From Maribacter cobaltidurans (GTDB lineage: Bacteria; Bacteroidota; Bacteroidia; Flavobacteriales; Flavobacteriaceae), in assembly GCF_002269385.1 (NCBI RefSeq), contig NZ_CP022957.1, positions 3,525,001 to 3,589,000 on the forward strand: DNA of 64,000 nt, read 5' to 3'. The notes under the pieces are model-generated. The model was not told the DNA's origin, did no database searches, and saw only the letters and a program-made list of their open reading frames with translations. Shown in pieces: positions 1 through 64,000 of the stretch (its first letter is position 1; each line of letters begins with the position of its first letter). Position numbers and translations under genes: made by a program.

Positions 1-948
1 CGTAGGGATACTCAACAATGTGGTGTTCACCCCGGATTTTTGAAGTAGTTTAAAAGCTACGGCCTTTTCGTTGGTCGGTAATTTGGTTATCATAGAAAAA
101 TATAGTTTGGGGTCTTTTAAAAAGGTCTTACGGGCGGTATAGGTCTCCACATAATTGCGCCGATATTTGAACAAGGTATCAAATGTCTTTTCCGAATTTT
201 TAAAAAAAGTGTCCCTATCAAAGCCCCGTTTTACGGACTTGCCGTGCATTTCCACTTCGGAGGCTTTGTGCTTGCTCCCCGGGGAAAGACCATGCCGGTT
301 AGAGGCATCTCTACGGCTGACGATGATATGTACATGGCTCTGTGGTCCTGGTTTGGCCATTCCCCGAACGATACGTTTGCCGTTCAATCGGTGTGGGGCC
401 TTTGCCTCCAGTTTTTGGATTTCTTTGTTCAGTTTACGGATATTGCCCGATTGTTGTCCGGCCTCGATGCCACGTATCTCTTTCCTTAATTCCAATATCC
501 GTGTGGCATAGGGTTGGTTTTCCCGGATTTCCTTGTCTGTTCCCTTGAACGTGCGTTGCCGTTCTACCTTGGCATAGTATTTAATATCATCCACATTGAT
601 TGGCCTTCCGTCTATTTCCCTGTTAAAAGCTTTGGCGTACTCCTTCATGGCTTCCCGTGTATAGTTTTTGAGCGCTTCGGGGGAATCCTGTATGGCTTTC
701 AGTTCTCTGGCACTTGGGTTCAGGGTGATGGAATAGAACTTGGGCTCGGTCTTTTTGAGCTTGGCCGTATTCCCGTCTATTTCCCTGATGACCTCTTCCG
801 TGGATATTTCTTCCCCAAATTGATTGAAGAAGTGTTTCATTTCTTCTACGGTCTTGCCCTCGTTTTCCTTTTCCAGATAGGAAACGAAGTCTGCTGAACT
901 TTGGGCATAGTTGCCATCAGTTTTTTGTGCCGTGATGGTAATGTACAT
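1..948 (-). CDS. Relaxase / mobilization protein (MobB-like), 3' end outside window
   Basis: Probable DNA-nicking relaxase that would cut the element at oriT and lead the strand into a recipient. The visible 316 codons begin MYITIT and align along their whole length with the complete 343-aa relaxase at 23030-24061, including the HVHIIVSRRDASN segment that supplies the metal-binding histidines of the relaxase fold. The start at 948 lies 2 bp past the stop of the BfmA-like gene upstream, so the two are translationally linked. The C-terminus is cut by the window edge. Confidence 0.85.
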   Translation of the reverse strand, partial: MYITITAQKTDGNYAQSSADFVSYLEKENEGKTVEEMKHFFNQFGEEISTEEVIREIDGNTAKLKKTEPKFYSITLNPSARELKAIQDSPEALKNYTREAMKEYAKAFNREIDGRPINVDDIKYYAKVERQRTFKGTDKEIRENQPYATRILELRKEIRGIEAGQQSGNIRKLNKEIQKLEAKAPHRLNGKRIVRGMAKPGPQSHVHIIVSRRDASNRHGLSPGSKHKASEVEMHGKSVKRGFDRDTFFKNSEKTFDTLFKYRRNYVETYTARKTFLKDPKLYFSMITKLPTNEKAVAFKLLQKSGVNTTLLSIPT

Positions 949-949
949 C

Positions 950-1486
950 CTATAATTCTTTTTTGAGTTTTTCAAATTCATCCTTGCCCATATCCAGCTT
1001 AAAATGCCCTTTGCCAAATGTTCCTTTTACATAGGTCATTTGTTCCATTACATTCTGAACACGGTTTTTATACTGCCCGAGTTCTTGCCGCATTTCCACA
1101 TAGCGGTTTTGGTAATGCTCCAGTTCCCTGTCCCTGCTAAAAGGTTCCGGCGTTCCGAAATCAAAGCTTTCTTCCTTTTCTTGGTCTTCCACTTGTGACA
1201 TTTCCTGGAACAGGGTATTCAACATGACCTTGGTGGGCAGGGTCTGTTGCTTTTCGATGTTCTTCAGGATGGCAATCACGGCATTGATACGTTTGTTGGT
1301 ACGATTATTTCGGATTCCTAGGTCATCGTTTGGAGAAAGGTCGTTCCGTTCAAAAAAGTCCATCACGATCTCTAGGGTACGGGTATGGGAATCCGACACC
1401 AGACGGGAAAATGTCCGAAAGCGCACGGCCGTTTTCTTTTTGATGCTGATGGCCGAAAAGCGATATTTTTGATAGGTATCTCCCAT
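950..1486 (-). CDS. BfmA/BtgA-like mobilization accessory protein
   Basis: 178-aa basic, helical protein immediately upstream of the relaxase. The N-terminus (ISIKKKTAVRFRTFSR) resembles the short basic DNA-binding starts of Bacteroides mobilization proteins of the BfmA/BtgA type, which are thought to bind oriT and help the relaxase. Residues ~110-178 look coiled-coil. Paralogs begin at 22638 and 63748. The upstream region carries TTTAC(A/T)GTAAA palindromes 42 bp apart and a candidate oriT, suggesting autoregulation. The family call rests on motif resemblance and gene position. Confidence 0.75.
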   Translation of the reverse strand: MGDTYQKYRFSAISIKKKTAVRFRTFSRLVSDSHTRTLEIVMDFFERNDLSPNDDLGIRNNRTNKRINAVIAILKNIEKQQTLPTKVMLNTLFQEMSQVEDQEKEESFDFGTPEPFSRDRELEHYQNRYVEMRQELGQYKNRVQNVMEQMTYVKGTFGKGHFKLDMGKDEFEKLKKEL

Positions 1487-1576
1487 TTTTACTAGATAAT
1501 CGAGATTTAAGTATTCGAGATTTGTCCTGTCTCCGAATTATTTTCCTTTAAATTCTTTACGGGTTCATCCCAGTGG

Positions 1577-1632
1577 TTTTTTACAGTAAAAAATTCCCTG
1601 TTTTCGGGCGATCTGGCCGCATTTACTGTAAA
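1577..1632 (-). promoter_or_regulatory. Paired palindromic operators upstream of BfmA-like gene
   Basis: A 17-bp palindrome centred on 1585 (TTTTTTAC-A-GTAAAAAA) and an 11-bp palindrome centred on 1627 (TTTAC-T-GTAAA) share the core TAC(A/T)GTA. They are exactly 42 bp, about four helical turns, apart. Element 2 has a different palindrome pair with the same 42-bp spacing at the same place. Binding by the adjacent mobilization protein is inferred. Confidence 0.5.
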
Positions 1633-1706
1633 AGGCCTTGCTAATCAAATACTTGTATGTTTTTAAGATATTGATTAACAATGCTTTATGAGCAAACAAA
1701 TAATTA

Positions 1707-1761
1707 TAACACCGCTATGCGTGTTACCCTCTTGCTTCTCCAAATTTCGTCCCGCAGGGAC
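1707..1761 (-). other. Candidate origin of transfer (oriT), element 1
   Basis: Read on the minus strand there is a hairpin GTCCCGCAGGGAC (1749-1761), then 13 nt, the core GCAAGAGGGT (1726-1735), then an imperfect inverted repeat TAACACGC / GCGGTGTTA (1707-1726). The same arrangement stands upstream of the BfmA-like genes at 22445-22501 and 63504-63560, with sequence changes that keep the stems paired. Conserved structure next to mob genes is what an oriT looks like. The nick site is not known. Confidence 0.6.
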
Positions 1762-1855
1762 CAAAATTTTCCGAACAACCCGATTAAAAATCGGTTGCCG
1801 ATTTACGGAAACTGCGTTCCGTTCAAATTGCTTTTATAATGGGTGTGGTCATCAA

Positions 1856-1866
1856 GGAAAGTCAAA
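1856..1866 (-). promoter_or_regulatory. TTTGACTTTC motif upstream of oriT-like site
   Basis: Minus-strand TTTGACTTTCC lies ~95 bp upstream of the candidate oriT hairpin. The same 10-mer occurs upstream of the two other oriT-like sites, before both integrase genes and in the excision region. Its role is unknown. TTTG is also the -33 box of Bacteroidetes promoters. Confidence 0.4.
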
Positions 1867-1942
1867 TCAAAAAGGGGTGATGACCGTTGGAAATATATCC
1901 CGTTCCAACTCTATAAAGATATGGAATTTAGGGTATTGGACA

Positions 1943-1971
1943 TAAAAAAAGCCCATCATAATAAATGGGCT
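1943..1971 (-). terminator. Rho-independent terminator after the 66-aa protein gene
   Basis: On the minus strand AGCCCAT (loop 8 nt) ATGGGCT is followed by a run of Ts. It lies just after the stop codon of the small gene at 1993-2190 and separates the ssb/RadC gene group from the oriT region. Confidence 0.7.
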
Positions 1972-1992
1972 AGTTTAGTGCTGTTTGACATT

Positions 1993-2190
1993 TCAGATTC
2001 TAAAAATATACTTGTAATTGTATAGATTTCGTATCGCTTCTTCCTCCAACAGGGTTTGATAATTTACAAAGTGTTCCCTGGCGTAGTTCCTTAATTGTTC
2101 CCCGAACCGCTTTTCAATATCCTTTTTTGACATCGACAATAAACGTTCTTGGGTTTCGTCATCGAGATTGTTATAATTTAGATGTACCAT
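1993..2190 (-). CDS. Conserved small backbone protein (65 aa)
   Basis: Small acidic/helical protein beginning MVHLNYNNLDDETQERLL. A close homolog of the same length sits at 22009-22206, also the last gene before an oriT-like region, so it is a fixed part of the element backbone. Both end in a (R/A)NLY(N/S)Y(K/T)Y(I/V)F-I pattern. I chose the start at 2190 because it matches the homolog; a longer reading frame upstream overlaps another small gene. I do not recognise a functional family. Confidence 0.75.
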   Translation of the reverse strand: MVHLNYNNLDDETQERLLSMSKKDIEKRFGEQLRNYAREHFVNYQTLLEEEAIRNLYNYKYIFRI

Positions 2191-2200
2191 TTTCAAAGTA

Positions 2201-2308
2201 TTATAGGTCGTACAAATCGGGATTGAAGCCATCGGGATAATCCCCCAAGTCCTGCCCATTTTCCAACCATATTTCAAATGCCGTCTTTTCCTTTTCCTTG
2301 TTTTCCAT
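2201..2308 (-). CDS. Small acidic protein (35 aa)
   Basis: A 35-codon frame (MENKEKEKTAFEIWLENG..., ending DLYDL) lies between the RadC-like gene and the 65-aa protein gene on the same strand, 10 bp upstream of the latter. Its composition is strongly acidic with aromatic residues, unlike random translation, and gene packing fits an operon. No homolog is present in element 2, where a DUF6876-like gene occupies the equivalent slot. No function is recognised. Confidence 0.45.
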   Translation of the reverse strand: MENKEKEKTAFEIWLENGQDLGDYPDGFNPDLYDL

Positions 2309-2319
2309 GATATCCAATT

Positions 2320-2769
2320 TTATAAATCCCCGTTATCGGCAAAACTGTAATAGTCGCCATTGGGCGTAATGATTAAATGGTCGAGTACCCGAATGTCGAA
2401 AAGCCGTGCCGCTTTCTTGATTTTTTCGGTAAGGTCGATATCCGCATGGGATGCCTTCAACTGCCCCGATGGGTGGTTGTGGGTCAGTATGATGCCCACG
2501 GACAGGGTTTTCAGTGCGATGGCGAACAATAGCCGTATATCTACTATGGTGCCAGTAATACCGCCTGTGGACAACGGGTAAATACCCTTGACCTTATTAG
2601 AGTTGTTAAGTAAGAGTACCTTAAAGGTTTCGTGCAACCCGATAGTGTCCTTGTCCCAATTTTCGTATAGCAATTTTGCCACGTTCTCGGAACTGTTCAT
2701 TTGTGGTGATTTCGAGATACTTATTTTTTCCCGGTAACGTATCTGTATTTCGTTAACTTTGTTTCTCAT
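2320..2769 (-). CDS. RadC-like JAB-domain protein
   Basis: About 149 aa from the chosen start (MRNKVNEIQIRY). It has the JAMM-type metal motif THNHPSG followed by SHAD near the C-terminus, the hallmark of RadC-like proteins. These short RadC proteins are common on Bacteroidetes mobile elements. Their biochemical role is unsettled, and a DNA repair or recombination link is family-level knowledge only. It is co-directional with ssb upstream, and a terminator-like hairpin in the intergenic gap could reduce read-through. Confidence 0.85.
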   Translation of the reverse strand: MRNKVNEIQIRYREKISISKSPQMNSSENVAKLLYENWDKDTIGLHETFKVLLLNNSNKVKGIYPLSTGGITGTIVDIRLLFAIALKTLSVGIILTHNHPSGQLKASHADIDLTEKIKKAARLFDIRVLDHLIITPNGDYYSFADNGDL

Positions 2770-2796
2770 TGTTATTCTAATTAAGATTGATAATGA

Positions 2797-2834
2797 AAAG
2801 AGGGTGCAACTTTCCAAGGGAACACCCTCTTTAT
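2797..2834 (-). terminator. Conserved hairpin downstream of ssb (element 1)
   Basis: On the minus strand AGAGGGTG pairs with CACCCTCT and is followed by Ts. The ssb gene of element 2 is followed by the same hairpin with a T-to-C / A-to-G compensatory pair (AGAGGGCG / CGCCCTCT). It probably acts as a terminator or attenuator that favours ssb expression over RadC. Confidence 0.7.
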
Positions 2835-2841
2835 TTTTGGT

Positions 2842-3177
2842 TTACTTACTGCCCATTAACAGGATTTCATCGGCTACCACTTCGGTAACATAGCGTTGGT
2901 TGCCATCGTCCATAGTGTAGGTTCGGGTCTTTAATTTGCCCACGATGCCGATTTCCTTGCCTTTTTCGGCATATTTTTCGATGATGTCGGCAACCTTGCC
3001 CCAAGCGACAACGGTATGCCAATTGGTGTCCGTTTGCTTTTCGCCCTTGCCGTCCTTGTAATACTCATTGGTCGCCAAGGAAAAGCGTGCTACTTTCCTG
3101 CCGTTTTCAAGGTTCGTAACGGTCGGTTCCTGCCCAACGTTCCCGATCAACTGTACATGATTTTTAATAGTACTCAT
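2842..3177 (-). CDS. ssb: Single-stranded DNA-binding protein
   Basis: 111-aa OB-fold protein. It has the SSB signature run HVQLIGNVGQEP, then VARFSLATNEYY, NWHTVVAWGKVADIIEKY and YVTEVVADEILL. It would coat the transferred single strand during conjugation and replication of the element. It lacks the acidic C-terminal tail of chromosomal SSBs, as is common for plasmid-type copies. It is a paralog of the 118-aa SSB at 21174-21530, which sits in the same backbone position of element 2. Confidence 0.95.
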   Translation of the reverse strand: MSTIKNHVQLIGNVGQEPTVTNLENGRKVARFSLATNEYYKDGKGEKQTDTNWHTVVAWGKVADIIEKYAEKGKEIGIVGKLKTRTYTMDDGNQRYVTEVVADEILLMGSK

Positions 3178-3700
3178 AATAAATTGTTTTAAAAGCCTGC
3201 CTTGTTTTGGCAGACAGGGTTAATAAATCCCCTTTGGATTTAAATTCAGTTGAATTTTAAGGGGTGTTTGTTTGATTTCTTGCGTGCACGGCACCAATGG
3301 ATAAAGTGGGTTTTGTCAAGACTTTCAGGGAACAAATCAGGAGTGTCTACGACGTAGCAATCCACCTTTTCGGTGGATTCAAGGAAGTAGAAACCTTATT
3401 TTTCACTGAAACCTGCTATGGTCTTGACAAGTTCCATAAGAGTATTAGCAATTCTTCCAAAGCCGTCCACAAGGGAGCGTACAGGTAGTTAAGCGAGTGA
3501 AGGGGACGGAGTTTGGAATAGAATTGGTTATACTGTGCCCGTTTTTCGACGTCCCGAAAAACGACAAAGGCTTTATCCATTATAAACCCCTTAAAATGTA
3601 CAAGACGGAGCTAGGTTTTTAAGGATTGTCGAGCAAAGCCCAAAGTAGGCTTTGCCGATAATCCTGTGAAGAAAACCGAAGCTTTGGCTTTCCTATTTTA
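3178..3700. other. Non-coding stretch beside the cargo slot
   Basis: There is no convincing gene. A hairpin-like GTTTTTCG/CCCGAAAAAC near 3540-3565 and phrases such as GGAGTTTGGAA near 3509 resemble parts of the ~200-bp repeat family. One or two decayed repeat copies may therefore lie here. A 63-codon frame at 3297-3488 lacks protein-like features. Confidence 0.35.
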
Positions 3701-3882
3701 AAAGCGGACTTAATTCACGGTTTTGGTTTGGAAATGCAGCGTTTCTTCCCCGCATCGCGGGAAGGGGTTAGCGGAGTGAAGAGCCAAAAACGGGAATTGG
3801 GTCTAAGACCTTTTTTGAGTGCAGCTCTTTTTCCGAAATGCAGAGCAACGAAATGTAGGGAAATGTGCTGAGCGGGTTGTTC
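3701..3882 (-). repeat. ~200-bp dispersed repeat, copy D
   Basis: Starts with GCGGACTTAA and ends near GTGCTGAGCGG; it matches the reverse complement of copies at 18703, 20347 and 20578. The shared blocks include GGGTC(T/C)AAGACCT and AAATGT(A)GGGAAATGTGCT. The centre is a copy-specific hairpin (CTTCCCCGC/GCGGGAAG). With copy E (8836-9034, same orientation) it brackets the ABC exporter cargo. Confidence 0.65.
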
Positions 3883-3898
3883 GTTAAGGCACATAGTT

Positions 3899-6800
3899 TT
3901 ATTCCTCCCAAAACAAATCCTTAATCCGTTGATGGAATTTCTTATCTGAAACTTTTAGGATTTCCGTCAATAAATCCGTTGAAACAGGTTTGGGATTTGG
4001 ATATTTAAAGTCCTTTAAAAAGTTTTTTAACACAAGGTTCAAGGTGTTTTCTCCAATAAGTTGGCTCAATTCTACAAAAACAACCGCCCCTTTGTTATAG
4101 GCAATATCGGTATATTGTTGCGTTGCTTTTAATAACGGAACAGGTTCGTGAAAACCTTTTTGCGACTCGTAAATTTGTTTTTGAACTTCCAGGCGTTCCA
4201 ACATTTTTTCTTCGCCGTGCCGTTGTTTGTAAATCATCATTTCGGTGTACATCGCCAAGCTTTCGGTTAGCATCGCATAGCCCTCACGATAGTCAGGAGA
4301 GATTTGATTGTTTCCCCACCAAAAATGAGCAACTTCGTGTCCGGCCAATTCATTAATCACGTCTTGATTATCACCTGCTTTTACATTGGAATGAAACGCC
4401 ATATTCTCTGTCATATAAATCACTCCCGGATAAGCCGTTCCGTTAAATCCTTGCGTAAAAGAAGACACCTCTGCAAATACAATCGAGGTAAAGGGATAAG
4501 GGCCAAAATTCTTGCTGCAATAATCCAAGGTAAGTGTTGTATTCTTTATCAATTCACCCACATTTTGCCCGTGTATCGGGTGGTAAAGTACCTCGATATG
4601 AACACCGTTATGTATGGCTTTTTTCACTTTATATCTAGCCGATGATAGGGCAAAGCGAAACGGTATATCGTTAGCTTCATAAAGAAAGAAACGTTTCCCG
4701 TCTTTTCGCCATTCTTTTTTGAGTTCTCCCGTTCCTACAGCTATTTGATCGTCAGAAACCGAAATTTGCATTTCCAAATCGATAAAATCATCAATATGGG
4801 TTCTTTTTGCTTCCAAGGGCTTTATGCTTGTTGCCTTGCCCAAATGGTATTGCCTTCGAATATCGTCATCTTTAATTTCGCGGTCTTCATCATATCCGAA
4901 GAGAGGAAAATAGCGGCTAATTCGCATAAACGAACCATCCGCAATAATAGCATTGAACGATCGATGCCCATTGACCGCCTGCCATTGGTAATGCAAATCA
5001 AACGAAAGATGAGCAGAATCATTCGGTTGTATCGGATGTTTCAGCACGAGTTCGTTATCGGCATTTTTTATTGGAATCGTTTCATTTTTAGTCTGAAAAA
5101 CCATCGATTCAACATCAAAATCCGAGGGAACAGAAATCAATATCGAGTCCAACGGTACGGAATGAAGATTTTTCATCACGTAACTGCCCTTGATGGTATA
5201 AGACTTCGTTTCAGGCGACAGACTAATTTGAGTGACTACGTTTTTAACGGTTGGTTGCGGTATGGCGTCGTATTTTCTATAGGTTTTTTCATAGCCTGCC
5301 ATTTCGGCCAAAAGCGTGTCTTTATCCTTCGGTTTATAGCCGTCCAAATAGAATTTAGAACTTAACGCTCCAATACAAACCATCATTAAAATAGCGGCGA
5401 ATCCAATCCTCTTTTTCCCTTTATTGTATAGGAGGAAATGTATTAGAAACAATAGGCTTACTATTGAAAAACCAAAAACCAGACGCAGCCCGAAAACAGG
5501 CAAATATGCTCCATAGCCAATAAAATCACTATAGGTGCCGAGGTAACCGGATAAAAACCGGAATAGCGAATGGTGTATTATATAGTTTGATATTGGCGTA
5601 GCCAACAGGAAAAAGAATAAAATGGAAACAACCAATGATAGGGTTTTGTTCTTGAAAAGATAATTGATGAAAAGTAAATAGCCCACCAGCAATAGCAGGG
5701 GCAGTGTATTGAATACAAAGATGCCCAAATAGGCATTCCAGTCAAAAATCAGATAGCCGTAGAGGAATTGAAAAATAATAGCTTCAGCCAAAAGCAAAAC
5801 AGTCAGGAAACAGACCAACAACGTTAAACTGCCAAAATGACCTATTAATTTTTGATGGCTATAAAAGGTAGTGTTTTGAATGATAGAAAAGTTAGAAGCG
5901 TCGCTACGCCAATACACATCATTGACAAAATATACCAATACTAATCCTCCAATTATATAAAAGATACCATTGATGGTTTGTGCCAGAAGCCCTGAGCCGG
6001 CGTAGTTTTCAGGAAAACGAATACCCATATCAATATCGGAATACATTTCAACACCAACATAAAAAAGCAGCAGCACCGAAACAGTAACTAATGCGATACT
6101 CTTAAACAGATACAAAACATCTATTTTGAAAAAAGAAAAGATGGATTGTCTTTGTGATTTTAAACTGAAAATAGGGGCGATAGCTTTGAAAGGTACATTG
6201 ATTCCCGAAAGTTTTACATCTCCCGAATGCTTTTGTGTTTTGGCTTTTCTTCTTGATTTTGGCAGGAAGGAAAAAGTACGGCAACCCACATAAATGCCAA
6301 TACAAGAAAGAGCCAAATATAGTAACCGGTTTAATGCAAAGTAATTGGAAAAAGGCACGACTTGGGTGTTACGTTGCATCACGGTCAGGTCTTTACTTTC
6401 CATGAAATATGCCGATAATCCAAAGGGGTCGGTCAGTGCCGAAATTTTCTGGGCAAACAAAGACTGTGGCAATGCCTGAGCCATAAAAGGAGCATTTGAA
6501 AATAGCATGATGATCATATATAGCACGTAGAGTGCCAACCCACACAAGGCAACCAAAAGCTTATTCTGAAATTTTTGGGCGACCCCAAAAAGTAACATAC
6601 AAATAAGTAGGGCATTGAAGCATCCAAAAACAATAAACGGATAAACGTAGTGCCACGGATGAAAAGCACTATCCACCGTATGGGCCAGTTTTATTTGGGA
6701 ACCGATTATAAACCCGACAATGATGATGAAAAAGGCCAGAATTGTTAAAGTATAAAAGGAGAAAAAACGAGAAACTGCAAAATTTGACTTCTGCACCGGA

Positions 6801-7072
6801 GTGGTAAAAACTATCGGACCAAAATTGGCATCTTTCTCTTTAAACAGTAACGGAAATGCAAAAACGGTTGCTATAAAGATAAGAATGAGGCTTAACAAGC
6901 CCATGACATAGCCTATATTGTATGGAGCATTTTCGGTAACACCTTCTCCCAATGATACCTTAAATTGAAAACCTGCCAAAAGTCCAATTCCCACCAAGAG
7001 TACTAACGCAACATAAACTATTTTCTGGCGAAAAATTCCGGATATGTCGTTTTTGATGACTGCCTTTATCAT
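3899..7072 (-). CDS. ABC transporter permease fused to M1-family metallopeptidase
   Basis: 1057-aa membrane protein. The first ~600 residues form about a dozen transmembrane helices in two groups, as in Bacteroidetes ABC permease/M1 aminopeptidase fusions. The C-terminal half carries the zinc motif HEVAH at residues 912-916 with the third ligand in LTESLA about 20 residues later. Its start overlaps the end of the ABC ATPase gene by 4 bp, so the two form one exporter unit. The substrate is unknown; peptide or metal-peptide export with external trimming is a guess. It is carried as cargo between repeat copies D and E. Confidence 0.88.
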   Translation of the reverse strand: MIKAVIKNDISGIFRQKIVYVALVLLVGIGLLAGFQFKVSLGEGVTENAPYNIGYVMGLLSLILIFIATVFAFPLLFKEKDANFGPIVFTTPVQKSNFAVSRFFSFYTLTILAFFIIIVGFIIGSQIKLAHTVDSAFHPWHYVYPFIVFGCFNALLICMLLFGVAQKFQNKLLVALCGLALYVLYMIIMLFSNAPFMAQALPQSLFAQKISALTDPFGLSAYFMESKDLTVMQRNTQVVPFSNYFALNRLLYLALSCIGIYVGCRTFSFLPKSRRKAKTQKHSGDVKLSGINVPFKAIAPIFSLKSQRQSIFSFFKIDVLYLFKSIALVTVSVLLLFYVGVEMYSDIDMGIRFPENYAGSGLLAQTINGIFYIIGGLVLVYFVNDVYWRSDASNFSIIQNTTFYSHQKLIGHFGSLTLLVCFLTVLLLAEAIIFQFLYGYLIFDWNAYLGIFVFNTLPLLLLVGYLLFINYLFKNKTLSLVVSILFFFLLATPISNYIIHHSLFRFLSGYLGTYSDFIGYGAYLPVFGLRLVFGFSIVSLLFLIHFLLYNKGKKRIGFAAILMMVCIGALSSKFYLDGYKPKDKDTLLAEMAGYEKTYRKYDAIPQPTVKNVVTQISLSPETKSYTIKGSYVMKNLHSVPLDSILISVPSDFDVESMVFQTKNETIPIKNADNELVLKHPIQPNDSAHLSFDLHYQWQAVNGHRSFNAIIADGSFMRISRYFPLFGYDEDREIKDDDIRRQYHLGKATSIKPLEAKRTHIDDFIDLEMQISVSDDQIAVGTGELKKEWRKDGKRFFLYEANDIPFRFALSSARYKVKKAIHNGVHIEVLYHPIHGQNVGELIKNTTLTLDYCSKNFGPYPFTSIVFAEVSSFTQGFNGTAYPGVIYMTENMAFHSNVKAGDNQDVINELAGHEVAHFWWGNNQISPDYREGYAMLTESLAMYTEMMIYKQRHGEEKMLERLEVQKQIYESQKGFHEPVPLLKATQQYTDIAYNKGAVVFVELSQLIGENTLNLVLKNFLKDFKYPNPKPVSTDLLTEILKVSDKKFHQRIKDLFWEE

Positions 7073-7932
7073 GATAAATGAGTGAAATAAACATGTTCTA
7101 AAGTAGGAGTTACGGCACTAAAACCATCGGGGCATTTATCCGCAAGAACAGTCAGGTGCATTACACGTTCCACCAACTGTTTATTGATGACTTTATGGGT
7201 CGATTCAAGGGTTGGAATGTCATCTTTTTCTACTGCCTTACTCCACAGTTTCCCTTGCAGTTGATTGATAAAGTCCTTTGGTTTTCCTTGGATTCTAAGA
7301 CTACCTTGTTTCATAATGGCCATAGTGGAGCATAAATTCCGTACATCTTCCACCAAATGTGTTGATAGTATGATAATCATATCCTCACTAAGGCCGCTTA
7401 ATAGGGTATTGAAACGGTTTCTCTCTTCAGGATCCAAACCTGCGGTTGGTTCATCTACAATCACAATTTTAGGGCTTCCCAAGAGAGCTTGTGCGACCCC
7501 AAAGCGTTGTTTCATCCCTCCTGAAAAGGTATGCACTTCTTTGTGTCTGGCTTCCAAAAGGTTTACCTTTTCCAGCAGGTTTAGAATTTGTACTTTCAGT
7601 TCTTTTGGTTGATTGATTCCTTTCAATTTTGCCAAATGTTCCAACAAGTGATAGGCTGAGACTTTTGGATATACGTCAAAGTACTGCGGTAAAAACCCCA
7701 AGTGCTTTTGAATCTCCAATGGGTTTTCAACAATATCCACATCGTTAAATGTTATTGTTCCTCCAGAGGGTTTTTGCAATCCTACAATAGTTTTCATCAA
7801 CGATGATTTACCTGCACCGTTAGGCCCCAGCAATCCGAAAATTCCGTTTGTAATCTCTAAATTTAGACCATTAAGAGCTTGGTATCCATTGCTATAGACA
7901 AGGGATACATTATTTATTTTCAATGTATTCAT
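7069..7932 (-). CDS. ABC transporter ATP-binding protein
   Basis: 287-aa ATPase powering the permease/peptidase encoded directly downstream (4-bp overlap). Walker A GPNGAGKS is at residues 36-43, the ABC signature FSGGMKQ at 136-142, and Walker B IVIVDEP at 155-161 followed by the D-loop AGLD. The length and the extra ~80-residue C-terminal domain match the CcmA/multidrug-type exporter ATPases. The order Xre/DUF2975, ATPase, permease on one strand suggests a small regulated export module. Confidence 0.93.
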   Translation of the reverse strand: MNTLKINNVSLVYSNGYQALNGLNLEITNGIFGLLGPNGAGKSSLMKTIVGLQKPSGGTITFNDVDIVENPLEIQKHLGFLPQYFDVYPKVSAYHLLEHLAKLKGINQPKELKVQILNLLEKVNLLEARHKEVHTFSGGMKQRFGVAQALLGSPKIVIVDEPTAGLDPEERNRFNTLLSGLSEDMIIILSTHLVEDVRNLCSTMAIMKQGSLRIQGKPKDFINQLQGKLWSKAVEKDDIPTLESTHKVINKQLVERVMHLTVLADKCPDGFSAVTPTLEHVYFTHLS

Positions 7933-7953
7933 TTATTATATTTTAAGGCGTAG

Positions 7954-8157
7954 CTATTCTACATAGTCTATGATATCACCGGGTTTACATTCGAGGACTT
8001 TGCAAATGGCCTCTAAGGTTTCAAATCGAACCCCTTTGGCCCTGCCTGTTTTTAAAATCGATAGGTTGGCTTGAGTAATGCCAATTTCGTTTGCCAAATC
8101 TTTGCTTTTCATCTTGCGCTTGGCTAGCATAACGTCTATGTTGATAATGATTGGCAT
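7954..8157 (-). CDS. Xre-family HTH regulator (YozG-like)
   Basis: 67-aa single-domain Cro/C1-type helix-turn-helix protein, starting MPIIINIDVMLAKRK. The DLANEIGITQANLSILKTG segment is the recognition helix region. The size and the ending CKPGDIIDYVE match the YozG-type regulators that accompany DUF2975 membrane proteins. The start at 8157 follows the DUF2975 stop by one base. It may regulate the exporter genes downstream and its own promoter through the palindromes at 8719-8755. Confidence 0.85.
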   Translation of the reverse strand: MPIIINIDVMLAKRKMKSKDLANEIGITQANLSILKTGRAKGVRFETLEAICKVLECKPGDIIDYVE

Positions 8158-8158
8158 A

Positions 8159-8668
8159 CTATATATATAAATCTTGTTCGTTCTGAAGATTGAGCCCTTG
8201 TCTGAATATATCAGACAGAATAAAAACAAACACGCCAAGAAAAAAATGCAACGCGACAATGATAAAAACGGGAGTTTCTATTTCCTCAAAGAAAGAAGCG
8301 ATAAAAACCAAAATGACTGGCACAAATAAGTTATGGATATAAAAGCGCTTTAGATGTACAATGTTCTCGCCGATAAAAATTCTTTGTTGTAAAAACACCT
8401 TGAACACATTTGCTAAGAAGAAAAAGAACAATGCATAGAAAAGGATAGGGATTAGAAATGAAAACAGCCAATAGCTCCATGTTGGATTTAAAATTAGAAA
8501 CGGTGTATCTGTAAAGGGATACGCTATAATCTCTTGCTTTCCTGTATAGTGAATATTTATGTTTGTTAATTTACATACCAATGCGTATAAGGTTGTTGCG
8601 CCATAGATGAATGACATTGCCAAACAAAGGATATACAATGTTTTGGAAATCAGTTTTGTTCTTTTCAT
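8159..8668 (-). CDS. DUF2975 membrane protein
   Basis: 169-aa protein with four predicted transmembrane helices and short loops. The paired downstream Xre regulator is the usual genomic partner of DUF2975, so I assign it to that family from context and topology. A membrane signalling or regulator-sequestering role is plausible but unproven. It is the first gene of the cargo module bracketed by repeat copies D and E. Confidence 0.75.
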   Translation of the reverse strand: MKRTKLISKTLYILCLAMSFIYGATTLYALVCKLTNINIHYTGKQEIIAYPFTDTPFLILNPTWSYWLFSFLIPILFYALFFFFLANVFKVFLQQRIFIGENIVHLKRFYIHNLFVPVILVFIASFFEEIETPVFIIVALHFFLGVFVFILSDIFRQGLNLQNEQDLYI

Positions 8669-8718
8669 TTATTGTGTTTTTTCCTTTGCAGGAATTAATT
8701 GTTGTAAAGATATAATAA

Positions 8719-8755
8719 ATTATTGTTTTACAATAATATTTGTTTTAAAAACAAT
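8719..8755 (-). promoter_or_regulatory. Palindromic operator region before DUF2975
   Basis: A perfect inverted repeat ATTATTG-TTTTA-CAATAAT (8719-8737) is followed by a second palindrome TTGTTTT/AAAACAA (8740-8754). Both lie 50-90 bp upstream of the DUF2975 start in AT-rich DNA. The linked Xre protein is the obvious candidate binder. Confidence 0.45.
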
Positions 8756-8835
8756 AAGATAATCAGGAGGAAAAATCAAGTTTTTAGAGAAATTATTGCC
8801 AATCAAAATAAAGGGATATGAGTAATTTTGTAGAA

Positions 8836-9034
8836 AAACGGACTTAATCCATTTTTGGCTAAAGAGTGAAGTCCTTCGGCTTCGCTCAGGACAGACTTAC
8901 TTTCTCTACAAAGCACAATGGCTTAAAGGAATGAATGCCAAAAAGGTAATTGTGTCCAAAACGTCTGTAGTGAAGTTCTTTTTTCTAAATACAGAGCAAC
9001 AAAATGTAAGGAAATGTGCTAAGCGGAATGTTAT
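8836..9034 (-). repeat. ~200-bp dispersed repeat, copy E
   Basis: It begins CGGACTTAAT and ends GGAAATGTGCTAAGCGGAATG, in the same orientation as copy D at 3701-3882. The central hairpin (GAAGTCCTTCGGCTTCGCTC.. / AGGACAGACTT) differs from those of the other copies. It lies between the DUF2975 gene and the DUF932-like gene and forms the other bracket of the exporter cargo. Confidence 0.65.
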
Positions 9035-9096
9035 GCGGAAGTATAATTAAAAAATCCAGTTTTGTTAGGTACTGGATAAACCTTTTACAATGTTGC

Positions 9097-9933
9097 TTAA
9101 ACCATTGCATATATTTCATCGAACAACATCTTGTCCAATTTTTCCTGTTGCGAAAAGCTTTTTTTCAAGGTATTGTGCAACATCCAATTAAAGGCGTTAT
9201 AACCTACCCATAAATTAGGTTTGGAATAAGACGGAAAAGGTTCATCGTTGATAAGTTCTATGACCTCACGGGATTTCTTTGATGGGTCATCGTTCTTGTC
9301 GCTACATTCATAACGGAACAATTTTGTTTTTTCCAATATGTCCTTTACGAATGCTTTGGTGTTGATAAGTTCGATTTCTTCCATTTCTTTAAATTTACTT
9401 GCGATTTCGTAGTACTCATTGTTGAGAAACTTTTCAAAGAGCAAGTTCAACTTTGGCATTATCAAATCAGTATTGTTCTTACTGTGCTTTATAGAAAATG
9501 CTATTTCGGCTTGGGCAACGTGCAATCCATTGGTGCATACTTCCCTGTAAAATCCAAAATGCCCAGACGTTTTTTCGCTTCCATCATAGGAATTTTTGAA
9601 ACGTAGCATTGGAAGTATCTTGTCCTGTCCGTTCTTTAGCGAGAATTGATTATCGTCTTCGATTATAAAATCGGTAATGAAAGACCTATCATTCCTGTTA
9701 ATGGTGCGTTTGTGATACTTTAAATTGGCATCCATTAATAACTGTTCAGCTTTTCTGAAGAAAAGTTCATTGGGAATGTGGCCATAGCTGTTCGATACTA
9801 CGTTGACCACTTTGCCATTGGATACAATGACATTTTCAAGCCCCCTGCGGGACTGGATTCCTGTAATACTTTCAAGGGTTTTCATTTCCGATGGGACGAA
9901 AATCTCGTCCTGTTGTAAATTATTTAGATACAT
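9097..9933 (-). CDS. DUF932-like protein
   Basis: 278-aa soluble protein starting MYLNNLQQDEIFVPSEMK. It is the same length and largely identical in pattern to the protein at 17792-18628. Both resemble the DUF932 phage/plasmid-like family (SNSYGHVPNELFF, RFKNSYDGS, FGFYREVCTNGL). The function of the family is not established. I start at 9933, as in the paralog, rather than at a longer frame running into the terminator. It is fixed in the backbone between the 135-aa protein gene and the cargo slot. Confidence 0.82.
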   Translation of the reverse strand: MYLNNLQQDEIFVPSEMKTLESITGIQSRRGLENVIVSNGKVVNVVSNSYGHIPNELFFRKAEQLLMDANLKYHKRTINRNDRSFITDFIIEDDNQFSLKNGQDKILPMLRFKNSYDGSEKTSGHFGFYREVCTNGLHVAQAEIAFSIKHSKNNTDLIMPKLNLLFEKFLNNEYYEIASKFKEMEEIELINTKAFVKDILEKTKLFRYECSDKNDDPSKKSREVIELINDEPFPSYSKPNLWVGYNAFNWMLHNTLKKSFSQQEKLDKMLFDEIYAMV

Positions 9934-9956
9934 AATTGAAAAATTTAAGGTGAATA

Positions 9957-9990
9957 AAAAAAGAAAACCTACTCTTGTGGAGTAGGCTTT
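9957..9990 (-). terminator. Hairpin between the 135-aa and DUF932-like genes (element 1)
   Basis: Minus-strand CCTACTC / GAGTAGG stem followed by a T-rich run. A nearly identical hairpin follows the homologous 135-aa gene at 14976-15008. It would end or attenuate transcription before DUF932. Confidence 0.75.
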
Positions 9991-10013
9991 CACTTTTGAT
10001 GACATTCGCTTCA

Positions 10014-10421
10014 TTAAAGTTCAAATTGGACAATCTCTTGTTCAATTTCAGCTTTACGTTGTTCCAACGTGGACTGTAAATGCGTAGTGACCAACTTTAT
10101 CAGATTGGAGTTGGTGGTCTTGAACTCCAAATGTCTGGAATCCCGGATGTGGAACGAACTCGAACCGTCTTGGTTGTAATTGAACTTGGTCAGCTCGTTC
10201 AAAGTTTCCGTCAACCGTTCACGTTGATTGGCCAAGCCTCTTAGCTTCTCGAACTTTTGGATGCGGTCATCCAAGTTGATAACGGGCTTTTCAGCCGTTA
10301 CTTTCTTTTCAGGTACTACCGTTTTTCCAATGGCCTCATTGGTCAATTTGTCCTGTACTTCCTTTTTAACGGTCGCAGTCTGTCTTTTTGCTACTCCGTT
10401 TGACTTTGTTTTTGTTTCCAT
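10014..10421 (-). CDS. Conserved 135-aa backbone protein
   Basis: Lysine-rich N-terminus (METKTKSNGVAKRQTA) followed by a probable coiled-coil (DDRIQKFEKLRGLANQRERL) and a C-terminal helix. A homolog of the same length is encoded at 14543-14950. In both elements it precedes the DUF932-like gene with a hairpin between them, so the two are probably functional partners. Charged helical composition suggests a DNA- or protein-binding accessory. I do not recognise a named family. Confidence 0.78.
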   Translation of the reverse strand: METKTKSNGVAKRQTATVKKEVQDKLTNEAIGKTVVPEKKVTAEKPVINLDDRIQKFEKLRGLANQRERLTETLNELTKFNYNQDGSSSFHIRDSRHLEFKTTNSNLIKLVTTHLQSTLEQRKAEIEQEIVQFEL

Positions 10422-10867
10422 GATAATGAAATTTTAGATTAAACAATATTTGAGCACAACACAAACGGAAGCCAAAATTTTGTCTCAAATTTTCAAGTGA
10501 AAAATTGGGGGAGACCTTTAGGGGGTACCGATTTTTTAGGCGGACAAATTTGAACGCAAACATTTTGCGACGTTTAATTTTCGGAAATATTGTATGAATA
10601 CTATCTATTGCCATACTTTTTCCTGGGCACATTCTTTCAAATGGTTTAAAAATGTTCGAATACACAAACTATTGGTTTGTAAATGGAGAAATAAATAAAC
10701 CACCGTCAAAATGATTTGTAACAAATATTTGCTGAATATGTTACAAAACAGGACTGTTCAAATGATGTAAAGTATCGAGAGTAAAATAAAAATTACAAGA
10801 TGAAATAGAGGGATATATTGACAAAGTCGGGCCATTATGTTGTGTGCTTCCAAAATGCACCGACATA

Positions 10868-10958
10868 CATTTACTAATTTTACCACGGTTATATTTGCTA
10901 ATTTTAGTACATTTGGTTTTACTAATATTAACACGACAGAAAAAACTAATTTTAGCCC
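10868..10958 (+). repeat. 24-bp x 4 tandem repeat array upstream of Fic gene
   Basis: The motif TTT(A/G)CTAATTTTA-(N)-CACG recurs with CTAAT starting at 10874, 10898, 10922 and 10946, exactly 24 bp apart. The rest of each unit varies. The array ends about 35 bp before the start codon of the AbiEi-like/Fic gene, and a TATATTTG (-7-like) sequence at 10890-10897 overlaps it. This looks like a multi-site operator for the wHTH domain of that protein. Confidence 0.7.
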
Positions 10959-10991
10959 AAAAGCAAAGATTAAAAAAATAAATTCAACAAC

Positions 10992-12554
10992 ATGGCAACC
11001 CCCAGAGAACGATTCGCAGAGGCCCTTACCTTTTTGAAAGGGTTACAGGACCAGGGTATGGTAGGAATTCATACCGATGATATCCCTAATGTGAAACACC
11101 GTCAATTGCTTGTCAAAAATGGTTTTTTACGGGAAGTCTCCAAAGGATGGTATATTGCCACGGACCCCAATGAGAAAGATGGTGAGACCACAGCGTGGTA
11201 CAGTTCCTATTGGGAATTTATAGCACGGTTTCTTAATCGAAAATATGGAGACGATTGGTCGCTTTCGGCAGACCAGTCCTTGCTGCTCCATGCCGGGAAC
11301 CGGTCGGTGCCGCAGCAATTGCTTATACGGTCGCCCAAGGGCAATAACAAGCCCACCCCGTTACCCCATAACACTTCCCTGTTCAATTTGAAGACCGATA
11401 TCCCTCCTTCGGAACAGACCGTAATGGAAGAAGGCATCCGCATGTATGATTTACAGGCCTCCCTCATCTATGCAGGGGTGTCGGTGTATACAAGCAATGC
11501 CATCGATGCGCGTACCACGCTGTCGTTGATACGGGATGCTTCGGAATTATTGCCCATACTATTGGAAAATGGGCATACCACATTGGCTGGCCGATTGGCC
11601 GGGGCCTTTCGTAACATTCAACGTGACAGAATAGCCGACCAGATCATGGAGACCTTCAAACAGGCCGATTATGATATCCGGGAGGAAGATCCCTTTGATA
11701 CCAGGTTGGAATTGAAATTGTCGGCAAGGGAACGTTCTCCCTATGCCAACCGTATACGCCTGATATGGCTACAGATGCGCAGGGCGGTAATGGCCAATTT
11801 CCCCCAAGCTCCCGGCATACGGACCGACCATGAATCCTATATGAAGGACGTGGACGATATATACATAACGGATGCCTACCATTCGCTGTCCATTGAGCGC
11901 TATCGGGTGACCCCCGAATTGATCCAAAAGGTGAGTTCTGGCGAATGGGACACCGAGGAAAACGAAGGGGACAGGAAACAACGGGATGCTATGGCCGCCC
12001 GGGGGTATTATCAGGCTTTCCAATCCGTAAAGCAAAGCATCAAAGCCATATTGGAAGGTGCAAATTCAGGAACACAGGTCGATAAAGACCATGCCGCATG
12101 GTACAGGCAGTTGTTCGACCCAAGTGTGGTGGCAGGCCTGTTGAAGGCTTCCGACCTTTCCGGTTACCGTAATAACCAAGTATATATCGGTAATTCCAAG
12201 CATGTCCCCCTAAATGTGGATGCCATGCGCGATGCCATGCCCATCCTATTTGAACTGCTGGAGGAAGAGCCCGAGGCTTCCGTACGTGCCGTGCTGGGTC
12301 ATTTTGTCTTTGTTTTTATCCACTCGTATATGGATGGAAACGGTCGTATGGGCAGATTCCTGATGAATGCAATGCTGGCCTCCGGTGGCTATCCGTGGAC
12401 CGTAATTCCCGTAGAAAAGCGGGACGAATATATGCAGGCATTGGAAGAGGCCAGTGTAAGGCAGGATATCGGGCCGTTTGCAAAATTCTTGGGAGATTTG
12501 GTAGTCGAAAGAATGAAAGGTAAAAACGCAGCGGAACTGCCGAACAAAAAATAG
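10992..12554 (+). CDS. AbiEi-like wHTH / Fic-domain fusion protein
   Basis: 520-aa protein. Residues ~1-150 resemble the AbiEi-type antitoxin/transcription regulator fold (DIPNVKHRQLLVKNGFLREVSKGWYI, then ADQSLLLHAGNR). The C-terminal half is a Fic AMP-transferase domain with HSYMDGNGRMGR at residues 444-455, a variant of HxFx(D/E)GNGRxxR. An upstream SLSIE at 298-302 resembles the (S/T)xxxE inhibitory helix. The protein therefore seems to carry toxin, autoinhibitor and DNA-binding domain in one chain, and a four-site repeat array lies in its promoter. It sits at the right end of element 1. Confidence 0.82.
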   Translation: MATPRERFAEALTFLKGLQDQGMVGIHTDDIPNVKHRQLLVKNGFLREVSKGWYIATDPNEKDGETTAWYSSYWEFIARFLNRKYGDDWSLSADQSLLLHAGNRSVPQQLLIRSPKGNNKPTPLPHNTSLFNLKTDIPPSEQTVMEEGIRMYDLQASLIYAGVSVYTSNAIDARTTLSLIRDASELLPILLENGHTTLAGRLAGAFRNIQRDRIADQIMETFKQADYDIREEDPFDTRLELKLSARERSPYANRIRLIWLQMRRAVMANFPQAPGIRTDHESYMKDVDDIYITDAYHSLSIERYRVTPELIQKVSSGEWDTEENEGDRKQRDAMAARGYYQAFQSVKQSIKAILEGANSGTQVDKDHAAWYRQLFDPSVVAGLLKASDLSGYRNNQVYIGNSKHVPLNVDAMRDAMPILFELLEEEPEASVRAVLGHFVFVFIHSYMDGNGRMGRFLMNAMLASGGYPWTVIPVEKRDEYMQALEEASVRQDIGPFAKFLGDLVVERMKGKNAAELPNKK

Positions 12555-12620
12555 CCGCATGATATTATTTGAAATCATTTGGTTAAATTTGTTTTCTCGA
12601 AAGTTCTAAAGAACTTTGAA

Positions 12621-12641
12621 GGTGCCTTAATAGGTGCCCTA
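12621..12641. other. Right-end arm-type direct repeat of element 1
   Basis: GGTGCCTTA and GGTGCCCTA are separated by ATA, giving a 12-bp period, 80 bp before the att-like site at 12701. The equivalent place before the 59051 site holds GGTTACCTA twice with spacer TTC. The sequence differs but period and spacing are kept, as expected for integrase arm sites of a different element. Confidence 0.55.
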
Positions 12642-12700
12642 TTGAGAATACTGAAATATAAAACATTGATACATAGGGGAGTGGAAATGAGGGGCTAACC

Positions 12701-12713
12701 CTGCCACCCCGAC
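12701..12713. other. att-like site (tRNA-Pro 3'-end-like), junction of elements 1 and 2
   Basis: CTGCCACCCCGAC matches the expected T-stem/acceptor-stem 3' end of a Bacteroidetes tRNA-Pro (acceptor CACCCCG plus discriminator A and C). It is identical to 59051-59063. Arm-type repeats lie 80 bp before and 114 bp after, and an integrase gene follows. No complete tRNA gene is present here. Confidence 0.65.
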
Positions 12714-12810
12714 AATTACGGTGTCAATGGACACCAAATTATAGCTAATCTTATGAAAATCAAGGATTTTCATTTTTCTTGAAATCCTAAGATTGGCTTT
12801 AATATCAATT

Positions 12811-12846
12811 CAAAGGTTACCTATTCGGTTACCTAAATTGTTACCA
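12811..12846. other. Left-end arm repeats of element 2
   Basis: GGTTACCTA occurs at 12815-12823 and 12827-12835 with spacer TTC; a third, weaker TGTTACCAG follows in 12-bp register. It starts 114 bp after the att-like site and ~95 bp before the integrase start codon. A 26-bp block here (12811-12836) recurs exactly at 58966-58991, the other end of the element. Confidence 0.7.
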
Positions 12847-12893
12847 GAATTTTTACTACATTGGTAATTCAATATACTTGACTTTCGCAGCGA

Positions 12894-12904
12894 TTTGACT
12901 TTCG
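12894..12904 (+). promoter_or_regulatory. TTTGACTTTCG motif before integrase 1
   Basis: Preceded by a one-mismatch copy, CTTGACTTTCG, at 12877-12887. The CGATTTGACTTTCGT context is identical upstream of the element 3 integrase (59228-59242). It is possibly the -33 region of the integrase promoter or a factor-binding site. Confidence 0.4.
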
Positions 12905-12939
12905 TAAACAAATCGATTATTCACTTAAAGCGAGAGTTT

Positions 12940-14193
12940 ATGCAGACTTCAAAGACTTTTACCATTCATTTTTGGCTGAGTATGGCCAAGAAAAAAGATG
13001 ATTTCGCCCCCATTTATGCCCGAATCACGGTCGATGGAAAACGTGCAGAAATCAGTTTAAAACGATTTACATCGGTTACCTATTGGGATACCCGTTCCAA
13101 AAGGTCAACACTTAGGACTTCCGATGGCAAGGCACTAAATGTTTACCTTGACCAAGTGTATTCCGATTTGTTGGCTTGCCACAAACAGCTTCTGGGCGAA
13201 TCCAAATATGTTACCGCCCAAGCAATCAAGGCCCGTTACCTTGGGGAAGATGAACAGCACAAATCGCTGCTTCAACTGGTTACCTACCACAACAAGAATA
13301 TGGTTTCGGTACTCAAGCCGGGAACGCTGAAAAATTATTTCACTACGGAACGCTACATTAAAAGGTATTTGAAGCACAAATTGAAAACCAATGACGTTTT
13401 CCTGAAACATCTTTCCTATAAATTCATCATTGACTTTGAACAGTTCCTGCGCAACGGAAAATCCATAAACCGTTCCCAGCCCCTAAAGAACAACGGGGTT
13501 ATGAAACATCTGGAACGTTTGAAAAAGATGATGAACCTTGCACTTCGATTGGAATGGATCGAGAAAGACCCTTTTGTGAGATTCTCGCTAAAGTTCACAA
13601 AACACCAACGGGCATTTTTATCCCAGTCGGAACTTGAAGTTTTGGAATCCGGTAAGCTTTCCAAAGGGATGCACCAGAAAACAAGGGACGTTTTTGTTTT
13701 TGCCTGTTATACGGGCTTGTCCTATATTGATGTGAAATTGCTCTGTGATGACCATATTGTACGTGGCATTGATGGGGATTACTGGATATTTACTAAGAGG
13801 GAAAAGAACGGTGAGGCGGTTAAAATCCCCCTGTTGGATAAAGCCCTTGACATCCTGAAAAAGTATGACCAAGAACCTAAAGGCAAGCAAGAAGAACTGT
13901 TGCCGGTGTTTTCCAATCAGAAAATCAACAAGTATTTGAAGGAAATTGCGGCAATTCTAAAAATTAATAAAAAGCTTACGTTCCACGCGGCAAGGCATAC
14001 GTTTGCAACCACCGTCACGCTTTCCAACGGGGTGCCCATTGAGACCGTTTCAAAATTGTTGGGGCATACAAAGCTTTCCACAACGCAAATCTACGCGAGG
14101 GTCATCGAACAAAAAGTGTCATCGGATATGCGTTCGTTGCGCAGTAAATTAAACACCACGGACAAGGCCGAAACAAGGGTGCATTATCAATAA
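12940..14193 (+). CDS. Tyrosine recombinase / integrase of element 2
   Basis: 417-aa site-specific recombinase. An Arm-binding N-terminal domain (~1-100) and core-binding domain (~100-200) are followed by a catalytic domain with YTGLSYID (first Arg-region context) and TFHAARHTFATT (HxxR). The Tyr lies in LGHTKLSTTQIYARV. It is close to the 416-aa integrase at 59278-60528 along its length. I chose the ATG at 12940 to match that paralog. It probably integrates element 2 at the tRNA-Pro-like site using the GGTTACCTA arm repeats upstream. Confidence 0.93.
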   Translation: MQTSKTFTIHFWLSMAKKKDDFAPIYARITVDGKRAEISLKRFTSVTYWDTRSKRSTLRTSDGKALNVYLDQVYSDLLACHKQLLGESKYVTAQAIKARYLGEDEQHKSLLQLVTYHNKNMVSVLKPGTLKNYFTTERYIKRYLKHKLKTNDVFLKHLSYKFIIDFEQFLRNGKSINRSQPLKNNGVMKHLERLKKMMNLALRLEWIEKDPFVRFSLKFTKHQRAFLSQSELEVLESGKLSKGMHQKTRDVFVFACYTGLSYIDVKLLCDDHIVRGIDGDYWIFTKREKNGEAVKIPLLDKALDILKKYDQEPKGKQEELLPVFSNQKINKYLKEIAAILKINKKLTFHAARHTFATTVTLSNGVPIETVSKLLGHTKLSTTQIYARVIEQKVSSDMRSLRSKLNTTDKAETRVHYQ

Positions 14194-14304
14194 TTCGGTT
14201 TGTAAAATTCCTTTTAGGTTCTAATCCAGTCGGCACTCTTATTTTTTCTTGCCTGATCCCTTGCAGATTTCAGTTTTTATTGAGCCATAAATTTCTGCGT
14301 TAAG

Positions 14305-14433
14305 TCATTTTATTTTTCGGTCAGCTGAGGCCACCAAAACCAAACCGTGGGCAAATGTAGCCACATCCACCGCTTGTTCAAGGTCAAGCCCTTCGGGATG
14401 CCGAACATTTTTCTGCGAAAAATAACCGCTCAT
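14305..14433 (-). CDS. Possible small protein (42 aa)
   Basis: A 42-codon frame (MSGYFSQKNVRHPEGLDLEQ...) is preceded by a GGAGG-like sequence. It is more GC-rich than its neighbours. Residue composition looks protein-like (DLEQAVDVATFAHGLVLVASADRK). It may be a remnant of a larger gene. The surrounding 14194-14542 interval otherwise shows nothing I can name. Confidence 0.3.
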   Translation of the reverse strand: MSGYFSQKNVRHPEGLDLEQAVDVATFAHGLVLVASADRKIK

Positions 14434-14542
14434 ACCTTGCCCCTTCCTCCCCGTGGCTGTTGATGCCCTGTTTTGGTATTGCTAGTTGCCTAACAAGCTG
14501 CCAAAACGATTTAAAATAATGTTTAACTTAAAATTTTTAATT

Positions 14543-14950
14543 ATGGCAACAACAGTAAAACAAAACGGAACTTCAAAAAAGGATACTGCATCCGTTAAAA
14601 AGGAAGTACAGAAAAAGCTGACAGATGAAGCTATCGGAAAAGCTGCTTCGACAGAAAAAACGGTAGCATCCAAAAAAGCTACCATCAGTTTGGATGACAG
14701 GATCCAAAATTTTGAAAAACTGAGAGGATTGGCCACCCAACGGGAACGGTTAACCCAGACCTTGAACGAATTGACGAAATTCAACTACAACCAAGGGGAT
14801 TCAGCTTCATTTTACATCAGGGATTCCCACAATTTGGAGTTTAAAACGACCAATACGAACCTTATCAAATTGGTCACAACACACTTGCAATCCACTTTGG
14901 AGGAAAGAAAGTCTGAAATTGAGGAACAGATTTTACAATTTGAGCTCTAA
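14543..14950 (+). CDS. Conserved 135-aa backbone protein (element 2 copy)
   Basis: Homolog of the protein at 10014-10421, sharing the basic N-terminus, the DDRIQNFEKLRGLATQRERL helix and the C-terminus ending QFEL. The start MATTVKQNG at 14543 matches the paralog; a longer frame is not needed. In element 1 the DUF932 gene follows directly, but here ~2.8 kb of mer-like genes and an IS110 transposase separate it from DUF932 at 17792. Confidence 0.78.
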   Translation: MATTVKQNGTSKKDTASVKKEVQKKLTDEAIGKAASTEKTVASKKATISLDDRIQNFEKLRGLATQRERLTQTLNELTKFNYNQGDSASFYIRDSHNLEFKTTNTNLIKLVTTHLQSTLEERKSEIEEQILQFEL

Positions 14951-14975
14951 GCTACTTTCAAATCCTTAAAAGAGG

Positions 14976-15008
14976 AAAGCCTACTTCACAAGAGTAGGTT
15001 TTTTTTTC
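14976..15008 (+). terminator. Terminator after the 135-aa gene (element 2)
   Basis: CCTACT / AGTAGG stem with nine or more Ts. It is the same hairpin as at 9957-9990. A short GA dinucleotide run follows (about 15015-15029). Nothing else is recognised up to 15236. Confidence 0.8.
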
Positions 15009-15236
15009 TTAAAAGAGAGAGAGAGAGAGTATTCAATCAATATATGCGCAAAGGTAAACCCGTAAAATACTCCCATCAAAAGACTACGGCATAATCGGGC
15101 TCGTTTCTCGCTCCTTTTATATACTCTATTAAAAACCAAATTTTTTAAAAGAATTGAGCCCTATTATTTTCCCAAAATTTCCATGATTATATAGAACTGT
15201 AGATTATTTGACTTGATATGGGTTTTGTTAAAATCA

Positions 15237-15446
15237 TCAATTACAGCAACTAGTACCGGATTGAATGGGCGGGCAAGCCACGGAGCCATATGAACAAAAA
15301 ACGCAACAATCACCCTGTTTTGGTTTTAATACTTTATTGCAATTCTCACAGTCGTAGAAGAATTGGCAGGAAGTTGTTGGCATTTCCTCCTCTTTTTGGT
15401 GACCACAGTGTGGACAGGTAACAGTGGATTTTAGAATCACTTCCAT
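15237..15446 (-). CDS. GDCCVxC-motif small Cys-rich protein
   Basis: 69-aa protein with two zinc-ribbon-like CPHCG and CENC pairs, the GDCCVFCSYG motif and a C-terminal CC. It fits the GDCCVxC-domain (seleno)protein family that accompanies mercury transport genes. All positions here are ordinary cysteine codons. Its start overlaps the stop of the MerTP gene by one base, so they form an operon. A role in binding or handing on thiophilic metal is likely. Confidence 0.82.
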   Translation of the reverse strand: MEVILKSTVTCPHCGHQKEEEMPTTSCQFFYDCENCNKVLKPKQGDCCVFCSYGSVACPPIQSGTSCCN

Positions 15447-16048
15447 TAGTCTACGATTTTGTAACCTGTTTTTGCAATGGCGGATTCTATTTCTTCAGGT
15501 GTTACCTTACCCATATCATACTTTACAATAGCACTGGATGTTTCGTAGTTCGCATCCACTTCCAAAATACCGTTCAATTGATTGACTTCGTGCTCGATAT
15601 GGGCTTCGCAACCCGCACACGTCATTCCCTGAATGGAATAGTTCAATTCACCTAAATTGCTTTCGGATACGTAAACGACCTGTTTCTCGATATTTGAATT
15701 GGGATAAAACAAATGTGAGTAATAGGGAAATGCCAACATAATACCCGCAAAAATGGTCACCAAAAACAGAAATGTTTTTGATTGGATGAATTTAGGCTTG
15801 TCATCCCCGCAGACACAATCAATATCTTGTGGGAGTGATTTTATTTTTTGGTACCAGGCAAAACCTAGGGTCAAAAGGGTGAGGCCTATTAAAACTGGCC
15901 TGTAAGGCTCTATCCAGGAAAAAGTGGAGGCAACACCTGTGGCACCTGAAAACAATGCCAATACAGGTGTAATACAGCATAGAGAGGCCACAATCGCGGA
16001 GAAAAGGCCAGCAAAAGTACCTTGATTGGAGGTTATCGTCTTTTTCAT
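15446..16048 (-). CDS. MerTP-type mercuric transport fusion
   Basis: 200-aa protein. The N-terminal MerT-like part has three or more membrane helices with the Cys pair SLCC at 24-25 and a loop CVC at 78-80. The C-terminal part is a MerP-like HMA domain with GMTCAGC at 142-147. It would import Hg(II) to cytoplasmic thiols. I chose the ATG at 16048; an upstream TTG would overlap the regulator gene. It lies between an ArsR-type regulator and the GDCCVxC protein, with no merA visible in the window. Confidence 0.88.
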   Translation of the reverse strand: MKKTITSNQGTFAGLFSAIVASLCCITPVLALFSGATGVASTFSWIEPYRPVLIGLTLLTLGFAWYQKIKSLPQDIDCVCGDDKPKFIQSKTFLFLVTIFAGIMLAFPYYSHLFYPNSNIEKQVVYVSESNLGELNYSIQGMTCAGCEAHIEHEVNQLNGILEVDANYETSSAIVKYDMGKVTPEEIESAIAKTGYKIVD

Positions 16049-16049
16049 T

Positions 16050-16421
16050 TTACGCAATTTTTCTTTTAGATTGAATATTACTTAAAATAGCGGCAAAAAA
16101 AGCTTCATTCTTCTTTGATATGTGATAGAAAATGGTCTGACCCTGCCTGCGGGCACCAATGATTTTAGCATCTTTCATTTTACGTAAATGTTGTGAAATA
16201 GCGGGAACACTCATTTCCAAAATATCTGCAAAGTCGCAGGGGCATAACTCAATCTCCTTTTGCAACAGGAACAATATTTTAAAGCGAACTTCATTGCCTG
16301 CAAGTGCCATCAATCTGCTTACATCCTCTATGGAATCAGCTGTTCTGTTCAAATCTTCTTTACAACGAAGAATTTGTTGATGGTCTGCCTCTGCTCTGGT
16401 ACAGCTGATTTCAAGTTTCAT
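16050..16421 (-). CDS. ArsR/SmtB-family metal-responsive repressor
   Basis: 123-aa winged-helix repressor. The motif ELCPCDFADIL puts cysteines 60 and 62 at the metal site used by ArsR/CadC-type sensors, and the recognition helix follows in VPAISQHLRKMKD. Extra cysteines at 7 and 20 could complete the site. It is the first gene of the mer-like operon and is preceded by a strong inverted repeat at 16449-16470. A mercury- or other thiophilic-metal-responsive role is inferred from its neighbours. Confidence 0.9.
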   Translation of the reverse strand: MKLEISCTRAEADHQQILRCKEDLNRTADSIEDVSRLMALAGNEVRFKILFLLQKEIELCPCDFADILEMSVPAISQHLRKMKDAKIIGARRQGQTIFYHISKKNEAFFAAILSNIQSKRKIA

Positions 16422-16448
16422 GGGACGAATTTTATGCTAAGATATAAT

Positions 16449-16470
16449 TATTTAAGCAAATACTTAAATA
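16449..16470 (-). promoter_or_regulatory. ArsR-type operator
   Basis: Perfect 8-bp inverted repeat TATTTAAG-(6)-CTTAAATA, nested in a longer imperfect one, 28-49 bp upstream of the ArsR-family start codon. This is the usual geometry of ArsR/SmtB operators. The IS110 transposase stop lies only 18 bp farther upstream. Confidence 0.65.
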
Positions 16471-16487
16471 AGTTTGAAATAATTCTG

Positions 16488-17492
16488 TTAGTTGTCCTTG
16501 AACGACAAGTATGGCCTGGCTATATTTCTAGGGTCCATGCAAATATGGTTGATATCGTATGGTTTCCTATTTTGGACCACTCCATAAACGGTTCTTAAAA
16601 TTTTATTGGACACATTGTTCATTATCAGGAAATAAGGTTTTCCCTCAAGTTTTTTACGTTGTGCATACAGACTATACTCCTTATTGTGCGCCACGGCAGT
16701 CTTGGCGGCTAGGAACAACAATGATTTTAGTTTTTTGTCGGCTAGATGACTGGTCTTGGACTTCATGGACGTTTTTCCGGAGGAATTTGGATATGGGCAT
16801 ACCCCGGCAAAGGCCGCAGCCTTTTTGGCCGTTGTAATACGTTTGAAGTTTTCAGTTTTGATGATCAGATTGTTTGCGATTACCGGGCCAATGCCTTTGA
16901 TACTTGTAATAAGCTTGTAGTTATCCTTTAAATCGGAATCGCTCTGAACGATTTTTTCGATTTCCTTTTCGATGGACCCAATTTCAATTTCCACATTCAT
17001 AATGGCTCTCTGATAGCTTCTATGAGCCACAATACTCTGTGAAGGACCATGCTTTCTTGTTTTCATTCCCAATAAAAGGGATGTTCTGTTCTTTGACAAC
17101 TGTTCCCGCAAACTATAAAGTTCCTTGAGCTCTTTGACCGACTCGGGCTTTGGCTCTGTTAAGTGCAATTCTTCAGTGAACCTCTCACCGTATTTCCTGA
17201 TACGATAAGCATCCTTCGAATCACTCTTTCCCCGTTGCAACCCCAAGCTATGCTTAATGTTATAGCCGGAGACCAATGCTATTTTGACTTGGAACTGGTA
17301 ACAGAGATGAACTAACAGGTCTCCATAAGTTCCCGTATGTTCAGCTACCAGGATACAGTTATCTTCAACTTGTTTCAAAAAGCTGCAGATACCCTTAAAG
17401 TCATTTTTTACAATCCTTTTTTTCTCCTCACCTGTAATAACATAGCTTACGTCAAATTTCTCTTTGGACAGGTCGATTCCATATATTTTCAT
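16488..17492 (-). CDS. IS110-family transposase
   Basis: 334-aa transposase. The N-terminal RuvC-like DEDD domain begins MKIYGIDLSKEKFDV with the second acid in EHTGTYG and the later GKSDSKDA block. The C-terminal IS116/IS110/IS902 domain shows IKGIGPVIANN and FAGVCPYPNSSGKT. Length is typical and the frame is intact, so it may be active. IS110 elements lack terminal inverted repeats, so the exact ends are not visible. It lies between the mer-like operon and the DUF932 gene. Confidence 0.92.
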   Translation of the reverse strand: MKIYGIDLSKEKFDVSYVITGEEKKRIVKNDFKGICSFLKQVEDNCILVAEHTGTYGDLLVHLCYQFQVKIALVSGYNIKHSLGLQRGKSDSKDAYRIRKYGERFTEELHLTEPKPESVKELKELYSLREQLSKNRTSLLLGMKTRKHGPSQSIVAHRSYQRAIMNVEIEIGSIEKEIEKIVQSDSDLKDNYKLITSIKGIGPVIANNLIIKTENFKRITTAKKAAAFAGVCPYPNSSGKTSMKSKTSHLADKKLKSLLFLAAKTAVAHNKEYSLYAQRKKLEGKPYFLIMNNVSNKILRTVYGVVQNRKPYDINHICMDPRNIARPYLSFKDN

Positions 17493-17791
17493 AATAAGTG
17501 TTTTTGATGTTCCTTTTGAGCGGCTTAAATCGTTAGTGGGTTATGCCCGTAATACTCTCTGGCTTAGGCTCAAATAACTTACCGTACTTAATATAAATAG
17601 TAGATTTCCTCTATTCCGTTTCTAAAGCTATTGCAGTAAGTGGAACTATTAATTTCAAGATAGAACTGTATCTGTTCTAACAATATTATTTCTATCGGCT
17701 AAGTAACGATATCCGTTTCCTTTTGAGCCGAGATTTTATCTTCCGTTTGGTTCTAGCTTAAATATTTATTGTTTAACTAAAATCAAATGTT
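17493..17791. other. Non-coding region between IS110 transposase and DUF932 gene
   Basis: It holds no gene. CCTTTTGAGC occurs twice (near 17511 and 17718), and the 3' part reads TTATTGTTTAACTAAAAT before the DUF932 start. The right end of the IS110 element, or of the mer insertion, should lie here. Confidence 0.35.
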
Positions 17792-18628
17792 ATGTATTTA
17801 TCAAATTTACAGCAGGATGACATCTTCGTTCCATCAGAAATGAAATCCTTGAAAAGCCTGACCCAGATGGAATCCCGACGGGGACTTGAAAATGCCATAA
17901 TTTCCAATGGTAAAATTGTCAACGTAATATCAAACAGCTACGGCCACGTACCCAATGAGCTCTTCTTCAAGAAAGCCGAAGAAATGTTGACCGATGCCAA
18001 GCTGAATTATCAGAAACGAACGATCAACAGGGATGACAGGTCATTTATAACCGATTTTATCATCGATGACAACAGCCAATTCTCGGTCAAGAATGAAAAA
18101 GACCTGATATTGCCAATGCTGCGGTTCAAGAATTCCTATGATGGTAGCGAAAAGACATCGGGACATTTTGGCTTTTATAGGGAGGTTTGCTCCAATGGCC
18201 TGCACGTTTCACAGGCCGAAATCGAGTTCGCCATCAAGCATAGTAAGAACAATACCGACCTGATAATGCCAAGGTTGAATAATCTGTTCGATAAGTTCGT
18301 AGATAATGAATTCTACACGATTACTGAGAAGTTCGACAGAATGAGGGAATTTCAAATCATCGACACCAAAGAATTTGTAAGGAAAATTCTGGAAAGCACT
18401 AAATTGTTCCGGTATGAATGTAGCGATAAGAACAACGATCCTTCAAAGAAATCCCGTGAAGTCCTTGAAATTTTGGATAATGAAGCGTTGTTGCTCAATG
18501 AAGCTCCAAATTTGTGGATAGGCTATAATGCTTTTAATCAAATGCTTCACAATACATTGAAGAAAAGCTTTTCACAACAGGAACGCTTGGACAAAAAACT
18601 GTTCGATGCCGTTTATGAAATGGCTTAA
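17792..18628 (+). CDS. DUF932-like protein (element 2 copy)
   Basis: 278-aa homolog of the protein at 9097-9933 with the same DUF932-like blocks (SYGHVPNELFFKKAEEML, RFKNSYDGSEKTSGHFGFYREVCSNGL). Its usual upstream partner, the 135-aa gene, is 2.8 kb away because of the mer/IS110 insertion. It may therefore depend on a promoter inside the inserted DNA or on its short own leader. It is followed directly by the cargo slot marked by repeat copies A, B and C. Confidence 0.82.
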   Translation: MYLSNLQQDDIFVPSEMKSLKSLTQMESRRGLENAIISNGKIVNVISNSYGHVPNELFFKKAEEMLTDAKLNYQKRTINRDDRSFITDFIIDDNSQFSVKNEKDLILPMLRFKNSYDGSEKTSGHFGFYREVCSNGLHVSQAEIEFAIKHSKNNTDLIMPRLNNLFDKFVDNEFYTITEKFDRMREFQIIDTKEFVRKILESTKLFRYECSDKNNDPSKKSREVLEILDNEALLLNEAPNLWIGYNAFNQMLHNTLKKSFSQQERLDKKLFDAVYEMA

Positions 18629-18702
18629 TGCCGATAAAGGTTTATCCAGTACCTTAAACTGGATTTTTTTTATTCTGAGCGAAAGAGTTTATTTGGAAAG
18701 TT

Positions 18703-18932
18703 GGTTTTGCAATCCCATTCAGCATATTCCCCTGCATTTCGCGAAATGCTACATTCCGGGCAAAGAACTTTCCTAACAAGATCTTGGACACAACCCCAAA
18801 GCTTCCGATTCCCATTCCACTTGCCCGCTTGTTCCCGAGAAAAGTCGGGAAGCGGCCAAACTCCATTCCCATCTACACCTTTGAAGTCAAGTCCGCTTTA
18901 AACCCTACTTCAAGAGGATAATGCGTTTTCAT
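18703..18932 (+). repeat. ~200-bp dispersed repeat, copy A
   Basis: Shares long blocks with copy B: CAGC..ATTCCCCTGCATTT, GTCTTGGAC.CAAC (here ATCTTGGACACAAC), CAAACTCCATTCC.ATCTACAC and GAAGTCAAGTCCGCTTTA. It contains the palindrome GCATTTCGCGAAATGC and a central hairpin (TTCCCGAGAAAAGTCGGGAA). With copy B it brackets the DUF1259 lipoprotein gene. Confidence 0.7.
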
Positions 18933-19018
18933 ATTTCAGAGCGGAATTTCTGCATTGGCAGAACTGTTTTTATGATTTAATCATAACTTTTCTTAACTTT
19001 AAAAAAATCATTTTCAAG

Positions 19019-19966
19019 ATGAAAAAGCTACTGATTGTATTAAGTATTTTGGGATTATTAGTTGCCTGCAATAATCGCAATGAAAAACCCAAAGAAGATA
19101 AAAACCCAAAAATTGAAAAATCTGTTTCTCGGGATTCAATGAATTTGGTTCAGCAAAATTCATTTAATGTTAATGAAATAGACGGTTTCTGGAACAAAAA
19201 ACTTGCGGACAATAAAGAATTTTACAAAGTTACCTTTCCCCGTACCGATATTCACCTAAAAATTGATGGGGTGTCTGTGGAGGCGGGCTTGGCTTATACT
19301 TCCTGGATAGCCTACCGCCCAATGGGGAAGAATACGCAAATTATGGGGGATATGGTTTTGTTGGACAACGAAATTCCCAAGGTCATACCTTATTTAAAAG
19401 AAAACGGCATTTTAATAACCGCCGTTCATAACCATTTGTTACGGGAACAACCACGGCTGATTTATATGCACATCGCGGGAAATGGTGATGCTTTGGAGCT
19501 ATCTAAAATTATGAAAGGTGCCTACGCGCTTACCGCCACGCCATTGACCGAAACATCAAATAAAAACGAAAACAAGGGAATGGATTGGGCTCCGGTTAAG
19601 AAGATCCTGGGGGAGAATGGCAAAGAAGGTGGAAATTTATTGAAATATGGTTTCCCCAGGAAAGGGGCTATTACTATGAACGGCAACACTATGCCTTCAA
19701 CATTTGGGATTGCCACCGCAATTGGCTTTCAGGCCATCAATAAAAACGAGGCTGTTATCACGGGCGATTTTGTAATGAAGGCTGAAGAAGTAAATGCGGT
19801 CATTACAGAATTGGCAAAAAACAATATTGAAGTTGCAGCACTCCATAACCATATGCTTTTTGAGAAGCCCCGATTGTTTTATATGCATTTTTGGGCCAAG
19901 GGAAACCCGGAAGAACTTGCAAAAGGATTTAAGGCTGCATTAGATCAGACTTCTTCCGTGCAATAA
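19019..19966 (+). CDS. DUF1259-like lipoprotein (LppY/LpqO-type)
   Basis: 315-aa lipoprotein with a signal peptide ending LLVAC (Cys17). Two internal repeats each carry a similar motif, AVHNHLLREQPRLIYMH and ALHNHMLFEKPRLFYMH, which marks the DUF1259/LppY-LpqO family. Histidine clusters suggest metal or small-ligand binding at the cell surface, but no function is known. It is the cargo between direct repeat copies A and B in element 2. Confidence 0.85.
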   Translation: MKKLLIVLSILGLLVACNNRNEKPKEDKNPKIEKSVSRDSMNLVQQNSFNVNEIDGFWNKKLADNKEFYKVTFPRTDIHLKIDGVSVEAGLAYTSWIAYRPMGKNTQIMGDMVLLDNEIPKVIPYLKENGILITAVHNHLLREQPRLIYMHIAGNGDALELSKIMKGAYALTATPLTETSNKNENKGMDWAPVKKILGENGKEGGNLLKYGFPRKGAITMNGNTMPSTFGIATAIGFQAINKNEAVITGDFVMKAEEVNAVITELAKNNIEVAALHNHMLFEKPRLFYMHFWAKGNPEELAKGFKAALDQTSSVQ

Positions 19967-20032
19967 TTCGGAAAAACCCGAAATGGCCGGTAAAAATTAC
20001 TGCGGTATTGTTCCCCAATGCAGCGATATAAA

Positions 20033-20188
20033 TTATTTGTTGATTGTTGTATAACTTATTCGACCTCTCACTTCAGATAAAGTAACTGTTGCAATTAATT
20101 TAAGTGAATTGCTTTGATCCTGTGCCTTACATCCATTAAACAAGAGAAGGAACAAAAAGGAAAAATTTAGAATTACTTTGGTTTTCAT
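20033..20188 (-). CDS. Putative small lipoprotein (51 aa)
   Basis: MKTKVILNF... with a hydrophobic stretch and a lipobox LFNGC (Cys20), then a short mature part ending in SYTTINK. It lies convergent to the DUF1259 gene within the same repeat-bracketed cargo. The short mature region suggests either a small surface lipoprotein or a truncated gene. Confidence 0.45.
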   Translation of the reverse strand: MKTKVILNFSFLFLLLFNGCKAQDQSNSLKLIATVTLSEVRGRISYTTINK

Positions 20189-20346
20189 TCATTGAAATTT
20201 AATGGCTTGGGACCATCTTGTCTTACTGTTTTCATATTCCCTTCAAGTCGTTTGAATCCCTACAAGATACAAATTTATAAGCCCAAATTCCAAAAAAAGT
20301 TATGAGTCAACTTCCCTTTTAATCCGAGGTTATTGGCACCATTAAA

Positions 20347-20577
20347 TGGCAGTTTCATCCCACTCAGCCCATTCCCCTGCATTTTGCGAAATGCTCCCTT
20401 CCGGGAAAAGCGCTTCATTACAAAGGTCTTGGACCCAACTCCAAAGCCTCCGGTTCCCATTTCCCTTGCCCGCTTGTTCCCAAGAAAATTCGGGAAGCGG
20501 TCAAACTCCATTCCTATCTACACTTTTGAAGTCAAGTCCGCTTTACATCCTACTTCAAGGGGATAATCCGTTTTCAT
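20347..20577 (+). repeat. ~200-bp dispersed repeat, copy B
   Basis: Closest to copy A, in the same orientation, with the variant palindrome GCATTTTGCGAAATGC and a different central hairpin (TTCCCAAGAAAATTCGGGAA). Copy C follows without a gap. Confidence 0.7.
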
Positions 20578-20760
20578 AGGACGGTCAGCACATTGCCTCT
20601 TCATTCCGCAAAAAGCTGCATTCCGGGCAAAGCGCTTTCCTACAATGGTCTTGGACACAACTCTAAAGATTCCGATTTCCATTGCGTTAACCCTGCCTGA
20701 AAAATGGCAGGGACACTTCATTCCCAATCTACATCTTTAAAGTTAAGTCCGCCTGATAGG
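20578..20760 (+). repeat. ~200-bp dispersed repeat, copy C
   Basis: A more diverged third copy sharing GCATTCCGGGCAAAGCGCTTTCCTA, ATGGTCTTGGACACAACTC and TTAAGTCCGCC in the same order, with a central hairpin CCCTGCC..GGCAGGG. Copies B and C are tandem. Confidence 0.65.
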
Positions 20761-20950
20761 AATTCCATTTATCATTTAGTCCCACTTCCTATGTTTTGGT
20801 ACTTCACAAAAGTCATTTAGAAATACTCCCGAGCCACCGCTGTCCCTACCGTTTTTTTGTAAGCAAAATACCAACATTTGGAAGTTAAACGGAGTGCATA
20901 ACCGGTCGTGCCTCCCTTTTATAACTCCTTATTAATTCCAAATATTGAAA

Positions 20951-21163
20951 ATGTATCAGCAACAAAAAAAGGTAACAGCGGACGGCTCTATGGGAAGTAA
21001 ATCTAAATCGAAAATTATGAAATCTTACAAAAACATCAAAAAGGAAGCGGGACTAAAAAAACAAAAAAAGGAAAACGCTCTGGATATAATAAGTAAATCA
21101 CTTCAAAAAAACATAAACGCAAACTATCCGAAGGGTTCGGGTAGCATTTTAATTAATCTTTAA
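20951..21163 (+). CDS. Small basic protein (70 aa)
   Basis: Very lysine- and serine-rich protein (MYQQQKKVTADGSMGSKSKSKIMK...) with no hydrophobic core. It ends 11 bp before the ssb start, so it may be the first gene of the ssb group. Such composition suggests nucleic-acid binding, or a non-functional frame. No equivalent is found before ssb in element 1. Confidence 0.4.
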   Translation: MYQQQKKVTADGSMGSKSKSKIMKSYKNIKKEAGLKKQKKENALDIISKSLQKNINANYPKGSGSILINL

Positions 21164-21173
21164 ATTTTTTATT

Positions 21174-21530
21174 ATGAGCACTTTAAAAAATCACGTACAG
21201 TTGATCGGAAACGTTGGCCAAGAGCCACAGATCACGAACCTTGAAAGCGGTAAAAAGGTAGCCCGTCTTTCACTCGCCACGAACGAGTATTACAAAGATG
21301 CCAAAGGCGAGAAAGTCCAAAGTACCGAATGGCACACGATTGTGGCCTGGGGCAAAACTGCCGAAATCATCGAGAAATATGCCGGAAAGGGCAAGGAAAT
21401 CGGGGTAACGGGAAAACTAAAATCCCGAAGCTACGAGGACAAGGACGGTATCAAAAGATACGTTACCGAAGTGGAAGCCAACGAAATCCTTTTGTTGGGA
21501 GCTAAAAACGGTACTAATTCTGCCGAGTAA
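21174..21530 (+). CDS. ssb: Single-stranded DNA-binding protein (element 2 copy)
   Basis: 118-aa OB-fold SSB nearly identical in pattern to the 2842-3177 protein (HVQLIGNVGQEPQITNLESGKK, TEWHTIVAWGKTAEIIEKYAGKG, YVTEVEANEILLLG). It leads the gene group that precedes the oriT-like region and is followed by a conserved hairpin. It likely protects transferred single strands during conjugation. Confidence 0.95.
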   Translation: MSTLKNHVQLIGNVGQEPQITNLESGKKVARLSLATNEYYKDAKGEKVQSTEWHTIVAWGKTAEIIEKYAGKGKEIGVTGKLKSRSYEDKDGIKRYVTEVEANEILLLGAKNGTNSAE

Positions 21531-21541
21531 TCTAAAATTAA

Positions 21542-21578
21542 AGAGGGCGTTCCTCTCGAAAGTTGCGCCCTCTTTTTC
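21542..21578 (+). terminator. Conserved hairpin downstream of ssb (element 2)
   Basis: AGAGGGCG pairs with CGCCCTCT, followed by TTTTT. Compared with the element 1 hairpin, one base pair has changed on both sides (T-A to C-G), so pairing is under selection. Confidence 0.75.
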
Positions 21579-21605
21579 ATTATTAACACTTTAAATAAAT
21601 TTAAA

Positions 21606-21986
21606 ATGAAAGCACAAGTTAAAGAAATCAAAGACGGATTACAACATTTTCACGGATCGGAAACCGTGTTTCAAATCCCATTATTAAGAACCCGTTACAC
21701 CAACGGACTGAAATATTTGGCGGAAGCTGCGGAATGTTTTTGGTTGATAACCGATACCTCTGCATTTGCGAAAACCTTGATGGATAAAAGCTATTTTATA
21801 ACCATCGACTTTCAAAGGTTGCCCAAGGAAAGACAGGATTATTCTGGGTACGAAGCCGAGATAACGTACAGCGATGGAAACGGGAACATTTTTGGAAAAC
21901 ACGGCTATCGAATAACGGATTTTCCACTTGATGAACTGCGGTTATTTTTTGTGGATAATACGTTGATGTTACCGAACGAATATTAA
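21606..21986 (+). CDS. DUF6876-like protein
   Basis: 126-aa soluble protein. TRYTNGLKYLAEAAECFWLITD followed by a basic/aromatic C-terminal half resembles the DUF6876 family found on Bacteroidetes mobile elements; this is my recognition of pattern, not a search. It occupies the backbone slot taken by the RadC-like and 35-aa genes in element 1. Function unknown. Confidence 0.65.
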   Translation: MKAQVKEIKDGLQHFHGSETVFQIPLLRTRYTNGLKYLAEAAECFWLITDTSAFAKTLMDKSYFITIDFQRLPKERQDYSGYEAEITYSDGNGNIFGKHGYRITDFPLDELRLFFVDNTLMLPNEY

Positions 21987-22008
21987 CCCATTCAAAAACC
22001 TAAAAATT

Positions 22009-22206
22009 ATGATCTACTTAAATTTTTCAGACCTGAACGGGGAAGCCCAAGAACGTCTTTTGGAAAGTTCAAAAAAGGACGTTGAGCATAAATTTGGCGA
22101 TGATATTCGAAACTATGCAAAGGAGCATTGCACCAATTTTGAGGTGATGATCGAAGAGGAGGCACTTCGGAATCTATACAGTTATACCTATGTGTTTAAT
22201 ATCTGA
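22009..22206 (+). CDS. Conserved small backbone protein (65 aa, element 2 copy)
   Basis: Homolog of the protein at 1993-2190 (SDLNGEAQERLLESSKKDVEHKFGDDIRNYAKEH versus the matching segment there). It is the last gene before the oriT-like region in both elements and is followed by a terminator. The helical, charged sequence gives no clue to function. Confidence 0.78.
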   Translation: MIYLNFSDLNGEAQERLLESSKKDVEHKFGDDIRNYAKEHCTNFEVMIEEEALRNLYSYTYVFNI

Positions 22207-22225
22207 AATTATCCAAATATGAACG

Positions 22226-22258
22226 GAAAGACCTTTGAAATTTCAAGGGTCTTTTTTC
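22226..22258 (+). terminator. Terminator after the 65-aa gene (element 2)
   Basis: AGACCTTTGAAA / TTTCAAGGGTCT stem followed by six Ts. It is positioned like the terminator at 1943-1971 in element 1 and isolates the oriT region from upstream transcription. Confidence 0.8.
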
Positions 22259-22342
22259 ATTCTGTTGACATCAATTCAATAAAAAGCCTTATCTTTATTT
22301 CGCTGAAATTCAGCATTCAATTTTACGCAGGGGTATCCCATT

Positions 22343-22353
22343 TTTGACTTTCG
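22343..22353 (+). promoter_or_regulatory. TTTGACTTTCG motif upstream of oriT-like site
   Basis: It lies ~92 bp before the oriT-like hairpin at 22445, similar to the placement in elements 1 and 3. Confidence 0.4.
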
Positions 22354-22444
22354 CCGATAACCCTGCCCATCGAAAAATTACATAACGGGAAATCTTTTCC
22401 CTGAAATTGGCAATTGGCATTTAGCCAAATTGTACGAAATTTTT

Positions 22445-22501
22445 GTCCCGCCGGGCGGGACGAAAAGGAGTAGCAAGAGGGTAACACGCGATGCGATGTT
22501 A
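22445..22501 (+). other. Candidate origin of transfer (oriT), element 2
   Basis: Hairpin GTCCCGCC-G-GGCGGGAC (22445-22461), 11 nt, core GCAAGAGGGT (22473-22482), then inverted repeat TAACACGC / GCGATGTTA (22482-22501). It lies 137 bp upstream of the BfmA-like gene and relaxase. The longer first stem and altered second stem relative to element 1 keep base pairing. Confidence 0.65.
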
Positions 22502-22573
22502 AGCATTCCTATTCCTTATTAATCATCTGATTTTTAGACACTTAAAAATTATCCGATTATTTAGATTTCTACA

Positions 22574-22628
22574 ATTTGCGACAAATGCCACGTGAACGCC
22601 CATTTTTAGATAGGAATTTGCGACAAAT
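22574..22628 (+). promoter_or_regulatory. Paired palindromic operators upstream of BfmA-like gene (element 2)
   Basis: The palindrome ATTTG-CGA-CAAAT occurs at 22574-22586 and again, identically, at 22616-22628, 42 bp apart and ending 9 bp before the start codon. Element 1 has a different palindrome pair at the same 42-bp spacing. The position over the promoter/leader suggests repression by the BfmA-like protein. Confidence 0.55.
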
Positions 22629-22637
22629 CGGCGAAAT

Positions 22638-23018
22638 ATGGATTCATTTATCGGCATCAGATTCAAAAAGGAAACGGCGAAACGTTTCCAGCAATTTTCA
22701 AGAATACACTTCAAATCGCACACCGAGGCAATGGCCACGATGCTCGATTTTTTCTTCTACAACGAAATCTCGCCACGGGAAAAACTGGGCCCGACCGGAA
22801 GGACGATCGAGGCCAATTTAAAGAAACGGATCAATGCGGTAATCGCCATTATGCGGGATATGGAAAAGACCCAGACCAAACCCACCGTGGCGATGATCGA
22901 ATCTCTTTTTCAGACCGAAGAACCTGTGAAAAAACCGTTGATCCTGGAGAAAAGATTTGCGGAAGAAAAGAAGAAGGTACGCTTTCGCGAAAAACGAAAT
23001 CCTAATAACGAACTGTAA
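22638..23018 (+). CDS. BfmA/BtgA-like mobilization accessory protein (element 2)
   Basis: 126-aa basic protein starting MDSFIGIRFKKETAKRFQQFSR. It aligns with the N-terminal two thirds of the 178-aa element 1 protein (LKKRINAVIAIMRDMEKTQTKPT) but lacks its coiled-coil tail. It probably binds oriT and its own promoter and supports the relaxase encoded 11 bp downstream. Confidence 0.78.
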   Translation: MDSFIGIRFKKETAKRFQQFSRIHFKSHTEAMATMLDFFFYNEISPREKLGPTGRTIEANLKKRINAVIAIMRDMEKTQTKPTVAMIESLFQTEEPVKKPLILEKRFAEEKKKVRFREKRNPNNEL

Positions 23019-23029
23019 AATTTTGAGCT

Positions 23030-24061
23030 ATGTACATCACGATCACACCTCAAAAATTGGGCGGGAACTACTCCCAAAGTTCCGTCGATTTTGTGGGCTA
23101 TCTGGAAAAGGAAAACCAAGGTCTGGAGCAGGAGGATATGGAACATTTTTTCAATCAATATTACGATGAAATTTCAGCCGAGGAAGTGGTAAAGGAAATT
23201 GATGGAAACGGTGCCAAACTGAAAAAGAAAGAACCGAAATTTTATTCGATTACCGTCAGTCCTTCCAAATGCGAATTGAACAGGTTACAGAACAGCAGCG
23301 AAGATCTCAAAAAGTATACCCGTGAACTGATGAAGGATTATGTGGCATTCTTCAACCGGGAAATCAATGGGCGACCTGTAAACATAAATGATGTGAAGTA
23401 TTACGCTAAAATAGAGCATCAACGAATGTTTAAGGGGACAGACAAACAGATCAGGGAAAATCAACCCTTTGCCACCAAAATACTTCAGCTAAAGAATGAA
23501 ATCCGAAATATTGAAAATGGCTCGATGGAAGGAAGTGTCAGAAAGCGGGAAAGGCAAATCGCAAAATTAGAAAAGCAGGCCCCGCACCAACAGGACGGGA
23601 AACGGATTGTGCAGGGAATGTCCAAAGCCGGAAGCCAAAGCCATATCCACATTATCGTAAGCCGCAAGGATGCCAGCAACTCGTTCAGCCTTTCGCCCGG
23701 GAGCAAATACAAAGCTTCCAATGTTGAGATGAGAGGAAAAAAGGTCAAACGGGGCTTTGACAGGGACAGATTTTTTGAGCAAGCGGAAAAAACCTTTGAC
23801 AAAACTTTTGGCTATCAGCGGAACTTTGCGGAAACCTATAAGGCCCGAAAGGATTTTATCAAAAATCCCAAAATCTATTTTGCTTCCCTAATGAAATTGC
23901 CCACCAATGAAAAGGTGATCGCTTTCAAGCTGATGCGGGAAACGGGCCTCCCGATAATGCCAAGCATCCCGACCAATCAGGCACAGTTTGCCCTAAAAGC
24001 TTTCAACAAGCTGCGCAAGGGTTTGGATGTGGCAATTAAATCAAGTTCAATCGGTATTTAA
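23030..24061 (+). CDS. Relaxase / mobilization protein (MobB-like)
   Basis: 343-aa relaxase. The histidine motif HIHIIVSRKD at residues 205-214 is the expected metal-binding motif of the relaxase/mobilization nuclease fold, with the likely catalytic tyrosine in the N-terminal region (Y2 or nearby Tyr residues). It would nick oriT and pilot the strand. It lies between BfmA-like and coupling ATPase genes on one strand. The N-terminal 316 residues match the truncated relaxase at the left edge of the window. Confidence 0.88.
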   Translation: MYITITPQKLGGNYSQSSVDFVGYLEKENQGLEQEDMEHFFNQYYDEISAEEVVKEIDGNGAKLKKKEPKFYSITVSPSKCELNRLQNSSEDLKKYTRELMKDYVAFFNREINGRPVNINDVKYYAKIEHQRMFKGTDKQIRENQPFATKILQLKNEIRNIENGSMEGSVRKRERQIAKLEKQAPHQQDGKRIVQGMSKAGSQSHIHIIVSRKDASNSFSLSPGSKYKASNVEMRGKKVKRGFDRDRFFEQAEKTFDKTFGYQRNFAETYKARKDFIKNPKIYFASLMKLPTNEKVIAFKLMRETGLPIMPSIPTNQAQFALKAFNKLRKGLDVAIKSSSIGI

Positions 24062-24067
24062 ATTAGG

Positions 24068-25651
24068 ATGATGGAAATAGATAATCTTTTTACAGTACTC
24101 TCGGTTATTGGCTTGACCAGTTTACTATTTTATTCGTTTTTCAGGATCAGTCGGTATGCGTTCGCACTGAATATACTGCTAATCGCAGGTCTGATTTTTT
24201 ATCTTTCCGAAGAAAATCGGTTGATATTGACCCTGCTTTATTTAGGTTGTCCGATGATGCTAATTAATACAGGACTGTACGTTTTTTTGCACAAAACGGA
24301 CAAGCCAAAAAATGACGATAGTAAATACCGCGTTAATTTTGCCACAGATAACGGAAGTTTTAAACTGGAAAACGTAAAACGTGGGGCATCTGTTATCGGC
24401 TCTGCCGGAAGTGGCAAGACCGAAAGCGTGGTTTATGGTTTTTTAAAACATTTCCGTAAAGAAGGATTTTGCGGAATTATCCACGACTATAAGGATTTTG
24501 AACTGACCGAAATGGCGCACCCACTTTTTAAGGATAGCGATATCCCATTTAAGGTTATTTCTTTTGATAAAATCATCCACAGGGTAAATCCTATTGCGCC
24601 ACGCTATTTAGAGAACGAGGAAAGCGTAAACGAAGTGTCAAGGGTATTAATCGAAAACCTTTTAGAACAAAGAGAAAGTGGCGCTACCGGAACAACAAAA
24701 TTCTTTAATGATGCTGCGGAAGGTTTGATTGGTGGGTTGATTTGGAAACTGAAAACCACCTATCCACAGTTCTGTACACTTCCCCATTTGATTGCCATTT
24801 ACCAATATCTGGACACGGACAGCCTTATCCAATTTTTAGAAACCAACACCACATCGAAGGCGATGGCAGATGCTTTTATTAGTGGAAAGGATTCCGATAG
24901 GCAGACCGCAGGCGTTAAAAGCACGCTGGCCAATGCGCTGAAACGAATTAGTACACAACGGATTTTTATGGCTTTGTCAGCAGATGAAGTACCGCTCAAT
25001 ATCAATAATGAGGAAAATCCAGCAGTAATTTCTATCGTAAATAATCCCAAATTTGAAACGTCTTATTCGCCAGTAATCGCCACCATTATCCACACCATTA
25101 CCAAGCAAATGAGTGTGCGCAATTCTCGACCATCATTCTTATTGATGGAAGAAGCACCGACCATTCGACTATTGAATATGCATCGCATTCCTGCAACGTT
25201 GCGTAGCTATGATATAGCGACCATCTACGTGATGCAGGACAAAATTCAGAACGATATGATGTATGGCGACAAGGCAAGCAAAGCGATTCTCAGTAATTTA
25301 TCCTATCAGTTTTTCGGAAAGGTCAACGACCCGGACACCGCTAAATATTACGAACGCTTTTTTGAAATCATCAAGGATCCAACCAAAAGTATAAGTCGTG
25401 GTCATAACCTTGATTTTGACACCCGAATTACTACAGGCGAAAAGGAAATACCGAAAATACGGGCTGATGTTTTCTTTAGGTTGAAACAAGGCGAATTCAT
25501 TACCTATGCTGATGGGAAGGATAAGAAAGTGCAGTTCAAACTATCTAAAATAAACAGGAAACTACCAGAAGAAGCCAAGCAATATTCAATTGCTGATATG
25601 AATGCTAATTTTGAGCGTGTTTATGAAGAAGTGCGGTCGATATTTAAATAA
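24068..25651 (+). CDS. Type IV coupling protein (TraG/VirD4-like, MobC-type)
   Basis: 527-aa ATPase. Two to three N-terminal membrane helices (~10-75) precede Walker A GSAGSGKT at residues 111-118. A Walker B-like FLLMEEAP appears around residue 358, typical of TraD/VirD4 coupling proteins. It delivers the relaxosome to the secretion channel. It starts 6 bp after the relaxase stop, giving the order BfmA, relaxase, coupling protein. Confidence 0.9.
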   Translation: MMEIDNLFTVLSVIGLTSLLFYSFFRISRYAFALNILLIAGLIFYLSEENRLILTLLYLGCPMMLINTGLYVFLHKTDKPKNDDSKYRVNFATDNGSFKLENVKRGASVIGSAGSGKTESVVYGFLKHFRKEGFCGIIHDYKDFELTEMAHPLFKDSDIPFKVISFDKIIHRVNPIAPRYLENEESVNEVSRVLIENLLEQRESGATGTTKFFNDAAEGLIGGLIWKLKTTYPQFCTLPHLIAIYQYLDTDSLIQFLETNTTSKAMADAFISGKDSDRQTAGVKSTLANALKRISTQRIFMALSADEVPLNINNEENPAVISIVNNPKFETSYSPVIATIIHTITKQMSVRNSRPSFLLMEEAPTIRLLNMHRIPATLRSYDIATIYVMQDKIQNDMMYGDKASKAILSNLSYQFFGKVNDPDTAKYYERFFEIIKDPTKSISRGHNLDFDTRITTGEKEIPKIRADVFFRLKQGEFITYADGKDKKVQFKLSKINRKLPEEAKQYSIADMNANFERVYEEVRSIFK

Positions 25652-25797
25652 TATGCTGTGCTTTCATTTTTATTGAAATCATTAACACTTTTATTAATTA
25701 CAGTTCATTTAATTGGATAATCAATTACCTATCCGATTTTATGGAATATATCCAAATAATAGTAAAACTTCGATTATCAAAATCGCAAAATCATTTG

Positions 25798-25805
25798 TAC
25801 CTTTG
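25798..25805 (+). promoter_or_regulatory. Putative -7 box before the methyltransferase gene
   Basis: TACCTTTG is a perfect match to the Bacteroidetes -7 consensus TAnnTTTG, about 50 bp before the start codon. No TTTG at the ideal -33 spacing is evident, so support is partial. Confidence 0.35.
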
Positions 25806-25856
25806 GAGTTAATTTAGTATGTAACTAACTATCAGATATTTTGGACAACTTTCGAT

Positions 25857-28800
25857 ATGATTGATTTTGATATAATAGAAAATTTAGGCTTGGACAAGGC
25901 CGTCTCTGTTACTTCGGAATCTAATCAAATTTCTGAAAGTCAGCTAGTTGTAATTAATCAAGTGAAAGACTTCGGTATTGATGAAATTTATTTCAGTACC
26001 GACGAAAATCATAATAGTTATCCTGCGGTTTTTTTAAAAAAGGTTGAAAAATTTGATGACCGTGCTCTTCATCAAATTGCAAAGACTCAAAAAAAAATCT
26101 GGAACTTCAAAAAGGTAATTTTTCTTTACGTTTATTCGGAAACTGAAATCCGTATATACAATTGTGCCGAGAAACCTCTTATAATCAAATCAGATGATTT
26201 TGACTATAAGAAGGAACTTAAAACGCTCGAAATTGAGTCTTATAAGCTCAAAGATAAAACCAAACTCACACAGCTTCAAAATCTTTTTTCCACTATTGCT
26301 ATTGATACAGGTATCATATGGACATTAGAAGAAGCTTATGAGATTAGAAAGAAGATAAGCCTTCAGCGAAGGGTTGATAAATACCTTGTAGAGAGCCTTA
26401 CCTATACCGCTAAGCAATTACAAGCGGAAGGCTTAGAAATAGACCTAATTCATAAAATAATAATGCGTTCTCTATTCCTATTGTATTTAGAGGATAGAGG
26501 CGCAACCGATGAAAAGTTCTATTCAGAAATCAAAAAAGGAGCGAAGTCTTATTTTGACATTCTAGACGATGCAGATAAAACATACTCACTATTTAAGAAA
26601 CTGGAAGAATATTTTAATGGTAATGTGTTTACCATAGATAGCAATGAGTCAATTTCTAGAGAACATCTAAAAATTATCCGAAAGTGTTTTATCAACGGTA
26701 ATGATAATACCTTACAGCAGAATCTTTTTGAAGATCTACGCCTATTCGATTTTAGCATTATTCAAATAGAATTATTAAGTGAAATCTATGAAAATTTCTT
26801 GGCTGAAATAAACCCTACTTTAAAACAAGATACTGGCACTTATTATACACCACCGTCACTAGTTGAACTCATATTAAATGAGAAATTACCAATCTCTAGG
26901 ACAGAAAAAGAATTTAACATTAAGGTCTTAGACCCAACGTGTGGTTCGGGGATTTTTTTGGTTGAAAGTTTCAAACGTTTGGTAAAGCGTTACGAAAATG
27001 CCAATTCGGAAAAACTTACGGATTTTAATAAGCTGAAGAAGCTACTAACGGATAATATATTTGGTATAGAAATACATCCCCAATCCATCAAGGTAGCAGC
27101 TTTTAGTCTTTATCTGGCTTTAGTTGACAACTTGAATCCTAAGACGATTTGGCAAAACAAAGATTATCGCTTACCATATTTGATAAATGACCCTTTGGAT
27201 GAGACTCTAGTTGAACAAGGTAATAATCTATTCCGAAGTGATACTATTCAACAAAATCCTGAAGTAGAACAAATCGAGTTTGATTTGGTGGTTGGAAACC
27301 CGCCTTTCGGCACTAAGAATCTATCTCAATCTATTCGAGATTATAGCGATAAATATGGATTCGCGAAGGAAATGGTTCTACCGTTTTTACACAAGGCAAC
27401 CAAAATTGCAGAGAATGGCGAAATTGCCTTAATATTTAATACTAAGGTATTGACAAACACTAATGGTAAATATCAATCATTTCGACAATGGCTTTTTAAT
27501 GAATGCTATGTAGAAAAGATATATAATTTTTCAATTCTAAGGAAAGTGCCTGAGGATTTTGGGGGTCAATTATTTGGTTCAGCAACTGGACCGATTAGCG
27601 TAATATTTTACAGAAAAAATGCCCCTAAAAAGAAATCTAACACAATTATTTATTACGCCCCAAAAACATATATAAAATCAAATGTTATTGAAGGTGTAAG
27701 TATTGATAGTACTGATTTAAAATATCTTCCTAGAGAGGAATGTCAAAAACCATCCACTAAAATTTGGAAGGTTGCTATGTGGGGCGGAATGAGCGACTTC
27801 GATATTATCAAGAGAATATCAAAGAAAACAGTCTCAATGGAGGCTTTTTTGAAAAACAACAAAAATGGTTGGAGCTTGCCTAGGGCAGGACTAAATGGAG
27901 ACAGAGAGCATCAAGATTTTATTCCAGAGCAAGTAATTAATTCAAGGTACATCCAAAGATTTTATACACCTACTGATGCCTTGCAAAAGAATGATAAGTA
28001 TTTTAGGAATATAGACCAAAATCTGTTTAAACCGCCATATGTATTATTTAAAAAAGGACAGAAGAATAGAAAGTTAACCGCATCATATATTGATTACTTC
28101 GCATATTGTACAACAGCCTGTTACATATTTAACGGAAATGTAGAGAGTGATGAAAAGAAAGCGCTGACAGCTATTTTCAACTCAAAAATTACTACCTATA
28201 TTTTATTTATGGTTAGTTCTTCCTGGGGAATAGAAAGAGAGCAAATTTTTATGGATGAAGTGATGGATACGCCAGCAATTATAAATTTGCTCAATCAAGA
28301 AAACTTATCGAAAATTGTAGGTCATTTTGATAAAATTATGAGTGGGATTAAATCAGATTTTCTGAAAAAGGATTATTCCCAGTTAGAAGAAAAGATTGAC
28401 AAGGTAATTTTGAAAGATGTTTTGGGAATGACTGATAGAGAAATGGTCATAATAAATGATAGTCTGGAATATAGTCTTGACCTATTCGAAAATAAGCAAA
28501 AATCCAAAGCTCTATTACCGATAGCAGATGTAACAAACTATGCAAAACGAATCTCTTCGGAAATAAACGAATTTCTTAATAATCAAGAAATCATTTGTGG
28601 TGCTACAACTTTTAGAATGCCATACTATTCACCATTGATGATGATTAAATTGTCTTTTGGAACTAAAAAGGGAGGTTTAATAAAATCTAAGGAAAATTTA
28701 GATAATGAACTAAGACAACTCGACAAGGTACTATGGCAAAAGAAGGCAACTAACATCTATTTCAGAAAAAAATTAAATTATAAAACAGGCAACGAGATTT

Positions 28801-28895
28801 TTATTGTTCGTCCCAATCAGAGACGATTCTGGACTCAATCTATGGCGATTGAAGACGCTTCGGAATTAATACTGGAAATTCTTAATGAGGTATAG
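25857..28895 (+). CDS. Class I N6-adenine DNA methyltransferase (Eco57I/type IIG-like)
   Basis: 1012-aa protein. Residues ~1-150 look like an N-terminal nuclease or regulatory domain of type IIG enzymes (FDIIENLGLDKA... KKVIFLYVYSETEIRIY), but I see no clear PD-(D/E)xK triad there. SAM motif I is D359-PTCGSG and the catalytic NPPF is at 481-484. The C-terminal ~400 residues would be target recognition. It would methylate adenine in a defined site. The next gene starts 4 bp later and may supply the nuclease. Codon use is more AT-rich than the neighbouring tra genes. Confidence 0.85.
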   Translation: MIDFDIIENLGLDKAVSVTSESNQISESQLVVINQVKDFGIDEIYFSTDENHNSYPAVFLKKVEKFDDRALHQIAKTQKKIWNFKKVIFLYVYSETEIRIYNCAEKPLIIKSDDFDYKKELKTLEIESYKLKDKTKLTQLQNLFSTIAIDTGIIWTLEEAYEIRKKISLQRRVDKYLVESLTYTAKQLQAEGLEIDLIHKIIMRSLFLLYLEDRGATDEKFYSEIKKGAKSYFDILDDADKTYSLFKKLEEYFNGNVFTIDSNESISREHLKIIRKCFINGNDNTLQQNLFEDLRLFDFSIIQIELLSEIYENFLAEINPTLKQDTGTYYTPPSLVELILNEKLPISRTEKEFNIKVLDPTCGSGIFLVESFKRLVKRYENANSEKLTDFNKLKKLLTDNIFGIEIHPQSIKVAAFSLYLALVDNLNPKTIWQNKDYRLPYLINDPLDETLVEQGNNLFRSDTIQQNPEVEQIEFDLVVGNPPFGTKNLSQSIRDYSDKYGFAKEMVLPFLHKATKIAENGEIALIFNTKVLTNTNGKYQSFRQWLFNECYVEKIYNFSILRKVPEDFGGQLFGSATGPISVIFYRKNAPKKKSNTIIYYAPKTYIKSNVIEGVSIDSTDLKYLPREECQKPSTKIWKVAMWGGMSDFDIIKRISKKTVSMEAFLKNNKNGWSLPRAGLNGDREHQDFIPEQVINSRYIQRFYTPTDALQKNDKYFRNIDQNLFKPPYVLFKKGQKNRKLTASYIDYFAYCTTACYIFNGNVESDEKKALTAIFNSKITTYILFMVSSSWGIEREQIFMDEVMDTPAIINLLNQENLSKIVGHFDKIMSGIKSDFLKKDYSQLEEKIDKVILKDVLGMTDREMVIINDSLEYSLDLFENKQKSKALLPIADVTNYAKRISSEINEFLNNQEIICGATTFRMPYYSPLMMIKLSFGTKKGGLIKSKENLDNELRQLDKVLWQKKATNIYFRKKLNYKTGNEIFIVRPNQRRFWTQSMAIEDASELILEILNEV

Positions 28896-28898
28896 TAA

Positions 28899-29519
28899 AT
28901 GGGATTAAACAAAGTCATAGTTGCCAGCTTTAAAAGAGGCTTTGAAGAAAAATGCTTTCAGCTGATAACAGAATCTTATGTTTCAGCTATGGAAACAAAA
29001 GTCATCAAACTCAACTGGGATGAAAATGACATTACTTGGGAATTGCACAAATGCATTAAGGAAAATCCACTAAGATTAAAGTGGCGAATCGTTACAAATG
29101 TTGAGCAGCATTTGCCGAAAGACGATATAGAAAAGGAAAAAGGTTTTGCAGCGAAATTTCCTAGAATAGATCTTAGATTGGTAACTATAAATTCATCCCT
29201 AGAATTCGAATACCATATGGAAGCCAAAAACCTTAAGGAAAAAGATTCTGGTTTAAAACGACGATATATTGATACCGGAATTAACAGTTTTGTTACTAAT
29301 AAATATGAGAACGGATGCCTACTTGGGTATGTACTCGAAGGAGATTTAGACAAAACCGTAAATGGGGTTAATAAACTTTTGAAAAAAGACGAAAGGGAAC
29401 TTGAATTTTTGAAACTCAAACCCTATCATTTTCACGACAAGTATTACGAATCAGAGCATCCTGACGATATGTTAATAAAACATTTTATGTTTGATTTCAC
29501 TTCTTTGAGTAGCGCCTAA
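28899..29519 (+). CDS. Putative PD-(D/E)xK nuclease partner of methyltransferase
   Basis: 206-aa protein directly downstream of the methyltransferase (4-bp gap). FPRIDLRL...FEYHMEAK places D91 and E108-A-K110 in the spacing expected of a PD-(D/E)xK active site on two beta strands; this is my reading of the motif. It would be the cutting arm of a restriction-modification system, or a nuclease of another defence system. I do not recognise a named family. Confidence 0.6.
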   Translation: MGLNKVIVASFKRGFEEKCFQLITESYVSAMETKVIKLNWDENDITWELHKCIKENPLRLKWRIVTNVEQHLPKDDIEKEKGFAAKFPRIDLRLVTINSSLEFEYHMEAKNLKEKDSGLKRRYIDTGINSFVTNKYENGCLLGYVLEGDLDKTVNGVNKLLKKDERELEFLKLKPYHFHDKYYESEHPDDMLIKHFMFDFTSLSSA

Positions 29520-29944
29520 AGGACTCTGGTATCCCGCGTATTTTGAAACACTATGGAAAAGAGAGCTTTAGTTTTTCAGATAACTTTCTTAGAATGACAT
29601 TTATGGCCAGAGAAACTGCTGTTGAAGAAAGTGGCCAAATAGGTGGTGTAAGGGGTGGTCTAAAAGGTGGTCAAATCGAAAAAATCATAGATGCTATTTC
29701 AGAATTGACCCTTTGGCAAAAGCAAGTACTAAAATTGATTGCCGCAGATAACCGCATAAGCCGTTCAGGAATAGCAGAAGTCCTAAATGTAAATGAATCC
29801 GCAATTCAGAAGCATCTAAACAACTTAAAGGATGCTGGATATATAGAGCGTCAAGGGGGAACAAGGGGTTATTGGGAAGTTAATCTCGCAAAAAAAATAA
29901 TACAGTCTATTAAAAAGGCCCTTTTTCTCTTGGTCCTTTATTAG
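29515..29944 (+). pseudogene. 3' remnant of an AlbA_2/Schlafen-type ATP-binding regulator
   Basis: The frame SGIPRILKHYGKESFSFSDNFLRMTF is the conserved C-terminal end of Schlafen/AlbA_2-type (RecG-like) proteins, followed by a winged helix (RISRSGIAEVLNVNESAIQKHL). The N-terminal AlbA domain is absent. The frame begins exactly where the nuclease gene ends (29519), so the methyltransferase/nuclease pair probably replaced the 5' part. The winged helix alone might still be translated from an internal start. Confidence 0.65.
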
Positions 29945-30272
29945 TGACTTTCCATTGACTATTTTCCTTTATCAATTTGAAAACACCAGACTTTCCATCA
30001 TAAGAGGTGGTATATTTTACCCAACCAGTTTCCCCATCTACAACTTCATCTAAAATTTCTACCTCAATGTCTTTATCAGAATCAGGCATCATATTTTGAA
30101 CCGTAATCAAACTGGCATACCCTTCTGATGTGGTATGTTTTTTTAGAACTGATTCATCTTTTGAGAAAAAGCTTTCTGCAACAATCTTGGCAGTTTCTGA
30201 AGGCGACACATTCTTGTTTTCTGAACAGGAAATGAATAGAAGTACGAGTGAGCAAATGACGTTTTTTTTCAT
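29910..30272 (-). CDS. DUF4878-like lipoprotein
   Basis: 120-aa lipoprotein with signal LLFISC (lipobox Cys at ~16). The mature part has the pattern VAESFFSKDESVLKKH...GEWVKYTTSYDG...W-KVTNKG, as in DUF4878/NTF2-like lipoproteins. It ends convergently over the AlbA_2 remnant and lies just downstream of traN, possibly as the last gene of the tra operon. The role is unknown; it could be surface exclusion or cargo. Confidence 0.65.
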   Translation of the reverse strand: MKKNVICSLVLLFISCSENKNVSPSETAKIVAESFFSKDESVLKKHTTSEGYASLITVQNMMPDSDKDIEVEILDEVVDGETGWVKYTTSYDGKSGVFKLIKENSQWKVTNKGPREKGPF

Positions 30273-30279
30273 AACAGTA

Positions 30280-31140
30280 TTAATTTGGGTTATTAATATA
30301 TCTGTGTGATAGTTTCATTTCAATATTCCGTTCGCCATCCTTTTCATTCAGTTCTAAAATTGCCCTACGGTCATTGGATAATGAAAATTTGGGCAACACA
30401 TAAACGAACCGTACCGTTTGACCTTCTACAATTTTTGAAGCCAGATTATGTTTATAAATTGGCTCTTGATACAAACGTTGTAGCGATTTTCTTTTTCCTT
30501 TCTGTCGTGTCTCAATCGAAAGGTTCAAGAAATTCAAATCATAATCCAAAGTAGAATTATTCTCAATCCGGATAACGAAGTACAGTTCTTCTTTATCAAA
30601 AACGATATTCTCAACATTCAAAACTATACCTTCACTTCGCTTTTTGATTCTACCTATGCGCTGTTTTCTGTTGAGCAAATACGAGCAGAATTTTTGGTAA
30701 TAATAGGTTCTGTTATCTACACGCTCTTCAGAGGATTCAGCAAGAATTGAATCGGTTACAATCGGCCTTTCATTCCCGATACTATTGGATGCTGGAATGA
30801 AATAATTGAGCTTAGAAAGCTGTTTTTTATACCTTACAATATACGAAAAAATCGAGCCATTTCGGTTGACTACCAGTAAATTACTTTCCTTTCCAGGCTT
30901 GGCTTGTAACAGGCCAAAATACTGTTCTTTCTCACGATTGTAGGTAAAGACGAAATTATCTGAACCGGTTATGCCTTGCCGAATAGGTTCTGGAAAGAAT
31001 AGTGCAACGTTTTTGGTGTCGTTCGCATAAATGGTATCAAGTAGGTACGTCTTTTGTGCATTCGCTGTAGCCTGCGCCGAGCAAGGTCGAGGTACGAAAG
31101 TGGAAATCATTATTGCTAATATTATAATTTTTGCTCTCAT
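30280..31140 (-). CDS. traN: Conjugative transfer protein TraN (DUF4138)
   Basis: 286 aa with a signal peptide (…PRPCSAQA). YLLDTIYANDTKNVALFFPEPI, VVNRNG and the beta-rich remainder match CTnDOT-type TraN, the VirB9-like/DUF4138 periplasmic protein of the Bacteroidetes type IV secretion channel. It overlaps traM by 4 bp. Confidence 0.88.
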   Translation of the reverse strand: MRAKIIILAIMISTFVPRPCSAQATANAQKTYLLDTIYANDTKNVALFFPEPIRQGITGSDNFVFTYNREKEQYFGLLQAKPGKESNLLVVNRNGSIFSYIVRYKKQLSKLNYFIPASNSIGNERPIVTDSILAESSEERVDNRTYYYQKFCSYLLNRKQRIGRIKKRSEGIVLNVENIVFDKEELYFVIRIENNSTLDYDLNFLNLSIETRQKGKRKSLQRLYQEPIYKHNLASKIVEGQTVRFVYVLPKFSLSNDRRAILELNEKDGERNIEMKLSHRYINNPN

Positions 31141-32069
31141 AATTTAGGTTTTAGAATTAATCTGTAATTGTTCAGTACGGTTACTTTTACCCTTCGGTTA
31201 GAACGCCTGAAAACTTGTGTAAGTTCGCCAACTTGTGGTACACTCGGGATATTAATATCACCAATAACATCATCGAGTACCTCTCTTGTAGCTTCTTCTC
31301 TAAAGTTGTTCTCAACATAGATACCCTCGCTACCGTCTTGCAAATCGAAGGCTTTAAGTTTGGTGGGATGGTGTTTTATATTCTCAATCTCAATCAATGC
31401 ACGATTAGGCTGAAAACTGATAAACCCGAAAATGGGTGTGTTCTTTGGCATCAGTTTACCATTGATAGTAGCAGATTTGGTAAGGCGCATCCGTAATCGG
31501 GTATTTGCTTGAACAACTTGGTCGCCATCCACTACTACATAAATCGTTTCGTCCGTGTTGCCGATAATTGAAACTTCATTGGGTTTTGGCGCAGCGGCAA
31601 AGAACAGTTGATGTTCCAAGCCCAGTTCCTTAGCTTCAATTTTTTGAGTTCTTTTAACTTCAGCTGAATCCACTTTTGGTATAGTTTTTTGGGGTGCTCG
31701 CCTTTGCCCCAAATTTTGATATCGCTTTTCGGAATACTTAATCTTGCCTGCATCATAGATACTGTCAACAATGCGTTCTTTTTCACGTTCTATTAAATCT
31801 GGGTCGTAAAAGCCCAAGGAATCAATCAACTTTTCATCATAGATGCTGGGTGCATTGGTTTCGCGCACTTCCTTCAGGTCGTTAATCGCATCGAGCTTGG
31901 ACTCGTATTCTTTCTGGTCTTCTTCCAAATCAGGCACTAAAGTCTGTTGTAGGCTTTCGTTCTCGCTGTCATCATCGCCCATTACCATTACGGAATAGGA
32001 AATGAGGAATATGAAAATCACGGCCAATACCGCTGCAAATACTATTTTGTTTTTCTCAACTTTCATCAT
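31137..32069 (-). CDS. traM: Conjugative transfer protein TraM
   Basis: 310 aa with one N-terminal membrane helix (~8-28), a long charged coiled region (~35-130) and a C-terminal beta domain (VQANTRLRMRLTKSATINGK, FGFISFQPNRALIEIENI). This is the CTnDOT TraM layout, equivalent to VirB10. It spans the periplasm as channel scaffold and overlaps traK and traN. Confidence 0.9.
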   Translation of the reverse strand: MMKVEKNKIVFAAVLAVIFIFLISYSVMVMGDDDSENESLQQTLVPDLEEDQKEYESKLDAINDLKEVRETNAPSIYDEKLIDSLGFYDPDLIEREKERIVDSIYDAGKIKYSEKRYQNLGQRRAPQKTIPKVDSAEVKRTQKIEAKELGLEHQLFFAAAPKPNEVSIIGNTDETIYVVVDGDQVVQANTRLRMRLTKSATINGKLMPKNTPIFGFISFQPNRALIEIENIKHHPTKLKAFDLQDGSEGIYVENNFREEATREVLDDVIGDINIPSVPQVGELTQVFRRSNRRVKVTVLNNYRLILKPKL

Positions 32070-32670
32070 TCAGTTTTTTTAAAGTGTTTTCGAAGTAATT
32101 CGTAATCAAAAGTCCGTGCGGATTATTGGGAAAGTTCCGGTCCACCATAATTAGGTTTCCGGTGGAAACCAATTCGTAGGTATCGATGATAGATCCTCTA
32201 TTGATTTCAAAAATGGTAGTCGTAGTGAAACTGTACGCACCGTTGCTTTCTGAAATTTTTGAATCAATACTCAATACTTTTTGAACGAGCGAATATTGTA
32301 GTAACCGATTATAGACACCATCCGCTTTTTTCTGGCGATATAAGTTATCGACAGAACTATTGCCCAACCACAGCGCCTTTTCCAAGTTACGTTCATAATT
32401 GCTCGCATCTATGTTATAGAAGTAGTTGTGAAACAATTCCAGATGCGCCAAAGCTTCCACCCTGAAATTTTCTTTTTGTGTAACGAGTTTCAGCGGAATA
32501 ATACTGCCATCAGTATTAATCGCAAATGCACTATTGAGCGCCTTTTGATTGGTGTTGAATACCATCCAAACCGAAAAAGTGCTTGATAATAACGAACATA
32601 AAACGACTGCTAAAACGATAAACCGATTCAGTTTTAGGACGTTGTAAATATTCTTATATGGTGTTTTCAT
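32056..32670 (-). CDS. traK: Conjugative transfer protein TraK
   Basis: 204 aa, one N-terminal membrane helix (~15-40) and a periplasmic NTF2-like domain (VEALAHLELFHNYFYNID). It matches CTnDOT TraK, a VirB8-like assembly factor. The start overlaps nothing upstream, and its end overlaps traM by 14 bp, consistent with translational coupling. Confidence 0.9.
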   Translation of the reverse strand: MKTPYKNIYNVLKLNRFIVLAVVLCSLLSSTFSVWMVFNTNQKALNSAFAINTDGSIIPLKLVTQKENFRVEALAHLELFHNYFYNIDASNYERNLEKALWLGNSSVDNLYRQKKADGVYNRLLQYSLVQKVLSIDSKISESNGAYSFTTTTIFEINRGSIIDTYELVSTGNLIMVDRNFPNNPHGLLITNYFENTLKKLNDES

Positions 32671-32681
32671 TTTGAATTGAA

Positions 32682-33524
32682 TTAGTTGGTAAATAATCTC
32701 AATGTGAAAGAGGTTGCCCGTCTGTACAATTTAAATTTCAGGAAGACGATAAAGCCAACAGAACCCAATTGAACGACTGGTGCAAAGAATCCACTTCCAA
32801 CATCAGTACCGAATAAATTTGTCCAAAAGTTCGTGTTGATTTCAGTATATAGCGTATTTATGAATACATTGACAAGAAAAAAAGCTGGTACAAGCATATA
32901 AACCGCAGCATACAATTTGAAAAATGTATAGGCAAGCGAACGGAACTTTTCAAATACTGCCAAACTAATGACCAAAGGAAAAAATGCCTGCATTATTCCC
33001 AAAAGGAAAAAACGCTCTGCCAAAAACAGCGGATAGATAAACAAATCCAAAATCCAGAGGAAAAGACTAATAATAAAAGCAAATATTTTGAAGCCGTAAA
33101 GGGGTGTTACCAAGGCTTCGTATAAGAGCGTCATAGCTGCTTGCGCAACTTCAATGATGCTAACGTCTTCTTCAATAGGAATATCCTGCATTTGCAATGG
33201 AAGCAACGCAGGTGCCGTGCCCCTATATTGTCCCTCGATGGCTACCAATATACCATCAAAGAATCCTAGCACCTGCGTTGAAAATATGACCAATAGGACG
33301 ATTGCGAAGTTCTTGGCCAGTTCGCCCGGACTCAATCCCCAAGTGTAACCATCTTTGTCTGCAATACCTTCGTTGTATTTTTTAAGAATATTGACCAAGA
33401 AAAATAGGACAGCAAGCGTTTTCATTCCAGCAATAGTATATTGCGAAAAGTCGCTGGCCTGTATGGTCTGAAACACCGTATCGATGTATTCCAACCCAAT
33501 CCCTAAAATGATGGTCGCGGTCAT
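32682..33524 (-). CDS. traJ: Conjugative transfer protein TraJ
   Basis: 280 aa, six to eight membrane helices, beginning MTATIILGIGLEYIDTVFQTI and containing the conserved FLAERFFLLGIMQAFFPL block. It corresponds to CTnDOT TraJ, a polytopic inner-membrane channel component (VirB6-like). It lies 2 bp after traI. Confidence 0.9.
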   Translation of the reverse strand: MTATIILGIGLEYIDTVFQTIQASDFSQYTIAGMKTLAVLFFLVNILKKYNEGIADKDGYTWGLSPGELAKNFAIVLLVIFSTQVLGFFDGILVAIEGQYRGTAPALLPLQMQDIPIEEDVSIIEVAQAAMTLLYEALVTPLYGFKIFAFIISLFLWILDLFIYPLFLAERFFLLGIMQAFFPLVISLAVFEKFRSLAYTFFKLYAAVYMLVPAFFLVNVFINTLYTEINTNFWTNLFGTDVGSGFFAPVVQLGSVGFIVFLKFKLYRRATSFTLRLFTN

Positions 33525-33526
33525 TT

Positions 33527-34102
33527 TTAATATTCTGTTTCTCGGTTATTGACTTTATCCTGCATTTTTCTGAAAGAAATAATGTCACGATAGCGTTTCG
33601 TTTTTGTAGTGATGTTGGAAACCATTTGTTTGGATTCCAGTTCTTTTGCTTTCAATATTTCAGCACGTTCGGCATCGCTCATTTTCAGGTAATCGCTGGA
33701 AAGGACTTCGTCTATAAAATCCACCGTATCCAATGAATTTTGGACAATGGTTTCGAACGAGGCCACCACCCTATCAATTTCCTCGGGTTTGATGTATGGC
33801 GAATTCAGAATATCCTGAAGGTCATTTTGCATTACATTGATAAGGCGCTGATTGTTTTGTGCGATTTCCTCAACCGCCCTAAGCTGTTGCACAACGCTTG
33901 ATACTTTCTCAATAGCTTCTTTAGCATCCTTTAAAAATTTGACGGACTTTATCATTTCTGCCGTCTGTTTTCCCGATTCCAAAAGTTGCTTTACCAAACT
34001 GATAAAGTTGGTATTGTCATAAACAGGCATTCCTTGGCACGCAGCGCGTGCAGGCAGTAAAAAGATGAATGCCGTTGCGATAATTAAGATTTTTGTCTTC
34101 AT
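33527..34102 (-). CDS. traI: Conjugative transfer protein TraI-type (VirB5-like)
   Basis: 191 aa with an N-terminal signal (…LPARAACQG) and a helical, coiled-coil-rich body (KQTAEMIKSVKFLKDAKEAIEKVSSVVQQLRA). Position between traG and traJ and this topology match TraI/DUF4141 of Bacteroidetes ICEs, a likely periplasmic VirB5-like pilus component. Confidence 0.78.
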   Translation of the reverse strand: MKTKILIIATAFIFLLPARAACQGMPVYDNTNFISLVKQLLESGKQTAEMIKSVKFLKDAKEAIEKVSSVVQQLRAVEEIAQNNQRLINVMQNDLQDILNSPYIKPEEIDRVVASFETIVQNSLDTVDFIDEVLSSDYLKMSDAERAEILKAKELESKQMVSNITTKTKRYRDIISFRKMQDKVNNRETEY

Positions 34103-34106
34103 AATA

Positions 34107-36509
34107 TTATGTTTTAGATGTGAATTGAATGATTGCTTTTTGCATATCCCGATGCTCGTTGTAGAGATTCATTATTTCCTCATTTTCCTTACCGTCTGTT
34201 AGGTAAGCGGCATATACTTCCTTCGGAACTTCGAGACGGAAAATGTTGCTTTCCCTACCTATTTTGATGAACATTTCGGTGTATTTCCGTGGTCCGGTAA
34301 GATTATTCTTGATGGATTTTAATTGGTTTAGGTCGTGGCTGGACAGATTGAGCCTTTTGACCAATTCGTCATAACCCTTCTCATTGTTTAGGCTATAAAT
34401 GACCTGTGTGTTTTCAAGAATACTTGCCGAGGTGGAATTATTTGGAAGCTGATTGATAGACTGAAGAATAATCCCAATCGCACCATTCTGTTTTCGGATG
34501 GCTTGATAGTAGAACTCGACACTTTCCAGTACGTTATCAAACTTCAGTTGCTTGGCAAACTCATCAAAGAGGATGATACCTTTTTCTGCCCTGTTTTTCC
34601 AAATCGTTCTTTGAATAGCGGACTTAATCAGTTTCAACATCACGGACAAAATTTCCTTATTATCCTTGACTTCGTCCAGTTCAAAAACGATCAATCGCTT
34701 GTCCTCGATTTTATAGGTCTGGTCTTCGCTTACTTCAAATAGAAAACTATATAGACCATCGCCGACATATTCGGACATCACGTGCAAGAAGCTCGTAACA
34801 TTGAAATAGTCGGGATGGATTTTAAGGGTGCTCAAAAGGTCTTTCTGATTCCTTTCTATAAAGCTGTAAAAACCATCCAAAGAGTGGTTTTCTGAAGTGC
34901 TGTCATAATAATGGCGCAGTATCTTTTTGACGGAAACCGATTGCGCTTTTGTCACTTTCAGATCCGAAGCAAACAGTTCAAAAAGGAACACCGACAAATC
35001 CTCTAACCGTTCCGGTGTGAGGTCATTTGCATTGCTGATGTAAAATGGATTTATGCCCAAGTTCTTTCCACTTTCATAGCGAAGCACGGTATATTTTTCA
35101 GGATAGAGTTTGGCAAACTTGGTGTAAGAACCACCCAAATCGATAATGACAAGGCGGACACCACTCTCAAAATATTGGCGTAAAATATTATTGGCCAAAA
35201 ACGATTTGCCTTCGCCCGTTGGTGCAAAAATGGCAAAGTTCCGTGCCTTGATGCGTTTCTTGCGCTCGTCCCAGACATCTTTTAAAACAGGAATGTTATG
35301 CTCACGGTCGTTAAAGATGATTCCGGTTGGATCGGACTTGTAATTGGTGTTATTGATAAACAGGCAGAGTGCGTGTTTTAAATCTGTTACATATAAATCA
35401 TTATTCGAGAAATTGGATGAAAAACAGCAGTAGCTGTTCAGAATATAATTCTTCCGTTCTTCGCCTCGTGGATAGTATGGGATGATATCCAGTTCCTTAA
35501 ACTCGGTCTTGATTTTTGAGGTTATCTTATCGAGTTCTTTGGCATCTTTAGACCAATACACGATGTTCAAATGACCACGAATGATTCGTGCATTGTCATC
35601 TGCATTTATTTGGTCAAGGATACGTTGAATCTTCCCAAGCACCACTTTGTTCTGCGAACCGAAATTTGAACTTTTGTTCAGTTCCTCGATTTTCTTATCC
35701 AGCAGTTTTCGCCATTTCTGTTTGTCATCCAGATACAGGATTTGGTTGACGATGTGGTTCTCGTTTAGCGTAAGCCCTAAACCATCAATAAACCCTTGAT
35801 GAAACACAAAATCGTCAGAAGTGAATTTCTCATTGGTCTTGCTACTCTGTACACTTTCGCCAAAGCACAGTTCGCTATTGATGGCCAGGGCATCAAAATG
35901 GTTTTTGCCAATATTGACGCTTTTCTTTTCTAATATGATGTCGGTATCAAAGCCTTCATTGAAACCATTGAAATAGTCATTTGTGAGTTGCTGAATCTCT
36001 TTCGCTTTAAGCGAAATGAATTCCATCTTTCGGCTATTATTGATAAAGGATACAGAATCACTTACCGAGTTGACAAAGCTCTTAACGTTGTCATCCAGTT
36101 CTTGCACGATTCCCTTTGAAACTTTTCTGAAAGGATTAACATATTTTGAATTATTAAGTGCCTTGTTCTTGGTCAAAATGAAGAACAGATAACACTTATG
36201 TTTTATGTATCCACGACCTTTAAAATGCTCGTGTGTTACTTTCTCTAAAAAAGTTTTATTCGGAAGCTGTTCTGAAGAATAGGATTTTTTGAGGTAGATA
36301 TCCTGTTTATGAACCACAGTCCCAACAGGCAATGATTTCAGAGCCTGAAACCAAGCACCGTGCATATCCTCAAAATCCTTTTCGGACAACGAATAAATTT
36401 CGGGTAGATTCCCTTTATAGCACAAAACCACATTGCCATTATTGACAAACACGATATTGTCCTGAATATCTGCAATCGGTTGATATTTAGAAAGGTTAAT
36501 CTTATTCAT
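34107..36509 (-). CDS. traG: Conjugation ATPase TraG (VirB4-like)
   Basis: 800-aa cytoplasmic ATPase powering channel assembly. Walker A GEGKS is at residues 432-436 and a Walker B-like GIILFDEF lies near 650; there are RecA-like motifs between them. Length and the KINLSKYQP...VYKGNLPEIYSLSEKDF N-terminal domain match CTnDOT TraG. Its start overlaps the end of traF by 8 bp. Confidence 0.93.
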   Translation of the reverse strand: MNKINLSKYQPIADIQDNIVFVNNGNVVLCYKGNLPEIYSLSEKDFEDMHGAWFQALKSLPVGTVVHKQDIYLKKSYSSEQLPNKTFLEKVTHEHFKGRGYIKHKCYLFFILTKNKALNNSKYVNPFRKVSKGIVQELDDNVKSFVNSVSDSVSFINNSRKMEFISLKAKEIQQLTNDYFNGFNEGFDTDIILEKKSVNIGKNHFDALAINSELCFGESVQSSKTNEKFTSDDFVFHQGFIDGLGLTLNENHIVNQILYLDDKQKWRKLLDKKIEELNKSSNFGSQNKVVLGKIQRILDQINADDNARIIRGHLNIVYWSKDAKELDKITSKIKTEFKELDIIPYYPRGEERKNYILNSYCCFSSNFSNNDLYVTDLKHALCLFINNTNYKSDPTGIIFNDREHNIPVLKDVWDERKKRIKARNFAIFAPTGEGKSFLANNILRQYFESGVRLVIIDLGGSYTKFAKLYPEKYTVLRYESGKNLGINPFYISNANDLTPERLEDLSVFLFELFASDLKVTKAQSVSVKKILRHYYDSTSENHSLDGFYSFIERNQKDLLSTLKIHPDYFNVTSFLHVMSEYVGDGLYSFLFEVSEDQTYKIEDKRLIVFELDEVKDNKEILSVMLKLIKSAIQRTIWKNRAEKGIILFDEFAKQLKFDNVLESVEFYYQAIRKQNGAIGIILQSINQLPNNSTSASILENTQVIYSLNNEKGYDELVKRLNLSSHDLNQLKSIKNNLTGPRKYTEMFIKIGRESNIFRLEVPKEVYAAYLTDGKENEEIMNLYNEHRDMQKAIIQFTSKT

Positions 36510-36780
36510 AGTTGAAGCCTGAATTTCTTTTGTTGCTTATAATTTTCGGGAATGCGTTGGCAGTTTGAAATAGCTGAGGGTTGTGGGTAATTCTTGTCAA
36601 TGCTACATAGAGCGCAGCGTTAAAAACCAGTACGCCTATAATTATCCCAAATCTGAAAGAGAAAATAATGACCAAAAGGGAAGCAAGAATGGAAACCATC
36701 ATCAATGCAAAAAGGGAAATGGGCAAGCCAAAAATGACTGCCCTTTTCCTTATGTTTTTATACGGTTCGAACTGCTTCAT
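36502..36780 (-). CDS. traF: Conjugative transfer protein TraF (DUF4133)
   Basis: 92 aa, two membrane helices (~15-35 and ~45-60) with flanking basic residues, the size and topology of TraF/DUF4133. Starts at the traE stop (1-bp overlap). Confidence 0.85.
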   Translation of the reverse strand: MKQFEPYKNIRKRAVIFGLPISLFALMMVSILASLLVIIFSFRFGIIIGVLVFNAALYVALTRITHNPQLFQTANAFPKIISNKRNSGFNYE

Positions 36781-37067
36781 TATACCACGATTCCTATGAG
36801 ATACGTGAATATGCCGACTACCGCACCGGCAATCAAAACAAAGACGAGAACTCGGGTAATCCCCTTTTTAAGGTCAGCATTTTCGCCAAAGAAATGGCCT
36901 GCATTAAAGAGGAAACCAACAAGGAAAATGACACCGAGTAAAATGGGAAATACGGTCCTGATGGTATCGCCCACATCGTTAACTGAATCTTCAATGCCAC
37001 CAATTTGAGCAAATAGCGAAGTGGATAAGAGCGAAAGAAAGGATGCTAAATAGGGTGATTTTTTCAT
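36780..37067 (-). CDS. traE: Conjugative transfer protein TraE (DUF4134)
   Basis: 95 aa with an N-terminal signal-like helix and two further helices (PILLGVIFLVGFLFNAGHFF, ITRVLVFVLIAGAVVGIF), matching TraE/DUF4134, a VirB2-like pilin. It is the first gene of the visible tra operon, whose promoter should lie in 37068-37256. Confidence 0.85.
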   Translation of the reverse strand: MKKSPYLASFLSLLSTSLFAQIGGIEDSVNDVGDTIRTVFPILLGVIFLVGFLFNAGHFFGENADLKKGITRVLVFVLIAGAVVGIFTYLIGIVV

Positions 37068-37256
37068 AACGTAACAGTTTAAATTTTTGTGTTGTTTTCG
37101 TTATGGGAAATTTAAATATATTTGAATATAAATAACTGAAAATCAAATATTTGTGAATAAAATATTATTTGGTTTTGTTTGAATTCCGTTGCTATTATTT
37201 GGCATCAAATGCTATGAATTTTTGAAGTGAAGTTGTTGATAACCCGAAAATTGAAA

Positions 37257-37889
37257 ATGAAAAAAGTGCTCAAAAACGTCAGTTTTGTCTTTTTGCTTTT
37301 GAAAATGTGCATCGTTTTCGGACAGGAAACGAGTACTCAAAAACGAATTGTAATTGATGTTGGACACGGTGGAAAAGATTCGGGTGCAATTGGTATAAAT
37401 GGCATCCAAGAAAAGGATGTTGCGCTCAATATTGCGAATACCATTCTGAAATTGAATGATAAATCGGATACCCCATTGGATATTTATTTGACCAGGTACA
37501 CCGATACACTCATTTCTTTATTTGATAGAACGAAGTTGGCTAAAGCCCTTAAAGCTGATTTGTTTGTGTCCTTGCATTGTAATCATTCGGATAATTCGAG
37601 TGCAAGAGGCATTGAAATTTATGTGGCAGGTGCAACATCCAAATATTCTGATGATGTCACTTGGCTTGCATTTCAGCTACAAGCTGTACTCAATAAACAA
37701 TTAGGATATGAAAGTAGAGGTGTAAAGTTTGCCGACTTCCAAGTGCTTCGGGAAACTATTAATCATTGTCCCTCGCTTCTTTTGGAATTGGGATTTTTGA
37801 GTAATGAGGATGAAGGCAAGTTTATTTCTGATTCCAATAACATCCAACCTATTGCATTGACCATATTACAATCCCTTCAAAAACATTAG
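37257..37889 (+). CDS. N-acetylmuramoyl-L-alanine amidase (Amidase_3)
   Basis: 210-aa secreted or periplasmic amidase with an N-terminal signal. VIDVGHGGKDSG gives zinc ligand H37 and the following E52 in GIQEKD; FVSLHCNH is the second histidine site, and LLLELGFLSN carries the catalytic Glu. It would cut the peptidoglycan amide bond, letting the conjugation channel through the wall. It is divergent from traE. The ATG at 37257 matches a proper signal peptide. Confidence 0.9.
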   Translation: MKKVLKNVSFVFLLLKMCIVFGQETSTQKRIVIDVGHGGKDSGAIGINGIQEKDVALNIANTILKLNDKSDTPLDIYLTRYTDTLISLFDRTKLAKALKADLFVSLHCNHSDNSSARGIEIYVAGATSKYSDDVTWLAFQLQAVLNKQLGYESRGVKFADFQVLRETINHCPSLLLELGFLSNEDEGKFISDSNNIQPIALTILQSLQKH

Positions 37890-37893
37890 AATT

Positions 37894-37992
37894 ATGAAAG
37901 AACTATTTTTAGAGTTAACAAAGAGCTTAAAGGATATTGTATTACAATTCATCTCAGAAGTTATTCTGCTATATAAGTCCTTCATAAATTGA
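37894..37992 (+). CDS. Small hydrophobic ORF (32 aa)
   Basis: A 32-codon frame (MKELFLELTKSLKDIVLQF...) starts 4 bp after the amidase stop and ends 1 bp before the convergent ATPase gene. Its amphipathic to hydrophobic composition would suit a small membrane peptide coupled to the amidase, but length gives little support. Confidence 0.3.
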   Translation: MKELFLELTKSLKDIVLQFISEVILLYKSFIN

Positions 37993-37993
37993 G

Positions 37994-38656
37994 CTACTTC
38001 CTTTTGTCCACAGCCTTTGTGTCAAAAGCAATCAGATTAAAGAACTCTCGCATTCTACTTCGGACACGGTTACCATAACGCACTTCCAATTCTTCGGCAT
38101 TGAGGTTGGTAGTGGCGTGGGTTTTAATTTTGCGTTTCGTGTCAAGATAGAGTTCATATCGGGATAGCAGTACCTCGCCCATCACATTCAGATCCTTTCC
38201 GTAGAACCTACCGGAAGGTTCTACCCCTAAATCATCAAAACAATAGAATTTGGTGTTACCATATTCCTCAACTGTTTTAAATCCTAAATGGTTAAAGCTA
38301 AATGTTACGTTACGGCAGGGAATCATTTCATAAGGGCGTTGCAAGGGAACCAAATGGCGTAATAATTTCATCAAACTGGTTTTCCCACAACCTACCGGTC
38401 CAGAAAGTAAAATGCCTTTGTCTATATCTATGCCGTAGGTTGTACAGTTTTCTTTATCCTTGATAAAGTAGGAACAAAGCTTCAGTAAAATATCTTTGTC
38501 CTCATCATAAATCCTGAATTTCTTTCCGAACAACAGTTTGCCCTTGGCATTCAGGTAAATCAGAATTTTAGGGAAATCGTAGAGAACGCTTTTACCATCG
38601 AATTTTCCCAGCGAATATTCCACGCCACCTTCAGTAATTTTAGAGGGGTTGTCCAT
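37994..38656 (-). CDS. DnaC-like P-loop ATPase
   Basis: 220 aa from the chosen start (MDNPSKITEG), overlapping the upstream gene by 17 bp. Walker A GPVGCGKT is at 86-93 and Walker B FYCFDDLG near 140. This is the DnaC/IstB-like AAA+ ATPase type found beside replication and transfer genes on Bacteroidetes ICEs. It could load a helicase on the excised element. Confidence 0.82.
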   Translation of the reverse strand: MDNPSKITEGGVEYSLGKFDGKSVLYDFPKILIYLNAKGKLLFGKKFRIYDEDKDILLKLCSYFIKDKENCTTYGIDIDKGILLSGPVGCGKTSLMKLLRHLVPLQRPYEMIPCRNVTFSFNHLGFKTVEEYGNTKFYCFDDLGVEPSGRFYGKDLNVMGEVLLSRYELYLDTKRKIKTHATTNLNAEELEVRYGNRVRSRMREFFNLIAFDTKAVDKRK

Positions 38657-39392
38657 AGTCTTTGTTTTTAGTGGTTCGCAAGTTGTCCTTGATTTGGGAC
38701 ACTTCTTTTTTGTTTGGTTTGTTTTCTTCTTCGAAAAGCTCGGTTCTATCCATCCAGTTTGTAGCCAATGAGCGCCAATCCCGTATCGGTTTTCCGTCGC
38801 TCGTTTTCCATTCTCGGTCTGCATAATGCTCGTAGAATTTTTTTCCTTCATCAGCATCAAAACCTTTTTCTTCAAAAAATAAAATAGCGGCCTGCCTGCC
38901 CTTTGGCTGTTTTATATAGTTTTCTTGTTTGATATTGTTTGTATTAGATACCAGTGCTTGTCCATTGGTGGGACGGTGTTGGTACACGGCCTGTCCATTT
39001 TTGGGATGGTGGTGTCCCTCAAGCGGTACACCTCTGGGGTAGTACTGTTCCGCAAGCTGTTCCAATATGGGATTGTACTGTCCCGTAGCTGGTTCATCAC
39101 TTGTCCCTAAAATGGACATCTTGATTTTACTGCCCTTGTATGGATTGTTGGAAGGAAAGTAGGATAGGTATTCCCAAGAATGAAGCTCTGTTATACACCT
39201 GTGGTAAGTTGATTTTGACCCAATCTTGGCCACGCGCATCAATTCCCTTCGGTTTACATAGAACTCGTCCATAAAGCGACAGCTGTTCCATTCCTGGAAC
39301 AGCGCCATATACAGACTGATATGGGTAGGATTTAGGCGGTCATCAAAATAGAACGTTTCAAAAGCCGCGTTGAGTAGCTTTATGTAGTTCAT
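38640..39392 (-). CDS. Winged-helix/replication-type protein
   Basis: 250 aa. The N-terminal ~100 residues form a DnaD- or RepA-like winged helix (LNPTHISLYMALFQEW, VAKIGSKSTYHRCITEL). The middle is Gln/Pro-rich, and the C-terminal tail holds a helical segment EWKTSDGKPIRDWRSLATNWM that resembles primosome-type DnaD tails. With the DnaC-like ATPase downstream it probably forms the element's replication-initiation pair. Confidence 0.7.
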   Translation of the reverse strand: MNYIKLLNAAFETFYFDDRLNPTHISLYMALFQEWNSCRFMDEFYVNRRELMRVAKIGSKSTYHRCITELHSWEYLSYFPSNNPYKGSKIKMSILGTSDEPATGQYNPILEQLAEQYYPRGVPLEGHHHPKNGQAVYQHRPTNGQALVSNTNNIKQENYIKQPKGRQAAILFFEEKGFDADEGKKFYEHYADREWKTSDGKPIRDWRSLATNWMDRTELFEEENKPNKKEVSQIKDNLRTTKNKDYGQPL

Positions 39393-39396
39393 ATTC

Positions 39397-39681
39397 TCAG
39401 GAATTTATTCCGTGATGCACACGGTTGGCATCCATTACCTTTTGAATTTCCTCAGCATCATAATAGATGATTCCGCCTACCTTAGTGTATGGCAAGGTGC
39501 CATTGATGCGAAGATTTTGCAGTGTGCCAGGACTTACTTGAAGCAAATCCATTACTTCGGCAGATTTTAGATACTTCTTGATTTTTCCAGAAGCCTGTTT
39601 GGCTAAAAGACTTTTGATGTCATCGAGCAATTCCATCTTGAATTCCCGAAGGTCGTCTGTGGTGATGATACTTGTCGGCAT
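39397..39681 (-). CDS. Excisionase-like HTH protein (MerR-type HTH_17)
   Basis: 94 aa with a winged helix near the C-terminus: YLKSAEVMDLLQVSPGTLQNLRINGTLPYTKVGGIIYY. This is the Xis2c/Xis2d type of small DNA-binding protein that controls excision of CTnDOT-like elements. It is the first gene of an operon with the replication-type and DnaC-like genes. RteC is encoded upstream on the same strand. Confidence 0.82.
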   Translation of the reverse strand: MPTSIITTDDLREFKMELLDDIKSLLAKQASGKIKKYLKSAEVMDLLQVSPGTLQNLRINGTLPYTKVGGIIYYDAEEIQKVMDANRVHHGINS

Positions 39682-39749
39682 AATAGAACGATTTTAAAAG
39701 AAAAGGACTATCATAGGTTTTAAATTTTTGATGATAGCCCTTAACCCGA

Positions 39750-39760
39750 TTTGACTTTCG
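39750..39760 (+). promoter_or_regulatory. TTTGACTTTCG motif in the excision region
   Basis: Plus-strand copy between rteC and the excisionase-like gene. It shares the context CGATTTGACTTTCGT with both integrase leaders. Confidence 0.35.
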
Positions 39761-39804
39761 TTCTACAAATTTGATACGGATTAATCGATTTTCTTCCCCA
39801 GTAC

Positions 39805-39957
39805 GACCGTAGTACGGTCAAAATTTAACATCTTGAAATTTGGGGTGTTTTGACAGTATTTGAAAGTGCAACTGCGAAATTCTATCTATAAAATGATTCA
39901 TATTATATGAGCAATAGGCTGAAAACCAAAACACCGTAGGTCAACCGTACTACGGTC
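39805..39957 (-). promoter_or_regulatory. Two ACCGTA(G/C)TACGGT palindromes in the xis promoter region
   Basis: GACCGTAGTACGGTC (39805-39819) and AACCGTACTACGGTC (39943-39957) share a perfect 13-bp palindrome and are 138 bp apart, flanking the 5' region of the excisionase-like gene; a half site ACCGTAG is at 39933. In CTnDOT, RteC binds inverted half-sites ahead of the xis promoter. These are candidates for that role here. Confidence 0.5.
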
Positions 39958-40003
39958 TTTTTTTAACATTTTGATTTGATGGATAAACGGCTCGCAGATA
40001 ACA

Positions 40004-40840
40004 CTATTTCTCGCTTTTATCCATTTCAGAAATAAGGGATGCGGACAGCTCATCGAGGAAAAGGGTTCGGCTTTTTTTCCTGTATTTGATGTCTTGATAG
40101 GTTTTATAGATGTCTTTCGGCTCAACATCGAAAATCTGGCTTAAATAATCTGAAATTTTAACGATACTCAGATTGTTTTTAGCGCCAAGCCCTTTAGCGT
40201 AAAGCGCATAAATGAGTTCCACATAGTCTGTATTACTGAACGGCCAGTGCATTTTTTCGATTTTAGATAAGGAAATATCATTTCCAGTCAACCCGTTCTT
40301 CAATTTATTTTGCTTATCCACTAAGTATTTGGTCAGGGACTTGTAGGCATTGTACTTGCCGAGCAACATATCTCGTGCTGTGCAAAATTCCGGGTCTTGA
40401 AAATAGAATTTGGAAAGCGTAATGTGATACCCGTTTAGGTAATCACGAGTATAATATTCTTTATCAAAATGTGTCTGTCCTGATTCGATATACCTGCCAA
40501 AATCGAGATTGTAGAGAAAAAATCGATTGAGTTTGTTGCTTTTCTTTTTGATGGACTTGAGCTGGCTTTTTAGGTCGATTTTCGGGAACTGGATTTCAAA
40601 CGAATGGATTTCGGAATAATAGATTAACTCAACGAGAGGGGCTTGTTTAGTTACTTTAAAAAAGTATATTTCGTCTTGGATGGATTTGAAGCCTTCCGAC
40701 TGAACCTCTTTTTTCAGCGTGCTTAATGAATCACGGCAGAGCCCAATGGAATGCTGTGCCCTTTTAAGGATGCTCTTATTTTGAAGTTTTATATCATCGA
40801 GATCATTTTTTAGTCGCTGTGTTAATAATTGAAAGTCCAT
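40004..40840 (-). CDS. rteC: RteC-like excision regulator
   Basis: 278 aa. The RteC domain is recognisable by LIYYSEIHSFEIQFPK, YNLDFGRYIESGQTHFDKEYYTRD and the C-terminal helix bundle ending DIKYRKKSRTLFLDEL. In CTnDOT, RteC activates excision genes. The position upstream of the xis-like gene is consistent with that. Nothing else is recognised in 40841-41115. Confidence 0.85.
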   Translation of the reverse strand: MDFQLLTQRLKNDLDDIKLQNKSILKRAQHSIGLCRDSLSTLKKEVQSEGFKSIQDEIYFFKVTKQAPLVELIYYSEIHSFEIQFPKIDLKSQLKSIKKKSNKLNRFFLYNLDFGRYIESGQTHFDKEYYTRDYLNGYHITLSKFYFQDPEFCTARDMLLGKYNAYKSLTKYLVDKQNKLKNGLTGNDISLSKIEKMHWPFSNTDYVELIYALYAKGLGAKNNLSIVKISDYLSQIFDVEPKDIYKTYQDIKYRKKSRTLFLDELSASLISEMDKSEK

Positions 40841-41115
40841 AAGCAGGTGTATTTTGATATGAAACCATAGAAATGGGATTTAGTTGATGCGGTTGGTTAG
40901 ATGATATTATAGTCCTGCAAAATGAAATAAATGAACGCCACAGTTCATTTAATTTGTGGCTCATAGGTGTATTTTAAGGAACTCTCACTAAAATAATTTT
41001 ACTTCGTAAACGTACAAGGAAAACTTGCCGTATTTAATTACGGAACGAGCCGTATTTTTCTACGGAAACTCTGTGAGACACTGAATTTACTTAGGTTATT
41101 TCAGAGGTAATTTAT

Positions 41116-42030
41116 TTATCTTTTTTTGCGAAATCGCTTTAAGAATTCACGACGGTTCTTTACACCGGTTTTTTTAAAGATATTTGAGGCGTGTTTTGAT
41201 ACGGTGCTTTCGGCAATGAAAAGTTCCACGGCAATTTTCTTATAACTAAGATTGCTAAGAATGGATAGCGCAACTTCAATTTCCCGCCGTGTCAAATCCT
41301 CATATATAATTTTTCGCTCTACGGATTCCTCGCGCTGTTTTTTCTTAAGGGCAAATACTTCATACATTCGAGTATTGTTTTCCAAAAAGTACAGATACCT
41401 ATCTACTTCGATGGCTGTAATGGCAAAAAAGGCCAAGTTCATTACGGTAAAGGTTATCCATTGATAATCGCCTATGACGGTGCAAATGGGCAACAGGGCT
41501 ATACTCGCTACGCTGACCATAGACAATTTGTTTCTCCTTAAAATAAAGGCATTCGGATTGCTCGGATTCGAAATACGCCTGTAAAAGATGATGAGAAATA
41601 TAAATGCTATTAAGGAAATTGGAATAGTAAAAAGAAAGCGAGCCGCATCCAAAGAGTCTGTCAAAAAATAGGGCATCAAAAAAAGAACAACATAGCTGCC
41701 ACTTGCTAAAAATGCGAGATTTTTAATGGATGAGTTGAATTTCAGCACAACAATGTCGTACTCTTTATATAGGTAGTAAACGATATATACGCATAACGCA
41801 ATGGCCACGCCATACGTAATGATATATTGAAGGATCAATGGTCCTGGAAAGTTGTCTACGGGTAAAAATCCGCCCGTGGCATTGTACGCAATGAAAAGGA
41901 TGCCGAGATATAAAAACCGTCGAAGGCTACTTCGTGTATTTCGTCTTGAAAAGTAAAAAGTGAGCAATACAATGACCATATCTATTAAAAGATAGAAGAA
42001 AGTTGTCCAATGTATTGATGTGCCAAACAT
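41116..42030 (-). CDS. Membrane-anchored LuxR-type regulator (7-TM + HTH)
   Basis: 304 aa: seven hydrophobic segments over the first ~215 residues, then a LuxR-type helix-turn-helix (DLTRREIEVALSILSNLSYKKIAVEL...STVSKHASNIFKKTGV). This one-component layout senses signals in the membrane. The target is unknown. It follows the asparaginase-like gene by 5 bp on the same strand, at the end of the metal cargo. Confidence 0.82.
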   Translation of the reverse strand: MFGTSIHWTTFFYLLIDMVIVLLTFYFSRRNTRSSLRRFLYLGILFIAYNATGGFLPVDNFPGPLILQYIITYGVAIALCVYIVYYLYKEYDIVVLKFNSSIKNLAFLASGSYVVLFLMPYFLTDSLDAARFLFTIPISLIAFIFLIIFYRRISNPSNPNAFILRRNKLSMVSVASIALLPICTVIGDYQWITFTVMNLAFFAITAIEVDRYLYFLENNTRMYEVFALKKKQREESVERKIIYEDLTRREIEVALSILSNLSYKKIAVELFIAESTVSKHASNIFKKTGVKNRREFLKRFRKKR

Positions 42031-42035
42031 TCAGG

Positions 42036-42527
42036 TTATCCATTTTTTAAAACATATTTATTAGTTTCCTTATTTTTAGTAACATTATCCCATAGAAAAA
42101 TTCTCCCGTTCATAGCGATATAAACACCCTGTTTTAAGAATTGCAAAGCACAAATTGCAAAACCCAAATTAAAGGTCGCATCTGTATTTTTAGAAGACCC
42201 CATTATAAATGAGCCTACAAGAACAATGGTTTTCTTGATTTCTTGTTTTCCCAGGTAAACTGCAGTATCTTCCATAGTGAAAGTGCCGTGTGTTATTAAA
42301 ATCTTTTCCACACTGGAACCATTTATTTTTTGAAGTAAAATATTTCTGTCTTCAGCGGTAATTGAACGGCTATCCTTTGCAAATGCCTTTTCAATAAGGT
42401 ATGGGGTAGACACATTAGCATAATCAAGAAATTCTTTAATCGTTATTTTGCTTTGTGTATTGTTATTTTCTGGATTTTCATAATCCAAGTCCTCAATTGT
42501 GCCTCCTGTTGTAAGAATGTGTATCAT
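42036..42527 (-). CDS. L-asparaginase N-terminal domain protein
   Basis: 163 aa corresponding to the first domain of type I asparaginases: TTGGTIE nucleophile region at the N-terminus and HGTFTMEDTA substrate loop. The second domain is missing, and the C-terminus (NKETNKYVLKNG) reads as natural. Such single-domain forms exist, but activity is not assured. It is downstream of the small basic membrane peptide gene. Confidence 0.75.
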   Translation of the reverse strand: MIHILTTGGTIEDLDYENPENNNTQSKITIKEFLDYANVSTPYLIEKAFAKDSRSITAEDRNILLQKINGSSVEKILITHGTFTMEDTAVYLGKQEIKKTIVLVGSFIMGSSKNTDATFNLGFAICALQFLKQGVYIAMNGRIFLWDNVTKNKETNKYVLKNG

Positions 42528-42563
42528 TTTTAATTTTTTCGGTTTGTCAATTCCCTATTCAAC

Positions 42564-42731
42564 TCAGTGCTTATGAATGTTACCTTTCAGCACAAAAAAG
42601 TAAAGCAGAAAAGCAGATATGACTAGGAGAAAAAGAGCAATAATACCTTTTATCTTATCTTTTTTCGTGATTTTGTCCTTAATTGGTTTTTGAACTTTTT
42701 TCTTTCGTCTATTTCTTCTACTTTGAGACAC
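42564..42731 (-). CDS. Small basic single-TM protein with His tail
   Basis: 55 aa from a GTG start: an Arg/Lys-rich N-terminus (SQSRRNRRKKKVQKP), one membrane helix (IIALFLLVISAFLLYFFVL) and the end GNIHKH. A related protein is at 52145-52327 and a broken copy at 57968-58133, all within metal-resistance cargo. A metal-related accessory role is inferred from context. Confidence 0.55.
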   Translation of the reverse strand: MSQSRRNRRKKKVQKPIKDKITKKDKIKGIIALFLLVISAFLLYFFVLKGNIHKH

Positions 42732-42916
42732 GGTATTATAGTGTTTTCAACTTATTTTCTAACTGTCTCGTATTGAGAATGGAAAGATTCAACATAGTAC
42801 ATACTCTCATCTAAATTGTGGCTATACAAAATTTACGCATAACAAATTTGTGCCTGCCAAATGGAAGGCTATTCCCATTGGGCTCAGAAATTCACCTTCC
42901 ATTGCAGGACTTAATA

Positions 42917-43549
42917 TTATAAAGTGTATTGACCTTTAAGCCTAAAATACACGGTCACGTCCTCATTGCTGTTATTCCTAAAAAACCAACCGTGTTTTCC
43001 TTCATAAGGGGCATAAAAAGTACCCACCATATTATTGGAATTGGCAATGGTGTAGCTTTCAAAGTAAACTTCTTTGACTTCCCCTTCTTGTTTTACCTCA
43101 CCGTGAAAATCGAAATAGAGAATTTCATTATTAGAGGTTGTCCATTCGTATTTCATTTTTCCATACTTGAGCATATTTAGTTTGAACTCGATACCTTTCC
43201 CAGCAGGAACAATCACTTTGGTTTCATCTTCACGCAGATTTAATTGAGTGGTTGGAGGTGGATTATCAGCCTCTAAAGGCCTTTCTACATTAGGGCCTGA
43301 ACCTGCTTTTTCAAGTTTGATTGTTTGGGCTGAAGTGTTTGATGCAATAGCCGCCAAATTGTTTGCTTGGGGGTCCTCAGGGACGTAAAGTTTGCTAAAG
43401 CCAATTAATTTTCCTGCTCCAGTCGGGTCAATCCCATATTCTGCCGGTAATACTGCTATTACCAATAATGCTGCACCTATAAGAAGTGATATAATGGTTG
43501 CTTTTATGATTTTATTTTTTTCCAATATTGGATGATTCATTTCTGACAT
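42917..43549 (-). CDS. Transmembrane anchor protein next to HupE
   Basis: 210 aa, one N-terminal helix (~15-38) and a periplasmic beta domain with aromatic segments (GKHGWFFRNNSNEDVTVYFRLKG). Conserved 'transmembrane anchor' proteins of this type occur beside HupE/UreJ. Starts 10 bp after the hupE-like stop. A metal-chaperone or HupE-support role is plausible. Confidence 0.7.
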   Translation of the reverse strand: MSEMNHPILEKNKIIKATIISLLIGAALLVIAVLPAEYGIDPTGAGKLIGFSKLYVPEDPQANNLAAIASNTSAQTIKLEKAGSGPNVERPLEADNPPPTTQLNLREDETKVIVPAGKGIEFKLNMLKYGKMKYEWTTSNNEILYFDFHGEVKQEGEVKEVYFESYTIANSNNMVGTFYAPYEGKHGWFFRNNSNEDVTVYFRLKGQYTL

Positions 43550-43559
43550 AGTTATTTGT

Positions 43560-44249
43560 TTATGATGTAAAGTAGCCGGTTAACTGGAAGCCGAGAAGTA
43601 AAAACCCAGCAGCCATAAGAGCTGTATTTGTAATTGTTGAAAATTTCATAAAACTGCGTTGCCTTCGCCAAACGGTTATAAGAATCAATACAATTGCCAA
43701 TGCTATAAACTGACCTATTTCTACACCGATATTAAAACCAATTAGATTGGTAAAAAGGCCTTCCCGGTCAAACTTGAATTCTTGTAGTTTACTTGCAAGG
43801 CCAAAACCGTGAAACAATCCGAATATCAAAACTGCGGCTTTGGTATTGGGTTGTTTGCCGAAGAATCTTTTGAAACCACCTAAATTATCGAATCCTTTAT
43901 ACACGATAGAAAGGGCAATTATGGCATCGATAAGGTAGGCGTTAATTGTGATGTCACTTAAAACACCAAACAGTAAGGTGGTACTGTGCCCGATAGTAAA
44001 AAAACTAACATATAACAATACCTCCTTAGGCTTGTAGAGGAAGAAGATGACACCTACCAAAAATAGTAGATGGTCATAGCCAGTAATCATATGTTTCGCC
44101 CCTATATATAAGAATGGCCCAAAGGCAACACCATTATTTCCCAACAAAAATGTTTGGGTGTTTTCATCTACTCCGTGGGCAAATGCACTTGTACAAAGTG
44201 TGCAAACGAGAGTCAATACCAAGAAGGATATTATCTTTTTTATTTTCAT
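43560..44249 (-). CDS. HupE/UreJ-family metal permease
   Basis: 229 aa, signal peptide followed by seven helices; HGVDENTQ after the signal, and conserved histidines in ITGYDHLLFL, FTIGHSTTL and LIFGLFHGFGLA. HupE/UreJ proteins transport nickel or cobalt. The surroundings suggest the element handles Ni/Co. Confidence 0.88.
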   Translation of the reverse strand: MKIKKIISFLVLTLVCTLCTSAFAHGVDENTQTFLLGNNGVAFGPFLYIGAKHMITGYDHLLFLVGVIFFLYKPKEVLLYVSFFTIGHSTTLLFGVLSDITINAYLIDAIIALSIVYKGFDNLGGFKRFFGKQPNTKAAVLIFGLFHGFGLASKLQEFKFDREGLFTNLIGFNIGVEIGQFIALAIVLILITVWRRQRSFMKFSTITNTALMAAGFLLLGFQLTGYFTS

Positions 44250-44301
44250 AGTAAACTCGATTAAATCTCAATACAAATTATGATGTAATGAGATGTGAAT
44301 A

Positions 44302-44514
44302 TTAATGTGCGTGCCCGTGGGATTTAACCTGTTCTAAGCTATCCATTGTTTTTTTTCTTGCCAATTGAATGCTGTCCTGAATTCTTATCATTTCTGCATT
44401 GTTGTCCTTCGGAGTGTTTTTTTGGACCGCTGGAGAAGTCTCTTCCTTTTTTGTTTCCTTGCAGGATACTAAAAGTGTCATTGCAACTGCTGTGATAAAA
44501 AGTACTCTTTTCAT
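44302..44514 (-). CDS. Small lipoprotein with His-rich tail
   Basis: 70 aa. Signal peptide ends LLVSC; the mature part is charged and helical and ends SHGHAH. The histidine-rich tail would bind divalent metal at the periplasmic side. It lies between the HupE and MFS genes on one strand. Confidence 0.6.
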   Translation of the reverse strand: MKRVLFITAVAMTLLVSCKETKKEETSPAVQKNTPKDNNAEMIRIQDSIQLARKKTMDSLEQVKSHGHAH

Positions 44515-44554
44515 AATGTATTGATTTAGATATTAGTGTTTATGAATTATTATT

Positions 44555-45811
44555 CTATGCTTTTAATTTGTATTGATTTGAAATTTTAGGCTTCTTTCTT
44601 GGTCTAAGAAACAGGAACACAATCAGTAACAGTGAAAGTGTAAGCATCCCACCATAGAGAAAATCCTTTTCAGGCACTTTGGTCCCGAGAAATCCTGCAA
44701 TAGGATAAGAAATCGCCCACCACAAATGTGAAAAGGCAAAATGGGAACCATAGACTTTTCCCTGTTCCTCTCCAGAAATGTTTTCGCCAATAAGGGTTTC
44801 CGAAGGTATCTCTGCCAAACTTTGACCCAATCCGGCAAGGACCCAAAACACAAGAAGTAGGGAAAAATTCAAGTAATTGGCAGCACTGATGGCGAGGCCT
44901 AGTACCAAAGCTCCAACTATTAGGGAAACCTGTCTGGATTTGGTCTTATCCACAGCTCCTGAAACAAATGCAGCCACCGCAGCACCAATCCCGAATGCGG
45001 CCATAGTCCAACCGTATTCCTTATCAGTTAGGTTCAACTCACCCTTTATTAAAACAATGGTATTGACCAGTATAAAGGCACCAGCCATTGCCGAAACTAG
45101 TTCTATGAAAAGAGCAAATCGAATGTATCTGTTACCAAATAAAAGTTTAATGCCTTTGGTAACCTCCTGCCAGGTTGTCGGGTGTTTTTTTGAAATATGT
45201 TCTTCTGGAGCATTTAGAAACTCTTTTGGGAGGGTCAAGAGCAAAATACCTGCTATTATAAATGTAGCCGCATCGACCAGAAATATTTCCCTGGCACCCA
45301 GCCATACGGCCAGTATCCCTGCTAATCCAGGCCCCAAAATACCCAAAATCTGATAAGTGGCAGCCGACAATCCAATTGCTTCCCGATATAACTTTTTGTC
45401 TACAACTTGCGGTATTACCGAGCGGTAAGTAGGACTGAAAAAAGCATTGAACACATTCATCAAAAATACCAAGGCATAAATTTGCCATTCTGCGGTAACG
45501 AATGGCAGTAAGGCCACAAGACCCATTCTAATAAAGTGGGTAACGTACAAAATCTTTTTTCGGTCAATCCGGTCTGCAAGAACACCTGCAAAAGGAGAGA
45601 ATATGATAAAGGCTGTTACCCGCAAGGTGAGGGCCGTGGCTAAAATTACCGCAGCCCTTTCTTCCCCAAATTGATATGCCAACAAGGCCAAACCTACCCA
45701 GGTAATGGCGTCCCCCAATAAGCTAATGGTTTGTGCCAAGTATAACTTGGCGAATAATTTATTGTGCAGGGCCTGAAAAGGTTCTGTTAAGTTGGATAAA
45801 GCCTTGTTCAT
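44555..45811 (-). CDS. MFS transporter (NreB/MFS_3-like)
   Basis: 418 aa, 12 helices. The helix 2-3 loop motif GVLADRIDRKK and the overall MFS_3 pattern are clear. MFS exporters of this group include nickel and cobalt efflux pumps such as NreB, which would fit HupE and RND neighbours; substrate is otherwise unknown. It follows the adaptor gene in the same direction. Confidence 0.82.
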   Translation of the reverse strand: MNKALSNLTEPFQALHNKLFAKLYLAQTISLLGDAITWVGLALLAYQFGEERAAVILATALTLRVTAFIIFSPFAGVLADRIDRKKILYVTHFIRMGLVALLPFVTAEWQIYALVFLMNVFNAFFSPTYRSVIPQVVDKKLYREAIGLSAATYQILGILGPGLAGILAVWLGAREIFLVDAATFIIAGILLLTLPKEFLNAPEEHISKKHPTTWQEVTKGIKLLFGNRYIRFALFIELVSAMAGAFILVNTIVLIKGELNLTDKEYGWTMAAFGIGAAVAAFVSGAVDKTKSRQVSLIVGALVLGLAISAANYLNFSLLLVFWVLAGLGQSLAEIPSETLIGENISGEEQGKVYGSHFAFSHLWWAISYPIAGFLGTKVPEKDFLYGGMLTLSLLLIVFLFLRPRKKPKISNQYKLKA

Positions 45812-45851
45812 TTTTATTTTTAAAATTTTTGAATTGCCTTTTAAAATGAAA

Positions 45852-47045
45852 TTATTCTTCCTCAGAATTGCGCAATGCCGACAAGATGGAATAAGCGTTC
45901 TTTGTTACAGGCTTTAAATTATCGACATCAGCACTTTCGGCAAACGTTATGGCCGTGTAGCCTTCCTGCTCGATTCCTTTTTTAACCTGTTCCAGTCTAA
46001 ATGTATAACCGCTATCAGAGGTTTCGGTCTGGAAGATTACATAATCCTTTCCTTCATACTGGACTATTGCTTCTGAAGGAACGGCATTTTGTTTATTGGT
46101 GCCGCTTTCAACCCAGGCTTTTACATACATACCCGGTAAAATCCCATTTTCGTCCCCCTTTATGATATGACAGTGTACCGGTGTTATCCGGTCGTTGCCT
46201 GTAGCCTTTCCAATTAAAAAGACCTCTGCGGTACGATCGAACTCATTTTCATTGGCAAGTGAAAATTTAACGGTTTGCCCCATTTCTATTTTTTCCAAAT
46301 CTTTTTCAAAGGCATTCAAGGCTAAATGGATGTCGTCCAAATTAACCAGTTCAAAAAGTACATCTTGCGGTGAAACATAATCGCCAATATTTACATAGCT
46401 CTCTTTTACATAGCCGCTAATGGGTGCATACAGGTTGGCAGTTCGTGTTATATTCCCGTTTTGTACTGAATTTTTACTGATTCCTATCAAGGCGAGCTGT
46501 TGTTCGTAAGCATTGACACGGCCTTGCATCACTTTATAATCAGAGGAAACTTCCTGAAAGGTTTTTGCTGAATTGATATCTTCTTCCCTTAATTGCTTTT
46601 GACGGTTGAATTCTTCTTCAAGAAATTCGAGTTTGCCCAAACTTTCCAAGTAGTCCTGTTGGATTTGGATAAATTCAGGATTTTCAATGGTGGCCAACAC
46701 CTGTCCTTTTTTAATCTCTTCCCCGGGTAATCTTCCTGCGGTTTTTAAATACCCTCCTAAAGGTGCAGATACAGAAGCCATACTTTTTGGCTCCACATCA
46801 ACAACACCATTAAGTTTAACAATGTTGCTAAGATTTCTCATCTCAATCTCCCCGGTCTCTATCCCTGCTAAATTGTATTGGTCTTTGGTAAAAGTGATTT
46901 GCTTCGAACCGTTGGGAATTGATTGCTCTTCTTTAGTAGAAGCTGAGGAAGAATCCATCTTTTCAGAATCGTTGTTTCCGCACGCCACCATAATTAGGGT
47001 ACTTAAAATGAGTAGCGCATTTTTTGTATTGAATTGAATTTTCAT
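45852..47045 (-). CDS. RND periplasmic adaptor (CusB/CzcB-like lipoprotein)
   Basis: 397 aa. Lipobox with Cys22 (LIMVAC), then the membrane-fusion domains: barrel-sandwich hybrid (VSAPLGGYLKTAGRLPGEEIKKG), coiled-coil hairpin and beta-barrel (ITPVHCHIIKGDENG). It joins the inner-membrane RND pump to the outer-membrane channel. It starts 29 bp after the pump gene. Confidence 0.9.
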   Translation of the reverse strand: MKIQFNTKNALLILSTLIMVACGNNDSEKMDSSSASTKEEQSIPNGSKQITFTKDQYNLAGIETGEIEMRNLSNIVKLNGVVDVEPKSMASVSAPLGGYLKTAGRLPGEEIKKGQVLATIENPEFIQIQQDYLESLGKLEFLEEEFNRQKQLREEDINSAKTFQEVSSDYKVMQGRVNAYEQQLALIGISKNSVQNGNITRTANLYAPISGYVKESYVNIGDYVSPQDVLFELVNLDDIHLALNAFEKDLEKIEMGQTVKFSLANENEFDRTAEVFLIGKATGNDRITPVHCHIIKGDENGILPGMYVKAWVESGTNKQNAVPSEAIVQYEGKDYVIFQTETSDSGYTFRLEQVKKGIEQEGYTAITFAESADVDNLKPVTKNAYSILSALRNSEEE

Positions 47046-47074
47046 TTTTTTATATTTAGTATGATGACATTTAT

Positions 47075-50000
47075 TTAAAGGCCCAGTAAAGCTTCTATTA
47101 CTATGATGGACTGATTATATTGATAAAGGGTGTTTAGATAGTCTGTGCGAATATCATTGGCCAAAGTGAGGTTTTGCAAGTATTGTGCATAGGAAACATT
47201 TCCACTTTTAAAGCTCTTTTCCGAATTATCAATAATAAGTTCGGCTTGTGGCAATGCTTCATTTTGATAATAATTTAAAGTGCCCTGAAGTTTATAGTAT
47301 TCCTGTAGTAAATTTTGCAATTCCCCTTCCAATTGAGTCTGGTTGAGTTCAATTTTGGACTGAGCAATATCCTCTTCAATTTTGGCGGCTTTTATTTTTG
47401 AACGGTGCCCACTTGGAAATATAGGGATGGCGAGTCCAACTTGAAAGAAGGAGAACCGGTCATCTGAATTCAAACTTTCGTTTGTTCCACTCATAGTTTG
47501 AATTCCGTTAAAGGTTTGGCTATTATAACCGAACATTAAATCCGGTAGCATTTTATTCCTTTCCACATTGGTCTCCCGTTTCCTTACTTCTAACTGTTGT
47601 TTTAAGTAGACATATAATGGACTTTTCTTAATAGATTGACTTTCAATATCCAATTCTATGTCACGGGGTAACAGTTCCTCATCGGAGACACTAATGTTAT
47701 CTTCAGTATTTAAAATCACTTGTAATCGCTTTTTGGCGATTTTCAAATCGGCCTCGTTTTGTTGAAGCTTGTTTTTTATCTGCATTGATTTTGTCGCAGA
47801 GGTAACGCTTTCCAGTTTTGTGGATTCGCCCGTTTCATAACGTCTCGAACTGGATCTTTCAAGATTGCTAAACAAACTGTCTTGGCGTTGCAACAAGCGT
47901 TCGTTCTCCACTAAGAATACGTACCTCAAATAAGCCGATTTTACATCGGCAATCAGATCATTTTTTTCTATAGCCTTAAGTTGTTCACTACTTTTTACCT
48001 TGGCCTTAGCTAATTTGAATTGACTGCTATAAACCGTAGGGAAATTAATCCGCTGTGAAACTCCATATAGGTTATCCTTTATATTAGGTGTATTAAACTC
48101 TCCATTTGAATAGGTGAATTCTGTTTTGGGAATGGTAATTGCACCATACTTTCCGGTTTTCTCAACATCTATCTCATATTGTGCAATTTTGATACGATTG
48201 TTGTTTTGAAGTGCAATTTCAATGGCCTGCTCCAAGGTAAGTGTGCGTTCTTGAGCTCGATTTATTTCTTGCGCCTGAAGCTGCGTCGCCGGAAAGAAAA
48301 GCCCGCCAATTAATATTAAAGTAGTGGCTACTTTTTTTCTTTTAAAACTGAATTTAACCTTACCTTCAGTAAAATATATGTACAGTACAGGGAGTACGAT
48401 AAGGGTCAGTGCAGTAGCAGTTATCAATCCACCTATAACAACTGTAGCAAGCGGTCGTTGAACTTCCGCACCTGAAGATGTAGCCAATGCCATAGGTAAG
48501 AAACCTAGGGCAGCAACTGTTGCTGTCATCAATACTGGTCTTAGTCTAACACTAGTCCCTTTAAGGACACGTTCATAAGTATCTGTTATCCCCTGACTTT
48601 TGAGCCTATTAAATTCTGCGATAAGAACTATTCCGTTCAAAACTGCAATTCCGAACAAAGCGATAAAACCAACACCAGCAGAAATACTAAATGGCATTCC
48701 ACGAATAAGTAGTGCAAAAACACCTCCAATAGCAGATAGCGGAATGGCTGTAAAGATGAGTAAGCTTTGTTTTAGTGAACCAAAAGCAAAATACAATAGA
48801 ATTAAGATTAGTAATAAAGCTACAGGCAACGCAATCATTAATCTTTGATTTGCTTCTTTTAAGTTTTGAAATTGACCTCCATAAGTAACATAATAGCCAG
48901 AAGGCATATTTACATTTTTAGACATAATCTGTTTTATGTCGTCTATAATACTTTGCACATCCCTTTCACGTACATTAAAACCAATAGTAACGCGTCGCTT
49001 AGCATTGTCGCGTTGTATTTGAACTGGGCCGGGTTCAAAAGATATTTTGGCTACTTCACTAAGAGGAATCTGTTGGCCTTCAGGAGTACCTATGTACAGA
49101 TTCTCAACATCAGTTATGTCGCTGCGACTTTCTTCCTGCAAGCGCACGACAAGATCAAAGCGCCTTTCTCCCTCAAACACCATTCCCGCTGCTTTTCCTG
49201 CAAACCCGGTTTCTATCGCGTTGTTTATAGTTTCTACGTTCAGTCCATATTGGGCGATTTTATCTCTGTTCAGTTGAATGTTGATTTGAGGTAATCCTGT
49301 AATCTCTTCAACATATAAATCATTAACCCCTTCAACAGGTCTTATTTTCTGTCCAACTTCATTTGCTAAGTCTGATAATGTTGACAAATCTTCCCCATAT
49401 ATCTTTAACACCACATCTTGTTTTGCACCAGTCAATAATTCATTAAAACGCATTTGTATAGGTTGCTGAAAACTAAAAGTAGCGTTCGGAATTACTGATA
49501 GGGATTCTTGCATTTCGGCTATTAGTCCTTCTCGGTCTTCAGCAGCGGTCCATTGGTCTTTTGGAGTAAGAATTACCATCATATCTCCAGCTTCGATGGG
49601 CATAGGATCAGTTGGTATTTCACCTGAACCGATCTTATTGACTACTTGTGTGACCTCGTCTGGATATTCATTAAGCAAAATTGTCTGCGCTTTTTGAGAA
49701 ACATCCAACATCTGATTAATAGAACTCCCAACGGGCACTCTAGTTTCAACTGCGAAATCCCCTTCATCAAGTTGAGGAATAAACTCACTGCCCATATTAG
49801 AAAAAACAATTATTGTCACAATAAATAACCCTATGGCCAATCCGATTACTAGGAGTTTTGTACGAAGAGCTGCTTCTATTATAGGTTTATATACACGTTG
49901 AAAGAAATCCATTAATTTGTCAGAAAAATTTCTTTTATGTTCCGTTTTCCTCCCTAAAGCAAGAGCAGACATCATAGGTACATATGTGAGTGATAATATT

Positions 50001-51475
50001 AAAGCCCCCAAAATTGCAAACATTACCGTTTGTGCCATTGGGTGGAACATTTTTCCCGAAACACCAGTCAATGCTAAAATGGGTAAATAAACAATAAGGA
50101 TTATAATCTGTCCAAATGCGGCAGAATTCATCATTTTACCAGCAGATTCTTTAACTTCTATATCCATCTGGTTTGATGATAACTTGGTTACTCCTTTATA
50201 TTTCTTTTTGCTCGAATGTATTCCAAACATTACGGATTCTACTATAATTACTGCCCCATCTACTATTAACCCAAAGTCAATGGCTCCCAAACTCATAAGA
50301 TTGCCCGAAACTCCAAATAAATTCATCATTACGATTGCAAAGAGCATTGAAAGTGGTATTACCGATGCTACGATTAGTCCACCTCTCAGATTTCCTAAAA
50401 AGAGAATTAAAACGAAAATTACTATAAGAGCACCCTCTGTAAGGTTTTTAGTTACTGTTCCTATGGCTCTATCTACAAGATTTTTTCTATCTAAATATGG
50501 CTCGATAGTTACCCCCTCAGGTAGGGTTTCCTTTATTTGCTCAATTTTATCTTTAACTCTATTGATGACCGCTGAAGAGTTTGCGCCCTTTAACATCATC
50601 ACGATTCCTGTAACTACTTCACCTTCTCCATTACGTGTTGCAGCACCATAGCGAATACCGTGTCCAAACTGTACTTTAGCAACATCACGTATAAGTATAG
50701 GAGTCCCATTATTTTCTTTAACTACAATTTTTTCGAGCTCTTGAAGATTGTTTACGAGTCCTTCACTACGTATAAAATAAGCATTGGGACCTTTATCTAT
50801 GTATGCACCACCTGTATTTTGGTTGTTTTTTTCAAGTGCGGCAAATATATCTTGAATGGTTATATCCATACTTTGAAGTTTGTTGGGATCAATGGCTATT
50901 TCATATTGTTTCACAAATCCTCCAAAACCACTAACTTCCGCAACTCCTGGTGTTCCTAATAACTGACGTTTAATAATCCAGTCTTGTATTGTTCGGAGTT
51001 CGGTTGCATCATATTGATCTTCGTAGCCTTTTTCTGGATGAACCACATATTGGTAAATTTCACCTAGTCCCGTTGTGACCGGAGCCATTTCAGGTTTTCC
51101 AACACCTTCAGGAATTTCATCTGCTGCAGATGATAAACGCTCTTGAACTTGTTGTCGTGCCCAATAGAGATCGGTTTTTTCCTCAAATACAATGGTTACA
51201 ATGGAAAGTCCAAAACGGGAAAAGGAGCGCATATCCTTTATGTCAGGAATACTTACCATAGTTTGCTCGACAGGAAATGTCACAAGTTGTTCCACTTCTT
51301 GAGCAGCTAGTGTTGGGGAAACGGTTATTACCATTACCTGGTTATCAGTAATATCAGGTACAGCATCTATGGGGAGTTTTGTAAGAGAATAGGTTCCCCA
51401 GCCTATTAGGAATAGGGTTAATATTCCAATAACAAGTTTATTGTTAATGGAAAATCGAATGATTTTATCTAACAT
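47075..51475 (-). CDS. CusA/CzcA heavy-metal RND pump fused to TolC-like outer-membrane channel
   Basis: 1466 aa. The first ~1040 residues form the HME-RND pump: 12 helices, the FGLIVDGAVIIVE segment in helix 4 with the Asp characteristic of proton-metal antiport. The last ~400 residues are a TolC/OMF protein with its own signal-like stretch (LILIGGLFFPATQLQAQ) and repeats of LTLEQAIEIALQNN. Fused CusA-TolC proteins are known in Bacteroidetes. The start MLDKIIRFSINNK at 51475 replaces a longer unlikely frame. Confidence 0.88.
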   Translation of the reverse strand: MLDKIIRFSINNKLVIGILTLFLIGWGTYSLTKLPIDAVPDITDNQVMVITVSPTLAAQEVEQLVTFPVEQTMVSIPDIKDMRSFSRFGLSIVTIVFEEKTDLYWARQQVQERLSSAADEIPEGVGKPEMAPVTTGLGEIYQYVVHPEKGYEDQYDATELRTIQDWIIKRQLLGTPGVAEVSGFGGFVKQYEIAIDPNKLQSMDITIQDIFAALEKNNQNTGGAYIDKGPNAYFIRSEGLVNNLQELEKIVVKENNGTPILIRDVAKVQFGHGIRYGAATRNGEGEVVTGIVMMLKGANSSAVINRVKDKIEQIKETLPEGVTIEPYLDRKNLVDRAIGTVTKNLTEGALIVIFVLILFLGNLRGGLIVASVIPLSMLFAIVMMNLFGVSGNLMSLGAIDFGLIVDGAVIIVESVMFGIHSSKKKYKGVTKLSSNQMDIEVKESAGKMMNSAAFGQIIILIVYLPILALTGVSGKMFHPMAQTVMFAILGALILSLTYVPMMSALALGRKTEHKRNFSDKLMDFFQRVYKPIIEAALRTKLLVIGLAIGLFIVTIIVFSNMGSEFIPQLDEGDFAVETRVPVGSSINQMLDVSQKAQTILLNEYPDEVTQVVNKIGSGEIPTDPMPIEAGDMMVILTPKDQWTAAEDREGLIAEMQESLSVIPNATFSFQQPIQMRFNELLTGAKQDVVLKIYGEDLSTLSDLANEVGQKIRPVEGVNDLYVEEITGLPQINIQLNRDKIAQYGLNVETINNAIETGFAGKAAGMVFEGERRFDLVVRLQEESRSDITDVENLYIGTPEGQQIPLSEVAKISFEPGPVQIQRDNAKRRVTIGFNVRERDVQSIIDDIKQIMSKNVNMPSGYYVTYGGQFQNLKEANQRLMIALPVALLLILILLYFAFGSLKQSLLIFTAIPLSAIGGVFALLIRGMPFSISAGVGFIALFGIAVLNGIVLIAEFNRLKSQGITDTYERVLKGTSVRLRPVLMTATVAALGFLPMALATSSGAEVQRPLATVVIGGLITATALTLIVLPVLYIYFTEGKVKFSFKRKKVATTLILIGGLFFPATQLQAQEINRAQERTLTLEQAIEIALQNNNRIKIAQYEIDVEKTGKYGAITIPKTEFTYSNGEFNTPNIKDNLYGVSQRINFPTVYSSQFKLAKAKVKSSEQLKAIEKNDLIADVKSAYLRYVFLVENERLLQRQDSLFSNLERSSSRRYETGESTKLESVTSATKSMQIKNKLQQNEADLKIAKKRLQVILNTEDNISVSDEELLPRDIELDIESQSIKKSPLYVYLKQQLEVRKRETNVERNKMLPDLMFGYNSQTFNGIQTMSGTNESLNSDDRFSFFQVGLAIPIFPSGHRSKIKAAKIEEDIAQSKIELNQTQLEGELQNLLQEYYKLQGTLNYYQNEALPQAELIIDNSEKSFKSGNVSYAQYLQNLTLANDIRTDYLNTLYQYNQSIIVIEALLGL

Positions 51476-51590
51476 TATAATTGAACAAGTTAAAAATGAA
51501 AAAAAGAAAATGGGATTCACTAAGCACCAATTTTATACACTTGTTAGGAGGAAGTGTAATATTTAGAACTTAAGATGAATACGAGAAATG

Positions 51591-52085
51591 CTACAACAAA
51601 AGATTATTGCATAGCTATGGTGTAACAAGCGTTAATATCAAACTCGATTAAAAGCCTGAATAACAGTTGCGACCTTAAGGAATTAACAAGAAGGAGGTCC
51701 CCGAAGGGTGTGGGAGGATAATGTTGAAAAATATGGAATTAAAGGATAATCCCGAAAGCGTTGTTTTTCAAAATTTGCGTGCCAGATAAATTGATTGTCG
51801 ATATCAATTATCAAAGCGGCATTTTGGAGAATCTTTGTTTTAAAATTAAGGTGCTTGGTAGCACCTGTTACATATTTTAAAGTCCTTTCATTTGAAGAAT
51901 GCTGAAAGTGTTCAAATATATGGCTTAGCTCTGAATGTTCTTGAGCTATTTGTTGAGAATCTGCTGTTAAAGCAATAGAAAAAGAAATCTGTTCGCCATC
52001 TGGTGATACGTCAGTATGAGGTACGATATCGTGACCTATCATAATGAAGGCTGCGGTAAAGAACAGTATATTTCTAAATAGCTTC
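51591..52085 (-). repeat. Tandem duplication unit 1
   Basis: Nearly identical to 52389-52875 about 800 bp away in the same orientation. Both contain the small His-rich secreted protein gene and the downstream GGAATTAACAAGAAGGAGGTCCCCGAA block. Confidence 0.7.
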
Positions 52086-52087
52086 AA
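51683..52087 (-). CDS. Small secreted His-rich protein
   Basis: 134 aa from a TTG start, with an N-terminal hydrophobic stretch and many histidines (IGHDIVPHTD, QEHSELSHIFEHFQHSSNER). The HxxxHxxxH-like run could bind metal. The sequence is duplicated downstream as a frameshifted copy. It is the first gene upstream of the RND pump and might act in metal sensing or buffering. Confidence 0.6.
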   Translation of the reverse strand: MKLFRNILFFTAAFIMIGHDIVPHTDVSPDGEQISFSIALTADSQQIAQEHSELSHIFEHFQHSSNERTLKYVTGATKHLNFKTKILQNAALIIDIDNQFIWHANFEKQRFRDYPLIPYFSTLSSHTLRGPPSC

Positions 52088-52144
52088 AAAATAATAATAA
52101 AAATTAGGGACAAATATAGTTATTTTGTTTCGTGTGACAAATTT

Positions 52145-52327
52145 TTAATGGGTATGATTAGTAATGAACATATGGCTATATAACAGTAATAAAAATAATA
52201 GTAGCACGAAAATAACAATTGCCACAATAAAGAAAGTTTTTAAAGCTTTATACTTTTTTCTGATTTCTGTTTCTGAATATTTTTTATTTCTTTCTTGTTT
52301 GCGCCTATTTTTGCGGTTTTCTGACAT
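52145..52327 (-). CDS. Small basic single-TM protein with His tail (second)
   Basis: 60 aa. The N-terminus SENRKNRRKQERNKK is basic, one long membrane helix follows (FFIVAIVIFVLLLFLLLLYS), and the end is NHTH. It is related in design to 42564-42731. It lies between the two copies of the tandem duplication. Confidence 0.6.
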   Translation of the reverse strand: MSENRKNRRKQERNKKYSETEIRKKYKALKTFFIVAIVIFVLLLFLLLLYSHMFITNHTH

Positions 52328-52388
52328 AAATATTGATATATAAGTAATTTCTAACGTAAAGATGAAAAAGGGAAAATGCTATGGCAAA

Positions 52389-52875
52389 AGATTGTTGCAT
52401 AGCTAAGGTATAGCAAGCATCAATGTCAAACTCGATTAAAGCTTGAATGACAGTTATCACCTTAAGGAATTAACAAGAAGGAGGTCCCCGAAAGGTATAG
52501 GAGGATAATGTTGAAAAGTATGGAATTAAAGGATAATACCGAAAGCGTTGTTTTTCAAAATTTGCGTGCCAAATAAATTGATGGTCTATATCAACTATCA
52601 AAGCGCTATTTTGAAGGATCTTTGTTTTAAAATCAAGGTGCTTGGTCGCACTTGTCACATATTTTAGAGTCCTTTCATTTGAAGAATGCTGAAAGTGCTC
52701 AAATATATGGTTTAACTCTGAATGTTCTATGGCTATTTGCTGAGAAACTTCTGTCCGGAGCAATAGAAAAAGAAATCTGTTCGCCATCCGGTGATATGTC
52801 GGTATGAGGCACGATATCATGACCTATCATAATGAAGGCTGCGGTAAAGAACAGTATATTTCTAAATAATTTCAA
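52389..52875 (-). repeat. Tandem duplication unit 2
   Basis: Duplicate of 51591-52085. Many single-base differences show that the duplication is not recent. Confidence 0.7.
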
Positions 52876-52878
52876 AAA
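52470..52878 (-). pseudogene. Frameshifted copy of the His-rich secreted protein gene
   Basis: Matches 51683-52087 nearly throughout, but a 1-bp insertion around 52745-52760 (GCTCCGGACAGAAGT.. versus the shorter intact sequence) shifts the frame. The intact C-terminal half (HSELNHIFEHFQHSSNERTLKYVT) can only be read in the shifted frame. Confidence 0.7.
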
Positions 52879-52973
52879 TTGCTTCTAAATTATTTTGCGA
52901 AAATAGCGATAAGTTTTTTCTTAAAAAAATATAAAAAACCATAAGTGAGAAATATTAGCATAAACATCGCTTT

Positions 52974-54920
52974 TTAGTTTATCTGAATTTTATTTCTATA
53001 ATTGCTCAAATAATATAGCATCATAAGAATCCCAAGTAAGACCAATTGAGATATTAAACTTTCCAATGTAGGATAGACACCCAACCAATCTATTTTAGGG
53101 GAAACAGGGAGACCTGTTACAGAAAGCCAGCCAGCTTCTTGAATGGCGTGAATACCTTTACCTATTAGAATTACCGCCAATAGGGTAATTACCCACGAGG
53201 AATATCTAAAAAGTTGCCGGACCGGTATTTTTTTTGAATATTTTAGAAAAAGAAACGCGAGCAGGCCTATCAAGGCAAAAGCCGCCAGCACCCCAAACCC
53301 GATGGATGATTGATCGCCAGATTGGGTTTCCAAACCAATGGCCTGTAAAAAAAGGATCGATTCAAAAGCTTCCCGGAAAACGACCATAAATGAAAAGAAT
53401 GCCAGCCCGATCATTTTTTCACCCTTCAATTGTGCCCCGACCTTTTTTTCAATAAACTCTTTCCATTTTTTGGAATGGGAATAGTTGTGAAGCCAAAAAC
53501 CGACAAAGGCGAGGACAATAACCGCTACCAATGAAATCATTCCCTCCATTATTTCCCTATTCTGACCACTTATGCCAATAATCCAATCTGAAAGGAACCA
53601 TCCTGCTACACCCATTAAAATAGCGGTAATCCATCCACGGTGAATATAGGGCAGGGCTTTTTTAGCCTTTGGTGTTCTACGTATCAGTGCCAAGATAAGT
53701 GCAATGATCAAAAAAGCTTCCAGTCCCTCACGCAGCATTATGGATGCCGCCAAAAAGAAAGAAAGCCAATAGTTGAGCTTTTCATCTTTCATCATTTTTT
53801 CGGCGCGGTCAATAGTTGAGAGGGCACTATTTATTTTATATTCGACCTCACTTGAATTTTTGCCTTGTTCAATGACCTGCCTAACATCCATCATTTTTTG
53901 CTCCAATTGGGAAGTAAATTTAGGATCATTGGCTTTTAGGCGTATCTCGACGGGTTCAATCCCTTCTAAATAGGCTGCCAACGCTTTTTGACGGGCCTCA
54001 TCTTTATTGCCATTTTTATAATTGGAAAATGCTTGATGAAGATAATCCCTCGCAACAGTCAAACTGGATTGCGATAGTTCTCCTGAAGGGGAAAAAAACC
54101 TCAATGCCTTTAGCTTTTTTTGTCCCTGTATATTCGAACCGAGTTTTTTGATTAATTGATTATCCGATAGCGTGGCAACATCCTTTAGTGAAGTTTTCCC
54201 ATATTGCTGATTGAATATTTTTTTCAGGGATACAGAATCTATTTCTTGTTTTTGAAACCGTAATGATTTGACATAAAAGGCCAAATCCCAGGCTTCTTTA
54301 TCGGATAGTTCCGTAAACGCCTGCATCGCTGTTCCTTCCACGCCCAGTTTGACCGTATTATAGGCTTCAAATGGGGACAGGCCTGCCATAAGGGAATCAT
54401 TCAAAAAATTTGCGGGGGCTGGTTTTAACCCATTGGCCAAAGTTCCGTTTCCACCGCCTTTTGGTCCGTGGCATTGAACACAGTTCTGCGTATATAGTTT
54501 TTGACCATTTGCCGCGTCCGGCCAATTTAAGGGGGCAACTTCATAGCCGGTCGTTTTAATGATCGCCCATTTTACTTTTTCTGCTAAGTCCTTAATTTTT
54601 TTACTGGAAGCTTTATCCCGAACAAGGATTTTTAAATCATTTAAATCAGAAAGGATAGATTGCCCTGATCTGGATGGTAATTTTATTTTTTGTGTTAAGT
54701 TAAAAATCTTTGCGCTAAACTCCTGCATTTCGGCATATTCTGCCTTGTCGATTACTTTTCCTTCCCTCACGGCCATTGGATAATCTTTTGAAAGATAATC
54801 CAAAAGATGGATTACACTTTGGATATTACTATCCTTTTCCTTTGCAGAAATTTGAAGAGAAGAAAAGAATATAAAAATATATAGGACGTATGATGGTATG
54901 GAATACAAATACAATTTCAT
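52974..54920 (-). CDS. Cytochrome c - FTR1-type iron permease fusion
   Basis: 648 aa. A signal helix, then a periplasmic region with a heme c site CVQCH at 147-151, then seven helices with the two FTR1 iron motifs REGLE (near 397) and REAFE (near 513). FTR1-type permeases import iron after oxidation; the fused cytochrome would couple electron transfer to uptake. This is a known Bacteroidetes layout. An effect on lead or other metals is also reported for family relatives. Confidence 0.88.
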   Translation of the reverse strand: MKLYLYSIPSYVLYIFIFFSSLQISAKEKDSNIQSVIHLLDYLSKDYPMAVREGKVIDKAEYAEMQEFSAKIFNLTQKIKLPSRSGQSILSDLNDLKILVRDKASSKKIKDLAEKVKWAIIKTTGYEVAPLNWPDAANGQKLYTQNCVQCHGPKGGGNGTLANGLKPAPANFLNDSLMAGLSPFEAYNTVKLGVEGTAMQAFTELSDKEAWDLAFYVKSLRFQKQEIDSVSLKKIFNQQYGKTSLKDVATLSDNQLIKKLGSNIQGQKKLKALRFFSPSGELSQSSLTVARDYLHQAFSNYKNGNKDEARQKALAAYLEGIEPVEIRLKANDPKFTSQLEQKMMDVRQVIEQGKNSSEVEYKINSALSTIDRAEKMMKDEKLNYWLSFFLAASIMLREGLEAFLIIALILALIRRTPKAKKALPYIHRGWITAILMGVAGWFLSDWIIGISGQNREIMEGMISLVAVIVLAFVGFWLHNYSHSKKWKEFIEKKVGAQLKGEKMIGLAFFSFMVVFREAFESILFLQAIGLETQSGDQSSIGFGVLAAFALIGLLAFLFLKYSKKIPVRQLFRYSSWVITLLAVILIGKGIHAIQEAGWLSVTGLPVSPKIDWLGVYPTLESLISQLVLLGILMMLYYLSNYRNKIQIN

Positions 54921-55052
54921 TAAGAAATTTTAAAAACAATTATTATTTAGACTAAATATAAACAAAAGCGTCGTATTTTGAAAACAACTAAACTTTATGT
55001 AATTTTTTTTTTTAAAAATCAACATTTACAAAACCCTATAAAGTTTTTCTTT

Positions 55053-56960
55053 TTACCTTAATAACCTCAAACCGCTAAGTATCACCAATACCGTACTTCC
55101 CTCGTGCCCGATTACACCTTCCGGCAAATTTATAATACCACCAATAAAATTTAAAGTAATAAGGGTAAGTGCCACGCCAATGGCAAAAATCACATTCTGT
55201 TTGATAATCCTGTTTGTTCTTTTGCCTAAAGAAATGGCAAATGGAATTCTCTCAATATCATCGGCCATTAAAATAACATCGGCAGTTTCTATTGCTATAT
55301 CTGTGCCCGCGGCCCCCATAGCGATACCTACGGATGCGGCCGCCAAGGCGGGTGCATCATTGACCCCATCCCCGACCATTGCGACCTTGCCATATTTGGC
55401 GGTCATTTTTTTGATAAAATCAACCTTGTCTTCGGGTAAAAGACCTGAATAAATTTCTTCTATTCCAGTGCTTTCCCCAATGTTCTTTGCAGTTCTCTCA
55501 TTATCGCCCGTTAAGAGCGCTACACGGATATTCATATTTTTTAATTCCTCGATTACCCTTCTCGCTTCAAGCCGTACTTGGTCGAAAATTGAAACCATTC
55601 CAATAAGATTATGACCGTTAGATACAAATATGATTGTTCTTCCTTGTTGTTCAAGCTTAAGGGCCAAATCTTCCTGTTCTTTGGTAAGGACTATATTGTT
55701 TAACATATCCCTTTTACCAACCTTATAACTGATTCCATTTAAAGTGCCCTGCACCCCCATACCCTTAAAAGACCGTAAGTTTATGGAATGCTCCAGTTCA
55801 ATATTCTTATTTAGGGCGTGTTGCACGATGGACTTTGCAATGGGATGTTCGGATAAAGCTTCTATGGAAGCCGTTGTTTTCAACAATTCCATTTCAGAAT
55901 AATTTTCGAATGAAATTATGTCCTGCACAACGGGTTCTCCATAGGTGAGGGTTCCCGTTTTGTCGAATATTACCGCCTTGACCCCTGCAATATTTTCAAG
56001 GTGCGCACCACCTTTGAACAAAACCCTTTTCCTGGATGCATTGGAAATTGCAGACAATATGGCCGGCATAATAGAGGATACCAATGCACAGGGCGAAGCC
56101 ACCACCAAAAAGATCATTGCCCTATAAATTGTTTCCTTCCACGACCAATGTATTATAAAAGGAGGGGCGATCATTAGGATTATTGCCGTAATGACAACGA
56201 TTTTTGCATAGATACTTTCAAATTTTTCAACGAAAAGCTGGTTGGGTGGTTTTTCGTTTTTAGCTTCCTGCACCAAGTGGATTATTTTTGAAAGCATCGT
56301 TTCTTCTGCTTGCTTGGTCACTTTAACCTCTATGCCACCGTAACCGTTCACAGTCCCAGAGAAAACTTCATCATTAACCGTTTTATCCACGGGAACGGAT
56401 TCCCCGGTTATGGTAGCTTGATAAATTGCGGAATATCCTTGGGTAATAATACCGTCGGCAGCAATACGCTCCCCGGGTTTAATTAGAATGGTATCCCCTT
56501 TCTTTAACTCTTCTGCTTTGACCTCTACTTGTTTCCCATTCCTTAATAGAACCGCCTTTTCCGGACGAAGGTCCAGAATGGACCGAATATCTTTGTTCGT
56601 CCGTTCCATTGTATATCCTTCAAGCGTGCCACTCAAGGAAAAAATAAAAATTAAAATAGCCCCATCCATCCAATACCCAATTGCAGCAGCTCCTATTGCA
56701 GCAATTACCATTAGCAAGTCAACATCAAGGTCTTTTTCTTTGAATAGAGTACTGATGCCTTCAACCGCTTTTTGGTAACCACCAACAATATATGCAAACA
56801 GGAAGAGGATAATTTCAACAAATGTATAATCATTTATTCGCGCCAAGTATGCCAGGACAATAAATAGAAGACAAAATGAAGTAACGATTGCCGCCCCGTG
56901 ACTTTCCCATAAACCAAATGAAAAACCCTTATTGGGCTTATGATTACTTTTCGTGATCAT
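55053..56960 (-). CDS. P1B-type heavy-metal ATPase (Cd/Zn/Co-type)
   Basis: 635 aa from MITKSNHKPN, with the phosphorylation site FDKTGTLT (D333), the TGES actuator loop, SPCAL in the transport helix and MVGDGVNDAPALA. No N-terminal HMA domain is visible. The SPC motif fits Cd/Zn/Pb or Cu export. The start at 56960 is 94 bp from the divergent AraC gene, so the two share a promoter region. Confidence 0.9.
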   Translation of the reverse strand: MITKSNHKPNKGFSFGLWESHGAAIVTSFCLLFIVLAYLARINDYTFVEIILFLFAYIVGGYQKAVEGISTLFKEKDLDVDLLMVIAAIGAAAIGYWMDGAILIFIFSLSGTLEGYTMERTNKDIRSILDLRPEKAVLLRNGKQVEVKAEELKKGDTILIKPGERIAADGIITQGYSAIYQATITGESVPVDKTVNDEVFSGTVNGYGGIEVKVTKQAEETMLSKIIHLVQEAKNEKPPNQLFVEKFESIYAKIVVITAIILMIAPPFIIHWSWKETIYRAMIFLVVASPCALVSSIMPAILSAISNASRKRVLFKGGAHLENIAGVKAVIFDKTGTLTYGEPVVQDIISFENYSEMELLKTTASIEALSEHPIAKSIVQHALNKNIELEHSINLRSFKGMGVQGTLNGISYKVGKRDMLNNIVLTKEQEDLALKLEQQGRTIIFVSNGHNLIGMVSIFDQVRLEARRVIEELKNMNIRVALLTGDNERTAKNIGESTGIEEIYSGLLPEDKVDFIKKMTAKYGKVAMVGDGVNDAPALAAASVGIAMGAAGTDIAIETADVILMADDIERIPFAISLGKRTNRIIKQNVIFAIGVALTLITLNFIGGIINLPEGVIGHEGSTVLVILSGLRLLR

Positions 56961-57054
56961 CGATTTTGATATAAATGAATTGATTCCACAAAAATATTTT
57001 ATTAATCCCGAAATTATTAGGTAAAAAAACGACTTTTTTAAGTACCTTAGCGCA

Positions 57055-57912
57055 ATGAATTCCAATCATATTTATACAGATATAAAAATTTCCACTAAGA
57101 CAATCCATTCGAATGCGTCAAGATCGCATAAGCATAATTATTTTGAATTGATTTATGTATTGGAAGGAAAAGGTGTTCACATAATCAATAAAAATCACTA
57201 TGATTTCTCAAAAGGAAATCTGTTTTTATTAACACCAGAGGATATACATAATTTCGATGTTAAGGAAACAACTACCTTCTGTTTCATAGATTTTACCGAA
57301 AGTTTTTTTGTCGAGAACCCAAAGAAGAAAAGTGGTAAAGCAGAATTAAGCGGGTTTTTTAAGAAACTGGAGTATGTTTTTCATAATCACCATAACACAA
57401 ATGGAAATATTATTACGGGAAATGATGAATTGATCTATGAAGTACTCATTAATAAGCTAATTGATGAAGAACAAAATAACCGACAATACAAGCATATTAT
57501 AGTTCAAAATATCGTTTTTTTACTACTTAATCTTGTAGCAAGAAATATTCAAGAAAATATTATCGTCCACTCTCAATTAGAGAATCCAAAAAACAAGGTT
57601 TATGAAATCATTACTTATATCCAACAAAACATCTATGAAAAAGATCTTATTAAGATAAAACCCTTAGCAACTCATTTCAATAAATCGCCTGATCATTTGG
57701 GAAGGTATTTTAAACGAGAGACCGGCAGAACAATTAAGAATTATATAAACGATTATAAAACCGAGCTTATAAAAACAAGGTTAAAGTACAGCAATTTAAG
57801 TATTTCAGAAATTGCTGATGAGCTGAATTTTACAGACGGTAGTCATCTTAACAAAATTTTCAAAAGGGCTTATGGCAAAACAGCATATCAGTTCAAGGAA
57901 AGCATTGATTAA
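57055..57912 (+). CDS. AraC-family transcriptional regulator
   Basis: 285 aa. The N-terminal cupin-like sensing domain has histidines (SRSHKHNYFELIYV, VHIINKNH) that could bind metal. The C-terminal AraC HTH pair is at ~190-280 (LATHFNKSPDHLGRYFKRETG, SISEIADELNFTDGSHLNKIFKRAYG). It is divergently transcribed from the P1B ATPase and is the likely regulator of it. Confidence 0.85.
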   Translation: MNSNHIYTDIKISTKTIHSNASRSHKHNYFELIYVLEGKGVHIINKNHYDFSKGNLFLLTPEDIHNFDVKETTTFCFIDFTESFFVENPKKKSGKAELSGFFKKLEYVFHNHHNTNGNIITGNDELIYEVLINKLIDEEQNNRQYKHIIVQNIVFLLLNLVARNIQENIIVHSQLENPKNKVYEIITYIQQNIYEKDLIKIKPLATHFNKSPDHLGRYFKRETGRTIKNYINDYKTELIKTRLKYSNLSISEIADELNFTDGSHLNKIFKRAYGKTAYQFKESID

Positions 57913-57967
57913 ATAAAGCGTCAATAGATAAAACAATCAATTGAGCCAATTCCGATGAAAGCTTCAA

Positions 57968-58133
57968 TGCTTATGAATATTACCTTTCAGCACAAAAAAG
58001 TAGAACAATAAAGGCTACGATTATCAGAAGGACTAAGGCAATTATGCCTTTTACCCTATCACTATTTGTGATTTCGTCCTTAGTTGGTTTTTGAACTTTT
58101 TTCTTTCATCCGTTTCTGAGGCTTTGAGACATT
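57968..58133 (-). pseudogene. Broken copy of the small basic single-TM protein gene
   Basis: The minus-strand sequence from ATGTCTCAAAG closely matches 42564-42731 but has an in-frame TGA after eight codons and a later single-base shift, so it no longer encodes the protein. Confidence 0.6.
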
Positions 58134-58139
58134 TTTTAT

Positions 58140-58470
58140 TTATTTCCAATTCATTTTCTGTAAAAGTATCGCATTCAGTATGGCAAGAAAGGCTGCGCCA
58201 ACATCGGCAAAAACGGCCTCCCACATTGTTGCCATCCCAAAGGCACCTAAGACCATAACGGCGATTTTAACCCCGAATGCCAAACCGATATTCTGCCAAA
58301 CTATTTGTCTGGTCGAACGGCCTATTTTTATTGCCCTTGCGATTTTGGAGGGTTGGTCGGTCTGGATGATGACATCGGCGGTCTCAATGGCTACATCGCT
58401 GCCCAAACCGCCCATAGCCATACCTACATCACTCGTGGCCAAAACGGGGGCATCGTTGATACCGCTATAA
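58140..58470 (-). pseudogene. 3' fragment of a P1B-type ATPase gene
   Basis: Codes for GINDAPVLATSDVGMAMGG...QKMNWK, the conserved hinge and last two helices of a metal P-type ATPase. The phosphorylation and transport domains are missing, and an in-frame stop precedes the segment. It is a relic of a second pump near the right end of element 2. Confidence 0.75.
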
Positions 58471-58575
58471 ATAAATTAAGCATATTCAACTATTTCAATA
58501 TTTGAAAAAAATTATGAAAGATCCAAAAAACCAATCAACACCCGTAATAGAATGATCATACCCCCAATTATCCAG

Positions 58576-58834
58576 TTATTTTTTTTTGTTCCATTTATAC
58601 CCCTTTACTATTAACAAACACTCTGTTTTTACACCTTTGGGAATTAGACTTACGGCGAAATAAGTATCTATCGGGAAAAAGTCGGGAATCAGATCAATGG
58701 GACTTAGCGTATACCCAATATCGAAAAAAATTAAAACTTTGGCGGACCAAAGAGTTCTTCTGTCTTTGTAGGCCAAATGCAACATCACCAGTTGCTGCTT
58801 TAGTTTTTTTTGCCCAGACTTTTAATTTTTTCAT
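58576..58834 (-). pseudogene. Frameshifted DUF1232 (YkvA-like) gene
   Basis: The 5' part reads MKKLKVWAKK; a run of eight As adds one base and shifts the frame. After it, LKQQLVMLHLAYKDRRTLWSAKVLIFFDIGYTLSPIDLIPDF follows, the DUF1232 core. The C-terminus past IPDF also departs from the family. It is a relic, unless the A-run is slippage-tolerant. Confidence 0.6.
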
Positions 58835-58965
58835 AATACATTGAGACTGTTCTAAATACTTATGGAATCCTGCACAAAGGGGATGCCAAATAGAATTTGA
58901 TCCTATTTATTGTTTTTTTAGTTTAAGATATTCATATATCTTTGTTTTCACGAATAAAATTGGTG

Positions 58966-58991
58966 CAAAGGTTACCTATTCGGTTACCTAA
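58966..58991. other. Right-end arm repeat of element 2
   Basis: GGTTACCTA at 58970-58978 and 58982-58990 with spacer TTC. The 26-bp block is identical to 12811-12836, and it starts 81 bp before the att-like site at 59051. Confidence 0.75.
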
Positions 58992-59050
58992 TTTTATTGA
59001 ATTAATATAAGTGTCTGGTTATTAAAATATTGTCTAGTGGCAAGTTAGTT

Positions 59051-59063
59051 CTGCCACCCCGAC
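59051..59063. other. att-like site (tRNA-Pro 3'-end-like), junction of elements 2 and 3
   Basis: CTGCCACCCCGAC, identical to 12701-12713. Arm repeats of element 2 lie before it and arm repeats of element 3 after it. The surrounding 58835-59277 holds no gene. Confidence 0.65.
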
Positions 59064-59164
59064 GAACCTAGAAATAGGTCACAATAAAACACTGTTAATC
59101 ATTTGATTTTCAGTGTTTTTTGTTTTTTATGCATTCAATTGATTTCATTTAAAACCAAATAAAA

Positions 59165-59185
59165 GGTGTGCAATTCGGTGTACAA
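59165..59185. other. Left-end arm repeat of element 3
   Basis: GGTGTGCAA and GGTGTACAA separated by TTC (12-bp period), 114 bp after the att-like site, the same offset as in element 2. The sequence is element-specific. Confidence 0.6.
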
Positions 59186-59230
59186 CGATTAATCCGGAAT
59201 GTACTAACTTTAAAGGACTTTAGGGTACGA

Positions 59231-59241
59231 TTTGACTTTCG
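59231..59241 (+). promoter_or_regulatory. TTTGACTTTCG motif before integrase 2
   Basis: Same 15-bp context (CGATTTGACTTTCGT) as before integrase 1 at 12891-12905. Confidence 0.4.
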
Positions 59242-59277
59242 TCTTTACAATTTATTGTTTAACCAAAGTCATGTACA

Positions 59278-60528
59278 ATGAAATCAAAACACACTTTCAC
59301 CGTAATTTTCTTTACCAGAAAATCAAGAAGCGTCCCAAACCAATTATCCATCTATGTTCGAATTACTGTGGATGGTCAAAGGTCTGAGATAAGCCTAAAA
59401 AGAAGCATTCCCTCCAAGGAGTGGGACAGTTCACGGAACCGGGGCAGGGGAGGTTCACAGAGAATAAGGGTATTGAACGCCTATTTGGAGAGTGCTTATA
59501 GTGGACTGTTGGACTGCCATAAAGAGCTTTTGGAAGGGAACAGGGTCGTTTCATCAGATGCCATTAAGTCCCGTTATCTTGGAGAGGATGACAACAGCAA
59601 GACCTTAAGAGAACTTATCAAGTACCATAATGAGAATATGTCAGTTGTCCTAAAAGAAGGGACGATGAAGAACTATTATACGACGGAAAAGTATCTGAAC
59701 AGGTTTTTAGCCAAGAAAAGAAAGGTCAACGATATCCGCCTAAAACAGTTGAACTATGTCTTTGTAACGGATTTTGAACATTTTTTGCGCAATTACAGAG
59801 ATTCTAAGAAGAATTTATCATTGGGCAACAATGGTGTGATGAAACATCTTGAAAGGTTCAAGAAGATGCTCAACCTTGCCGTTAAATTGGAATGGATGGA
59901 CAAGAACCCGTTCAACCAGTTCCAGTTGAAATATAACAAATATGACAGGCAGTTTCTGGACGAAGAGGAACTGGAGCAATTGGAAAGCACTGAACTGGGG
60001 AACGAACGTTTGGATCGGATAAGGGACTGTTTTATATTTTCATGCTATACAGGCCTTTCCTATGTGGATGTCAAGGAGCTGAACGGTGACAATATCGTAA
60101 AGGGAATCGACGGGAACCTTTGGATAAGTACCAGGCGTGAAAAAACGGACAAGCCCGTTAAGGTACCATTGCTCCCAAAGGCACGGGAAATATTGGAAAA
60201 ATATATGCAATGTCCGGAAATGGAAAATAAAGAAAACCTGTTGCCCATTAGTTCCAATCAAAAGACCAATGCCTATTTAAAGGAAATAGCGGACTCCTGT
60301 GAAATCTATAAAAACCTGACCTTTCATGTGGCACGACATACCTTTGCCACTACAGTAATGCTCTCCAACGGTGTGCCCATCGAAACGGTATCCAAGCTTC
60401 TTGGGCATACCAAACTGTCTACCACACAGATTTATGCCAGGGTCGTGGAATCCAAGATAAGTGAGGACATTGGAAATCTTTTGATCAGGTTCAAGGAAAA
60501 GGCAACCAAAAAAAGTGCAGCTACTTAA
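59278..60528 (+). CDS. Tyrosine recombinase / integrase of element 3
   Basis: 416 aa, homologous along the full length to the integrase at 12940-14193. The catalytic domain shows YTGLSYVDVKEL, LTFHVARHTFATT (HxxR) and LGHTKLSTTQIYARVV with the nucleophilic Tyr. It probably acts on the tRNA-Pro-like site using the GGTGT(A/G)CAA arms upstream. Confidence 0.93.
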   Translation: MKSKHTFTVIFFTRKSRSVPNQLSIYVRITVDGQRSEISLKRSIPSKEWDSSRNRGRGGSQRIRVLNAYLESAYSGLLDCHKELLEGNRVVSSDAIKSRYLGEDDNSKTLRELIKYHNENMSVVLKEGTMKNYYTTEKYLNRFLAKKRKVNDIRLKQLNYVFVTDFEHFLRNYRDSKKNLSLGNNGVMKHLERFKKMLNLAVKLEWMDKNPFNQFQLKYNKYDRQFLDEEELEQLESTELGNERLDRIRDCFIFSCYTGLSYVDVKELNGDNIVKGIDGNLWISTRREKTDKPVKVPLLPKAREILEKYMQCPEMENKENLLPISSNQKTNAYLKEIADSCEIYKNLTFHVARHTFATTVMLSNGVPIETVSKLLGHTKLSTTQIYARVVESKISEDIGNLLIRFKEKATKKSAAT

Positions 60529-60533
60529 CTAAG

Positions 60534-60566
60534 AAGGGAGCGTATTTTTCGCTCCCTTTCCTTATT
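60534..60566 (+). terminator. Terminator after integrase 2
   Basis: AAGGGAGCG / CGCTCCCTT stem with a T-rich tail, 6 bp after the stop codon. The remaining stretch to 60838 shows nothing I can name. Confidence 0.8.
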
Positions 60567-60838
60567 TATATAACTGAAATCAAACTTTAAAAAAAGCGAA
60601 CGAAGCAGAGCAAAGTGCTGCAAGCCCCAAATCTTACCGAAACAAATTTACTGAGCGAGGCAGGATGTCTCTACTTTATCTGCTTTTGTACCATGAAAGT
60701 AGGTTTGACTGTAGCCTTACCCTTCTTAGGACATCGCTAAATTCATAAAAATATCATTATTGTTTTGCTTTTCTCCTGCCATATTTTATTGATTTTCTTT
60801 TTTCTTAGAAATCTATACTTTTACAACGGTTACTTGTG

Positions 60839-61447
60839 CTATTGTGTACAGTTTTTTTTACGATTAAATTGTATATCCGTCTGCCCTTTGCGGATATTTA
60901 CATAAGCCCAAGGCACACCCTCAGCTATGTTTTGTTCGGTAAAGAATTCGAAAAACAACACTTTACCTTCATTAAATAAATTCTCTTTCAGATAATTAAT
61001 TAAAGTTTCTAATTCCGACTTATTTAATTCTTGTTTCAATAATACTTTAAACTCTCCTATTCCACCATAGTTGAACATTTTACTTTTCAAGATTTCAAAT
61101 TCGATAATCTTCCCATTAGAAATAGTAATTGGTAATTGCTGTAAATACTTAGATTCATGAGAATTATCTGACTCAAGTTTTACTGCTTTAAAAGAATAGC
61201 TGTTCTTTTCTAGTTCAATTTGATAGAATTGAATTCCTCTTGATTTAAAAAGGTTTATAATTTTACTTTTATCTGATTCATTGATTTTTAAACCAAAATA
61301 GATTGATTTCAGGGCTTTATGATAATAGGAATTAAGTCCAATTTTACTAGTTACAATTCGATGTTCTTGCTCATATTCCCACCTTTTTGATTTATGAAAA
61401 GCGAACTTTTTTATATAGTTGTTTTGTTTGTTTTTTATAATGTCCAA
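60839..61447 (-). pseudogene. Truncated DUF2971-like gene
   Basis: The visible frame (202 aa) includes KSKRWEYEQEHRIV, the C-terminal signature of DUF2971, but the N-terminal half is missing; homology starts at the very beginning of the frame. It meets the SusD remnant about 40 bp upstream, suggesting that both were cut at a shared breakpoint near 61450-61480. Function unknown. Confidence 0.6.
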
Positions 61448-61481
61448 AAAACCAATGCTAGGAGGCTTTTTTGAATATATG

Positions 61482-61723
61482 GGGAAGCGTTAAAAACCAG
61501 GATTGCCGAGGAGCGAAGGCGAGAACTGGCCTTGGAAGGTAATGGGGTATATGACTACATCAGAACAGGGAAGGATATCGTTAGGCCTGAAAGCGACCAT
61601 GTGAATACCGGTGTCAACGTGAGCAATTTGGATATATCGGCCACATCCCCCAAAACCATATATCCAATACCGGCCAGTGAAGTTGAGGCCTCAGGTATGG
61701 AACAGACCATTGGGTATGATTAA
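61482..61723 (+). pseudogene. 3' fragment of a SusD/RagB-type outer-membrane lipoprotein gene
   Basis: ALKTRIAEERRRELALEGN followed by GVYDYIRTGKDIV is the conserved C-terminal block of SusD/RagB glycan-binding lipoproteins. Only about 80 residues remain. It shows that DNA from a polysaccharide utilization locus was present before element 3 was rearranged. Confidence 0.75.
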
Positions 61724-61740
61724 ACTTGGCTTAAGTCAAT

Positions 61741-61778
61741 AAAAAAGAACAGCGGTGTCCATATCCCCGCTGTTTTTG
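61741..61778. terminator. Bidirectional terminator
   Basis: AACAGCGG / CCGCTGTT stem with an A-run on its left and a T-run on its right. It lies between the SusD remnant and the convergent sialidase-fold gene and could serve both. Confidence 0.75.
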
Positions 61779-61789
61779 ATTTCATTGCC

Positions 61790-63070
61790 CTAAAAAGGAC
61801 TCAGGGGTTGGTTCGAAAACGCTTCAAGATCCACATAAGCGGTTTCGATTTCGGAAGTGCCGTCCCCGACGTTTGTCCAAGCAAACAATAACTTGTTTCC
61901 CAAAAGTTCCATTTGAGGGAACCCAGAACTTCTGGACAAATCCATTTCACTGATAAGGACCGGCTCAAATTTGTTTCCGAATTTGTTTACTTTCATTGCC
62001 TTTAGGTAGGTGGTGTCATCTGCGGTCTCCATCCAACTCACTATGGCGTTTTCTTGGTCGGTCAATACAATGTCGACCCTTCCAAGCGCACCTTGGTTAC
62101 TGATTAAAATAGGATTTAGAAAGTCCGCTCCTGCATTTTCGGAAAAGGTCACCATCACTTTTGCTTCATCATTTGCCGCCGTAAACCATGCCACGGCCAC
62201 ATCATTTCCTTCTGCATCGACTTTTGGCCCGTTCACGGGACATCCATTTATTACCCAACCATCATTATGGATGAACTTAGGCGTGGTCCAATTGCCATCC
62301 ACCAATCTGGTAATGGCAATATCCCTTATTTCTTCATCTGTCCTGTCCCTATAAACCACTATGGGACCATTGCTTGTCATGGCCGCAGTAGTTTGGCAGC
62401 AACTACAGGTCTTACCGTCCAAAAGTATGTCCTCTACAACAGTTCCGTTCTTATCGATTTCGGCCGCCCTTATGCTCATGGTTCCCTGATGGTTCATATG
62501 TCCTGAATCCATTTTGGAGCCGACTGCCATGTTTCTTCCATCCAACCAAGTAATAAAGAAGGAATCTTCCTTGTAGGGAAGAAGTGTCACAAAACCATGC
62601 TCGGTCTTGGTGCCATCCATATGAAGTGGCAATTCGGTTTTCCATAAGGTGTCATTTTTTTTCAACAGGTTGAGCTTAATGTCATAAGCAAAGGTCTCAT
62701 TTGATGATTTCTTAAGGAAATGAGCCAGAAGAGTACCATTGTTTTCGGTGATCATTGGATAATCTGCCCAATTGACGAACCAATTGTGTCCTTTGATGAT
62801 TTCATTTGGGCTGCTCCATTTATCATCTTCAAGTGTGGCATAATTGAACTGGGTTGTGGAGTCGTTTACTTTTTCCACCCATGATATCAATGTTGTGCCA
62901 TTGTTTGAAACCAGATGGGGAAGCGAAATATTCTTTCCATGACCAAAAGGAATTTTATGGACAATTGTACGGTCATCCAATTTCTTCTTCTCTTTTTGAT
63001 TTGGATTACATGAAACAAGGCCAATGATTATCAATGATAACAAACAAAATGCGGAAAACTTCTTTTTCAT
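61790..63070 (-). CDS. Sialidase-fold lipoprotein with CxCC motif
   Basis: 426 aa. The lipobox ends GLVSC. The remainder is a beta-propeller-like protein with repeated ISW/VAWF-type strands (TLISWVEKVNDS, AWFTAANDE, VSWMETADDT). Two cysteine clusters, GKTCSCCQT and NGCPVNG, may bind a metal or heme. It resembles exo-alpha-sialidase-like BNR proteins, but catalytic residues are not evident. Function unknown. No operon partner is visible. Confidence 0.65.
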   Translation of the reverse strand: MKKKFSAFCLLSLIIIGLVSCNPNQKEKKKLDDRTIVHKIPFGHGKNISLPHLVSNNGTTLISWVEKVNDSTTQFNYATLEDDKWSSPNEIIKGHNWFVNWADYPMITENNGTLLAHFLKKSSNETFAYDIKLNLLKKNDTLWKTELPLHMDGTKTEHGFVTLLPYKEDSFFITWLDGRNMAVGSKMDSGHMNHQGTMSIRAAEIDKNGTVVEDILLDGKTCSCCQTTAAMTSNGPIVVYRDRTDEEIRDIAITRLVDGNWTTPKFIHNDGWVINGCPVNGPKVDAEGNDVAVAWFTAANDEAKVMVTFSENAGADFLNPILISNQGALGRVDIVLTDQENAIVSWMETADDTTYLKAMKVNKFGNKFEPVLISEMDLSRSSGFPQMELLGNKLLFAWTNVGDGTSEIETAYVDLEAFSNQPLSPF

Positions 63071-63425
63071 TGTAACAATTTGGTCAAGACTTTTTAGCGA
63101 TTGTCCTCAGAAAAAGTTGGGGTTGACCCTTAACTTGTTCTCGATTTACAAAAATATAATTCTATTTGCCCTGAGACCAGATTATAATCATTTAAAATTT
63201 TATTTTAAGTAAAAGCACATTGTTTTAATGACTACTCTTTTTGCTGTAGACATAGCTTAATAGGTAAAGTTTTAAATAAGACTCTGTTCTTTTCTTTATA
63301 ACCGGCGAATTTCTTCGAGGCTAAGAAAATACATTTTAAAAACAAATCCAGATACTTGATTTTAGATAAATCCATATATTTAAATGGTAGTACCTATTTT
63401 CTTAGTTTTTGTAGGGCAAATTTGA
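63071..63425. other. Non-coding region upstream of the oriT-like site of element 3
   Basis: AT-rich DNA without a convincing gene. A short frame at 63024-63212 overlaps the start of the sialidase-fold gene antisense and is rejected. Confidence 0.4.
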
Positions 63426-63436
63426 TTTGACTTTCC
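63426..63436 (+). promoter_or_regulatory. TTTGACTTTCC motif upstream of oriT-like site
   Basis: It lies 68 bp before the hairpin at 63504, the same relative order as in elements 1 and 2. Confidence 0.4.
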
Positions 63437-63503
63437 TAAAGTCCGTACCAAACAACATAAAATTACAATGGTAGCTGATTTAAGATCAGCTTGTATTTAT
63501 TCG

Positions 63504-63560
63504 GTCCCGCTTGCGGGACGAAGGAATAGCAAGAGGGTGATGCGCAGATTGCGCCATCAC
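63504..63560 (+). other. Candidate origin of transfer (oriT), element 3
   Basis: Hairpin GTCCCGC-TT-GCGGGAC (63504-63519), 9 nt, core GCAAGAGGGT (63529-63538), then GTGATGCGC / GCGCCATCAC (63537-63560). The second stem differs from TAACACGC in elements 1 and 2 in both arms, preserving pairing. Confidence 0.65.
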
Positions 63561-63635
63561 GTTTGTTTTTGGGTATTCAACACGTTGAAAACCAGTCAAT
63601 TGAATAGATTTTGGAATACCCTGAAAAAACAGGGG

Positions 63636-63690
63636 CTACAGTAGACTTTTCCGAAATCTACAGTAAACCCTTTGGGAGACCCTGTAAACA
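63636..63690 (+). promoter_or_regulatory. TACAGTA operator-like repeats before BfmA-like gene 3
   Basis: CTACAGTAG centred on 63640 and CTACAGTAAA centred on 63662, 22 bp apart; a weaker CCTGTAAA half site follows at ~63683. The core TAC(A/T)GTA is the same as in element 1 (1585 and 1627). Confidence 0.45.
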
Positions 63691-63747
63691 CTGGAAATTT
63701 TTGGCGGAAAAGTTGTCGCAATTTCACTAAAAAACAAAATTCGTCCT

Positions 63748-64000
63748 ATGGAAAAGCAATCAACAAATAATAAAACAAAGAAGGGAACCGGTGGTTATTC
63801 CAACATCACCGTAAAGAAGGAAACGGCCGTACGCTTTCGAACCTATTCCAAAAAGTTCAACAAATGCCATAGCGAGGTATTGGACAGAATTTTGGGCTAT
63901 TTCAAGGAGAACGACCTTGACCCTTTTGGAGAAGGAACAAAGATCGTGGTCGATAATATCAAAAAGCTGGAAACAAAGATGATGAAGAAATTCGATAGGA
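63748..64000 (+). CDS. BfmA/BtgA-like mobilization accessory protein, 5' part
   Basis: The first 84 codons (MEKQSTNNKTKKGTGGYSNI...) are in the window; the gene continues past the edge. ITVKKETAVRFRTYSKKFNK aligns with the N-terminus of the 178-aa protein at 950-1486, which it resembles more closely than the element 2 copy. A relaxase gene would be expected next. Confidence 0.8.
   Translation, partial: MEKQSTNNKTKKGTGGYSNITVKKETAVRFRTYSKKFNKCHSEVLDRILGYFKENDLDPFGEGTKIVVDNIKKLETKMMKKFDR

Follow-up and report, generated by a model that had tools for sequence, protein, structure and literature searches.

A 206-kb tandem array of integrative elements in a proline-tRNA gene of Maribacter cobaltidurans, whose integrases probably differ in arm-site specificity

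Introduction

The 3' ends of tRNA genes are hotspots where mobile elements accumulate, and the question addressed here is which rule allows such elements to coexist. At icd of E. coli, phage 21 and e14 share one attB, and their poor cross-excision was reportedly attributed by Wang and colleagues in 1997 to different arm sites; unlike the array described here, that case is said to be lambdoid, limited to two elements and experimental.

A closer likeness is offered by the cluster K mycobacteriophages, in which attP has paired short arm repeats flanking a tRNA- or tmRNA-derived core, with a stem-loop terminator between core and arm (PMC3203893). The passages on these sites describe phages with a common attB and different arms (the K1 phages; Pixie versus Tweety) and propose that N-terminal residues of the integrase read the difference; they concern a handful of mycobacterial phages, and neither a tandem array nor a test of neighbour avoidance appears in them (PMC3203893). 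The attP of HE-PICI satellites, as its description in PMC10111431 presents it, contains a doubled, co-oriented motif with, by our count, a 12-bp step. On one side this motif is 81 +/- 2 bp from the core, comparable to the right arms of the family studied here, which are mostly at 78-82 bp. It differs on the far side (132 +/- 2 bp versus about 115 or 125 bp here) and in that one motif serves the clade, a group of proteobacterial satellites. Accretion arrays of ICEs, IMEs and CIMEs likewise arise by site-specific tandem integration at tRNA 3' ends, with chimeric internal att sites and decayed segments that retain att sites but have lost the integrase, and Tn6031 of Sphingobacterium is listed at tRNA-Pro (PMC5704250). 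According to the section on functional tandems in the same source, their integrases are generally distantly related, whereas here three of four belong to one subfamily and have different arms. The IntCTnDOT subgroup, as characterized in PMC8138268, comprises integrases of Bacteroidota ICEs and IMEs with an N-terminal arm-binding domain, as in the present elements, and its CTnDOT branch lacks the first arginine of the catalytic set.

Three findings reported below appear to be new, namely a stack of four elements, the range of arm types and the deficit of like-armed neighbours; a literature search over short result lists and part of the journals returned no work dealing with the arm types of tRNA-Pro elements in flavobacteria.

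Results

Organization of the array

We analyzed a window of 64,000 nucleotides of the M. cobaltidurans chromosome, that is, the whole stretch of DNA under study, in which an earlier note had proposed three tandem mobile elements at a tRNA-Pro-like site. The tandem arrangement and the site were borne out, while the count was not: the 13-mer CTGCCACCCCGAC occurs five times in the genome, always in the forward orientation, and the five copies delimit four end-to-end elements, A to D, spanning 206 kb in one proline-tRNA gene, so the three-element reading was rejected. At its left outer end the array begins with an intact tRNA-Pro(UGG), situated 90.7 kb to the left of the window, whose 3' end is the first of the five copies, and the displaced tRNA terminator lies at the right outer end; lack of a tRNA-Pro or att site at the outer end would have refuted the reading of the earlier note. 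When up to two mismatches are allowed, the window holds only the two exact copies at 12701 and 59051, compared with a mean of 0.31 in shuffled sequences, 4 of 100 of which reach two. The features of the window are as follows.

1..12713: element B, its right-hand part (in full at genome positions 3485256-3537713)
12621..12641, + strand: right arm pair of B, GGTGCCTTA ATA GGTGCCCTA, 80 bp left of the core
12701..12713, + strand: core CTGCCACCCCGAC, B/C chimeric junction, tRNA-Pro 3' end
12701..59063: element C, an ICE of 46,350 bp, bounded by CTGCCACCCCGAC at both ends
12714..12800, + strand: hairpin region carried by C directly after the core
12815..12835, + strand: left arms of C, paired as GGTTACCTA TTC GGTTACCTA, 114 bp to the right of the core
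12940..14193, + strand: integrase of C, with Arm-DNA-bind_5, SAM-like and catalytic domains
23030..24061, + strand: MobB family relaxase of C
24068..25651, + strand: coupling protein of C (T4SS-DNA_transf / TrwB-like; MobC-like, yet under that model's cut-off)
30280..36509, - strand: conjugation genes of C, encoding a DUF4138 protein, TraM, TraK (below cut-off), a 280-aa protein, a 191-aa ORF and TraG
58970..58990, + strand: right arms of C, paired as GGTTACCTA TTC GGTTACCTA, 81 bp to the left of the core
59051..59063, + strand: core CTGCCACCCCGAC, C/D chimeric junction
59051..64000: left part of element D, a candidate IME with a MobB relaxase (whole element at genome positions 3584051-3640652)
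59165..59185, + strand: left arms of D, paired as GGTGTGCAA TTC GGTGTACAA, 114 bp to the right of the core
59278..60528, + strand: integrase of D, which shares 56% identity with the C integrase

Each element is thus bounded by direct repeats of the tRNA 3' end, and a relative (G023) has an empty site, at which the flanking genes, 98% and 86% identical to those of M. cobaltidurans, lie about 0.5 kb apart. Compared with the joined flanks of the array, the empty site is identical through the 13-mer and departs by a single mismatch in the terminator hairpin that follows. We therefore read the locus as four integrative elements that accreted in tandem at the 3' end of tRNA-Pro(UGG), with arm-based integrase specificity, and give this reading a probability of roughly 0.7. 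Since B, C and D have CTGCCACCCCGAC in common, each arrival restores an intact tRNA end, and it usually brings a hairpin-plus-T terminator of its own, as the sequence shows; the hairpin of C likely replaces the tRNA terminator. The junctions among B, C and D are all chimeras, formed by the right arm of the left neighbour, the core and the left arm of the right neighbour.

Gene content and mobility of the elements

An integrase, a relaxase, a coupling protein and a mating apparatus lie between the att sites of C, as is expected of an ICE. The 280-aa protein of its conjugation block matched no NCBIfam model, and we take it to be TraJ from its position. Element B carries homologues of the integrase, relaxase, coupling and mating genes of C at 31-81% identity, established by homology comparison rather than by scanning single genes; those of the transfer genes lie outside the window, and from these similarities B looks like a second ICE. 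Relaxases are present in A and D, in which no homologues of the B and C mating genes were found among ORFs of at least 120 aa, part of which were scanned against families; A and D may thus be integrative and mobilizable elements (IMEs).

Element C recurs in Zunongwangia pacifica with the same 13-mer bounds, identical ends and different neighbours. The two copies are 100% identical across an alignment of 11.5 kb on the left side, as they are in a comparison of 1,513 bp at each end, and beyond the 13-mers identity ceases after 1 and 4 bp. Here and in other relatives the 13-mers proved to be element boundaries, as had been anticipated. Given this 100% identity across genera, C has probably moved recently.

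Integrases

As the earlier note had described, an integrase gene follows each of the 13-mers at 12701 and 59051. Both products, those of C and D, are tyrosine integrases in which Arm-DNA-bind_5, SAM-like and catalytic domains were identified, and PF17293 was found in four of four integrases of the array. Those of B, C and D form one subfamily (49-56% identical), that of B aligning along its whole length with the other two, while A has an integrase of another lineage. The start of the C integrase, ATG at 12940, was picked by alignment, the reading frame being open also from TTG at 12895. By domains, the missing arginine and, for C, the predicted fold, the B, C and D proteins are IntCTnDOT-type tyrosine recombinases: their motifs TGLSYIDV, TGLAYIEV and TGLSYVDV have no arginine where other families have the first catalytic one.

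Only the C integrase was modelled. The model predicts N-terminal strands at residues 7-13, 22-31 and 34-45 and a helix at 61-86, with block pLDDT values of mostly 85-90 in this region, a mean of 75 over the whole model and a pTM of 0.50. A sequence search of the structure database returned mostly Xer-like and other recombinases, which match outside the arm domain. A fold search ranked Tn1549 Int and lambda Int highest; the TM-scores were low, and no argument is based on this search.

Arm repeats and their co-variation with the integrase

The arms consist of a GGT-N6 pair with a 12-bp step. Repeats of this period had been noted on both sides of the two cores, and all four pairs were found again, at 12621-12641, 12815-12835, 58970-58990 and 59165-59185, as were their conserved distances (80 and 81 bp from right arm to core, 114 and 114 bp from core to left arm at the window junctions) and the 26-bp block common to both ends of C, the second element of the earlier count. 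The assignment of GGTGCC(T/C)TA as the repeat of the first element holds for the right arm of B only, the left arm being GGTGTCCTA twice. The suggestion that each element has private arms with shared geometry is supported for B, C and D.

We extended the comparison to relatives carrying this integrase family. Among the matches listed, 131 of 151 relatives have a GGT-N6 pair at a distance of 111-129 bp from the core, compared with 2.4 when shuffled, and the distances of left arms fall in two narrow ranges, about 115 bp or about 125 bp, one helical turn more. Of 53 right ends examined, 35 gave a scored arm, and all but one of these arms (34) are 78-82 bp from the core. Because the survey drew on the best matches listed by one search and the best 80 of another, it favours relatives of B, C and D.

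In a set of 107 non-redundant natural integrases among the matches listed, whose target is nearly constant, arm similarity was compared with that of the protein domains. The partial rank correlation with the N-terminal domain, given the catalytic domain, is 0.31 (0 of 500 permutations as high), and with the catalytic domain, given the N-terminal domain, it is -0.03 (412 of 500 as high). Likewise, 17 of the top 20 co-varying pairs of arm and integrase positions fall within the first 97 residues, where 4.7 are expected; in the model, several of these residues belong to or adjoin strands 1 and 2 in the predicted arm-binding fold. Arm type thus tracks the N-terminal domain of the integrase and not its catalytic domain. 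Geometry and co-variation together suggest that the N-terminal domain of each integrase would read its own GGT-N6 pair.

Arms of neighbouring elements

Automatic detection missed some arm types (33 of 183 integrases fell under the score, and in L200 an arm plain on inspection was misread), so junction arms were read by eye, prior to the statistical test. Set aside from the test were A|B, in which A has an integrase of the other lineage; six junctions with no readable arm of the left neighbour (L034, L097, L108, L129, L153 and L199); L228, a duplicate of L227; L317 and L323, repeats of L091 and L102; L305, with a single arm copy; and right ends facing the chromosome, a contig end or a stretch with no readable arm. 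The two ends of one element have a mean arm similarity of 0.85 (32 tabulated elements), versus 0.45 for 34 neighbour pairs. The same-element set was taken without three mismatched-end segments lacking an intact integrase (G149, G410 and G014), five untabulated pairs (one each in G347, G412 and G261, two in G410) and the segments of G020 and G053, which have no left arm.

Like-armed neighbours were found at 0 of 43 readable junctions, where 5.8 are expected (P=0.0008). With one junction per type combination the count is 0 of 24 (2.35 expected, P=0.07), in the new junction set alone 0 of 9 (1.67 expected, P=0.11), and at a threshold of 0.66 five like-armed junctions were seen (9.0 expected, P=0.07). 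A slightly different measure gave two like-armed junctions at 0.70 (6.6 expected, P=0.02) and, with near-duplicates removed, 2 of 29 (5.6 expected, P=0.05); at 0.60 (P=0.10) and at 0.80 (P=0.08) the deficit was not clear. The deficit therefore varies with threshold, measure and redundancy.

Among pairs in the same genome, at 0.75, 5 of 26 that are far apart or on different contigs are alike versus 0 of 8 near pairs, and four of the five alike pairs occupy separate tRNA-Pro genes; the contrast is gone at 0.70 (3 of 8 near versus 6 of 26 far). Galbibacter orientalis holds like-armed elements in one array with another element between them, and one further genome (G149) has two like-armed left ends in one array, with no intact integrase seen beside either.

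Discussion

Different arms on a common core could keep neighbouring elements independent. Where arms are unlike, a junction would not amount to a full attP for any of the resident integrases, each of which would assemble an excision complex only on its own attL/attR pair; in this way the arms may stop cross-excision between B, C and D, and the statistics lean in that direction. Two like-armed neighbours would instead create a complete chromosomal attP between them, allowing one to be deleted without an excisionase, and would then be lost. Arm sequence might thus act as a local incompatibility code, under which elements stack at one tRNA site only beside unlike-armed neighbours, a proposal that we hold tentatively and at less than even odds. 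Published tandems in the source on accretion arrays count against exclusion of like arms, since identical SGI1 copies, up to six in tandem, are reported there (PMC5704250). Different arms also need not forbid composite excision: a Streptococcus agalactiae composite whose att sites are very different is excised in one piece (PMC5704250), and, judging from a table, a tandem prophage of Mycobacterium abscessus seems to do the same (PMC9934374).

If the incompatibility code holds, competition for a shared site would drive arm divergence, and a few N-terminal residues (in C about 10-14, 23-24, 53 and 59) would predict from sequence which elements can be stacked. A nearly constant target with varied arms makes the role of arms in orthogonality directly testable, and integrases with one core and different arms could serve as a toolkit for stacking DNA at one Bacteroidota locus.

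The arm differences might instead reflect phylogenetic drift of the integrases during plain tandem accretion, with no role in neighbour choice, which we regard as rather unlikely. Such a history would fit the well-described accretion of distantly related elements at one tRNA (passages in PMC5704250), the fact that arms follow integrase clades, the P of 0.07 once repeated type combinations are collapsed and the absence of the near/far contrast at 0.70. It accords less well with the coexistence of like-armed elements in one cell at other tRNA-Pro genes, and with their presence in one array when not adjacent, when none of the readable junctions is like-armed. Since many D-type integrases are just 65-77% identical to that of D, loss of like-armed neighbours by homologous recombination is a weak alternative.

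Two other readings bear on the array itself. That the left repeats sit between core and integrase gene might suggest operators or promoter elements of that gene instead of arm sites; repeats of the same kind are found again at the opposite end of the element, as much as tens of kb away and mostly 78-82 bp from the core, and the distances on the left are confined to two narrow ranges, so we rejected this scarcely credible reading. It is also very improbable that B, C and D are one composite moving as a unit, with the inner 13-mers as relics. Allomuricauda abyssi does have B-like|C and C|D-like junctions as well, but in Zunongwangia, Galbibacter, Maribacter litoralis, Leeuwenhoekiella and others C directly adjoins tRNA-Pro, and its right neighbour varies by genome, being D here, an F-type element in Zunongwangia and a G-type element in M. 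litoralis. Each of the elements, moreover, encodes an integrase of its own, and its two ends carry like arms.

Array layout and boundaries

The window covers positions 3525001-3589000 on a single 4.64-Mb contig, and a whole-genome search found the 13-mer, the tRNA-Pro 3'-end sequence (core) that bounds each element, in five copies. These bound four tandem elements, A to D, rather than the three claimed in the earlier note.

13-mer copies and intervening elements (genome positions)
3434261, + strand: copy 1, inside the tRNA-Pro(TGG) 3' end
3434261-3485256: element A, first interval, 51.0 kb
3485256, + strand: copy 2
Second interval: element B, 52.4 kb
3537701 (window 12701), + strand: copy 3
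Third interval: element C, 46.35 kb (46,350 bp), element 2 of the earlier note
3584051 (window 59051), + strand: copy 4
Fourth interval: element D, 56.6 kb
3640640, + strand: copy 5

Over the 264 kb examined with ARAGORN, the first 13-mer falls within the 3' end of an intact tRNA-Pro(TGG), which stands at the outer end of the array, where the earlier note proposed to look for such a gene; the sole other tRNA is a tRNA-Ser beside it. The genes bordering the array, one to the left of the tRNA and one beyond the last 13-mer on the right, are ~207 kb apart in Maribacter cobaltidurans, and in the relative genome G023 the same two genes (98% and 86% identical) lie ~0.5 kb apart on one contig with a single 13-mer between them. 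Joined at the 13-mer, the array flanks are identical to the G023 sequence through 160 bp on the left, the 13-mer itself and the first bases after it; the hairpin terminator that follows has a single mismatch, and divergence is greater farther out. This match to an empty site indicates that the array entered the tRNA at its final bases and displaced the native tRNA terminator by 206 kb.

Element C and its neighbours as mobile units

The same C sits directly on tRNA-Pro in Zunongwangia pacifica. Alignments of 2,422 and 9,072 bp, which take in the whole of that side of the locus, are 100.000% identical, as are 1,513 bp at either end; outside the 13-mers, the array and Z. pacifica stay identical for 1 bp leftward and 4 bp rightward. 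Site-to-site spacing is 43,760 bp in Z. pacifica versus 46,350 bp in M. cobaltidurans, and the 2,590-bp difference agrees with an alignment gap at C positions 2,423-5,008, a stretch that holds an IS110-family transposase in M. cobaltidurans and is absent from the Z. pacifica copy. The right neighbour of C is D in M. cobaltidurans, an element of the F arm type in Z. pacifica and one of the G type in Maribacter litoralis. Among the matches listed, C-type integrases (at least 92% identity) also occur on tRNA-Pro in Galbibacter, Marixanthomonas and Leeuwenhoekiella and, outside the flavobacteria, in Membranihabitans (Saprospiraceae). Judged from its sequence, C is an autonomous unit. Since it carries an integrase, a MobB relaxase, a coupling protein, TraG, TraM and a DUF4138 protein (a TraK match falls below the cut-off), we classify it as an ICE.

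Element B has homologues of the transfer genes of C (TraG, 74%; the putative TraJ, named by position, 81% identical). Relaxases are present in A and D, in which a search for homologues of the B and C mating genes found none. The integrases of B, C and D share 49-56% identity and lie at the tRNA-proximal end, and their sites have 13-16 bp in common. The integrase of A, only 26-27% identical to these, is encoded on the opposite strand at the end far from the tRNA, and the stretch of tRNA that A duplicates is 47 bp long, all of which points to a separate lineage with the same target gene. Both ends of A carry a 12-bp-step repeat of its own, TTTGCACTC.

Target site, terminators and arm repeats across the survey

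The survey drew on 397 genomes of the family (best matches only) and the best 80 named loci, giving 212 integrase loci (B, C and D among them), of which 183 were unique and long enough; the tRNA test kept 184 rows, with the short protein L082 added. A core lies at most 300 bp upstream of the integrase in 152 of the 184 rows, and an intact tRNA-Pro holds it in 122 of these 152 (anticodon TGG in 86 and GGG in 36, the latter mostly with the core CTGTCATCCCGAC). Whichever of the two tRNAs they use, C-type integrases that are 89-96% identical have the same arms, the paired repeats flanking the core, so that arms do not track the core.

In 136 of 151 elements the 90 nt downstream of the core include a hairpin followed by a T run, compared with 46 in mononucleotide-shuffled sequence and 48 in a control window. 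Most elements thus seem, from this pattern, to supply the tRNA with a new terminator as well as a new 3' end. Applied to the M. cobaltidurans array, the rule holds for A, C, D and the chromosome; B fails it despite a long hairpin.

The proposal that each element has its own arm repeats at a shared geometry holds across the survey. On the left, 131 of 151 elements have a GGT-phase pair with a 12-bp step at a distance of 111-129 bp from the core (shuffled mean 2.4), with two distance peaks, at 114-117 and 124-126 bp, about one helical turn apart. On the right, 35 of 53 ends reached the score, 34 of them at 78-82 bp from the core; most of the 18 non-scoring ends are low-scoring types starting with CGT, AGT, GAT or GGG. 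Rarer arm types exist beyond those listed.

Arm types
C: GGTTACCTA
D: GGTGTGCAA
B: GGTGTCCTA
F: GGTGAATCA
G: GGTCAACAA
J: GGTTCACAA or GGTTAACAA

Arms and the integrase N-terminal domain

A readable arm pair was available for 150 integrases, and the 107 at <90% identity were used. Once catalytic-domain identity is controlled for, arm similarity correlates with identity of the N-domain (partial rank correlation 0.31, 0/500 permutations as high), and the reverse gives -0.03 (412/500); partial Mantel tests may be liberal on related sequences, and the argument rests on the contrast between domains. The first 97 residues are involved in 17 of the top 20 corrected mutual-information pairs (4.7 expected) and 28 of the top 50 (11.6 expected). 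Co-varying residues include 10, 12-14, 23-24, 53 and 59 and, outside the N-domain, 159, 198 and 406; in the predicted structure, residues 10-13 end strand 1 and residues 23-24 begin strand 2 of a three-strand domain. As far as co-variation can tell, arms follow the putative arm-binding N-domain.

Arms facing each other across junctions

Within a single element, the arms at either end resemble each other (mean similarity 0.853 and minimum 0.714 over 32 tabulated elements), whereas arms facing each other across 34 junctions average 0.454 (permuted mean 0.519, P=0.0034). Nine further junctions, which came from three of the six genomes searched via named loci, include no like-armed case, that is, none with similar arms across the core (1.67 expected, P=0.11). 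Scored over 12 specificity positions, the pooled 43 junctions contain none at 0.70 or 0.75 (5.8 expected, P=0.0008), five at 0.66 (9.0 expected, P=0.07) and, with one junction per type combination, 0/24 (2.35 expected, P=0.07). With the 14-position measure used for the 34 junctions, two are like-armed at 0.70 (6.6 expected, P=0.02), none at 0.75 (4.2 expected, P=0.008) and 2/29 after removal of near-duplicates (5.6 expected, P=0.05). We read the deficit as suggestive rather than settled.

Beyond the target, boundaries, geometry and arm-to-N-domain linkage, which we regard as established, the integrase N-domain would bind the arms, and unlike arms would keep junctions from working as attP. Same-genome pairs that are distant or on separate contigs are alike at 0.75 in 5/26 cases (four at separate tRNA-Pro genes, in G159, G356, G300 and G187, and one, in G167, spread over two contigs of a draft) against 0/8 near pairs, and two arrays of Galbibacter orientalis have C-type arms flanking a different element on both sides; together these weakly favour the junction itself over cell-wide immunity. 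The near/far contrast disappears at 0.70 (far 6/26, near 3/8, cross-genome background 26%), which slightly lowers our confidence in the overall explanation. One array, in G149, is a counter-case with two like left ends; neither its first segment nor the 2.9 kb read next to the second showed an intact integrase. Segments with mismatched ends in G149, G410 and G014 yielded no intact integrase-like ORF of at least 250 aa, which agrees with expectation for fused CIME-like remnants in excerpts of PMC5704250. The same excerpts describe composite excision across unlike att sites, as a table in PMC9934374 also seems to, a caution against over-reading the unlike-arm mechanism. We give a probability of about 0.70 to the overall explanation, a four-element tRNA-Pro stack in which the integrases of B, C and D each read their own arms and unlike arms keep junctions from working as attP.

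Several components are already published, as excerpts of the sources indicate: mycobacteriophages that share an attB but differ in arms, with specificity residues in the N-terminal part of the integrase and a terminator close to the core (PMC3203893), accretion arrays (PMC5704250) and a doubled motif at 81 bp in HE-PICIs (PMC10111431). Our literature search found no four-element stack distinguished by arms, no account of arm-type breadth in Bacteroidota and no report of a like-arm deficit.

Separately, G020 (locus L286) and G053 (L253, L254) have a segment bounded by two cores, and the chromosomal sequences to the right of the two cores closely resemble each other (the terminator region in G020, >100 bp in G053). 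These segments differ from the other elements, and no intact integrase was found in the 13.2 kb (G020) or 4 kb (G053) read.

Cargo genes

In C, a single 1,481-aa ORF (window 47075-51520) combines an ACR_tran RND efflux pump (residues 20-1050) with an outer-membrane efflux (OEP) domain and is, by its predicted domains, a pump and exit channel fused. An FTR1 iron permease joined to a cytochrome c domain (window 52974-54920) adjoins a P-type ATPase (window 55053-57065). Type IIG restriction-methylase-like proteins occur in C (window 25857-28895) and A (L008:1439-4192), and A has AbiE-like genes by Pfam, the nucleotidyl transferase being below the cut-off. In D (L012:7001-11448), a protein kinase-AAA fusion adjoining an Hsp70-like protein, with PADLOC matches to the mad6, IetA and PD-T4-6 models, is a possible defence module. 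Several ORFs (346, 376, 279 and 547 aa) encode 100% identical proteins in A and D and are repeated inside each; they are probably insertion sequences, and a family link exists for the 346-aa one alone, which matches the IS110-type ORF of C at 29%.
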